Notes under the pieces: generated by a model | Database searches by the model: none | Seen by the model: the letters and a program-made list of their open reading frames with translations, nothing else | Told to the model about the DNA's origin: nothing | Part shown: positions 1 through 27,763 of the stretch, piece by piece | How positions within the stretch are numbered: position 1 is the first letter of the stretch | Layout of the letters: each line of letters opens with the position of its first letter | DNA from: a virus | Strand: one strand, 5' to 3' | IMG/VR virus record: IMGVR_UViG_3300035698_011776 | Coordinates: 1-27,763 of that record | DNA: 27,763 bases | Translations under genes and position numbers: made by a program

Positions 1-1
1 A

Positions 2-82
2 AAATTTACTGATGCAGAGCATAGTAGCAAAAGGCAAATTTATCAATACGAATTTGTGGTTGTTGCTGAAAAAACAATATAA
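2..82 (+). CDS. 3' end of a truncated gene, product unknown
   Basis: Reading frame 2 is open from the left edge to a TAA at 80-82. It gives 26 residues, ending FVVVAEKTI, with ordinary mixed composition (TDAEHSSKRQIYQYEF precedes). It is immediately followed by an AAGGAGG motif that overlaps its stop region, as expected between tightly packed phage genes. The start lies outside the window. The fragment is too short to assign to a family. It shows that the rightward operon begins left of the window. Confidence 0.55.
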   Translation, partial: KFTDAEHSSKRQIYQYEFVVVAEKTI

Positions 83-93
83 GGAGGTTAGGA

Positions 94-153
94 TTGGATA
101 ATTTTGAGAATATAGGAAAGAAGGTTGATCTACATCTCACACTCATTCAATAG
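94..153 (+). CDS. possible 19-residue ORF, TTG start
   Basis: A near-perfect Shine-Dalgarno (AAGGAGG, 81-87) sits six bases upstream of a TTG codon at 94. The frame runs 19 codons to TAG at 151-153, giving a mixed peptide containing DNFENIGKKVDLHL. The next gene has its own SD at about 173-179. It could be a real leader-type small ORF, or a remnant whose ribosome site outlived its gene. Only the strength of the SD supports it. Confidence 0.25.
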   Translation: MDNFENIGKKVDLHLTLIQ

Positions 154-186
154 CACCAGACACAGTAATAGAGAAGGAGTTCTAAA

Positions 187-555
187 ATGAAAAAACATAA
201 ACATGATTGGGAAAAGATTGATGATTTATTAATTTGTAAGATCTGTAACAAAGCAGTTAAAACTAGAAAGCCACCGCCAACGAAAAATGGATGCTTTGGA
301 ACTTCAGGAATAAACATTATGGTTAAATGTTTTATATGTGGCAATGCGCATAAGTTTAATACTAAGAAATTTCCAATCGCGGTGAAAGAAAGAATTAGAG
401 ATAAAAAAGGAAAAGCAACTGGCGATATCATAAAAGGATATCTCTGTATTAAATGCTCAAGAAAAGAAGCAAAGCATATGAATTTAGGGCGTGATAAAAA
501 ACTAATGAAGCCAACAGTTGCAACACAGCCACAAGTTGTCAGAACTGGCTCCTAA
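187..555 (+). CDS. zinc-ribbon-like protein with three CxxC pairs
   Basis: 122 residues, ATG start with GAAGGAG seven bases upstream. Three CxxC pairs lie at residues 17/20 (CKIC), 48/51 (CFIC) and 87/90 (CIKC), with an additional Cys36. The spacing suits one or two zinc ribbons or treble-clef knuckles. The protein is strongly basic (many Lys/Arg), fitting a nucleic-acid-binding role, but no named family is recognisable. It lies 112 bases upstream of the radical SAM gene in the same direction and may share a transcript with it. Zinc binding is inferred from the Cys pattern; the function is unknown. Confidence 0.7.
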   Translation: MKKHKHDWEKIDDLLICKICNKAVKTRKPPPTKNGCFGTSGINIMVKCFICGNAHKFNTKKFPIAVKERIRDKKGKATGDIIKGYLCIKCSRKEAKHMNLGRDKKLMKPTVATQPQVVRTGS

Positions 556-626
556 GCGACGATAAAAGGCATAGCTAGGCATTGACTAATACAAGAACGT
601 GCCTTAGAAGGGATTCTAGTTTTAAC

Positions 627-632
627 TATAAT
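627..632 (+). promoter_or_regulatory. candidate -10 box (TATAAT)
   Basis: A perfect TATAAT lies 35 bases before the radical SAM start codon, in the 112-base gap between the two rightward genes. The hexamer 17 bases upstream (TTAGAA) matches the -35 consensus poorly. A better -35 (TTGACT, 582-587) is too far away, at 39 bases. In AT-rich DNA a lone TATAAT is weak evidence. Confidence 0.25.
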
Positions 633-667
633 AGTACCAACGAGTTACAACATGGAAAAGGAGTTTT

Positions 668-1513
668 ATGAAAATTGCTAGAGTTTTTCCAACAAAAACA
701 AGAATGACACCAAGAGACCCTCATGCATATTATGGATTGCCGCCACCATTTACACCGCAATATGATGAAATACATATCTCTGTAGTTTTTACATGGGATA
801 TTGAAAAAGCAAAACTGTGGGCAAAGTCTTGGAAAGAATATGGCAAGGTTAAAATAGGAGGTCCCGCAATGGGAGATCCCGGCGGAGAATTTACTCCGGG
901 GAAATATATGGCCAAAGGTGTTACCATGACTTCAAGAGGTTGTGTAAATAAATGTGGGTTTTGTTTTGTGCCAAAAAGAGAAGGCGGTATTCGAGAATTA
1001 AAAATACAGCCAGGTTATATTATCCAAGATAACAATTTACTCGCTTGCTCAAAGCAACATAAAAATAAAGTATGGGCAATGTTAAAAAGAGAACAATCAA
1101 ATTCAAGATTTGGCATCGAATTCCCCGGCGGTTTTGAAGCAGCAAGAGTTGATGATGATGTTGTTGAAAATTTAAGGGGTTTAAGGATTCATCAGATCTG
1201 GTTGGCTTATGATAATCCCGGCGCAGAGAAACCTTTAATTAAAGCGGTTAAGAAATTAAAACCTTATTTCCAAAATATTGATCGAATTAGATGCTATGTT
1301 TTAATTGGCTATAAAAATGATACGGTTGAAAAAGCAGAAATACGATTGCGTAGAACTTGGGAAATAGGAGCCTTACCTTTTGCAATGTTATATAGAGCAA
1401 ATGACGGCACAAAAATAACTGATCCAAAATGGTCTAAATTAAGAACGGCTTGGTGTGTCCCGGCAATTATAAAACCTAGAGAAAAAAATACCCCACACAT
1501 AAGTTATGAGTGA
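668..1513 (+). CDS. phage radical SAM protein
   Basis: 281 residues, ATG with AAGGAG four to five bases upstream. The radical SAM cluster motif CX3CX2C is present as Cys92, Cys96 and Cys99 (RGCVNKCGFCFVPKREG). These residues would ligate a [4Fe-4S] cluster that cleaves S-adenosylmethionine to a 5'-deoxyadenosyl radical. A PGGFEAA segment near residue 153 is compatible with the glycine-rich SAM-binding strand. The first 90 residues (VKIGGPAMG, FTPGKYMAKGVT) resemble the short N-terminal part of the phage radical SAM proteins rather than a full cobalamin domain. No second Cys cluster (SPASM) is obvious. The substrate is unknown; nucleotide or DNA modification is a guess. It converges on the late operon. 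Confidence 0.85.
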   Translation: MKIARVFPTKTRMTPRDPHAYYGLPPPFTPQYDEIHISVVFTWDIEKAKLWAKSWKEYGKVKIGGPAMGDPGGEFTPGKYMAKGVTMTSRGCVNKCGFCFVPKREGGIRELKIQPGYIIQDNNLLACSKQHKNKVWAMLKREQSNSRFGIEFPGGFEAARVDDDVVENLRGLRIHQIWLAYDNPGAEKPLIKAVKKLKPYFQNIDRIRCYVLIGYKNDTVEKAEIRLRRTWEIGALPFAMLYRANDGTKITDPKWSKLRTAWCVPAIIKPREKNTPHISYE

Positions 1514-1515
1514 GG
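1491..1515. terminator. candidate bidirectional terminator
   Basis: The inverted repeat CCCCACACAT / ATGAGTGAGG folds into CC:GG, CAC:GTG and CAT:ATG helices with two internal mismatches and a short loop. On the minus strand it is followed by a run of seven T (1484-1490). On the plus strand it is followed by CATTTTCTTTTT. It overlaps the last codons of the radical SAM gene and lies exactly where the rightward genes meet the leftward late operon, whose last stop is at 1537. The position is persuasive; the stem is imperfect. Confidence 0.5.
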
Positions 1516-1536
1516 CATTTTCTTTTTAAATTATAT

Positions 1537-1782
1537 TTAGCTTGTTAGCTTTTTAACAACGTCATAGCCAAGAACAGATGTACCTGCTATGCCTAAAGCT
1601 TTTACAACAAGATCAATGATGTTTTCTATCCCGAGTTCAACACCCAAGAACTTTGCTCCGCCAACAATTAATACTGCTACAACAAGTGCAGCGATAGGAG
1701 CAACTTTAGTAGGCAATTTAATCTTTTTTAGCAAGCCTACTATACAAGGTATTACAATTACTGTAATAATTTCAAATACCAT
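1537..1782 (-). CDS. small two-helix membrane protein, holin-like
   Basis: 81 residues. I take the ATG at 1782 because AAGGTGG lies five bases before it; an in-frame GTG nine bases upstream would overlap that site. Two hydrophobic segments (about residues 2-18 and 27-48) are joined by a basic turn (KKIKLPTKV). The C-terminal end is amphipathic and finishes in KKLTS. Size, topology and position at the end of a phage late operon fit a class II-like holin, which permeabilises the inner membrane. It could also be another small phage membrane protein, as no holin family signature is recognisable. It overlaps the end of its upstream neighbour by 11 bases. Confidence 0.5.
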   Translation of the reverse strand: MVFEIITVIVIPCIVGLLKKIKLPTKVAPIAALVVAVLIVGGAKFLGVELGIENIIDLVVKALGIAGTSVLGYDVVKKLTS

Positions 1783-1987
1783 TATTACCACCTTTCTTTC
1801 CGTTTAAGATATCAATTTCAAGTTTCAATAAATTAACTTCCAAGTCTGCTAACTCACTTTCTTCTTTTGCTTGGATGATATCCATTAGTTTATCTCTAAC
1901 TGATTTATGTTCAACGAACACACCAAAAACTTCATGGAATATTTTTAACTTTACATCAACTGGTACTATTTTGACATCCTTGGCCAT
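1772..1987 (-). CDS. small helical protein, unknown
   Basis: 71 residues, ATG preceded by GGGAAAGGA. The sequence is predicted mostly helical. Its second half (about residues 38-62) is rich in Glu, Lys and Leu with heptad-like spacing (EESELADLEVNLLKLEIDIL), suggesting a short coiled coil. There is no signal peptide or membrane segment. It is packed between two membrane protein genes and its end overlaps the next start, so it is probably co-translated with the holin-like gene. A role as a soluble partner of that protein is only an inference. Confidence 0.5.
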   Translation of the reverse strand: MAKDVKIVPVDVKLKIFHEVFGVFVEHKSVRDKLMDIIQAKEESELADLEVNLLKLEIDILNGKKGGNNGI

Positions 1988-1988
1988 A

Positions 1989-2267
1989 TTATTTCCTTTC
2001 CCAAATAATTCCTAATCCTAATTTAAATATTTTAATTCCTATAAGGAATGGTCTATCTTTTGGATCGCTATTATAAGTTTTTGGTTCAGACGGTGCGTTG
2101 AAAACATTCGTTGGCTTGTCACTCCCTATCGCATATCCCTGTTTATATCCTTGCTGATAACTTACATAAGCTGGCCCGGCGAGAATTAATATCACTCCGA
2201 GTACGCCTGCGAACCTCTTTATATTATGCCATACTATCGGTTTTAAAACACCAAGTAAAAGTTTCAT
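1989..2267 (-). CDS. single-pass membrane protein, unknown
   Basis: 92 residues, ATG with a weak SD (TTGGAA). One hydrophobic segment lies at about residues 19-37 (FAGVLGVILILAGPAYVSY), after a basic N-terminus (HNIKR), so the C-terminal part would be outside the inner membrane. The outer part starts with a Gln/Gly/Tyr stretch (YQQGYKQGYAIG) and continues as a polar tail. It sits in the cluster of small membrane proteins where a lysis cassette is expected. A spanin or holin accessory is possible, but no family was recognised. Confidence 0.45.
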   Translation of the reverse strand: MKLLLGVLKPIVWHNIKRFAGVLGVILILAGPAYVSYQQGYKQGYAIGSDKPTNVFNAPSEPKTYNSDPKDRPFLIGIKIFKLGLGIIWERK

Positions 2268-2268
2268 T

Positions 2269-2691
2269 TTATTTATTCCAAGGTTTGATTTTTAAAACCA
2301 CATACCCTTCGTACTGCGGTTTCCCATTATTCAAATCTATTCTGCTTTCTACATTGATTTCTTTTAACCAGGTAACATCATTTAAATTGCCGATTGGATC
2401 TCCGCGTTCATATATATTAACATCTAAACCTAATCCTATTTTGTCATTGCGTTGAAAATCTCGGCCAGGCCTTCCCTCAGCTCCAGTTGCGCCATTCGCT
2501 CCATCGAAATAATCTACATCTTTAACCGGAGTATATCCATCGAAATAATCTACATTTTTGACTGGAGTATATCCGTCTGCGCCGTCAGCACCATCTGCGC
2601 CATCTTTAGGACAGCCCCAAAATGCCATTGCCGGAACAGTTAAAGATAACATTACTGCAATTACTAATACAACTATAAAAAACTTCTTCAT
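2269..2691 (-). CDS. secreted collagen-like protein
   Basis: 140 residues, ATG with GGGAGGGG upstream. A clear signal peptide covers residues 1-23 (KK, hydrophobic core, AMA cleavage site). A Gly-X-Y collagen-like region follows at about 31-78: three GAD triplets, two copies of a 12-residue unit containing YTPVK and DYFDG, then GANGATGAEGRPGRD. Such Gly-X-Y stretches form triple helices and are common in phage fibres and bacterial surface proteins. The last 60 residues look like a small beta domain. A Cys at 27, just after the cleavage site, does not make a good lipobox. Export by the host Sec route is expected. That is unusual for a virion protein and suggests a secreted or envelope-located product made late in infection. 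Confidence 0.65.
   Translation of the reverse strand: MKKFFIVVLVIAVMLSLTVPAMAFWGCPKDGADGADGADGYTPVKNVDYFDGYTPVKDVDYFDGANGATGAEGRPGRDFQRNDKIGLGLDVNIYERGDPIGNLNDVTWLKEINVESRIDLNNGKPQYEGYVVLKIKPWNK
2501..2572 (-). repeat. tandem 36-base repeat inside collagen-like gene
   Basis: Two adjacent 36-base units (2501-2536 and 2537-2572) differ at only a few positions and encode the repeated 12-residue YTPVK..VDYFDG unit. This is a coding tandem duplication. Confidence 0.8.
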
Positions 2692-2724
2692 CTTACCCCT
2701 CCCTTGTTAATACATTATTGTAAT

Positions 2725-2943
2725 TTATTTTAAGCTCTTGAACCACATAAAACAGATCATAATAAAAACAGGTATTGTCCCTCCTATTAATCCCCAGATT
2801 CCTGACTTAACTTTAAGCATAGCAATTTCTGTATGAATAGTCTGTAATGCTTTTTCTATCCTTCCATGAGAAGTGTCGTTTCTTTCTAATTCTAAAAGTA
2901 CATGCTTGCCCCATTCATTCCATCCATTAGGTTCTGGAGGCAT
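2725..2943 (-). CDS. XhlA-like small membrane protein
   Basis: 72 residues, ATG with AAAGGA seven bases upstream. The N-terminal 45 residues are soluble and helical (WGKHVLLELERND, then KALQTIHTEIAMLKVK, heptad-like). A single C-terminal membrane segment follows at about residues 49-67 (IWGLIGGTIPVFIMICFMW), and a short basic tail ends the protein. This architecture is that of XhlA-like hemolysin/holin-accessory proteins, which lie near phage lysis genes. Assignment rests on architecture, not on a close match. It overlaps the end of the cupin gene by 17 bases, implying translational coupling. Confidence 0.5.
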   Translation of the reverse strand: MPPEPNGWNEWGKHVLLELERNDTSHGRIEKALQTIHTEIAMLKVKSGIWGLIGGTIPVFIMICFMWFKSLK

Positions 2944-3319
2944 TAGGATATCCTTTCTCTGATGGGATTGTAATTCCTAATATTAAACAATATTCTAATG
3001 CTTCTACTGAATGTGGTTCTGAAGGAACAAAATAAATACTATGCCCTACTTCAAGAATTGAAACTTTATCACCTCTTGTTACTTTTAATCTTCCTTCATA
3101 TAAGATTAGCCATTCTTTTGATTTATGAATGTGAGTTGGAAAAACACTGCCTTTAGTTAATATAGCAACTTGAACAGCTATTTGCTCGGTATTAAGGATT
3201 CCTTTTCCAATACAAGAACCTTCGGTCAATTGGTAATTAATTTCTATGCCGTCGTATCCCTTTAAAAAATTAGGGAGTTTACCTGTAAGCTCTTGCAGTT
3301 TTTTGATATTTTCATTCAT
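2927..3319 (-). CDS. single-domain cupin protein
   Basis: 130 residues, ATG with GAGGAGGG seven bases upstream. Both cupin motifs are present. Motif 1 is FPTHIHKSKEWLILYEG with His63, His65, Glu69 and Gly76. Motif 2 is VGHSIYFVPSEPHSV with Pro99 and His103. The four residues His63, His65, Glu69 and His103 form the usual metal site. Cupins range from enzymes to binding proteins, so the substrate cannot be read from the sequence. The place, among membrane and secreted proteins after the fibre genes, is odd for a metabolic enzyme. It may act on a small molecule or sugar late in infection. Confidence 0.8.
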   Translation of the reverse strand: MNENIKKLQELTGKLPNFLKGYDGIEINYQLTEGSCIGKGILNTEQIAVQVAILTKGSVFPTHIHKSKEWLILYEGRLKVTRGDKVSILEVGHSIYFVPSEPHSVEALEYCLILGITIPSEKGYPNASRT

Positions 3320-3348
3320 ACCACATCCCTCCTCTCTTATATATACTA

Positions 3349-3837
3349 TTATATAACTATATTATATATTATATATAATAAAGATAGTTGTTGTAAAACT
3401 CCCATAGTTATTTCTACGGCCGTCCAGCCGAAGAATTTTTCGGTCTTATAATCATTGCTGAAATACAATAATAAATAAAACCCCATTACTGGGATGAAAG
3501 AAAATAAAACAGCTAAAGTATTATTTATCTCTAGTCCTGGCATACCATAAAAAGATAAAAGCAATGCAGGAGCGCAATAAGATAATCCTGTAAAGAAGTT
3601 CACATGAGTAGGTTCATCATCGCCTAACGGTAAAGAAAGCGCGAACCCCTGCAGGATAAAAGCTCCGATAACTATTTCTGGCCGGAACGAAAGAAACAAA
3701 CAACAACAAGCATTAAATAAAGGAAGTATAATCCTTCTAAGAATTTTATTATGCTTACACCAACTAAGAGGTTTCCACCCACCAAGTCGGTATAAAATAC
3801 CCCCCACAGTTAAAAACATAATCGCGAGTAATATCAT
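3349..3837 (-). CDS. multi-pass membrane protein, unknown
   Basis: 162 residues, ATG overlapping the upstream stop in an ATGA. About five hydrophobic segments are visible: near residues 1-15, 36-50, 55-70, 80-98 and 104-127, with a further one at the C-terminal end (VLQQLSLLYIIYNIVI). Conserved-looking turns are LYRLGGWKP near the N-terminus and GDDEPTHVNFF near the middle. No family was recognised. A multi-pass protein at this place might take part in lysis or superinfection exclusion, but nothing in the sequence decides this. The short gap to the cupin gene is very AT-rich. Confidence 0.55.
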   Translation of the reverse strand: MILLAIMFLTVGGILYRLGGWKPLSWCKHNKILRRIILPLFNACCCLFLSFRPEIVIGAFILQGFALSLPLGDDEPTHVNFFTGLSYCAPALLLSFYGMPGLEINNTLAVLFSFIPVMGFYLLLYFSNDYKTEKFFGWTAVEITMGVLQQLSLLYIIYNIVI

Positions 3838-4193
3838 TTTTTAGGTTCTCCTTGTTTAATTAATCGGCTCAACAACTGCGCTGTCATTTGAGTTTGCTCT
3901 ACCATTAACAATGGTTGTTGAACAAAAGAACATCGCCAAATCTTTTTTATGTTTTGCTTGCCTTTATCATCAAATCCTTGGATAGGAATATTCCAAGACA
4001 TAAACATCTGACAAGCCTTCCCAATGCATTTATTCCCTAATAAAAATGGACATTGTTTACCGCCTTCAATTACTTCTCCCATAGCCTCAAGCAATACTTC
4101 TTTGTTTTTTACTACTCTATTTTTTAAATCATTTCTTCTTTCAATTTGTTTATCTTCTATAAAGTTTTTAATTGCTACCAATGGGTTTATCAT
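3834..4193 (-). CDS. Cys4 protein (CPF-C-C-C motif)
   Basis: 119 residues, ATG with AAGGAG. The first 45 residues form a charged helix. A four-Cys motif follows: Cys48 (in CPFLLGNKC), Cys56, Cys61 (IGKACQMF) and Cys88 (WRCSF). It should bind zinc or an Fe-S cluster; which one cannot be told. The C-terminal 30 residues (MVEQTQMTAQLLSRLIKQ) look helical. The same CPF-x(n)-C-x4-C-x2-[FY]-C pattern appears in the small protein at 17576-17893 of this window. It lies directly after the collar-like fibre gene and is translationally coupled to the membrane protein. The function is unknown. Confidence 0.6.
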   Translation of the reverse strand: MINPLVAIKNFIEDKQIERRNDLKNRVVKNKEVLLEAMGEVIEGGKQCPFLLGNKCIGKACQMFMSWNIPIQGFDDKGKQNIKKIWRCSFVQQPLLMVEQTQMTAQLLSRLIKQGEPKK

Positions 4194-4202
4194 TTTATCT
4201 CC

Positions 4203-4955
4203 TTATGATTTTTGAAATACATTTACTTGAACATACGCCGGGACATTACTACTACTTGCAGATGTCCCAGTTATTACTTCTGTTCCGCCTGCCCCTGTTG
4301 CTCCGCCACCGCCAGACTGAACCCCTGTATGAATTTGGTAATGAGTTGGAGCTCCATAAGTTGCCCCATCCCCAAAAGCCGGAGAATTATCTCCGTCCGC
4401 AGCAGAAGCCCACCCAACACCAATTTCTCCAATAGCAGGTTCAATAAACCCCTGGGTTCCCATATTCTGATCATGAGTATGCGCAGTCCCCGTATGAGTG
4501 TGAGAAGGTCCGGCATAACTTCCTACAGCATGAGTGTGTGCATCTACTCCGCCTGTAGTTAAAGGAGTAGCATTTATTCTAATGAATTTATTTGCGTATG
4601 TTGCACTAACATTCGTCCAACCTGATCGAGCAGTTGCTACGGTTGAAAAAACCCAATCTCCTGTTTTAAATAAATCAACAGAAGAACCAGTTCCTCCATG
4701 AGCTAAAGGTAATATCCCAGTAACCGCTTTTGTAAGATCTAATTGCGCTCCGTCTGTCCCCCCTTCATGTCCATGGCCAGAGCCACTAAATAATAATTTT
4801 GATTCCTCTATCCCCGCATCTGTTGCAACTTTTCCATTGTTTATTAATAAAGTAGAATCTGTCATTAATACTAAAGCATCCCAGTTGGCCCGGATTTGCC
4901 CGGGTGCATTTATTAATAAACCGTTGTCTGTAGGATAAAGCGGATTAAAAGCCAT
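4203..4955 (-). CDS. tail fibre / collar-like protein
   Basis: 250 residues, ATG in a TAATG overlap with the previous gene, AAGGAGG about 10 bases upstream. The N-terminal part has the LAHGGTGSSVDLFKTGDW pattern typical of phage fibre proteins. The C-terminal half is rich in HTH and Gly motifs (DAHTHAVG, HTHTGTAHTHD, GGGGATGAGG). It ends in NVPAYVQVNVFQKS, the analogue of the closing strand of phage tail-collar and short-fibre tips, where His residues often hold metal ions in a trimer. It is probably a trimeric receptor-binding or fibre-tip protein. The family role is established; the receptor is unknown. Confidence 0.75.
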   Translation of the reverse strand: MAFNPLYPTDNGLLINAPGQIRANWDALVLMTDSTLLINNGKVATDAGIEESKLLFSGSGHGHEGGTDGAQLDLTKAVTGILPLAHGGTGSSVDLFKTGDWVFSTVATARSGWTNVSATYANKFIRINATPLTTGGVDAHTHAVGSYAGPSHTHTGTAHTHDQNMGTQGFIEPAIGEIGVGWASAADGDNSPAFGDGATYGAPTHYQIHTGVQSGGGGATGAGGTEVITGTSASSSNVPAYVQVNVFQKS

Positions 4956-5269
4956 TAGTTAATATCCTCCTTTTCTTCTTTGTTATCAAGAGCCACAAGT
5001 GCCTCTAATTCTTTCTTTGCATATTCTGCGGCTAGTTTTTTCATGTCAGCTATTTCAAAACCATGATCTGTTAATGTTTCCATAAAGCAATCATCGTGCA
5101 ATTTAATCTTCTTCGCATAATCAGCCGCCGATTCAGGACACTTAAAAATAGGAGGTGTCTGTGCAAAAAATTTCTGCAAAATTATAGCTGCTGATAATTC
5201 AACATAAGCAATATCTTCTATGGGTTTTTTGCATCTACTGCAAATAGGGAATTTCTTTTCTTCACTCAC
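4955..5269 (-). CDS. small protein with treble-clef-like Cys/His site
   Basis: 104 residues. A GTG start at 5269 is chosen because AAAGGAG lies eight bases before it and no ATG fits. CSRC (Cys10/Cys13) near the N-terminus and the later LHDDC (an HxxC pair) could form a CxxC-HxxC zinc site. An extra Cys lies in KCPES. The C-terminal third is a charged helix (KKLAAEYAKKELEAL) ending in acidic residues. It overlaps the upstream gene by eight bases and abuts the fibre gene, suggesting an accessory or assembly role for the fibre. That role is inferred from position only. Confidence 0.5.
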   Translation of the reverse strand: MSEEKKFPICSRCKKPIEDIAYVELSAAIILQKFFAQTPPIFKCPESAADYAKKIKLHDDCFMETLTDHGFEIADMKKLAAEYAKKELEALVALDNKEEKEDIN

Positions 5270-5495
5270 TTTTTTTCTCCTTTATTTTTTCTTTTCCTTT
5301 AACGAATTTATATGCTTTATTAATTAAAGCATTTATTTGAGGAACATTCACTTCAGAATTAATCGAAATAGTATTAAACTCTTTTGATTCTTGGCCACTT
5401 TCATCTAAAGTTTTATACATCAATATACCTTTATTAAAAGTCCCGTCTGTTTTAAAATCTATTACTATTTTTTTAGGAATAATATCTGTTTTCAT
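5262..5495 (-). CDS. small phage protein, unknown
   Basis: 77 residues, ATG with TAAGGAG seven bases upstream. The first half has a beta-strand pattern (KIVIDFKTDGTFNKGILMYKTLDE). A helix with basic residues follows, ending in KGKEKIKEKK. There is no signal peptide, membrane segment or Cys. It sits between two fibre-region genes and overlaps the next start. No family was recognised. Confidence 0.5.
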   Translation of the reverse strand: MKTDIIPKKIVIDFKTDGTFNKGILMYKTLDESGQESKEFNTISINSEVNVPQINALINKAYKFVKGKEKIKEKKSE

Positions 5496-5504
5496 ATTTT
5501 CTCC

Positions 5505-6491
5505 TTAGTCATGCACCTTAACATGGTATTTAAATTTTACCGTATAAATTCTAACGCCATCATCTGCCGCGTCCATTCCTGCAGTAGTTATATATAAAAC
5601 ATAAGCCTTAACTGGATCAAGCTCAATCGGTGTTCCATCTAAAATATCATTATTTCCATAAGTAGTAGTATCGCCACTACCAAGATTAGTTGCGTTGCTT
5701 ACAACACTAACCGCGTCGCCTGTTGAACCGTCGTGTGAATAAATAGAACAAGCATCAATATACTCGTCAGAATTATCTGTCCAATAATAAATTGTAGCCT
5801 CGTCCACAACAATCGGCTTGCCTCCCACATTTGTTGGGATAGGCATATTTAAATGCATTTGTCCATTTTGATATTCAGGGTATAAATAAGATACAGAGAT
5901 TCCTTTATCCCCGCGAGTTGATGTTTCACTAGTTCCTGATCTTAACGATACAGGATGCACCATTAAAGTTGTTTGTTCGTATAAATGATCTTTAACATGA
6001 GGACAAAAAGCAAAAGCACTCCCACCTTCGTTAAACATAACTTGAGCAAAGTATACAGTTGTAGTATCTCCCATATTATATAATATAGCATTAACATCAT
6101 CAGCCGCATCTGTAATTGTTGTTGTAACAACAAGTAATTCCCAACCAGTTACTCCACTATGATATGCACTTGCAACTTGCGCGCTACCGTTATATAAATC
6201 TATCCTGGCTGTGTTCGCAGCAGTAGCATAAGCCATGCAACTTAATGTTACAATTTTTCCTCTTTGAGTAAGTTCCCATACACCATCATCGTGATAAGAT
6301 AAATAAACTCTATTACCACTAGCATCAGAAATAACTTTTAAAGAAGAATTAGCACCTACTGGCTTAATTGTACTTTCTTTCGCTACACTTCCCCCGTCAG
6401 CTAATACCCAACCATCAGGAGCAACATCAGTCCCGAGATAGAAATGCTTAAAATCACCATTTAATATTTGATTATTAGAATTTACGCTCAT
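5505..6491 (-). CDS. carbohydrate-binding-like tail protein
   Basis: 328 residues, ATG with only a weak SD (GGGA). The N-terminal half (about 1-165) begins ILNGDFKHFYLG..PDGWVL and has alternating beta strands, ending in VYFAQVMFNEG. This is the pattern of galactose-binding-like/CBM jelly rolls found in phage fibre and side-tail proteins. The second half (about 190-328) is another beta-rich domain with DEATIYYWTDNS and a closing RIYTVKFKYHVKV. It lies directly after the hub gene, four bases away, so it is probably a tip or fibre component touching the cell-surface polysaccharide. Fold assignment is by pattern only. Confidence 0.6.
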   Translation of the reverse strand: MSVNSNNQILNGDFKHFYLGTDVAPDGWVLADGGSVAKESTIKPVGANSSLKVISDASGNRVYLSYHDDGVWELTQRGKIVTLSCMAYATAANTARIDLYNGSAQVASAYHSGVTGWELLVVTTTITDAADDVNAILYNMGDTTTVYFAQVMFNEGGSAFAFCPHVKDHLYEQTTLMVHPVSLRSGTSETSTRGDKGISVSYLYPEYQNGQMHLNMPIPTNVGGKPIVVDEATIYYWTDNSDEYIDACSIYSHDGSTGDAVSVVSNATNLGSGDTTTYGNNDILDGTPIELDPVKAYVLYITTAGMDAADDGVRIYTVKFKYHVKVHD

Positions 6492-6494
6492 AAT

Positions 6495-9400
6495 TTATAT
6501 CCCATGTGCTTTCCAGCTAATAGTGCCGGTTCTTTCAGTAGCACCCCTATCTATTATTTTAATCGTTACTCCTTCTGTGTCAAGGCTCTCGTAGACCCAA
6601 TCAACAGCTTCACCAGAATTAATTTGAATATCTAGCTGAGGTGCCTCATGGAAAGTCTTAGCAAAAACGATATCAACACCGCTTGCTGCAACTGTTATTG
6701 TCCCTGTTCCAGTATCATCAATGTCTGGGAGATCAGCAATAATAACAAACGAACTTATTTGTAAAGCAATATCGACAGAATCCCTAGTTGTTGTCGCTCT
6801 TACTTGAAAATATCTACAAGTATAATCAGCAAAAGACCATTCCTCCCAATCGCTCCATGTTGAATTATCTTCAGATGTTCGGATTTCTACTAAAGTATTG
6901 CTTGGAGTTTCTAAGCCAGAAAATCGCATAGTTGCACTATCGTCAAACCGCCTTGTTGGATCTGAATCCCAACTTAAGGATTGATTAATAGTCGTAATTA
7001 TATTTACCATTACTCGGACATCACAAATATAGCCAAGATCTTTTATGGACGAATAATAAGCTTGCGATAATTCACCGGTTTCAAAGGCTAAGTTTGCGCT
7101 AGAAATATAATATCCACTACCTCCAGTTTCTTCTATAACTCTGAACATCATGTCAGAATCAGAAACAAGATTCCAAGTTAAGGTCCCGCCATTGTAACGT
7201 GTCATATTCCCATCAGCAAATGCCGATGAAGATAAGTCTGCTCTCCACGCAACATAAACAGTATCACTCTTAGTGTATCCACCCTGTAAAACAATCCAAT
7301 ATTTTGTTGATCCAGTTAAATCTACATTACTCTGCATTAAGAATCTTATCCACCGAGCAGTCATTCCGATAGAACTAGCCTCAACTGGGTAAGAAGTTGC
7401 AATAGGGGTGCCGTCAGGCTCGCCTGCGCTATCGCCTTCAATCGTAACCCAAATCTGATTAGTATCTGCTAATGAACTTGAACTAGAAGAACTCGACAAG
7501 CTAGATGAACTTGAACTCGACGAACTGCTAACAAACATAGAACTCGATGAACTAGAAGAACTTTCTGATAAACTCGAAGAACTTAAACTCGATGAACTTG
7601 AACTAGAAGAATTTAAACTCGATGAACTTGAACTCGAAGAACTCGATGAAACACTAGCATAAGAACTCGATGAACTCGATGAACTTGAACTAGAAGAATT
7701 TTGACTTGAACTCGACGAACTCGAACTAGAAGAATTTTGACTAGAACTCGATGAACTGCTTACTGATAAAGAACTTGAACTAGATGATGATGAACTTGAT
7801 GATAAAGAACTTGAACTAGAAGAACTCGATGAAAACACATTCCCTGTTTCTATAAGTTTAAGCATTACTTGTTCTAATGTTATAGCACTTCCCGGAGTAA
7901 AAGATTGAGCAAGTTTTTCATAATTTGTAGTAACAGCTCTTAAAGGATATTCACCATCTTCGGTTGCAACACAATAAATATCTGAATTGTCAAGCCAATT
8001 TGTATGTTCATTATAAGTTTCTACTATGTTTTGAAAAGGAATATTAGAAATTGTTATAACTGCTTCTGTTGCATTAACAGAATAGTTTCCAAAATTATCA
8101 ATCGCCTTTATCCAATAAGATTGATCGGTTCCTATTCTTATATCCGGTAAAGCATCTCTAACCCCGAACACAGGAGTTTTAACAATACCACCAGAATTCC
8201 AATCCGTCCCTTTTCTAATTTCATATTTTTGTACATCCGGCTCGCTTGACTTATCCCAAGAACAAAATAATACATCGCGATTTTTCTTAACAATAAAACC
8301 ACTAACAGCCGCAGGATTAGCATCTTTTCCAATAAGCCTTAATTGATCAGAAACAAATCCGTCAGAGTAAATTCGGTTATCAGAAATTGTTTTTATCCTA
8401 ACATTATAACCTTCGTTAAATTCAAGATCTTGCGTTATTACATAATGCGAAGTTGTCTTATTAGCATTAGTTACAAATAAATAGTCACCAAATTCTTTTT
8501 TTATTTCAAGAGTATACCCGACAAGCCTATCGTAACCGGTAGCGGGAGGTGTCCAATTTACATGTATTTGTGAAATATGAACTCCGTCAGCATTTCTCCA
8601 ACCAACTTCACTAAGAATAATACTAGAAACTTCGGCTATAGGAGCATAAGGATTCTCCGGAGAACCATAATCCCAATCCTGGAAAGAAGAACCATGCGCA
8701 TCGTTTAACAAAGAAGAATTATAAGCCTGGCAAATAAATTTTGCTTTGCCATATTCTGTTTCAGTTATTTCCATTACTCTAAATAATGCGGCTGTCCAAT
8801 TTGGCCTTGAATGGGTTACAGAAACAACGTCCATTGGTTCACAATGCAACGCTTGCATACCGCATTCAAACTCACACCATATATCATTTATTTTTGATTC
8901 ATACATTATCTTTCGGCCAATTCTTGACGCTTGGCTTTGACGAATAATTCCATTGCATTCGATAGTGCTATCGACAATTCCTCTAAAAACTTGATCGAGT
9001 TCATCTTCAATAACTTCAACTCGTTTTGGATTTTTACTTTCAAGCGGAGATATATATTCAACACTTAATTTATTTGCGTTTTCTTCTCCTCGGCCATATC
9101 CATAAGTAAAAGAATCTTTTAAAATATTATTTTCTGTAAAAGCCATAACTGCGGTTTCATTAGCTTTTTCGTATGCTATTTTATATTGCGTTCCACTTTT
9201 TATTAAAGAGGCATTACATGTAATAAGAATCCTAGAAAGGTTATCTAAAACAGATCCTTTTTCATCTATAACTAAATCAAGTTCATAGCGAGGTTCAGTT
9301 CCTCCGCTACCATTATTTATTTCTTCAGCGCAGTGTTCAAAAAAATCACCAAAACTTGCATTGTTAATAAATTTTTCATCTAAACCTGCTCCACCTAATA

Positions 9401-10085
9401 CTTGGCTTAAGATCAAATAATCTCTTATTACTGCGCTTGTATTTTTAGAAATATTTACTGCATTTGCTGTCCAGTTTTCGCTAGTCGAATTCCATGTTTG
9501 TATTTTTCTTCCTGTAAGTTCTACGGTAACTACAGAATTACTACTTACCTTTTCTCCTGCTTTTAAAGTAACTGCAACATAAGCAACATCCCTTAACCCT
9601 TTAACTGTCCCTGCTCCTCTTGAATCAACCGTTTGGCTTGAAGTCCCTAAGTATGCAGTATAACTACAGTCAGTAAAGTCTGCTATATCTTGATCGTCAA
9701 GTTTAACATTACTTATGGCCGAAACTTCTCCTGCGGAAATGGCTAAAAATCTTTGTACCGTTATGCCTGGTTCTGATTGCCAGATTATATTACCACCCAT
9801 AACCAGTGGCCCACCATAAACAAGCGGTAAAATTCCCGCATTAGAATAAGTATTATCAAGTCCGGGTCCATAACGGCTAGAAGTAGGTTTAGTTTTTTGG
9901 CGTTGAGATAATGAGTAAGCGATAGAAGCTACAGTCATTGCAGCTATAAATGGATGTAGCCAAGCATAGTCAACTATCCAAGCACCAACAGTCCAGATAA
10001 TTGTTATTGGATTTGCATGTGCTTGCCTAATGGCAAGCAATGTAAAGAAGATGAAGAACAAAAATATTTGTTTTAATTTTCCCAT
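6495..10085 (-). CDS. J-like central tail hub / tip attachment protein
   Basis: 1196 residues, overlapping the NlpC-like gene by 13 bases; the SD is weak. Hydrophobic segments lie at about residues 7-24 and 28-60, followed by RYGPGLDNTYSNAG and ILPLVYGG, a hallmark of J-type hub proteins. Residues about 70-470 form the hub. About 478-690 hold fibronectin III-like repeats (VNWTPPATGYDRLVGYTLEI). A beta-sandwich of the choice-of-anchor type starts near 725 (AQSFTPGSAITLEQVML). It is interrupted by a 120-codon Ser-rich tract (752-871) and resumes with IWVTIEGDSAGEPDGTPIA. The C-terminus (FHEAPQLDIQ ... GTISWKAHG) resembles tip lectin-like domains. It should form the trimeric hub that contacts the host and triggers DNA release. 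Confidence 0.88.
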   Translation of the reverse strand: MGKLKQIFLFFIFFTLLAIRQAHANPITIIWTVGAWIVDYAWLHPFIAAMTVASIAYSLSQRQKTKPTSSRYGPGLDNTYSNAGILPLVYGGPLVMGGNIIWQSEPGITVQRFLAISAGEVSAISNVKLDDQDIADFTDCSYTAYLGTSSQTVDSRGAGTVKGLRDVAYVAVTLKAGEKVSSNSVVTVELTGRKIQTWNSTSENWTANAVNISKNTSAVIRDYLILSQVLGGAGLDEKFINNASFGDFFEHCAEEINNGSGGTEPRYELDLVIDEKGSVLDNLSRILITCNASLIKSGTQYKIAYEKANETAVMAFTENNILKDSFTYGYGRGEENANKLSVEYISPLESKNPKRVEVIEDELDQVFRGIVDSTIECNGIIRQSQASRIGRKIMYESKINDIWCEFECGMQALHCEPMDVVSVTHSRPNWTAALFRVMEITETEYGKAKFICQAYNSSLLNDAHGSSFQDWDYGSPENPYAPIAEVSSIILSEVGWRNADGVHISQIHVNWTPPATGYDRLVGYTLEIKKEFGDYLFVTNANKTTSHYVITQDLEFNEGYNVRIKTISDNRIYSDGFVSDQLRLIGKDANPAAVSGFIVKKNRDVLFCSWDKSSEPDVQKYEIRKGTDWNSGGIVKTPVFGVRDALPDIRIGTDQSYWIKAIDNFGNYSVNATEAVITISNIPFQNIVETYNEHTNWLDNSDIYCVATEDGEYPLRAVTTNYEKLAQSFTPGSAITLEQVMLKLIETGNVFSSSSSSSSSLSSSSSSSSSSSLSVSSSSSSSQNSSSSSSSSSSQNSSSSSSSSSSSSYASVSSSSSSSSSSSLNSSSSSSSSLSSSSLSESSSSSSSSMFVSSSSSSSSSSLSSSSSSSSLADTNQIWVTIEGDSAGEPDGTPIATSYPVEASSIGMTARWIRFLMQSNVDLTGSTKYWIVLQGGYTKSDTVYVAWRADLSSSAFADGNMTRYNGGTLTWNLVSDSDMMFRVIEETGGSGYYISSANLAFETGELSQAYYSSIKDLGYICDVRVMVNIITTINQSLSWDSDPTRRFDDSATMRFSGLETPSNTLVEIRTSEDNSTWSDWEEWSFADYTCRYFQVRATTTRDSVDIALQISSFVIIADLPDIDDTGTGTITVAASGVDIVFAKTFHEAPQLDIQINSGEAVDWVYESLDTEGVTIKIIDRGATERTGTISWKAHGI
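7473..7832 (-). repeat. poly-Ser tract inside the hub (120 codons)
   Basis: Residues 752-871 are nearly all Ser, in runs of 7-10 broken by single L, V, Q-N, Y-A, M-F or E residues. Codons alternate between TCN and AGY. It sits inside a beta-sandwich domain rather than at its edge. Confidence 0.95.
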
Positions 10086-10498
10086 GTCGGCCTATAGATT
10101 GCGAATATTTTATGTTTAATATATTCTAATTTAGTTAAACATGAACCAACAATTAAGTGCATGTGTAGAAACTGCTTTCCTCCAATATAAACTCCCATTG
10201 CGCCTTTTGTTTTATGTGTTTTTAAAAGAATAATGTCGCCCGCTTTAATATTTTTAATTAAGACTTTTGTTGTAAATGTCCTTAAAGTGCTAATCATAAT
10301 AGGAACATCATATTTTTTATTTCTAAATATTGACATCTTAATATCATGTCCAGGAATTTCTTTATCATTTATTATTTTGTGATACAAATAAACAATCCCT
10401 CTGCAATCGCATCCTTCAATTGTAATTCCATTTAATTTAAAAGGAATGCCAATTAAAAAATTTAATTTATTTTCGCAAAGGGATGGAGTGAAATCCAT
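10073..10498 (-). CDS. NlpC/P60-like tail tip protein (K-like), His missing
   Basis: 141 residues. The ATG at 10498 is preferred because GAGGA lies about nine bases upstream; an in-frame ATG at 10519 has no SD. The fold signature is present: catalytic-type Cys32 in CDCRGIVYLYH, a GD turn at 87-88 (KAGDIILL) and the strand GVYIGGKQFLHMH. In active family members the residue before this strand is His (HxGxYxG); here it is Ala100. His112 and His114 follow in the usual LHH-like place. The family cleaves peptidoglycan peptide bonds during DNA injection. This copy may be weakened, or use another His. Position between the L-like and J-like genes is canonical. Confidence 0.72.
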   Translation of the reverse strand: MDFTPSLCENKLNFLIGIPFKLNGITIEGCDCRGIVYLYHKIINDKEIPGHDIKMSIFRNKKYDVPIMISTLRTFTTKVLIKNIKAGDIILLKTHKTKGAMGVYIGGKQFLHMHLIVGSCLTKLEYIKHKIFAIYRPTWEN

Positions 10499-11327
10499 GA
10501 TAATTGTCCTCGTTTGCATAAGTGTTTGTGCAAGTCGTTAGAGTTTTATCGCATCCTCTATAAATAGTATAAGTTTCTCCGGCTTGAATATAGTTTTCAA
10601 AAGCGTAATCAAGAGTTACTTGGTTTGTTGCAAAATCAAAATCAATAATTTTGCGCGATTGTCCTTTATTATCTCCAGATGTAATTTCTAATATTCCCCA
10701 ATTCCAATAATCATCTGCTTGCACTAAATTAATTGTATCTGTTAAGGTGTATAAAGAACCTCCTGTTGCTGTCCCTGTTATTTTATTTGCTGCAGTATTT
10801 TTATCTATTCGACAATATCTATCACCGAATTGAGCATTACAATTTATTTCATAATCCCAACCGCTTTGAATATCAAGAGATCCTAATTTAGGTACAGCAC
10901 TTGCGGACATTGATGTTTTTCCAAAGACAATAGCTTGAATGTAACCATCAAAAATAATTTTACAATCTGAAACGCTTTCAAGATTATCACGAAAAAGCAA
11001 CCTTGTTACTATTCGTTTACCCCTGAAATCGTTATTAGCCGCGTAAGAACCCATTGCCTTACTAACATTATCAACTTGATAAGATATTCTTTCTATTTCA
11101 TTTTTAGATGTTTTTTTAATTGCAGAACGATTAATAAAAAGCGGAGTATAATATTGTTCTGCTTCACTCACATAAGAAAAAAAAGTAAGTCCTTTATAAA
11201 AACCAACGAAATGAAGCGTATCAGCATCTTCATCTATTTGACTTCCTAAATAAATGTCGTGAATTTCTATTGGCTTTTTTTGTATTTGATCTTTTATTGA
11301 TGTAAGTAAAGCTGATAAACTATACAT
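10467..11327 (-). CDS. minor tail protein, L-like / DUF2163-type
   Basis: 286 residues, ATG with AAAGGA. The C-terminal half carries the Cys-containing pattern of this distal-tail family: CNAQFGDRYCRID, then GCDKTLTTCTNTY and a terminal YHGFHSIPLRK. In lambda-type tails the L protein binds an Fe-S cluster through such Cys residues. Seven Cys are visible, four of them in paired places that could ligate a metal. The N-terminal half is beta-rich (FVGFYKGLTFFSYV). The order M-like, L-like, K-like, J-like matches long-tailed phages. It should help form the tip ring under the tube. Confidence 0.78.
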   Translation of the reverse strand: MYSLSALLTSIKDQIQKKPIEIHDIYLGSQIDEDADTLHFVGFYKGLTFFSYVSEAEQYYTPLFINRSAIKKTSKNEIERISYQVDNVSKAMGSYAANNDFRGKRIVTRLLFRDNLESVSDCKIIFDGYIQAIVFGKTSMSASAVPKLGSLDIQSGWDYEINCNAQFGDRYCRIDKNTAANKITGTATGGSLYTLTDTINLVQADDYWNWGILEITSGDNKGQSRKIIDFDFATNQVTLDYAFENYIQAGETYTIYRGCDKTLTTCTNTYANEDNYHGFHSIPLRK

Positions 11328-11340
11328 TATTATCCTTTTA

Positions 11341-12135
11341 TTATGTGCTTAAACTAGAACTAGAAGAACTCGACAAGCTAGATGAACTTGAACTCGATGA
11401 TCCAGTAGAACTGCTTGAACTTGAACTTGATGCTATCGAAGAAGAAGAAGAAGAAGAACTTGAGCTTAAACTTCCAGAATAACTTGAGCTAGAACTCGAA
11501 CTAACGCTAATAGAACTACTTGATGAACTAGAACTTGACGAGCTAGAATTACCGTTTGTTGGAACATAATAATCCCACCTTACTTCTTTTAATGCCATAC
11601 CAGTATGAAGTAATTGATAAGCGGCCAAAACTCTTGTTAATTTATCTTCTTGGAACCTAACTCTAAAATAAAATTCGTGCGACAATAAAATTGTACCGCT
11701 CGCAGGGGGAGTATTAAAAACAATATAAGATTTTTCAGTAATATAATTATTAATTAAAGAATAACTAGTTTCCGCAACTCCGTCTACTGTACAAGAACTG
11801 TTGCCAGAAGTATCTACAGGGAAATTTGCAAGTAAAAAAGAATCTTCTGACGCGTCACCAACGCCTACAGGTTCGTTTGTAACTATATATTCATGTTCTA
11901 TTTTAATTAAAAAATCATCCTTAGAACCTTGTCGTTCAATAAAAAATTCCCAGATAACATCCATTGCTGCTTTTGTTAAAAATTTGCAAGTTAGTTTATA
12001 ATCTCTTATTCCATCATCCCATAAAGAATCCCTATATTCTTTACCACTTTCAGATTCGGTTATGTTTGTTCTAAATGAAATCGATTCTTCTAATCCAAAC
12101 TCTGGCGTTAATGATAAAATATGATTATATCCCAT
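11341..12135 (-). CDS. distal tail protein, M-like / DUF2460-type, poly-Ser tail
   Basis: 264 residues, ATG with AGGA. Residues 1-196 are the folded part. EYRDSLWDDGIRDYKLTCKF and DVIWEFFIERQGSKDDFL follow the pattern of the DUF2460/minor-tail M family, which links the tube to the hub. FYFRVRFQEDKLTR and the final ALKEVRWDYYVPTNG close the domain. Residues 197-264 are a Ser tract with scattered I, V, Y, G, L, A and T that ends two residues before the stop (LST). The folded part is complete without it, so the tail is an appendage. Its DNA shares a 41-base identical block with the hub tract. Confidence 0.72.
   Translation of the reverse strand: MGYNHILSLTPEFGLEESISFRTNITESESGKEYRDSLWDDGIRDYKLTCKFLTKAAMDVIWEFFIERQGSKDDFLIKIEHEYIVTNEPVGVGDASEDSFLLANFPVDTSGNSSCTVDGVAETSYSLINNYITEKSYIVFNTPPASGTILLSHEFYFRVRFQEDKLTRVLAAYQLLHTGMALKEVRWDYYVPTNGNSSSSSSSSSSSSISVSSSSSSSYSGSLSSSSSSSSSSIASSSSSSSSTGSSSSSSSSLSSSSSSSLST
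11344..11547 (-). repeat. poly-Ser tract, C-terminus of M-like protein
   Basis: 68 codons, dominated by Ser with mixed TCN/AGY codons. A run of TCT codons (+ strand GAAGAAGAAGAAGAAG near 11441) is the only homogeneous stretch. Confidence 0.93.
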
Positions 12136-12139
12136 TTTA

Positions 12140-14065
12140 TTATCCTAATTTTTGAGAGGTTCTGCGCAATGAAAGATTATCCCTGATACCTCTTTCGCTT
12201 GCACTTGTATATATATCTCCATGACGTTGTAGATGTTCTCTGAACGACTTAACATCAATAGTATTTATATTGTAAGTATTCCCACCACCATTACCACCAA
12301 CACTACTTTGTCCATTATTTAATTTATCAAGATTGCCAACACCGATAGTCCTAGTAGCTTGACGATTTAAAACATATTCACCTGACAATAAAGTGGCCGG
12401 AACTTCTCCACCGTTATGAAATTTCTGCCGAGGACGCATTCCGTAAGCCATGCCTTCTCTTACCGCACCTCCGGTATGAGAAAAACCTAAAAATCCACCT
12501 GCACCTGCACTCTTTAAAGTATTCATTATTATTATATTCGCAATAACTTCCATTATAGATGCAAGCATCTTATCGCCGAAAGCAACAACAGCATCGCTCA
12601 ACCCTTGCATGTCGCCTTTAACAGCATTCACAAATCCATCTTTAAGCATATCTCTTGAGCCTATAGTAAAATCGGATAGCATTGATTGAGTTGCTCCAAT
12701 TAATTCTAAAATACTCTGCTCGGATTGTTTCCCTTCTTCTGATATAGCAAGGATTCTTTTTTTTCTTGCAGCCTCATTCTTTTTCGCTCCTGCTTCAAGT
12801 TTTGCATAAGAATCAATAGCATCCTCACCCAAGTTTAATATTTCTTTACCCATTTGCTTAACGGATTCCTGAGAATTTTCCGCCATAAAACCCATTGTCG
12901 TACCAAACTCTTTTGCTCTTTCAGACGCATCCATTAAAGCCTCGGCTTGATTTTTTAATCCGGGAATAAATTCAGCAACTTTCGCGAGCATTTCAATAAA
13001 GTGAGCAGCGTTATTTGCAAGAGAGGCAAAACTACTAGCAACACCGGCCAAGAACACATGCATTGATATCATAAAAGTCATCCATACTGCTCTTATCGTA
13101 GTAATTATTCCAATCATTCCTGCGCCAATCTTTAACCAGACACTATAAAAACCATTTGAACTTTCAGTTGCATCTTCAACTGAACCTTGCATTTCATTAA
13201 AACTATCACCAATCATCCCAAGGGCAGAAGCAACGACAGGAGATTTAGTTATTATAAAACCAAGCGATTCTTTAAAATCTCCTACGGATTGATTTGTTAT
13301 ATCTACCGTTCCTTTAAAGGTAGCTCCTAAAGCTTCGGCTGTTCCGCCAACACTCCTTTTTATATCTTTAAGAATATCGTCAAACTCTCCATACTTTTTT
13401 GTAGTTTCGGAAAGATTAACACCTGAGCGTTGTAATGTAGAAACTTGGCCATCAAAAGCTTGCCCTAAAATCCTTGCGGTTGCAGTCAAATCTTTAGTTG
13501 AGCCATCTGCCTTACGAGTTCCGGCATTAAGATCTAAAAGTGCCGGAGTAGCTTTTCTTATCTGAGCCTCAGTTAATCCAAAACTTGCAAGCATTCCTTG
13601 TGATGCAATTATTTGATCATCACCATAGCCAGTAAGTTTTTGTAATTCACTTGCATAATCCTGCAGTCTTTCGGCCGAGCCTTCGGTAGCTTTCCCTGTA
13701 GCATGGAATGCAGAGGCTAAACGAATTTCAGCATTTTCTTGTGTCATGGCCGCGGCAGTTAAATCTCCCACAATTTTCATAACAGGACGCATGATAAAGA
13801 AATAAACAAGTAACTTGTTTCTTAAAGAACCAATAGCGCCTTCTAATGCGGCTATTGATCTACCTTGCATCCGAGCTTTTCGACCAGCTTTTTCATGGGA
13901 TTGGCCCATTTTCTCAAGATCAAGTTGTGTTCCTTTGCCTACGGTTTTGAGAGCGATACCCATTTTTTTGGCACTATCTGTCATGGCCTTATTAGCGGCA
14001 ACAAACTTATTTGTAGCTTCGTCTTTAAATGTTAAATAGACTTTAAATTTTTCGTCGTCGCCCAT
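12140..14065 (-). CDS. tape measure protein
   Basis: 641 residues. ATG at 14065 is chosen because AAGGAGC lies seven bases upstream; a TTG two codons earlier is too close to that site. The N-terminus is helical and rich in Lys/Ala (KAMTDSAKKMGIALKTVG). About 80-270 matches tape-measure repeats (AEIRLASAFHATG, DDQIIASQGMLASFGLTEAQ, ATARILGQAFDGQVSTLQRSG). Hydrophobic segments at about 308-360 suit the membrane-inserting part. The C-terminus has the typical HTGGAVREGMAYGMRP and LLSGEYVLNRQATRTIG. It fixes tail length and exits before DNA. By the usual ratio of about 0.15 nm per residue the tail would be near 95 nm. The gene is the largest between chaperone and tip genes, as expected. Confidence 0.92.
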   Translation of the reverse strand: MGDDEKFKVYLTFKDEATNKFVAANKAMTDSAKKMGIALKTVGKGTQLDLEKMGQSHEKAGRKARMQGRSIAALEGAIGSLRNKLLVYFFIMRPVMKIVGDLTAAAMTQENAEIRLASAFHATGKATEGSAERLQDYASELQKLTGYGDDQIIASQGMLASFGLTEAQIRKATPALLDLNAGTRKADGSTKDLTATARILGQAFDGQVSTLQRSGVNLSETTKKYGEFDDILKDIKRSVGGTAEALGATFKGTVDITNQSVGDFKESLGFIITKSPVVASALGMIGDSFNEMQGSVEDATESSNGFYSVWLKIGAGMIGIITTIRAVWMTFMISMHVFLAGVASSFASLANNAAHFIEMLAKVAEFIPGLKNQAEALMDASERAKEFGTTMGFMAENSQESVKQMGKEILNLGEDAIDSYAKLEAGAKKNEAARKKRILAISEEGKQSEQSILELIGATQSMLSDFTIGSRDMLKDGFVNAVKGDMQGLSDAVVAFGDKMLASIMEVIANIIIMNTLKSAGAGGFLGFSHTGGAVREGMAYGMRPRQKFHNGGEVPATLLSGEYVLNRQATRTIGVGNLDKLNNGQSSVGGNGGGNTYNINTIDVKSFREHLQRHGDIYTSASERGIRDNLSLRRTSQKLG

Positions 14066-14788
14066 GTTCAAGCTCCTTTAGTGGATTATCTTTATTCTCT
14101 GCCATTGCTGAATCTAATATATCAAATACTTGCATTATTTTATTTGGCTGTTCTTCTGAACCCCCAGAAAAAGGTAGCCATCCTTTTTTATACCGATTGT
14201 ACATTCTTATATAATCATTTATTTGTGAGGGTAATTCTTTTGCCGGACATCTTTCAGTGAATTTTACTCCATCTACTTCTATCGGTTGCATCGGAGTATC
14301 TTCACACCCTCTAAATTTCTTCAGGCCATCGTTACAATTCTGGCAGCTTAAGCCCAGGTTAGATAATATAACTGCCAGTTTTATTTTTTTTCCTCTTCCT
14401 CCTTGACATTGTTACTGCCCCAAATTTCCATAGCAAGTTTATGGATAGCATACAACGGAATCATTTTTAATGAATCTAAGGTTACGACATCCAAATCTTG
14501 TTTTGCAACTTTTTCTTTTTCAAAAATAAGTTTAACTTCTTTGCCTTCTAATATCCAATTTCTAGTCCCTTTAAGACCGTACTTACAAATTTCAAAATCA
14601 TTACTTACGATATCATCGCCCATTGAATAGACAGGTTTTCCGTCAACAATTTCAAGGGTTCCTACACCGGCTATTACTTTTGACGCTAATACAGAATCAA
14701 GAGATCCAATAATCCAAATAGTAGGATTCTCTTTATCTGATTCTAATGTATATTCTCTTGTCAGTCCGACTGCAATAGGATCTATCAT
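14043..14788 (-). CDS. tail assembly chaperone frameshift fusion (GT-like)
   Basis: A -1 slip at A AAA AAA (14384-14390) joins the 135-residue chaperone to 113 further residues. The new frame runs without a stop from 14384 to TAA at 14043-14045, giving about 248 residues. The extension starts IKLAVILSNLGLSCQNCNDG and continues through GCEDTP and MQPIEVDG to TERCPAKEL and a helical tail (NDYIRMYNRYKKGW). It contains Cys pairs CxxC, GC and RC that can form one metal site. Starting at the ATG at 14291 would lose three of the four Cys, and that ATG has no SD. Lambda gpGT works the same way: its T part binds the tail tube protein. The end overlaps the tape measure start by 23 bases. Confidence 0.82.
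14340..14404 (-). promoter_or_regulatory. programmed -1 frameshift signal
   Basis: Three elements follow each other on the minus strand. An SD-like AAGGAGG lies inside the coding region at 14398-14404. Seven bases later comes the slippery heptamer A AAA AAA (14384-14390), part of a run of eight A. Five bases after that a stem-loop starts: CTGGCAG (14372-14378) pairs with CTGCCAG (14340-14346), extended by one G-U and one A-U pair. The zero-frame stop TAA sits directly after the heptamer. The same three-part layout drives frameshifting in E. coli dnaX. Confidence 0.85.
14381..14788 (-). CDS. tail assembly chaperone, zero-frame product (G-like)
   Basis: 135 residues, ATG with AAAGGAG eight bases upstream. 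The sequence is acidic in its C-terminal third and ends WGSNNVKEEEEKK just before TAA. It lies immediately upstream of the tape measure, where lambda gpG, which coats the tape measure before tube assembly, is found. The last codons GAA AAA AAA are the slip site for a -1 frameshift that extends it into the next frame. N-terminal GLTREYTLESDKENPTIWIIG resembles the chaperone start found in many siphophages. The family call rests on position plus the frameshift signal. Confidence 0.8.
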   Translation of the reverse strand: MIDPIAVGLTREYTLESDKENPTIWIIGSLDSVLASKVIAGVGTLEIVDGKPVYSMGDDIVSNDFEICKYGLKGTRNWILEGKEVKLIFEKEKVAKQDLDVVTLDSLKMIPLYAIHKLAMEIWGSNNVKEEEEKK

Positions 14789-14800
14789 TACTAAACTCCT

Positions 14801-15286
14801 TTATTGTGTTATTCTTAAATGTTTTTTTTTGGATTTTATTCCTTGGCTTTTTACCCAACGAGCAAATCTATCTCTCGTCTTTTTAACCATTTCATTAGAC
14901 ATGCCTAAAAATCTTCTTATAGTTTTTGAGTGCTTATTCACTCCCTCGTTTTGATGAATATTTCCAACGAAATCTCTACGAGGAATACCTCTTGAAATAA
15001 CTCTCACTTCAACATTATTCTTTGTTGATTTATATGCATGTACTGCGTTTAACATTACCCCCTTTCTAATCAGAGCCTTAGTCGGCGTTTTAGATTTTGC
15101 TTTTTTCTTTGCTGCTATGGTTTTTTTAGTAAGAGGTGCATAAGGCTTTCCTTTTATATCAATTTGCGCTCTCATGTTTTTTTGAATATCTCGAACAATA
15201 GCATCCCCTATTTGTTTTAAGGGGATGCTCGCATCCTCATAAGATGGTTCAATTAAATCAGCCTCTATCTTAATACCAAAACTCAT
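14801..15286 (-). CDS. virion morphogenesis protein, Mu gpG-like / tail completion
   Basis: 161 residues, ATG with AAAAGGAG. The pattern DIQKNMRAQIDIKGKPYAPL followed by TKKTIAAKKKAKSK is that of the phage virion morphogenesis (Mu gpG / tail S) family: an amphipathic helix, then G-x-P-Y/W-x-P-L and a Lys-rich helix. A second signature lies at HSKTIRRFLGMSNE, where members have RxFLGxS. The C-terminus is very basic. Such proteins complete the head-tail connection or the tail tube end. Its place between the tube protein and the chaperone agrees with this. Confidence 0.78.
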   Translation of the reverse strand: MSFGIKIEADLIEPSYEDASIPLKQIGDAIVRDIQKNMRAQIDIKGKPYAPLTKKTIAAKKKAKSKTPTKALIRKGVMLNAVHAYKSTKNNVEVRVISRGIPRRDFVGNIHQNEGVNKHSKTIRRFLGMSNEMVKKTRDRFARWVKSQGIKSKKKHLRITQ

Positions 15287-15300
15287 AAAGCTCCTTTTAC

Positions 15301-16281
15301 TTAAGTGCTAGATGAAGAACTTGAAGAACTCGAACTTGAACTAGAGGCCATCGTTAATGTAAGTTCATCATTTCCACTATCAGAATTTTTACAAATTTCA
15401 CACACCGCATTAACAACCGCGATTCCACCTCTATCTCCAGCTTTTTGAGTGATGTATCTTACTGCCGGCAATGAGAATGTTGTTTTATTTCCTTGCGAAT
15501 CACCAAGAACAATTGTAACGGCTGCAGTCGCTCTTGATAAAAGCTTGCCGATAAAATCATGGCTAGACATTGCAACAAGTTCTGGATCAAAACTCATTTG
15601 CGGATTACGGCCAGTTACTTGAGCATAATTAATCCCACTAGCATCAGACGGTAATGCAGAAAGCACAATTTCATTTTGCATATCTATTTCGAGATTATCT
15701 AAAACCAATGTGCTTCCTAATATAGTAACACTTGCACCCATAAATAACATAGGTACTTGAGCCGGATATGTAGGAGAAAGCATAGCCTCGTCAGCATGAC
15801 TTGCATATTTTCCTTGCATTGCAAACTCACACATTATCGGTTCGCCAACTTTCATCTGGAATTTAACATTCCCAGCACAACCAAGCATATTCTTTCTAAA
15901 ACCATCAATGTAATGCGCGATAGAACCAGTTACAAAGCTTGATGAAATAGGAACAAAGATATTAGAAACTCCAACATCTAATGTTTCAGAAAATCCGCAC
16001 ATTCTTAAAAAAGGACTTATTGGTGTAGTAACTCCTTTTGCCGTTGTTAAAGGCCCCATTAATTCAGCTTTAAAAGCAAGATCCATCTTCCTAGCTCCAA
16101 CTTCTGAAGCAAACCTCGACATGTGTTTTGTTACTGGATTCCTTTTAAACATTTCAGGGGACAAATCCATTACCGGTTCATACACAAGAATAGTAGCCTC
16201 TGTTGCTGTTAGCGTTTCTGCTGTTCCGGCTACTGATTCTACTTTACCTGCCAATTGAGCAATTCTAGTAATCTTACCCAT
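15301..16281 (-). CDS. major tail tube protein with short poly-Ser end
   Basis: 326 residues, ATG with AAAGGAGGG. The order tail terminator, this gene, morphogenesis protein, chaperone, tape measure identifies the tail tube subunit. VESVAGTAETLTATEATILV near the N-terminus is the usual opening of phage tube proteins. The rest is beta-rich, with a plausible second half in VPMLFMGASVTILGSTLVLD. The last 15 residues are AS with 13 serines in a row and T. The tube is a polymer of many hexamers, so even this short tail would appear in well over a hundred copies on the virion, if exposed. The C-terminal end of many tube proteins lies on the outside. Confidence 0.85.
   Translation of the reverse strand: MGKITRIAQLAGKVESVAGTAETLTATEATILVYEPVMDLSPEMFKRNPVTKHMSRFASEVGARKMDLAFKAELMGPLTTAKGVTTPISPFLRMCGFSETLDVGVSNIFVPISSSFVTGSIAHYIDGFRKNMLGCAGNVKFQMKVGEPIMCEFAMQGKYASHADEAMLSPTYPAQVPMLFMGASVTILGSTLVLDNLEIDMQNEIVLSALPSDASGINYAQVTGRNPQMSFDPELVAMSSHDFIGKLLSRATAAVTIVLGDSQGNKTTFSLPAVRYITQKAGDRGGIAVVNAVCEICKNSDSGNDELTLTMASSSSSSSSSSSSST
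15307..15345 (-). repeat. 13-codon poly-Ser tail on tube protein
   Basis: Thirteen consecutive Ser codons of mixed type, one residue before the stop codon. Confidence 0.95.
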
Positions 16282-16293
16282 ACTTCCCTCCTT

Positions 16294-16752
16294 TTAGAAA
16301 ATACGTCTTTCTGTTATTGATAAATTTATCTCTACCATATGGCAAAGAATATCTCCGAGTTTACTCATCTTAATTTCACCTACTACAGGCATAGTTATTA
16401 TCTCTGCCTTACCGTTCAAAGTAGGATTATCCATAAAGGCTTCACAAATTGGTTCAACATAGCTATCTTGAAATACTTTATCACTTCCTGCGCTATCATC
16501 TAAACCATAAAAACCTCTTACAATAAAATTGTGTGTCGGCATTTCTACTCCCCCCGATCCACCTCTTTCTTCCCGGGAAAATCCATTTCGTTCAATCTCC
16601 CAAGTATTAACTTTCCTACTTCTTATAAATAAATCTTTATATGTAGCGAGATCATTACAAAAACGCTTATAATCATAGACGGTTCCTATTTCAGCAGTGA
16701 TAACCGTTTCTATGAGAGTTTTTATTTGAGATCTGATTAGGCTAAGTGACAT
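16294..16752 (-). CDS. tail terminator / U-like minor tail protein
   Basis: 152 residues. ATG at 16752 has no clear SD; the frame stays open upstream but offers no better start codon. The N-terminal helix (SLIRSQIKTLIETVI) is followed by a beta pattern with MPTHNFIVRGFYGLDDSAGS and VEINLSITERRIF at the end. This is the alpha-beta layout of lambda gpU-type terminators that cap the tube and meet the head connector. The gene sits between the connector and the tube protein, the canonical place. An 88-base gap precedes it, the longest in this part of the operon. Confidence 0.65.
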   Translation of the reverse strand: MSLSLIRSQIKTLIETVITAEIGTVYDYKRFCNDLATYKDLFIRSRKVNTWEIERNGFSREERGGSGGVEMPTHNFIVRGFYGLDDSAGSDKVFQDSYVEPICEAFMDNPTLNGKAEIITMPVVGEIKMSKLGDILCHMVEINLSITERRIF

Positions 16753-16840
16753 TTGATTTTTCGAGGACAGAATGCTAGAGTGGATTTTTAGACTAAAGCA
16801 CCTATCTCCGCCTTTACTGTTTCTTTACTTTTGGGGATGT

Positions 16841-17560
16841 TTAGCGTTGATGTGACGGATGCGTAATGTAATCAGCACCAGTCGCATACCTTATGTCCAG
16901 ATCCTTGAAAACTGTTCCTGCAACAGCAGAAGATGTTTTCTTGGCTTCATCACCGAGGCCCATTAAAGAATTATACGCAGCGAGTTGTTCTTTCGCTAAG
17001 GTAGCATAAATATCAGACTTCCTTTGATAATCTATAACATCGACATCGAGAGTATTATCTGAACTTTGCGCAAACTTGGCCGCAAGAGCCCAAAAGCAAA
17101 GCGAAGCAGTTAATGCAATTACTGCTTCCGCATTGTTATCACTAATCGTATTCGTTGCATCGTTTAATGTATGTGGAGCAATGTAAGTTAATCTGGCGAC
17201 CTTACTTGTTGCCGGGGTAAAAGTAAGGAATCTTATATATCCTGTGGCAACGGTAAGAACCAATTTCTTAAAAATCACCCAATCACTAGCTTCAAGATAA
17301 GTCGGATTTTGTTGATCCGCAGGATATTCCATCTTTCCTAAAAAAGAAGAAAATCCATCTACCCAATCACTAGGCAAAGCAAAGTCGTAGGCAGAAGCAT
17401 CACCTGTTAATTCGTGAATCTTCTCCTGTGGTGTATCTTTTGAAAAGATAAGTACAGCCTGCGACAAAAGCCGAAGCTTGTCGTCAGGCTGTAATTTTTC
17501 AGCGTTATCTTGCAACGCTGTATCTAATCTTGCAATATAATCTTCTTTGTTAAGAGACAT
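16841..17560 (-). CDS. head-tail connector / adaptor protein
   Basis: 239 residues, ATG with AAGGGGAG. It is mostly helical: RLDTALQDNAEKLQPDDKLRLLSQAVLIFS, then a short strand region (DFALPSDWVDGF) and helices including EAVIALTASLCFWALAAKFA and KSDIYATLAKEQLAAYNSLM. This four-helix architecture with a central loop agrees with HK97 gp6-like adaptors that sit under the portal. The position between head and tail genes supports it. A specific family was not identified with certainty. Confidence 0.65.
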   Translation of the reverse strand: MSLNKEDYIARLDTALQDNAEKLQPDDKLRLLSQAVLIFSKDTPQEKIHELTGDASAYDFALPSDWVDGFSSFLGKMEYPADQQNPTYLEASDWVIFKKLVLTVATGYIRFLTFTPATSKVARLTYIAPHTLNDATNTISDNNAEAVIALTASLCFWALAAKFAQSSDNTLDVDVIDYQRKSDIYATLAKEQLAAYNSLMGLGDEAKKTSSAVAGTVFKDLDIRYATGADYITHPSHQR

Positions 17561-17575
17561 TTCTCCCCTTAGCTG

Positions 17576-17893
17576 TTACTTCGCGCTAGAGCTTGATGAA
17601 CTCACACTCTTTGACGAAGAAGATGAACTTGACAAACTGGAACTAGATGAACTTGAGCTTAGAGATAATGAACTCGAAGAACTTGAACTTGAGGAACTCG
17701 AATAATAAGTTACCCCATCGTCTTTTGCTTTTCGGTTCGGCACACCTCTATCTAAAACTCCCTTGCGATAATATAGAATGATGTTACATTCTTCTTTTCT
17801 AAAGTTATATGCTCCGCAAGCTTCGTTCTCACAAGTTATACCGGCCCCTGCATTGTCGTTTTTAAACGGACATAAATAACTAGGTGCTGACAT
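17576..17893 (-). CDS. Cys4 mini-protein with poly-Ser tail
   Basis: 105 residues, ATG with AGGAG. Residues 1-64 contain Cys8 (CPF), Cys21, Cys26 and Cys36 (ITCENEACGAYNFRKEEC), likely a zinc or Fe-S site. YYRKGVLDRGVPNRKAKDDG follows, then YY and a 41-codon Ser-rich tract with L, K, V and a terminal AK. A folded knob of about 60 residues on a serine stalk is an unusual combination. It lies between the head surface candidates and the connector, so it could be a head- or neck-associated accessory protein. The Cys pattern is shared with the protein at 3834-4193. Confidence 0.6.
   Translation of the reverse strand: MSAPSYLCPFKNDNAGAGITCENEACGAYNFRKEECNIILYYRKGVLDRGVPNRKAKDDGVTYYSSSSSSSSSSSLSLSSSSSSSSLSSSSSSSKSVSSSSSSAK
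17579..17701 (-). repeat. poly-Ser tract, C-terminus of Cys4 protein
   Basis: 41 codons. Ser runs of 6-11 are broken by L, K and V, with mixed codons. Confidence 0.93.
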
Positions 17894-17905
17894 TAGTTTC
17901 TCCTA

Positions 17906-18535
17906 TTAAGTTTTGCTTGAGCTAGATGAAGAACTCAAACTGGATGAACTACTTAAACTACTAGAACTTGAACTACTACTCAAACTAGATGAACTAGAGC
18001 TTGAAGAACTGCTCGACAAACTAGAGCTTGAAGAACTCGATGAAGAACTCGACAGGCTTGAAGAACTTGAAGAACTCGAACCAATACTTGAGCTTGAAGA
18101 ACTACTTGAGCCAATATAGCTTGAACTTGAAGAACTACTCAAAGACGAACTCGAAGAACTCGAAGAACTCGAAGAACTAGATCCTGTACCTGTAACATTT
18201 GGAGAAACAGCATACCAATAAGTTCCACTACACCAGAACTCAACAGTATCAAATGCCGTCATATTTATATAATCGTAATTTACTCCTCCACCACCAAAAC
18301 CACCGGAAACATAAACTCGCCCGGCAGAATCATCTGCATGAACAACTAAAGTAACGCCTTTAAGATTACCGCTCGCTGCCGGCAAAGTTAAAACAGCATT
18401 ACCACTTAATTTAATGAAAGAATATCCAGAACGGAAGATATCATCCTCTGTCAAAGAATAATCCGCTGCTTTTTCAAGAGCGGTTCCTCTCATTTGTGCT
18501 AAAAAATATTTAAAGGTTAATTTCTTACCTGCCAT
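17906..18535 (-). CDS. small head/surface protein with poly-Ser tail
   Basis: 209 residues, ATG with AAGGAGG. Residues 1-118 form a domain with AALEKA-like start (KYFLAQMRGTALEKAADYSL), LTPAASG-type strand LTLPAASGNLKGVTLVVH, then VYVSGGFGGGGVNYD and FWCSGTYWYAVSP. Residues 119-209 are a Ser tract with L, I-G and Y-I breaks, ending KT. Its neighbour downstream of the capsid gene (18588-18938) has the same domain without the tract. Two small paralogs just after the major capsid gene are typical for decoration or head-surface proteins. The exact role is inferred. If it decorates the head, several hundred serine tails would surround it. Confidence 0.65.
   Translation of the reverse strand: MAGKKLTFKYFLAQMRGTALEKAADYSLTEDDIFRSGYSFIKLSGNAVLTLPAASGNLKGVTLVVHADDSAGRVYVSGGFGGGGVNYDYINMTAFDTVEFWCSGTYWYAVSPNVTGTGSSSSSSSSSSSSSLSSSSSSSYIGSSSSSSSSIGSSSSSSSSLSSSSSSSSSSSLSSSSSSSSSSSLSSSSSSSSLSSSSSLSSSSSSSKT
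17909..18181 (-). repeat. poly-Ser tract, C-terminus of head surface protein
   Basis: 91 codons, Ser with L, I, G and Y. The antisense strand reads as Glu/Leu/Asp codons and creates a false acidic ORF. Confidence 0.93.
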
Positions 18536-18553
18536 CGTACTACCTCCTTAACA

Positions 18554-18585
18554 TTAAGTTTTAAACTTAACAGTCTAAATTAGAC
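18554..18585 (-). other. two AT-rich palindromes between paralogs
   Basis: TTAAGTTTTAAACTTAA (18554-18570) and GTCTAAATTAGAC (18573-18585) lie side by side in the 52-base gap between the two paralogous genes, just upstream of the AAGGAGG of the second. They could fold as two small hairpins. There is no T run after them, so termination is unlikely. Confidence 0.4.
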
Positions 18586-18587
18586 CA

Positions 18588-18938
18588 TTAAGAGGCAGCT
18601 ACCGCTTCAGACATTGCATACCAATAAGATCCATCACACCAGAACTTAGAAGTACAATATGCGCCAGGGGTTACTGTGTCATAATTTGCTCCACCGCCAC
18701 CAAATCCACCGGAAACATAAACCGTTCCTGCGGCATCGTCAGTATGGACGAGAAGGCTTACGCCTTTTAAAGAACCACTTGCGGCTGGAAGAGTAAGCTT
18801 AAAAGCACCATCAACAATTATAAAACCATTCCCATCTTTGAGAATGTTATCTTCTGTTAAAGCTGTGTCCTCAGTGATAGTCTTAGCTGTTCCTCTTTTT
18901 TCAGCAATAAAATATTTCATTCTTGAATACTTTGCCAT
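18588..18938 (-). CDS. small head/decoration-like protein, no Ser tail
   Basis: 116 residues. ATG at 18938 is preferred because AAGGAG lies eight bases upstream; an in-frame ATG at 19022 would add 28 residues that run through a stable hairpin. The sequence matches the neighbour at 17906-18535 along its whole length: KYFIAEKRGTAKTITEDTAL, LTLPAASGSLKGVSLLVH, VYVSGGFGGGGANYD, FWCDGSYWYAMS. It ends EAVAAS where the paralog begins its serines. Gly-rich SGGFGGGG is the most conserved segment. It follows the capsid gene, as decoration proteins often do. No named family was recognised. Confidence 0.65.
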   Translation of the reverse strand: MAKYSRMKYFIAEKRGTAKTITEDTALTEDNILKDGNGFIIVDGAFKLTLPAASGSLKGVSLLVHTDDAAGTVYVSGGFGGGGANYDTVTPGAYCTSKFWCDGSYWYAMSEAVAAS

Positions 18939-18985
18939 GATCTTCTCCTTGTTAATATTAAGTATTTTGCGACCTAACAGGCTGT

Positions 18986-19010
18986 GCCGAGAGGAACCAA
19001 TCCCCCCGGC
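18986..19010 (-). other. stable GC-rich hairpin after capsid gene
   Basis: On the minus strand GCCGGGGGGA pairs with TCCTCTCGGC: ten base pairs, two of them G-U, with a five-base loop. It starts 18 bases after the capsid stop codon. No T run follows, so it is not a classic terminator. It is by far the most GC-rich stem seen in this AT-rich sequence. It could protect the 3' end of a capsid mRNA or set a processing point. Confidence 0.55.
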
Positions 19011-19027
19011 CATCGCCATCAATTAAT

Positions 19028-21613
19028 TTAAGATACTATTCCACCTGCGAAAGCGCGGAAGTCTGTTACTGCTCCACCGTATTCATGGCGAACTTTGTAA
19101 CGAATCGTATCATAGACAAATACATTACCAACCGTAGGCTGATCTTGTACTAAGATTTCCGGATCTTCTCTACCGTTTAAGAAACCCATTTCGATACCTT
19201 CTACATCAGCTAATTTAGATGACAGATAAAAGTTATTCTCGTCACCACGAAGGTAAGGAGTAACTGTAGGATCAAAAGAATCGCGAATAGAGTTAACTCC
19301 TCTTTCCATACTCTCTGGATTAAACTCAGATTTTTTCAACTGCATTGCAGTTCCACGCAAACTTCTTGGAACCCACAAATTCGGATTTTCAAGAGCAAGC
19401 ACCTGCGTTACTTTATAAACATCAACGCCCTGCGCATGTTCTGCTGCAGTTGTGCCATATACTCCTCTGGCAATAGTCAATGTATCTGTAGCAACAGAAT
19501 CTACACGACAAATTTCTCCGGCCATCCAGATTAAGTCGCCAGCTTTGAAATACTGACCGTCCCCGGTAGTCACAACAAGAGCTGTTCCGCCTGCAGTTAG
19601 AGGATCATCAACAACGTCAGTTTTTGTACCAAATTCTACTTGATAATACATATCATCAAGTAAATCTGACAGAGAATCATACCCTAATGCAACTGTACGA
19701 TAATTCTTATGTCCGGCCACAAACATCACAAGACCATCATAAATCGTAGCTACATTTATTCCAGTAGTACTATATCCAATCATCAGATCAAATACAAACT
19801 GGTTTAAAGTCTGAGCCGCTGCTTTTCCAACTTTTCCAGGGATAGCTGTCAATACTTTAAGATCATCGTCAATAATCATACGACGAGTTAAGGTAACGAT
19901 TCCACCCTTGGTTGCTACGGCGTAAGTTGCCTCTTCATCCGTAGGAAAACCGAGTTCTGGATAACTAGGAGTGGCTGAATCTATTGGTGTTCCGGCAACC
20001 GTTCTCGCATTCTGAACAGTAGGAAGTACACCAAACCCGCCCCAACGAATTCTTTCTTGCAATTTAAAATCCTTAATAGGAACAGATGTTGCAATCTTTT
20101 TCCATTGAGGATCAATAGCTTTATAAGCAGGCAACATTCTTCGTTGCATTGAATATCCTAATGCATAAGAAAAATCACCTTCAGTTGCTTCTTGTAATCT
20201 TGCCATAGCTTTCGGCCCAACGCGTCCAGTTATGTTTGGATCATCTGTAAAAGCAACATAAGCTTCTTTTAAAGAAGTAAATCCATCTATTCCTTCAAAG
20301 TCCGCTTTTTCTTCTTCTGTAGGATTATGCCCAAGCATTATATCCATAGAAGCTTGTAACTTAGTTACTTGATCTCTTTGTACAAAAGAGCCGTCATTCC
20401 CACTACCAAGATCAATAATGGATTGACTTTCAACTAACTGAGCCAATGTTGTTCTTTCAAGCTTAATTGATTCTTTAAGCTCTGCTTCTTTAAATACCTT
20501 GCCGTTAAAACTCTGACGGATTTTATTCCGTACAGGCATAGGTAAATTAGATTCACTCAAAGCAAGATCAAGCATTTCTTTACATTCGCGCTGTTTTAAC
20601 TTAGCTTCTAAACTAGTAAATTTGCTTTCAAGATCTTTATTTGTTGCATCCAAAGCATCTTGTTTTGCTTTAACCGCAAGATCATCGGATTCTTTTTTCT
20701 TCTTAAACATTAATTCTTTTTTCTTTTTCAACTGCTCTGGAGTAAGGATAGCATCATCCGCTTCCATTAAATCTGCATCATTCTTTTCTTGTTCGCCTTC
20801 AACAAGAGTTTTAAATAATGTTTCAGCTTCTTCAAACTTTTCACCTTTTATACTTGCTACGATTGATTCAATCGCTTGAGCATTTTCTGATTTTTTATCT
20901 ACAGCATCTTTAAGCACAGATTCAAAAATCCCAACAACTTCTTCTTGAGTTATATTTTCAATGTTCACATTCTCAAGTAAGTTAGGTCGCCACGCCTTAA
21001 GAGCTTCTAGCAACTTTTTAAACATAATTTCCATTCCTCCTGTTTTGTTTAAGCTTTCGACGAGAGCCAATAACCCGCCTCCGGCCGCTGGTTGAGTTAC
21101 GAAGTCTGTACTAAAAACTTTAGTAATCGCTTCAACAACTGTTATTGGCTGTCCATTTAACATTCTAACACTTGACGGTCCTTCGGCATTTATAGATAAT
21201 CCTAATAGATTTTTCAACCCTTTCTTCCAAGCTTCTGATAGCATTTGCTTTAATTCTTGAACTTTAGAACTTTTTTCAAGAAGATGCAAATACCCTGTAA
21301 GCCCGGACACCTCCCGGCCTTCGACGGCGAATGTTTCAAATTTAACGCCTTCCAACCAACCGGCAGTCTGTAAAGGGAATCCTTCAGGACGCATTTTTTC
21401 AATAGACATAGGCATGTGGTCGAACTTATTGTCCTTCCACTCATAAAAACAAACTTTAGATTTTTCAAATAATTGGATTGATTTCTGGAGAGCTTCTTTC
21501 GCGTAATACTTACCATTTTTAGACAGGCCTTCTTCAATTATAATGACCTTCCAAACATTACCTTTTTTTGAACTTTCAAGAAAGGTAGTAATTCCAAATT
21601 GATTTAATATCAT
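19028..21613 (-). CDS. prohead protease - scaffold - major capsid fusion
   Basis: 861 residues, start ATG overlapping the previous stop (ATGA). Residues 1-180 are a capsid maturation protease: LSKNGKYYAKEAL, His66 in FDHMP, QTAGWLEGVKFE, and Ser140 in LLGLSINAEG, then TDFVTQPAAGGG at the domain end. Residues about 197-400 are a charged coiled-coil scaffold (QLKKKKELMFKKKKESDDLA). Residues about 410-861 are an HK97-fold capsid protein with an inserted beta domain (FKAGDLIWMAGEICRVDSV, LTIARGVYGTTAAEHAQG) and the Mu gpT-like end FLNGREDPEILVQDQ ... YKVRHEYGGAVTDF. The three parts are usually separate genes. Auto-cleavage must release the capsid part. A second start at 21025 may make scaffold-capsid alone. 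Confidence 0.87.
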   Translation of the reverse strand: MILNQFGITTFLESSKKGNVWKVIIIEEGLSKNGKYYAKEALQKSIQLFEKSKVCFYEWKDNKFDHMPMSIEKMRPEGFPLQTAGWLEGVKFETFAVEGREVSGLTGYLHLLEKSSKVQELKQMLSEAWKKGLKNLLGLSINAEGPSSVRMLNGQPITVVEAITKVFSTDFVTQPAAGGGLLALVESLNKTGGMEIMFKKLLEALKAWRPNLLENVNIENITQEEVVGIFESVLKDAVDKKSENAQAIESIVASIKGEKFEEAETLFKTLVEGEQEKNDADLMEADDAILTPEQLKKKKELMFKKKKESDDLAVKAKQDALDATNKDLESKFTSLEAKLKQRECKEMLDLALSESNLPMPVRNKIRQSFNGKVFKEAELKESIKLERTTLAQLVESQSIIDLGSGNDGSFVQRDQVTKLQASMDIMLGHNPTEEEKADFEGIDGFTSLKEAYVAFTDDPNITGRVGPKAMARLQEATEGDFSYALGYSMQRRMLPAYKAIDPQWKKIATSVPIKDFKLQERIRWGGFGVLPTVQNARTVAGTPIDSATPSYPELGFPTDEEATYAVATKGGIVTLTRRMIIDDDLKVLTAIPGKVGKAAAQTLNQFVFDLMIGYSTTGINVATIYDGLVMFVAGHKNYRTVALGYDSLSDLLDDMYYQVEFGTKTDVVDDPLTAGGTALVVTTGDGQYFKAGDLIWMAGEICRVDSVATDTLTIARGVYGTTAAEHAQGVDVYKVTQVLALENPNLWVPRSLRGTAMQLKKSEFNPESMERGVNSIRDSFDPTVTPYLRGDENNFYLSSKLADVEGIEMGFLNGREDPEILVQDQPTVGNVFVYDTIRYKVRHEYGGAVTDFRAFAGGIVS
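21023..21041 (-). promoter_or_regulatory. internal ribosome binding site and ATG in capsid fusion
   Basis: AGGAGG (21036-21041) lies ten bases before an in-frame ATG (21023-21025) at codon 197, exactly between the protease and the scaffold. Initiation here would give a 665-residue scaffold-capsid protein beginning MFKKLLEALKAW. Another in-frame ATG at 21034 is too close to the SD. Confidence 0.5.
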
Positions 21614-21927
21614 TTTATAATGGCTCCGGCAAGTTCCTTAGTTAGAGAATCAATTAATATTAATTTAGATTCTTTCTTGCTCGGATTGATTGCCGGCTCA
21701 AATAAAATTGATCTTACATCATGTGTTTTTAACCAGGATTTTACTTCAGATGCGCTAAAGCGGTCTTTATTAAAACGATAAGACTGTAACTTCATGCCCA
21801 AGACAGACTCTTTACTTCTTTGCAAAACAACACTAACACCAGGAGCGATTAGCTTTCTGGCGATAACAGCATACACTTGCGGTAACTGTTCGGCAATCAT
21901 GGCTGAATGTTCATTTTGAAAAGGCAC
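21610..21927 (-). CDS. small head protein, unknown
   Basis: 105 residues. GTG start at 21927 with GGGAG seven bases upstream; the next ATG is nine codons in and lacks an SD. SYRFNKDRFSASEVKSWLKT is a motif seen in phage head-morphogenesis genes near the protease, often at the edge of protease or DUF proteins. The N-terminal 30 residues (AMIAEQLPQVYAVIARKLI) are helical. Stop and start overlap in ATGA with the protease-capsid gene, so the two are translationally coupled. It is first behind a consensus promoter. A role in capsid assembly is likely; the activity is unknown. Confidence 0.6.
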   Translation of the reverse strand: MPFQNEHSAMIAEQLPQVYAVIARKLIAPGVSVVLQRSKESVLGMKLQSYRFNKDRFSASEVKSWLKTHDVRSILFEPAINPSKKESKLILIDSLTKELAGAIIK

Positions 21928-21982
21928 TTTTTAGCTCCCTTTTAAAAGTAAATTAATAAAGTCTTTATTTATTTCTAATTAA

Positions 21983-22011
21983 AGTATCCCTTATCTTAGA
22001 ACCTTTGTCAA
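21983..22011 (-). promoter_or_regulatory. internal sigma70-type promoter for capsid genes
   Basis: On the minus strand TTGACA (22006-22011) is followed after exactly 17 bases by GATACT (21983-21988, four of six consensus). It lies in the 107-base gap between the portal-associated gene and the small head protein, about 55 bases before the GTG. The surrounding DNA is AT-rich (TTTTTTC just upstream). It would boost transcription of the capsid gene relative to the portal and terminase. Confidence 0.6.
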
Positions 22012-22034
22012 GAAAAAACTTTATAAAGACACTT

Positions 22035-22919
22035 CTAAAGATCAAGTTTGTCTAAGATATTAGGGTTCGTATTCTCCGCAAATTTTGAAGCTGCGATACC
22101 GTCTTTCACTTCTTTTGCATAGACAATATCGTCCTTATGTTCTTTGGCCCATTTTCTTAAATCACTCTCACAAAACCATGCATGTCCATGCCCTTCTGCC
22201 CATAGTACTTCATGGGTAGGCGGCTTGTCACAGTTCATGCATTTATCATGGCTATGTGTTGATTCTTTTTGGATGTTCCAGAAGTCAGAATTTTCATCTT
22301 CTCTGGTTGCAATAAATTTTCCAGAAAGACCGCCCTGTGAAAATTCTAATGTTTTTTTGAGTTCTGTACTTTCAGTAATAGACACAATTCCTGAAGCAAG
22401 TTTCTTAACCCAAGTTGGCATTTCAGAGTTATTTTCTTTTGTGTTCGGAGCAGAATAAGTAACTCCTTCAGCAATCTTAATTGGATCAGAAACAACTGTA
22501 TTATAAAGCATACTTTCTTTAAAATCTTCATGCATTATATCATCAGAAAAACAGAACTTATTACTTTCTGTAATTAAAAAGAATTTATTAATAGGGGTGC
22601 TTTCAAGATGTTTGTTCTTCCACCATTGATTAACATAAACAAATTCGCTGATTTCTTTTTTTGCTTCTTTCATACTCATAGTAAGCTTTTCTTTTTCTTC
22701 GCCTTCGATTTTATACATCTGGATATTTGTATATTTATCAAACAATTCTTTAGCGAAAGATTCAGCAAGCGCAGTTTGGAGTTCATTAAACTTCTTTTCT
22801 TCTATAAGCAATTCAACGGATGCTTTGAATGATTTTTTTAATTGCTCAAAACTTTCTTCGATTGTTTCACCGCGTCTTTTGTCTGAATATTTTTTAAGTA
22901 ATTCAATCAGTTTGTTCAT
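22035..22919 (-). CDS. portal-associated head protein with Cys/His end
   Basis: 294 residues, ATG with AAAGGGG; overlaps the portal end by 17 bases. The first 100 residues are helical and charged (EESFEQLKKSFKASVELLIEEKK). A mixed middle follows (VNQWWKNKHL, PTWVKKLASGIVSITES). The last 75 contain DKCMNCDKPPTHEVLWAEGH with Cys at about 225 and 228, His residues and WFCESDLRKWAKEH. That could be a zinc knuckle, and similar CxxC/WAEG segments occur at the ends of phage head proteins. It occupies the place of Mu gpF-like minor head proteins, but no such signature is seen. Function unknown. Confidence 0.6.
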   Translation of the reverse strand: MNKLIELLKKYSDKRRGETIEESFEQLKKSFKASVELLIEEKKFNELQTALAESFAKELFDKYTNIQMYKIEGEEKEKLTMSMKEAKKEISEFVYVNQWWKNKHLESTPINKFFLITESNKFCFSDDIMHEDFKESMLYNTVVSDPIKIAEGVTYSAPNTKENNSEMPTWVKKLASGIVSITESTELKKTLEFSQGGLSGKFIATREDENSDFWNIQKESTHSHDKCMNCDKPPTHEVLWAEGHGHAWFCESDLRKWAKEHKDDIVYAKEVKDGIAASKFAENTNPNILDKLDL

Positions 22920-24306
22920 CGTTTGCCCCTTTCTTTATAACTTTAACTTCTTCGTCCTCGTCAATATCTTGATCTGAACTTTCGATGTCAGAACCTAATT
23001 GAGATACTACAGTATTAAATACTCTCTTTGCGTTCTTATCTGAAATCCACTTCCGTTCAACTGCAGCCGACAATCCATCAACAAGATTTCCTATTGCAGT
23101 AATCGTTCCTTTATTATCTCGTGAAATAATAGGAGAAGGAGTAATCCTAAATCTTCTGTCAACGTTCTTTTTTAATGTTCCGGCCACAATCGCTTGGTCG
23201 ATAACAAAGTTTATCATTTGCTTTAACATGCTTTTTATATAACGCTGTCTTGATTTGAGTTTCTTTAATGTTGGCAAACTCATTTCCAAAGCAGTCGCCC
23301 TAGTCGTTTTATCTCCCTCAGCAAACCAATGGCCAGGGAAACCCGCTCCGCCAAGAATTTGATTTTTAAATAAAGCAACTTCGCCGGATGCATCTGCTGA
23401 TTCTAATTTAGGACTTTCAGTTTTCCAAACAACCTTTTCATTATGCGCTCTGATCGAACCAGCTTTAGGTAATGAGAGTTTCTGAACAAATGCTGTTAAC
23501 TCCGCTTCATTCATGCCCTCACAGGTTATATCCCAAATAAAAGTATTTAACAAAAATGCTCGTTCTAATCTAGCAAACAAGAATTGGTCGTGTCCATCAA
23601 TCCAATCAGATAAAGTTAATAGATCTGAACGGCCACGCTTTGCAGCACTTACTTTATTAATATGGAAAAAGAAACAATCTCCAACACGATACCCATAAGT
23701 GCTAGACCTTAATTTTTTATCCATGTTAATTACATCGAGAACTATTTCTGTTCGCTTGCGCATATAAGTTATTTTTCTGGTGAGCTTAGGATTATATTTA
23801 TCTTTTAAAACTTTTTGAACACTTGTTGGATCAATATATCCCAACTTAACTGCTCCGTCAATTTTATTAACCCATACAGGTAGAAATAATTCTCCAAAGA
23901 TTCCAAGTTCTAAAACATTAACATCGATTTCATCATCCATGTTATTATCTGGATCATCCCAAAAGTTTTTAATCACTTCAAGAACATCTTTATCTTCTGC
24001 TGAATAAGTGAAGCCATCACCAATAGAAAAATCTCTAGTGATTTCAATTATTCTTTTTGCCATTGGATTAGAATCATAAAGATAAAACGCAATGTCCTGC
24101 ATTTTCTTTTGTGTCAAACCGAAAAGATCGCGGTTAGAAGATTGTGTTAAAGACCTCCATTGACTATCATCAGTTGCACCACCTACCATTGGATAGGATT
24201 CTGCTAATCTCATGGCAACTTCAATTGCCTCTTTCCTTTTAGTATTAAAAGAAGCAGGACGATTACTTGCCTTTTTCGCTTTCGATACTTTCTTTTTAAC
24301 GCTCAT
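22903..24306 (-). CDS. portal protein
   Basis: 467 residues, ATG with GGAAGAG. The N-terminus is basic (KKKVSKAKKASNR). KKMQDIAFYLYDSNPMAKRIIEITRDFSIGDGF is the portal opening pattern (residues about 66-98). LELGIFGELFLPVWVN with GYIDPTSVQKV, then DCFFFHINKVSAAKRGRSDL are wing and stem segments. LGGAGFPGHWFAEGD and RATALEMSLPTLKKLKSRQ fit the crown-to-clip helices. The C-terminus is acidic (SSDQDIDEDEEV). A dodecamer forms the DNA gate and binds terminase. It directly follows terminase in the operon and overlaps it by 11 bases. Confidence 0.92.
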   Translation of the reverse strand: MSVKKKVSKAKKASNRPASFNTKRKEAIEVAMRLAESYPMVGGATDDSQWRSLTQSSNRDLFGLTQKKMQDIAFYLYDSNPMAKRIIEITRDFSIGDGFTYSAEDKDVLEVIKNFWDDPDNNMDDEIDVNVLELGIFGELFLPVWVNKIDGAVKLGYIDPTSVQKVLKDKYNPKLTRKITYMRKRTEIVLDVINMDKKLRSSTYGYRVGDCFFFHINKVSAAKRGRSDLLTLSDWIDGHDQFLFARLERAFLLNTFIWDITCEGMNEAELTAFVQKLSLPKAGSIRAHNEKVVWKTESPKLESADASGEVALFKNQILGGAGFPGHWFAEGDKTTRATALEMSLPTLKKLKSRQRYIKSMLKQMINFVIDQAIVAGTLKKNVDRRFRITPSPIISRDNKGTITAIGNLVDGLSAAVERKWISDKNAKRVFNTVVSQLGSDIESSDQDIDEDEEVKVIKKGANDEQTD

Positions 24307-25909
24307 AAATACTCTTCCTTTCTATCCTGTGTTTTCCTATCACCGCAAATGCCGAAGTAGGTTTAGAACCATTATCTTCTGGAGGTCGGATTACCTCTCC
24401 TTGTTTATTTAACATTGCAATCCCTGGATCTATGCCAACAACAACTCCAGCTGCTTTTGATTTAGGAAACAATTTATTAATTCCATATTCTAAAGCATTA
24501 ACTCCATGCGTAAATTTATTATCTACATGATCTGCGCCAGACTTATTAAGTGTCATGCTTTTAATACATTTTGCCAATGTGATACAAGAGGATTCTTTTG
24601 AGAAATTTATTTGCGGACGGCCACTAATTCTATTTTTAAGCGCAAACTTAACGCATTTCATTTTTTCATCATTACTTAATTCTCTTGATCGAATATTAAT
24701 AGCACCACCAGACACTTTTTTGTAATCATCGATAACACTTGTCTTTGTTTGGCGACTTCTTTTATTCCCAGACTTATCTCCAATGAATTCTATTTCCTTT
24801 ATTAAACCACGATAACCGATAGCATCAAGACATTTAATAAACTCATTGTATAATTCGTCTGTTAACATGTTGCGGTGAATTGCATATTTCAAAATAAAAA
24901 GTCTATCTTCAAAATCCTTTTGCGCAAAGATGAATACTTCTCCGTCAAGACCAAAATCCATAAAAACATATAACTTAGATTTTACATTTAGGTAAACTTT
25001 ATGTCCAAGCAAATGAACATTATCGGAATATTCAGGATAAGATCTATTTGTCATAGCTTTATCATACTGTCTTAGTATCTCCTGCGCTATTTCCTGTTCA
25101 GTCATAGACGCTGTTTTTTTATCAAACCATTCTTGAGTGTGCTTTGGATTCATGTGCCAATCAAATCCCATCTTAACAAACCCAGAGTTTCTAATATCTT
25201 TTATTTCAGCAAACTTATTATTAACACTTTCCGCAGGAGGTGTAGAATTTAAGCAAATAGTATTAGAAGCATTTCTTAACCCTTTCCACATTTCATCCAA
25301 ACAATCGACATGCGCGGCTTCATCAACAAATATAAATTTATATTGAGTATCTCGGCCAGCTTTTGAGTTTGCCGATTCTCCTTTAACAACAGAATTTTGC
25401 GAAGGTACTTGAAAAATTAAAAAAGGAGCATGTACTTTTGGTTTTAAATAAGGAGGCAATCTATCGTAACCAAATCTTAACCGGCCATGCAATGCATGAA
25501 AAGTATTCCCGGAATCTTGGACTTCTGATTCTTTTCTCGAAATATTTAAAGCAGTGAATCCTTTAGTATATAAAACTTGATGTAATTCCCAGAACATTAC
25601 TGTCCAAGATATTCCCATGTCCCTACATTTATCAATAAATAGATCTTGGTATTTATCTAATTGACCAATTAACTTTATTTGATAAGGATGCGGATAAAAA
25701 GGTTTAATCGCGGGTTCAGTTCGAGTATCGATTGTCCAAACATATTGATTAAACCAATATGTTTTATCTTCAACGATACGCCTATACTCGCCTATTTGAA
25801 AACGCTTTGCTTCAGATGCGCTGTAGCCAGAAATCTTCTTACGCCAATCAAAACGCTCATAAGGTTTCTTGATGATTACTTCTGGTATTATAATTTTACC
25901 TTCAGGCAC
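24296..25909 (-). CDS. terminase large subunit
   Basis: 537 residues. GTG start at 25909, with AGAGGAG ten bases upstream; no nearby ATG exists. The ATPase has a variant Walker A at 94-101 (KCRDMGIS), Walker B with the catalytic acid at 191-197 (KFIFVDE), and a coupling motif NSTP (ICLNSTPPAES). The nuclease begins near VFMDFGLDGEVFIF with its acidic Asp, then IEFIGDKSGNKRSRQTKT and DHVDNKFTHGVNALEYG near the end. It packages the genome into the prohead through the portal and cuts it. It overlaps the small subunit by eight bases. Confidence 0.93.
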   Translation of the reverse strand: MPEGKIIIPEVIIKKPYERFDWRKKISGYSASEAKRFQIGEYRRIVEDKTYWFNQYVWTIDTRTEPAIKPFYPHPYQIKLIGQLDKYQDLFIDKCRDMGISWTVMFWELHQVLYTKGFTALNISRKESEVQDSGNTFHALHGRLRFGYDRLPPYLKPKVHAPFLIFQVPSQNSVVKGESANSKAGRDTQYKFIFVDEAAHVDCLDEMWKGLRNASNTICLNSTPPAESVNNKFAEIKDIRNSGFVKMGFDWHMNPKHTQEWFDKKTASMTEQEIAQEILRQYDKAMTNRSYPEYSDNVHLLGHKVYLNVKSKLYVFMDFGLDGEVFIFAQKDFEDRLFILKYAIHRNMLTDELYNEFIKCLDAIGYRGLIKEIEFIGDKSGNKRSRQTKTSVIDDYKKVSGGAINIRSRELSNDEKMKCVKFALKNRISGRPQINFSKESSCITLAKCIKSMTLNKSGADHVDNKFTHGVNALEYGINKLFPKSKAAGVVVGIDPGIAMLNKQGEVIRPPEDNGSKPTSAFAVIGKHRIERKSIYER

Positions 25910-26492
25910 TTTCGCTTATCTCCTCTGCTGACAGCATTTTTTTATCATGTTCTTTTGTTGTTACTCCACCAAGTAGAAATACTTCTAATCTCATAAAGCG
26001 TTCTAAATCTTTTAAACTAGATTTGCCCATGAATTTAGTAATCATTTTACCTTCTCCCTCACACGCCTTGCATAATTCTTTTATGCCAGTTTCTGCATTA
26101 GGGATTTGAAATCCTTGGCCGTCGCAACAAACACAATCCTTTGGCGCCATTTTCTTTTCCAAAGTAGAAATTGTATCTCTTACGGTACTCAACATTGCTA
26201 TTCTTCTTTCCTCTAATAGCACATTGAATTTTTCAGAAATTTTATCTTGAAATAAAGTCAGGCGATAATGCAAGGGTTTTATACCTCGCTTAGAATCTCC
26301 TTCACGAAAATACTTTCGTGCAGTTTCAAAACAGATCTTTGTTTCTGCGGCTGCTTTTTTTAAAGACATTCCTTCTGCTAAAAAAGTAAAGAGTGAATCA
26401 ATTTTTTCCTGCGGTAAAGAATATCGATAACCATAATCAGCTTTTTTTGGTTTAGGTTTTTTTAAGTTATCCAACGATTTTTGATTTATCAT
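25902..26492 (-). CDS. terminase small subunit with DnaJ-like zinc hairpin
   Basis: 196 residues, ATG with GAGG about ten bases upstream. Residues 30-65 form a helix-turn-helix (LAEGMSLKKAAAETKICFET, ARKYFREG), the DNA-recognition part of terminase small subunits. A helical region (FNVLLEERRIAMLSTVRDTI) would make the ring. Unusually, residues 120-148 carry two CxxCxGxG motifs, CVCCDGQG and CKACEGEG, as in the zinc-finger domain of DnaJ. Position directly before the large subunit supports the assignment. It recognises the packaging site and recruits the large subunit. Confidence 0.82.
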   Translation of the reverse strand: MINQKSLDNLKKPKPKKADYGYRYSLPQEKIDSLFTFLAEGMSLKKAAAETKICFETARKYFREGDSKRGIKPLHYRLTLFQDKISEKFNVLLEERRIAMLSTVRDTISTLEKKMAPKDCVCCDGQGFQIPNAETGIKELCKACEGEGKMITKFMGKSSLKDLERFMRLEVFLLGGVTTKEHDKKMLSAEEISESA

Positions 26493-26493
26493 T

Positions 26494-26799
26494 TTAATGC
26501 GCCTCTTTCTTTTTAACTATAAAATCAATTACTCCTGTCCTTTTATCTACGGCTGTGTTAAATGTTGCGGTTATATAAGCAACATATCGGCCAACTGTAA
26601 GACTGATTGTTTTATATGTGATTTCGTTTCCGGAGATCACTGCAGCAGTTGACACTTGGAATGCAGTATCTACATCTACCTTCCATATTTCTATTAAACC
26701 ACTAGCGGCATCCGGAGTTTGTTCTACCCCATTTTTTTTAAAGGTTCCCCTAAGAGTAACTTCATCCCCTACATAATATTGCTCTGCTCTATTTGGCAT
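26494..26799 (-). CDS. small beta-domain structural protein
   Basis: 101 residues, ATG with GAGGAGG. The pattern is that of an Ig-like or beta-sandwich domain: YYVGDEVTLRGTFKKNGV, GLIEIWKVD, GRYVAYITATF, GVIDFIVKKK. Single-domain Ig-like proteins of this kind decorate phage heads or tails and bind carbohydrates weakly. It lies between the poly-Ser protein and terminase. The fold assignment is from strand pattern only, and no function is shown. Confidence 0.55.
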   Translation of the reverse strand: MPNRAEQYYVGDEVTLRGTFKKNGVEQTPDAASGLIEIWKVDVDTAFQVSTAAVISGNEITYKTISLTVGRYVAYITATFNTAVDKRTGVIDFIVKKKEAH

Positions 26800-26800
26800 T

Positions 26801-27763
26801 TTACCTCCTCGATATAAAATTATATTCGTGACTTGTATTTTCTAGTTTATATTCATGCGTTGTATCTTTTAATTTATATTCGTAAGTAACATCTTCAAAA
26901 ACAAACTCCGCAGGATGTGTTGAGCTACTTGAAGAAGATCCTGTTGAACTGCTTGATGAAGATGAACTTAAAGAACTGCTTGATGATGAAGAACTCGATT
27001 GGCTTGAAGAACTCGATGAACTCGACAAAGAAGAAGAACTAGAACTCGATGAACTCGATTGGCTTGATGAACTCGATGAACTCGACAAGCTCGATGAAGA
27101 ACTTGAACTCGATAAACTCGATGAAGAACTTGACGAGCTTAAAGAAGAAGAACTTGAGCTAGATGAACTCGATAAACTCGATGAAGAACTTGAACTCGAT
27201 AAACTCGATGAAGAACTCGAACTCGATAAACTCGATGAAGAACTTGAACTCGATAAACTCGATGAAGAACTTGACGAGCTTAAAGAAGAAGAACTTGAGC
27301 TAGATGAACTCGATAAACTCGATGAAGAACTTGAACTCGATAAACTCGACGAAGAACTTGAACTCGATAAGCTGAAAGAACTAGAAGAACTCGACGAACT
27401 CGAAACACTTTCCGCACTCGAAGAACTCGATGAACTGCTTGATAAACTACTTGAGCTAGATGAACTCGACAATGAAGAAGAACTCGAACTCGATAAACTC
27501 GATGAAGAACTTGACGAACTTAAAGAAGAAGAACTTGAACTCGATGAACTCGATAAACTCGACGAAGAACTTGAACTCGATAAACTCGATGAAGAACTTG
27601 ACGAACTTAAAGAAGAAGAACTTGAGCTAGATGAACTCGATAAACTCGACGAACTCGATGAACTCGATAAACTCGATGAAGAACTTGAACTCGATAAACT
27701 CGATGAAGAACTTGACGAACTTAAAGAAGAAGAACTTGAGCTAGATGAACTCGATAAACTCGA
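26801..27763 (-). CDS. giant poly-Ser protein, 5' end outside window
   Basis: The frame is open from the stop at 26801 to the window edge, so at least 320 residues are visible and the start is not. A TTG at 27472 lies inside the repeat and is not a credible start. About 281 residues are Ser runs of mostly 8 separated by single Leu, with a few Q, F, V, A-E and T-G breaks. The last 39 residues after the tract are THPAEFVF and three copies of a short beta-like unit (TYEYKLK, THEYKLE, SHEYNFI). The protein is a long serine-rich chain anchored by a small C-terminal tail domain. It is the first gene seen in the late operon, ahead of terminase. It may be a fibre, a secreted glycoprotein or a virion component. 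No function is known. Confidence 0.7.
   Translation of the reverse strand, partial: SSLSSSSSSSSSSLSSSSSSSSLSSSSSSSSLSSSSSSSSLSSSSSSSSSSLSSSSSSSSLSSSSSSSSLSSSSSSSSSSLSSSSSSSSLSSSSSSSLSSSSSSSSLSSSSSSSSSAESVSSSSSSSSSFSLSSSSSSSSLSSSSSSSSLSSSSSSSSSSLSSSSSSSSLSSSSSSSSLSSSSSSSSLSSSSSSSSLSSSSSSSSSSLSSSSSSSSLSSSSSSSSLSSSSSSSSQSSSSSSSSSSLSSSSSSSSQSSSSSSSSSLSSSSSSSSTGSSSSSSTHPAEFVFEDVTYEYKLKDTTHEYKLENTSHEYNFISRR
26921..27763 (-). repeat. 27-base periodic Ser8-Leu repeat
   Basis: Most units are 27 bases (Leu plus eight Ser), with occasional 33-base units (Leu plus ten Ser). The marker GACGARCTT recurs at 27132, 27273, 27513, 27600 and 27714. Its spacings of 141, 87 and 114 are sums of 27 and 33. The tract reaches the window edge. 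Confidence 0.92.

Follow-up and report, generated by a model that had tools for sequence, protein, structure and literature searches.

Glycosylation of phage virions is already known from mycobacteriophages, in which, according to PMC12619734, capsid and tail-tube subunits carry C-terminal glycans with a shielding role (Freeman et al. 2023, as described there). The TibC/AAH enzymes are GT-B heptosyltransferases with a four-Cys iron finger in the C-lobe (Cys339/342/358/370 in TibC) that modify Ser, not Thr, and place many modifications on each substrate (PMC4358343). Polyserine linkers have been mentioned for the genomes of Saccharophagus and Teredinibacter (PMC2386152, PMC2699552). Such linkers belong to secreted enzymes that degrade polysaccharides.

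We analysed a 27,763-nucleotide stretch of viral DNA (hereafter the window), together with its relatives. As in the mycobacteriophages, the phage is predicted here to glycosylate its own virion. However, at least six proteins, the capsid protein not among them, carry the long poly-Ser tracts that are the presumed acceptors, and the linked enzyme is a four-Cys glycosyltransferase of the GT9 family. The enzyme resembles TibC/AAH in being of the heptosyltransferase type and in having four conserved Cys, a likeness that we take as a lead only. Its Cys spacing differs from that of TibC/AAH and its presumed substrate is poly-Ser on phage proteins. With the Saccharophagus and Teredinibacter proteins the phages share long Ser tracts between carbohydrate-related domains, whereas many of the phage tracts are free tails and track GT9. 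Ig-like domains are accessory C-terminal modules on phage tubes, heads and tips. The Ser tails are likewise C-terminal additions to these classes of virion proteins, but here tails that are presumably disordered replace the folded domains. A literature search for poly-serine with phage and metagenome found no paper, and the poly-Ser/GT9 form appears to be undescribed in the literature searched.

Serine tracts of the window

The sequence-only reading of the window had named six tract-bearing genes, and a poly-Ser tract was found at each of them, always on the minus strand (Table 1). Its figure of about 600 codons holds once Leu and the remaining spacers are added; the Ser codons alone number 527. 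The tract of the tail-tube candidate has just 13 Ser, and the gene that had been called M-like encodes a DUF2460 protein. The tail-tube candidate had no match in Pfam, PHROG or PDB, and the names of the tube, tape measure and head-fibre genes were given from gene order. Behind DUF2460 follow BR0599, NlpC/P60 and Phage-tail_3, an order familiar from the tail tip of the gene transfer agent RcGTA, with its Dit, hub, peptidase and megatron. The gp1 tract is followed by a C-terminal motif of about 40 aa (DVTYEYKLKDTTHEYKL...).

Table 1 Features of the window and their serine tracts
Feature	Coordinates	Strand	Serine tract	Basis or remark
gp1	26801..27763	minus	26921-27763, Ser/Leu, 246 Ser	Start of the structural operon as visible in the window; cut by the contig end
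Capsid fusion	19028..21613	minus	none	PF25209
headA, headB paralogue	18588..19022	minus	none	About 55-59% identical to headB
headB, head-fibre/decoration candidate	17906..18535	minus	C-terminal, 17915-18181, 78 Ser	After the capsid gene; gene order
Small Cys protein	17576..17893	minus	Tail, 17585-17701, 34 Ser	
Tail-tube candidate	15301..16281	minus	C-terminal, 15307-15345, 13 Ser plus T	Gene order
Tape measure candidate	12140..14071	minus	none	Length and position
DUF2460 (Dit-like)	11341..12135	minus	Tail, 11353-11547, 55 Ser	PF09343, E 4e-20
Phage-tail_3 hub/megatron-like protein	6495..10085	minus	Internal, 7473-7832, 101 Ser	PF13550, E 1.5e-11
Relative of a cassette/gp1-region gene	5505..6491	minus		About 36% related (G009)
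Collagen-like ORF	2269..2691	minus		Signal-peptide-like start, then GADGADGAD repeats; two 36-bp repeats
Radical-SAM-like ORF (by eye)	668..1513	plus		Cys motif NKCGFCF; strand opposite the late genes

Across the 24 genes of the window, 513 Ser lie in runs of at least five. There were 59 such runs against 0.016 expected from the Ser frequency outside the tracts, and the longest run reached 13 Ser, compared with at most 7 in 200 shuffles preserving every Ser. The tract codons are a mixture of AGY and TCN, in which neighbouring Ser with the same codon are rarer than expected (11% vs 23%) and switches between AGY and TCN are commoner (68% vs 47%). These features exclude a simple trinucleotide microsatellite, so that an origin by repetition of one codon was rejected, and indicate that the residue Ser, not the DNA triplet, is what is kept. 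Tandem repeats at the DNA level are present in gp1. The tracts of one genome shared more 15-mers (0.080) than those of different genomes (0.034) and more often had a spacer residue in common (overlap p = 0.0005), suggesting that the tracts probably spread by intragenomic duplication and exchange. A poly-Ser peptide query gave no match in the window although the tracts are present.

Tracts in related viruses

With the window capsid protein as anchor, 33 viral loci and one contig of a metagenome-assembled genome (MAG) were found, in which the homologues of window proteins were mostly about 45-80% identical. A DUF2460 query returned no relatives; one of its patterns fell in the tract. Among the related viruses that have the gene, a tract was present in headB in 15 of 15 and in both DUF2460 and the Cys protein in 11 of 11; it was also present in all 13 aligned homologues of the tail-tube candidate and in gp1 of every relative where this gene was found. 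The hub had a tract in five of ten relatives and none in the other five. No tract was detected in the capsid, portal, terminase or tape measure proteins of any of about 15 related viruses. A survey of related genomes for tracts at the same genes had been proposed earlier as a check, and in it no close relative had lost them, only the hub tract being sometimes missing. The distant Microcystis phage Mae-JY22, whose capsid protein is 33% identical, has neither tracts nor GT9.

The spacer residue is Leu in the window, Phe in G009, Arg or Cys-Arg in G001 and Ile in L014. Tract length varies in frame among strains otherwise about 97-99.7% identical, in repeats that assemble poorly. In relatives, gp1 has an N-terminal region of 100-400 residues, and in some of them its tract extends over about 800-900 residues. 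As a separate observation, two ORFs take the place of gene g16841 in three loci (L003:3018-3374, L005:4187-4534, L014:12613-12960), the first piece of the split gene having a new tail of 14-16 Ser and a stop.

Glycan cassette and its GT9 enzyme

Upstream of gp1 and on the same strand, a GT9-like gene was found in all six full-length relatives (G001, G002, G003, G008:C5, G009 and G010), linking a phage glycosyltransferase to virion genes in 6/6. Its variable partners in the cassette include an NDP-sugar epimerase/dehydratase, a DegT/DnrJ aminotransferase, LicD, and methyltransferases (a CmcI-type rhamnosyl O-methyltransferase, a C-methyltransferase and others). In G001 and G008:C5, GT9 opens a longer protein of 912-934 aa whose end is weakly GT4-like. 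For the protein from G009, the AF2 model shows a heptosyltransferase-II-like domain joined to an O-methyltransferase. No GT2 glycosyltransferase was found in seven records. The window contig contains no GT9; it ends inside gp1, short of the cassette position, and the window virus presumably carries the cassette beyond this end. The product of 5505..6491, related to a gene of this region in G009, may be a virion protein that binds carbohydrate and has changed its position. Two further cassette proteins, A7 (L104:7306-8343 and homologues) and A8 (L104:5947-6789), are conserved and glycosyltransferase-like (DxD-type motif; GT9-like), with no significant family or structure match. The predicted structure of A7 was unusable (pLDDT 50).

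Sequence and profile matches and a predicted GT-B fold assign the enzyme to GT9 (heptosyltransferase-like). PF01075 (Glyco_transf_9) was above the cut-off in G003 and G396-G398 and below it in G001, G002, G009 and G010. The GT9 alignment matched 1psw in a PDB profile search (E 2.6e-6), as did the G009 model in Foldseek (E 6.6e-9; mean pLDDT only 62). Four Cys are invariant in 52 GT9 sequences. No match to four GT9 queries was found among the cultured phages of INPHARED. Membership in TibC/AAH (BAHT) was considered and is unsupported: the similarity to TibC is not significant (E 0.18 with profile A10, and not among the matches listed for A12), the Cys are spaced differently and the barrel is missing. 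Indeed, the 333-aa form in L021 has its GD motif at residues 13-14, leaving no room for the 97-residue N-terminal barrel of TibC.

GT9 and serine tracts in unrelated phages

A DNA pattern derived from the tracts matched, in addition, phages of an unrelated group (L017, L020 and L021), in whose tracts Ser is combined with Gly, Ala or Pro. These phages encode a GT9 above the Pfam cut-off. ORFs that are sulfotransferase-like and methyltransferase-like by eye (L021:3551-4309 and L021:2879-3610) adjoin Ser-tract genes there.

A scan with the GT9 alignment found 174 relatives, of which 80 were kept. Ser tracts occurred at 50 of these 80 loci, compared with one of 80 random loci, and the density of tract ORFs was about 40-fold higher (62.7 vs 1.6 per Mb, the random loci being shorter in total, 633 kb vs 1,419 kb). 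After clustering at 60% identity and exclusion of the window's clade, strict tracts were present in 26 of 44 independent GT9 clusters vs 1/80 random loci (Fisher 6e-14), and relaxed tracts in 41 of 44 vs 11/80 (Fisher 5e-19). The closest tract ORF was within 500 bp of GT9 in 20 of 47 cases. In 87 of 89 such loci, none of the window proteins had a homologue within the stretch compared. Where tract proteins near GT9 matched any family, they matched fn3, F5/8C, glycine-rich and tail-fibre families. The GT9-bearing uncultured phages include contigs of up to about 550 kb.

The converse association, from Ser tract to GT9, is only partial. GT9 was present in 10 of 29 poly-Ser-pattern records (8 strong) vs 4 of 45 tract-free pattern records (2 strong; p = 0.013). 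Ordinary bacterial GT9 enzymes also score with profile A10, at about E 1e-8 to 1e-14, so that the weak matches in this comparison carry little weight. Many of the Ser-tract records that have no GT9 are fragments, yet some large ones also have none.

Function of the tracts

The best explanation, to which we give a probability of about 0.78, is that the tracts are virion-protein acceptors for phage-encoded Ser O-glycosylation by GT9 and the variable cassette. The consistent pairing of GT9 with Ser runs, in the relatives and in many unrelated phages, suggests that the particles are probably sugar-coated by their own genes. GT9 with its four-Cys insert would put the first sugar on Ser wherever tails and linkers are exposed, at the head fibre, the tail tube, the Dit ring, the hub and the long gp1. 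The sugars would be made, lengthened and methylated by the variable enzymes that this late cassette also encodes. The outcome would be a flexible glycan brush around the particle, which in some members may tether carbohydrate-binding-type domains as well. Ser as the acceptor residue, the identity and linkage of the glycan, the presence of the modified proteins on the particle and a biological role in shielding or adhesion are what we infer from these genes. GT9 could also act on a different target.

Glycan attachment had already been suggested from the window sequence. It is now strongly supported, although glycosylation itself is a prediction, and the gain comes from outside the window, namely from the cassette in 6/6 full-length relatives and the specific association of GT9 with tracts elsewhere. 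The earlier reading had not included the stalks: in several relatives the tracts also carry extra domains, for instance a galactose-binding F5/8C-like one. The main function is most likely that of an acceptor for O-glycosylation, with the stalk as a secondary role.

On balance, we also favour the wider proposal that a dedicated GT9 with a four-Cys insert, poly-Ser tails on predicted virion proteins and a fast-changing sugar cassette form a widespread, undescribed system in many unrelated uncultured phages. If so, many environmental phages would build their own sugar coat from simple acceptor sequences and an enzyme that they encode themselves, and this variable, self-made coat would be comparable to serotypes. 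Such a coat would bear on how phages escape clearance, bind surfaces and reach their hosts. The GT9/poly-Ser pair is recognisable from sequence and would thus single out the uncultured phages whose virions are glycosylated; it also offers a small, testable pair of enzyme and acceptor.

Alternatively, the tracts may be unmodified hydrophilic linkers or entropic brushes that give displayed domains reach and flexibility. They do lie between domains in the hub, gp1, headB of some relatives (with an F5/8 type C-like, galactose-binding-type domain past the tract; PF22633 E 2e-6 in L007) and a few DUF2460 copies (that of G010 has a further ~430 aa beyond the tract). The Saccharophagus and Teredinibacter linkers are a precedent, and the in-frame length change between near-identical strains fits a spacer. 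However, nothing lies past the tails of the tube, the Cys protein and most DUF2460 copies, where no second folded domain is joined, and the specific association with GT9 is left unexplained. We regard plain linkers as unlikely.

It is quite improbable that the targets of the cassette are phage DNA or the surface of the host and that its link with the tracts is indirect, for example because the same hosts favour both. Some phage glycosyltransferases are known to modify DNA or host serotype (PMC12619734), and the partial converse association would fit. On the other hand, among 80 loci with a DegT aminotransferase, own clade excluded, tracts were present in 7/7 with GT9, which may be interrelated, vs 1/72 without it (p = 2.8e-9), the single exception being a 6.6-kb fragment; tracts are thus almost lacking in phages that have sugar genes without GT9. 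Moreover, GT9 sits between Ser-tract genes in the L021 group and directly after such a gene in many loci, and in the candidate host MAG a 12-Ser pattern is essentially confined to the phage contig. Neutral or selfish repeat expansion, to which the tandem repeats of gp1, the strain-to-strain differences in length and the greater sharing of tract DNA within than between genomes would be owed, is scarcely credible because codon mixing far exceeds that of a microsatellite and because the tracts recur in the same genes of diverged viruses and in none of the capsid, portal, terminase and tape measure genes.

Candidate host and genome form

One relative (L060, G008:C5) is a 66,997-nt contig binned in a 1.9-Mb MAG. 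Its 127-bp terminal repeat indicates a phage genome that is circular and was binned together with the MAG, rather than a proven prophage. The binning points to a possible host phylum, whose listed genomes measure about 0.7-3.5 Mb; among 384 genomes of that phylum, no close capsid relative was found besides this contig. A poly-Ser habit of the host proteome was rejected, as the MAG has only two weak sites of the 12-Ser pattern outside the phage contig. Several other records (L044, L045, L047, L051, L053 and L059), from several metagenomes, are all 63,847 nt long and differently rotated, indicating a complete, circularly permuted genome.

Follow-up and report, generated by a model that had tools for sequence, protein, structure and literature searches.

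A serine tract in a loop of a tail-tip domain and a candidate disordered coat in uncultured tailed phages

What is a stretch of 120 residues, 101 of them serine, doing inside a protein of a phage tail tip, and how does that protein accommodate it? The locus lies on a 27,763-base uncultured virus record, the whole of which was analysed and is called the window here. Its minus strand carries the structural module of a tailed phage, with genes for a terminase, a portal (assigned by gene order), a capsid protein (Phage_capsid_4), a tape measure protein, a DUF2460 distal tail protein, a BR0599/Gp84-like protein and a J-like tail-tip protein. Elsewhere in the window, positions 668-1513 (plus strand, opposite to the structural genes) encode a 281-aa protein whose CxxxCxxC-like motif (GCVNKCGFC) suggests a radical SAM enzyme, and positions 2269-2691 (minus) a protein of 140 aa that contains a tandem repeat (YTPVKNVDYFDG) and a collagen-like run, GADGADGADG. 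An original prediction, made from the DNA alone, had held that the tract replaces the hairpin between consecutive strands of one choice-of-anchor-type beta-sandwich, in a loop open to solvent, and had proposed a surface function at the tail tip. We consider it probable, at roughly 0.68, that the serine tract lies in a loop of an optional tail-tip domain and is part of a selected, virion-wide, hydrophilic and disordered coat.

One predicted beta-sandwich around the serine tract

The tail-tip (hub, or host-specificity) protein, P0001, is 1196 aa long (6495..10085, minus) and matches PHROG 31 ("central tail fiber J", E 1e-51), Pfam Phage-tail_3 (E 1.5e-11) and, under the cut-off, an NCBIfam TipJ-related family (E 7e-17). 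The PHROG 31 and Phage-tail_3 matches, together with a tail-tip gene order in which the BR0599/Gp84-like and DUF2460 genes lie upstream, fit a lambda J-like tail-tip protein. Its poly-Ser tract occupies residues 752-871 (7473..7832, minus), exactly the coordinates first predicted, although the "120 serines" of that prediction are 101 serines in 120 residues, interrupted by L, V, N, Q, Y, A, E, M and F. Serine makes up 9% of P0001 outside the tract, and against the protein's own serine frequency the binomial log10 P of the tract is -84.6, which excludes a chance origin; nor is it a simple codon run, since TCN and AGY serine codons are intermixed along it. Short linkers stand on either side, the local order being AQSFTPGSAITLEQVMLKL-IETGNVF-tract-LADTNQ-IWVTIEGDSAGEPDGTPIA.

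The part of P0001 that follows the tract matches the NCBIfam choice-of-anchor R profile (choice_anch_R, NF041539) from profile position 45 or 46 to 152, at 21.9-26.5 bits against a cut-off of 30, the shortfall probably arising because the tract splits the domain; the tract-bearing copy L013 reaches 32.4 bits and so passes the same cut-off of 30. When the post-tract part was used as a query it found L021, a hub of the same architecture without a tract, reading ...KLAQSFTVGGSNITVDKIALFMSQVGTITAGDVWLTIEDDSPGDPDG..., whose NF041539 match is continuous from profile 20 to 133 (47 bits, cut-off 30). Both halves of the profile are present and in order in P0001, the pre-tract AQSFT...LKL and the post-tract IWVTIE... 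aligning on L021. The two pieces of the split domain can accordingly be delimited as residues 709-751 (7833..7961, minus), which include AQSFT...LEQVMLKLIETGNVF and are assigned by their place within the structural-match range (model residues 28-70) and their alignment with L021, whose choice_anch_R match starts at profile 20, and residues 872-996 (7098..7472, minus), assigned by the profile match, the AlphaFold model and VIA-align. The C-terminal region of the hub then follows (6498..7097, minus), placed by alignment; in hubs that have no such domain it comes within ~50 residues after IPFQNI...W.

All tract-bearing hub copies match NF041539 only from profile position ~43-53 onward, and the tract therefore sits at a common profile position, near 44. 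A serine tract of about 90-186 aa occurs at that loop point in five divergent hubs, and it is by this tract that the hub domains differ from the choice-of-anchor R family to which they are homologous. At the same point L021 has a short loop, SQVGTITAGDVW, and the non-hub copies L022-L025 have similarly short ones. The alignment with L021 also corrects one detail of the original prediction: the tract does not replace a hairpin, as loop residues remain on both sides of it (IETGNVF and LADTNQ, versus SQVGTITAGD in L021), and it is therefore an addition that lengthens the loop.

An AlphaFold model of the region encoded by window positions 7011-8042, built on a ten-row alignment, predicts strands at model residues 34-37, 43-48 and 54-65 ahead of the tract, in which pLDDT stays under 50 throughout, and further strands from 196 to 304 after it, so that strands 54-65 and 196-205 flank the tract and both flanks fold together around a disordered segment. 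The tract-free comparison model, that of L021, is weak in the choice-of-anchor R domain, with pLDDT about 60. In Foldseek and VIA-align comparisons, single PDB domains match across both flanks: a phi812 baseplate protein (9eui_Q; VIA-align Z 16.5, rmsd 3.0, 153 residues aligned over model residues 28-315), the central fibre (gp20) of mycobacteriophage Douge (8zdp_v; Z 13.4), a PBCV-1 capsid protein (8h2i_bG; Z 13.2, 142 residues aligned over 148 of the chain) and Cwp84 (4d59_A; Z 13.1). These proteins share a common fold with the hub domain (Z 13-16.5) and all belong to virions or cell surfaces, at a sequence identity to it of only 9-19%; a PDB sequence search with a profile of the domain's C-terminal part returned nothing useful.

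A profile search on P0001 alone matches the post-tract side only, as one would find if a serine linker connected two distinct domains, one in each flank. That arrangement is extremely improbable, given that the NF041539 match runs unbroken across the insertion point in L021, L022, L023 and L025 and that the structural matches cover both sides of the tract; neither the AlphaFold model nor the fold matches revealed two domains. Profile match, model and VIA-align thus agree with the original prediction that the flanks are consecutive strands of one sandwich, and show the tract, itself predicted to be disordered, inside a single predicted choice-of-anchor R domain, a lectin-like beta-sandwich toward the C-terminal end of P0001. 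The exposure of the loop to solvent, which that prediction had also held, is a sound deduction, the homologous folds coming from baseplates, a central fibre and capsids and the length of the tract being free.

Serine tracts across the virion proteins of one clade

The domain that carries the tract is itself optional. It is entirely absent from at least three distinct hub relatives (L002/L003, L005 and L009/L010), in which IPFQNI...W to ...GYICDARI spans 56 residues, free of the domain; hubs L006-L008 and L011 have different ends and likewise lack it, and in L012 it directly follows the protein's central part and ends the protein. One insertion, the tract, thus sits within another that is itself optional. 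Tract-bearing hub copies come from the window, from G012, G013 and G014, all with tracts in other proteins too, and from the short contig G011, and the tract-free hub L021 comes from a tract-free genome, G015.

Five other proteins of the window bear serine tracts, of 13 to at least 281 aa, and in four of them the tract is a C-terminal tail. These are the DUF2460 distal tail protein (gene 11341-12135, minus), with a tail of 67 aa at 11347..11547; a probable tail-tube protein, identified from gene position only (gene 15301-16281, minus), with a run of 13 aa at 15307..15345, the corresponding tails being conserved in relatives at 13-38 aa; a 105-aa protein (gene 17576-17893, minus), with a tail of 39 aa at 17585..17701; and a 209-aa probable head-decoration protein, identified from its position near the capsid gene, with a tail of 89 aa at 17915..18181 (minus). 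The fifth is a large serine-rich protein cut by the end of the window (window 26801-27763), with a poly-Ser region of at least 281 aa (26921..27763, minus), homologues in relatives and a conserved acidic and aromatic C-terminus (FVFEDVTYEYKLK...). Its gene lies two genes from that for terminase in the tract-bearing genomes that cover the region.

Large serine-rich proteins are also found at L149:11713-12855, L216:3149-6070, L217:2259-6308 and L220:1255-4941, in which poly-Ser is preceded by an N-terminal part that varies and followed by a C-terminal repeat that is conserved (such as EFKDDTYDYKFK). Adjoining the gene in L149, which belongs to a tract-bearing genome, is one for a tract-free choice-of-anchor R-like protein of 308 aa (L149:12846-13799), and the domain is therefore not always tract-carrying in tract-bearing genomes; sequence homologous to this protein is fused to the large serine-rich protein in L218 and L219.

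Across relatives, tracts were present in 40 of 50 loci of the distal tail protein, 46 of 58 of the probable tail tube, 39 of 39 of the 105-aa protein and 43 of 62 of the 209-aa protein, locus counts that include near-identical and overlapping records. None was found in the relatives' loci of eleven other families (NlpC, BR0599, tape measure, major capsid protein, TerL and six further ones), and serine-rich ends of the portal occurred in 2 of 46 loci, both short. In a capsid tree from which near-duplicates had been removed by capsid protein, the trait changes once, separating 17 tract-bearing from 7 tract-free genomes with support 100/100 (three genomes undecided), and the tree of the probable tail-tube protein agrees with this single change. 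The hub tract is thus one instance of a virion-wide trait, in which a fixed set of protein families bears serine tracts and the rest do not, and which falls on a single branch of the phage phylogeny. The surface function first proposed, confined to the tail tip, is too narrow a reading, with tracts present on five other window proteins and absent from the eleven families just mentioned.

Long polyserine linkers are known from enzymes of Saccharophagus degradans and Cellvibrio japonicus, often beside carbohydrate-binding modules (PMC2386152), and the phage tracts, of the same composition class, could likewise be plain flexible linkers with a role limited to domain spacing. In the large serine-rich proteins the tract stands between two ends, one of them conserved, and a plain linker role would fit there too. 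Polyserine linkers, however, separate the functional domains of depolymerases, whereas the phage tract lies within a domain or at the end of a virion protein: the hub tract has one domain on its two flanks and joins no two, and in four other window proteins the tract is a tail at the C-terminus, followed by two residues at most. As a general account, spacing alone is very unlikely.

Conserved composition and drifting length

How the tracts change between close relatives bears on whether the protein or the DNA is what matters. In six tracts compared over four genome pairs, all in other proteins, as the hub tract is without a close tract-bearing relative, 15 point changes were synonymous and none was non-synonymous, where ~23% synonymous would be expected from random changes; the chance of 15:0 is about 3 in 10^10. 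Length, on the other hand, differs in frame between near-identical flanks (115 versus 97 aa, 65 versus 74 aa) and, in another phage family, between close relatives (958 versus 948 aa), lengths taken from metagenome assemblies in which repeats have perhaps partly collapsed. Among close relatives, then, selection keeps the tract residues serine while their number drifts, and selected composition with unselected length is as expected for a disordered coat or tail. The other family comprises the near-identical phages L037, L069, L078 and L085, with serine tracts of 911-958 aa in one protein.

In twelve related genomes, most interruptions of the tracts lie a single step away from a serine codon, with Leu and Phe accounting for 237 of 518 and Pro for 2, counts that are non-independent owing to tandem duplication. 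Proline is scarce among them though Pro and Leu/Phe are each one transition from TCN codons. In L014 (on contig G013) and L042 the tracts are interrupted by Cys-Arg, in L014 in four proteins and with different codons, because of which the dipeptide itself seems, on this codon pattern, to be kept there.

Tandem arrays within tracts, in-frame length changes between near-identical genomes and interruption residues that differ in part from genome to genome (L in the window, CR in G013) are all features of a DNA repeat that is selfish or purely mutational, in which slippage-prone TCN/AGY repeats would have spread genome-wide and been tolerated where harmless. Such an origin is nonetheless very unlikely, in view of the 15:0 ratio, of the same families being tract-bearing across the clade and others not, and of five-codon words being shared between genes no more than codon usage predicts (0.063 observed versus 0.088 under a codon-usage null), a comparison that likewise gave no support to intragenomic copying of tracts between genes.

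A candidate coat, its possible glycosylation and its breadth

The reading we prefer, a selected coat of which the hub tract is one part, would work as follows. Exposed, flexible serine tails and loops would form a hydrophilic layer on the outside of the virion, with the probable tail tube, the distal tail, the tip and the head decorations as its sites; the tracts would lie at C-termini and in one tolerant hub loop because exposed sites can carry long disordered sequence. Such a layer may tune adsorption, solubility or shielding, and may carry glycosylation.

This last element could be extended, tentatively, to tracts that are substrates for O-glycosylation, their serines loaded by phage or host glycosyltransferases to give a glycan-coated virion. 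Seven tract-bearing contigs, from about six distinct genomes, have two genes next to the large serine-rich gene, one GT9-like and the other GT8/Nucleotid_trans-like with an invariant LDADM motif, a pair found in 0 of 2 long tract-free contigs; DegT genes occur on contigs G013 and G030, on G013 together with a GT1-like gene. The GT9-like and GT8/Nucleotid_trans-like genes of L149 lie at 14037-16088, with homologues in L216-L220, and methyltransferase genes adjoin them in G002. Against this, G013 and L170 are tract-bearing without the GT8-like/GT9-like pair, and the enzyme assignments, except for DegT and the methyltransferases, fall under curated cut-offs. Moreover, sugar genes are not tract-specific, as four GT2 domains and a DegT gene are also present on G036, a contig free of tracts; general glycosyltransferase families were for the same reason rejected as a marker of tract-bearing phages. 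In searches of PDB sequences, the GT328 family profile gave nothing useful and the sole match of the GT277 profile was a weak one to GT9 (E 0.007). More doubtful still is the specific proposal that the phages of the clade glycosylate their virion-wide poly-Ser coat themselves, with enzymes whose genes adjoin that of the largest serine protein, into a mucin-like shield or adhesive layer.

Poly-Ser reaches beyond this clade. An exact pattern scan of IMG/VR found at least 118 stretches and at least 113 loci with tracts of at least 20 aa, up to about 950 aa and, among the matches listed, in many different proteins; with at least 113 such loci, poly-Ser can be called common among uncultured phages. 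In 102 phage proteomes surveyed earlier, low-complexity regions averaged 33 aa and were at most 115 aa long, with Ala, Gly and Pro most enriched (PMC6821194); the tracts here run to 120 aa in the hub, to over 281 aa elsewhere in the window and to about 950 aa on other contigs. A search of genome contigs with the hub found no relative, one with the capsid protein found a single phage-sized MAG contig (L170), and the isolated phages of the collection held no match to the post-tract domain and only distant ones to the capsid protein, the best being Microcystis phage Mae-JY22 at 33%.

That phage tails are decorated by optional folded domains is well known, and the trait described here can be regarded as a kind of optional surface decoration in which disordered serine takes the place of folded modules. 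The known Ig-like, FN3 and carbohydrate-binding modules decorate the C-termini of major tail proteins, distal tail proteins and neck proteins; they are optional, and that of SPP1 is dispensable for infection (PMC8718954, PMC6669499). The kinds of site are the same, but those modules are folded, whereas here a disordered, homopolymer-like sequence is borne by several virion proteins at once. A search of the open literature, with most subscription journals outside it, found no report of a virion-wide serine-tract trait, and a coordinated set of long, disordered tracts, shared across a clade, borne by a constant group of virion proteins, maintained as serine by selection and present even inside a folded domain, has to our knowledge not been described before. 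The hub offers a natural case in which a homopolymer-like tract splits a domain and leaves the predicted fold intact, with a tract-free homologue as control. Should the glycosylation proposal prove true, these phages would have a mucin-like layer on a bacterial virus that extends as far as a loop in the tail-tip binding domain. The coat itself amounts to a testable prediction about the outer surface of many uncultured phages.

Follow-up and report, generated by a model that had tools for sequence, protein, structure and literature searches.

The window, which is the whole stretch of 27,763 nucleotides that was analysed, is the IMG/VR virus record IMGVR_UViG_3300035698_011776. It derives from a tailed phage whose genes encode a central fibre J-like hub, a BR0599-type tail assembly protein, a DUF2460 protein, a capsid protein, an SPP1-like portal and a terminase, together with a tape measure protein that gives only a weak match. 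Six genes of the window contain serine tracts, which amount to ~600 residues in total (Table 1).

Table 1. Serine tracts, the genes that carry them and the 41-base block in the window.
Feature	Position	Strand	Remarks
Tail hub / central fibre J-like protein, 1196 aa	6495-10085	-	phrog_31 central tail fiber J, E 9.8e-52; PF13550 Phage-tail_3
120-residue Ser tract inside the hub, interrupting a domain	7473-7832	-	Same domain split at the same site in G1, G3, G8, G9
41-base block, hub-gene copy	7480-7520	-	C-terminal end of the hub Ser tract; identical to 11357-11397, in phase
DUF2460 tail protein with C-terminal Ser tail	11341-12135	-	PF09343 DUF2460, E 4.2e-20
65-residue Ser tract, C-terminal tail of the DUF2460 protein	11353-11547	-	
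41-base block, DUF2460 (M-like) copy	11357-11397	-	C-terminal end of the DUF2460 Ser tract; recurs in IMGVR_UViG_3300025669_000303
13-residue Ser tail, putative tail tube protein (gene 15301-16281)	15307-15345	-	Role from gene order; no family match
39-residue Ser tract near the C-terminus, small protein (gene 17576-17893)	17585-17701	-	Orthologues tailed in G1, G2, G4, G5, G7, G8
89-residue Ser tail, capsid-adjacent protein (gene 17906-18535)	17915-18181	-	Tailless paralogue 18588-19022 (repeat D8)
Terminase large subunit, clade marker	24296-25909	-	phrog_5989, E 3.2e-17
Ser tract of at least 278 residues, gene before terminase	26921-27754	-	Runs to the window edge; 27-, 87- and 114-base tandem periods

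Several other features of the window deserve mention. The tailed and tailless paralogues lie side by side next to the capsid gene, and this arrangement is repeated in the relatives G1 and G2. The capsid protein itself (19028-21613, minus strand, 861 aa) is apparently fused to a maturation protease, as judged from PHROG and Pfam matches. On the plus strand at 26921-27763, the antisense of the Ser/Leu tract is an open, coiled-coil-like frame of E, L, D and K, in which TCN is read as E or D, AGY as L and TTR as K or N; automatic annotation may thus call the wrong strand here. A 281-residue protein (668-1513, plus strand) has a CVNKCGFC motif like that of radical SAM enzymes and no Pfam match at 1e-3, and a collagen-like GADGADG protein with a 36-base tandem repeat (YTPVKxVDYFDG) lies at 2269-2691 on the minus strand.

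Serine tracts are a property of a phage lineage. A terminase search defined a clade of relatives at 52-71% identity, all of which have serine tracts save L015, a 4.3 kb fragment, and distant terminase relatives (26-28%) have none. The sites of the tracts are common to the clade members examined: after the 'ywyal' region of the capsid-adjacent protein, at the ends of the small cysteine-containing protein, the putative tube protein and DUF2460, and inside the gene before terminase. In five phages, the window among them, the hub tract interrupts one domain at an identical position; G2, G4, G5 and G7 have a hub that lacks the tract-split domain. The longest tract reaches 909 residues. Serine tails are not private to the terminase clade, because a scan for the serine-codon pattern also finds them in other phage contigs, many of which, among the matches listed, carry the tail on one large protein only. 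The scan identified 79 loci among the matches listed, with tracts in at least two genes in 27 and in one gene in 50. Thus, the tail itself is more widespread than the clade, and its genome-wide use is the striking part. Judged by portal protein, the closest phage in culture is Microcystis phage Mae-JY22 (36% identity); the 22.6 kb of it that were examined contain no tract.

The tracts are maintained as serine by selection, given that 79-100% of the codon changes between orthologous before-terminase tracts are synonymous (for example, 116 against 27 and 39 against 0) compared with ~21% expected from single-base changes, a share that is biased somewhat upward by the choice of tracts as serine-rich. 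Gly, Pro and Thr are nearly absent. The codons are drawn from a narrow set, as AGT, TCA, TCT and TCG make up more than 90% of the serine codons in the window tracts, and neighbouring AGY codons are strongly avoided (16 observed versus 69 expected in the window), most strongly in the window, G9 and L033. The longest run of one identical codon is only 2-6 in 14 phages, in tracts of up to 909 residues. The tracts therefore do not look at present like products of simple codon slippage, and tandem-codon slippage was rejected as their description.

In the relatives, the gene before terminase adjoins a sugar cluster, which lies upstream of it in eight phages (G1, G2, G3, G4, G5, G6, L027 and L011), the clade members with sequence extending far enough. 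The linkage is known from the relatives only, because the window ends before any sugar cluster; in G9, ~6 kb upstream of the tract gene contain no glycosyltransferase and the contig then ends. The cluster contents were read from Pfam matches in G1 and G2, which include a DegT aminotransferase, RMNT_CmcI (rhamnosyl O-methyltransferase type), an NAD-dependent Epimerase, LicD, CTP_transf (cytidylyltransferase-like) and many methyltransferases, and the cluster was recognised in the other six phages by relatives of two glycosyltransferases. Sequence searches with these glycosyltransferases against the PDB and PHROGs gave nothing useful except a methyltransferase domain, and only the predicted folds are thus informative. 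The GT8-like protein has a conserved LDADMIF-RDP motif and a predicted GT-A fold (mean pLDDT of the model, 60), with WbbM (Z 12.7), GlyE (Z 12.1) and LgtC (Z 11.9) as its nearest structures. The GT9-like protein (A2) is modelled with a mean pLDDT of 81, and its C-terminal half resembles the GT9 heptosyltransferases WaaF (Z 12.7 over 120 residues), TibC (Z 11.8) and WaaC (Z 11.4). The substrate of GlyE is a serine-rich-repeat adhesin, whereas TibC attaches heptose to a protein serine.

What is the biological function of the serine tails? The tracts would form long, presumably disordered serine tails or linkers on virion proteins, and these may act as an O-glycosylated scaffold whose sugars come from the cluster adjoining the tract-rich gene. 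O-glycosylation is our best guess for the tails because gene adjacency, predicted fold and acceptor chemistry point in the same direction. A serious rival, which we consider possible although not the favoured reading, is that the tails serve simply as flexible spacers or for solubility and do not accept sugars. Sugar genes serve other purposes in many phages, some of the tracts link domains (the DUF2460 copies of G3, and L011), and bacterial enzymes that process polysaccharides often contain polyserine tracts (PMC6821194). However, a linker does not need to be all serine, selection has kept serine specifically with scarcely any Gly, Pro or Thr, and the sugar cluster is near in all eight of the clade members that extend far enough. 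Extending the glycosylated-scaffold reading, we put forward tentatively that the lineage coats its particle with phage-made sugars on the serine tails of at least five virion proteins, and that the tails recombine as cassettes interchangeable in length and sequence.

The putative glycosylated tails resemble several known systems in part. Serine-rich-repeat glycoproteins of Gram-positive bacteria, such as PsrP with GlyE, have long serine-rich regions and linked glycosyltransferase genes. The phage clade has long serine-rich regions as well and, in the relatives, linked genes for putative glycosyltransferases, of which the GT8-like enzyme is predicted to be structurally near GlyE. However, each serine-rich-repeat glycoprotein is an individual bacterial adhesin that has mixed Ser-X repeats and uses accessory secretion, whereas the carriers in the phages are many proteins of the tail and capsid region with nearly pure serine. 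The GT9-type fold of A2 likewise recalls TibC and the autotransporter adhesin heptosyltransferases as well as WaaF, but only the C-terminal half of A2 aligns well. Among phages, a passage of PMC12363180, citing Freeman et al. 2023, describes phage-encoded glycosyltransferases that modify capsid and tail tube proteins in mycobacteriophages Che8, Corndog and Myrna. Like the clade, for which phage-encoded glycosyltransferases are predicted, these are tailed phages; their glycans are proven by experiment, whereas the clade of the window is known here from sequence and predicted folds. The clade also differs from the mycobacteriophages as described there in its putative acceptor, which would be serine homopolymers spread over five to ten genes, and in its GT8-like and GT9-like enzymes within a larger sugar cluster.

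Nearly pure serine tracts that recur in many genes of one genome are also found in polysaccharide-degrading bacteria (Teredinibacter, PMC2699552; survey, PMC6821194). There they are linkers of secreted enzymes, whereas in the phages they are mostly C-terminal tails on structural proteins, with lengths of up to 909 residues. In a 2019 survey of low-complexity regions, the largest one in phages had 115 residues, and alanine, glycine and proline were the most enriched residues (PMC6821194). The polyserine described here, in at least five genes per genome, lies far above that maximum. A literature search found no report of polyserine in phage virions, although one may exist. If the tails are glycosylated, they would constitute a genome-wide scaffold for virion sugars, with the enzymes encoded alongside. 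The lineage-wide polyserine tails of virion proteins beside a sugar cluster are of more interest than the single repeat that drew attention to them, to which we now turn.

The first-pass annotation had noticed that the hub and DUF2460 tracts share an identical block in the same codon phase of the serine frame. The observation is correct: the two copies agree at all 41 bases, and identity stops precisely at both ends. Ungapped extension yields 47 identities in 49 positions (repeat family D4), and the shared stretch thus covers only ~49 bases of the 360 of the hub tract and the 195 of the DUF2460 tract. Past the block, the hub tract continues for seven bases, and the DUF2460 frame runs for a few codons to its stop. 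After the block, the longest match that any pair of the six tracts has in common is 23 bases, and the best third site in the window agrees with the block at no more than 34/41 positions. Within IMG/VR, the exact sequence occurs only in this phage and in the near-identical record IMGVR_UViG_3300025669_000303, in which the DUF2460 copy is unchanged and both of its flanks recur; that record stops short of the hub copy.

Could such a block arise by chance? The narrow codon set and the strong alternation of TCN and AGY codons might make a 41-base identity unremarkable. Nevertheless, the longest match never exceeded 24 bases in 400 synonymous-codon shuffles, and shuffled synonymous or independently drawn codons typically gave longest matches of ~15-16 bases, with a maximum of 29 in 400 trials. 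An order-1 Markov null that retains codon pairs reached at least 41 bases in 2 of 10,000 trials when fitted on all tracts, in 6 of 10,000 when fitted on the two tracts including the block and in 0 of 10,000 when the block was left out of the fit. Corrected for the 15 tract pairs of the window, the codon-pair null leaves the block a chance of about 1% at most. A three-codon Markov null reached 41 bases in 43-315 of 10,000 trials (0.4-3%), which argues for coincidence. However, it predicts a mean longest match of 24-29 bases, whereas 12-23 are seen in the remaining pairs of tracts in the window, and it was set aside as overfitted and too permissive.

The codon-pair null was calibrated on 179 within-genome pairs of tracts from different genes in 14 related phages. 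It is centred (mean z 0.14), and most pairs resemble independent draws from one shared codon usage. Only three pairs are clear exact-match outliers: one in G2 (50 nt, z 8.5), the block of the window (41 nt, z 7.2) and one in G7 (37 nt, z 4.5). We therefore regard coincidence as unlikely. The identity exceeds what protein-level selection explains, as the first-pass annotation had argued, and 41-base matches are rare (0-6/10,000) in the shuffle null preserving dicodon use that it had named as a possible refutation. Its further claim of recent copying between the two tracts is supported by the same null and by the outlier status of the pair. Relative to the age of the clade, the copying is recent, because ~40% of codons have changed synonymously between orthologous tracts compared with none of the 13 in the block.

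Does copying homogenise the tracts generally? A plain comparison of exact matches within and between genomes gave too large an excess, since codon-pair use varies from genome to genome, and it was dropped in favour of the calibrated codon-pair null and a mismatch-tolerant score with between-genome controls. With mismatches allowed, z exceeds 3 in 13 of the 179 within-genome pairs (7.3%) and in 57 of 2087 pairs from different genomes and different genes (2.7%), which corresponds to an odds ratio of 2.8 and a p value of 0.0026 that is optimistic because tract pairs are not independent of each other. Part of the within-genome signal reflects shared periodic units, given that between-genome pairs of different genes also exceed the threshold. 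Homogenisation within genomes is thus modest and affects a minority of pairs, and the copy event in the window is real, yet rare for its kind. As in gene conversion or concerted evolution, non-allelic tracts have come to share identical DNA beyond the needs of protein selection, but here most tract pairs have remained independent.

The first-pass annotation went further and saw in the copying a means by which the tail spreads from gene to gene, so that the block would be the footprint of the birth of the newer tail. The excess similarity between tracts of different genes within a genome is in keeping with this proposal, as is the likeness of the DUF2460 and before-terminase tracts in the G2/G4/G5 subgroup. 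However, orthologues in other phages carry tails at the same sites as those of the window, including the hub site, which the window shares with four of them. Both block-carrying tracts consequently predate the copying, neither is new, and the copied stretch is a small part of each. With most of the 179 within-genome pairs looking independent as well, spreading is unsupported as an account of the tails and improbable, a little more so than coincidence; for the hub/DUF2460 pair, it is largely refuted already. Spread of the tails before the ancestor of the clade is possible. The copying that we observe exchanged segments between pre-existing tracts.

An assembly artefact, in which short reads of one tract were used at both places, is very unlikely. 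The tracts are repetitive and the window breaks off inside one of them, and comparison of G2 with G13 reveals in-frame deletions in two tracts, 318 and 54 bases long and located at exact repeats of 92 and 41 bases. These may be real deletions or assembly collapses; as the repeats at the junctions allow collapse, the deletions are not used as proof of recombination. Nonetheless, 41 bases lie well inside the usual read length, the hub copy is bordered by hub sequence at both sides, and the DUF2460 copy recurs with both flanks in the second record. The weakest proposal is that the block is a nucleotide element (an RNA structure or a recombination or packaging site) held identical by selection, which the placement of both copies at the 3' end of their tracts would suit but which is hardly credible, since the confinement of the exact sequence to this phage and its near-identical record means that no relative has kept the block.

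Thus, we propose that the block results from a recent copy between two pre-existing tracts and that the tracts are selected serine tails, most likely a scaffold for O-linked sugars; we give this joint reading a probability of about two-thirds. In this event, ~41-49 bases would have been copied recently between the serine tracts of two tail genes in one genome. Many short words, such as TCGAGTTCA, are common to the tracts and make ectopic exchange between them easy, and the copying, in either direction, may have occurred during phage replication through ectopic recombination (gene conversion or reciprocal recombination) or template switching. Copies would survive because swaps of one serine codon for another leave the protein almost unchanged. 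Repeat-driven recombination of this kind could lead to an occasional exchange of tract segments. As to the machinery, RecT, Erf and RecA are absent from the ten proteins of the G2 early region, and, as regards a diversity-generating retroelement with its reverse transcriptase and adenine-directed variable repeat, the only RT-named Pfam match in the genes scanned is the RNase H-like RVT_3. The block represents DNA exchange between tracts in one genome and bears both on the evolution of low-complexity tails and on the trust to be placed in assemblies of such genomes.

In the strain pair L009/L010, one 990-base tract has accumulated 6 substitutions and 5 in-frame indels, compared with 0 substitutions in 18 kb outside, and four other near-identical pairs (L012/L013, L025/L026, L028/L029 and L017/L018) exhibit no excess change inside tracts.

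The other records provide several minor observations. The complete-looking genomes G1, G2, G3 and G13 (63-71 kb) have 127-base terminal direct repeats and are probably circular assemblies. The sole match in the genome collection, the 67 kb contig L044 from a bin of 1.9 Mb, was rejected as evidence for a host: it has 127-base terminal repeats as in a complete phage, no other contig of its bin has the serine-tract pattern, and it thus probably belongs to a phage and was binned together with DNA unrelated to it. In G3 (IMGVR_UViG_3300031716_000007, 10289-16412), the DUF2460 gene is present four times, each copy with a serine linker followed by more sequence. In L153 (IMGVR_UViG_3300002053_000083), a 1610-aa open frame has three serine tracts, one of them 881 residues long.
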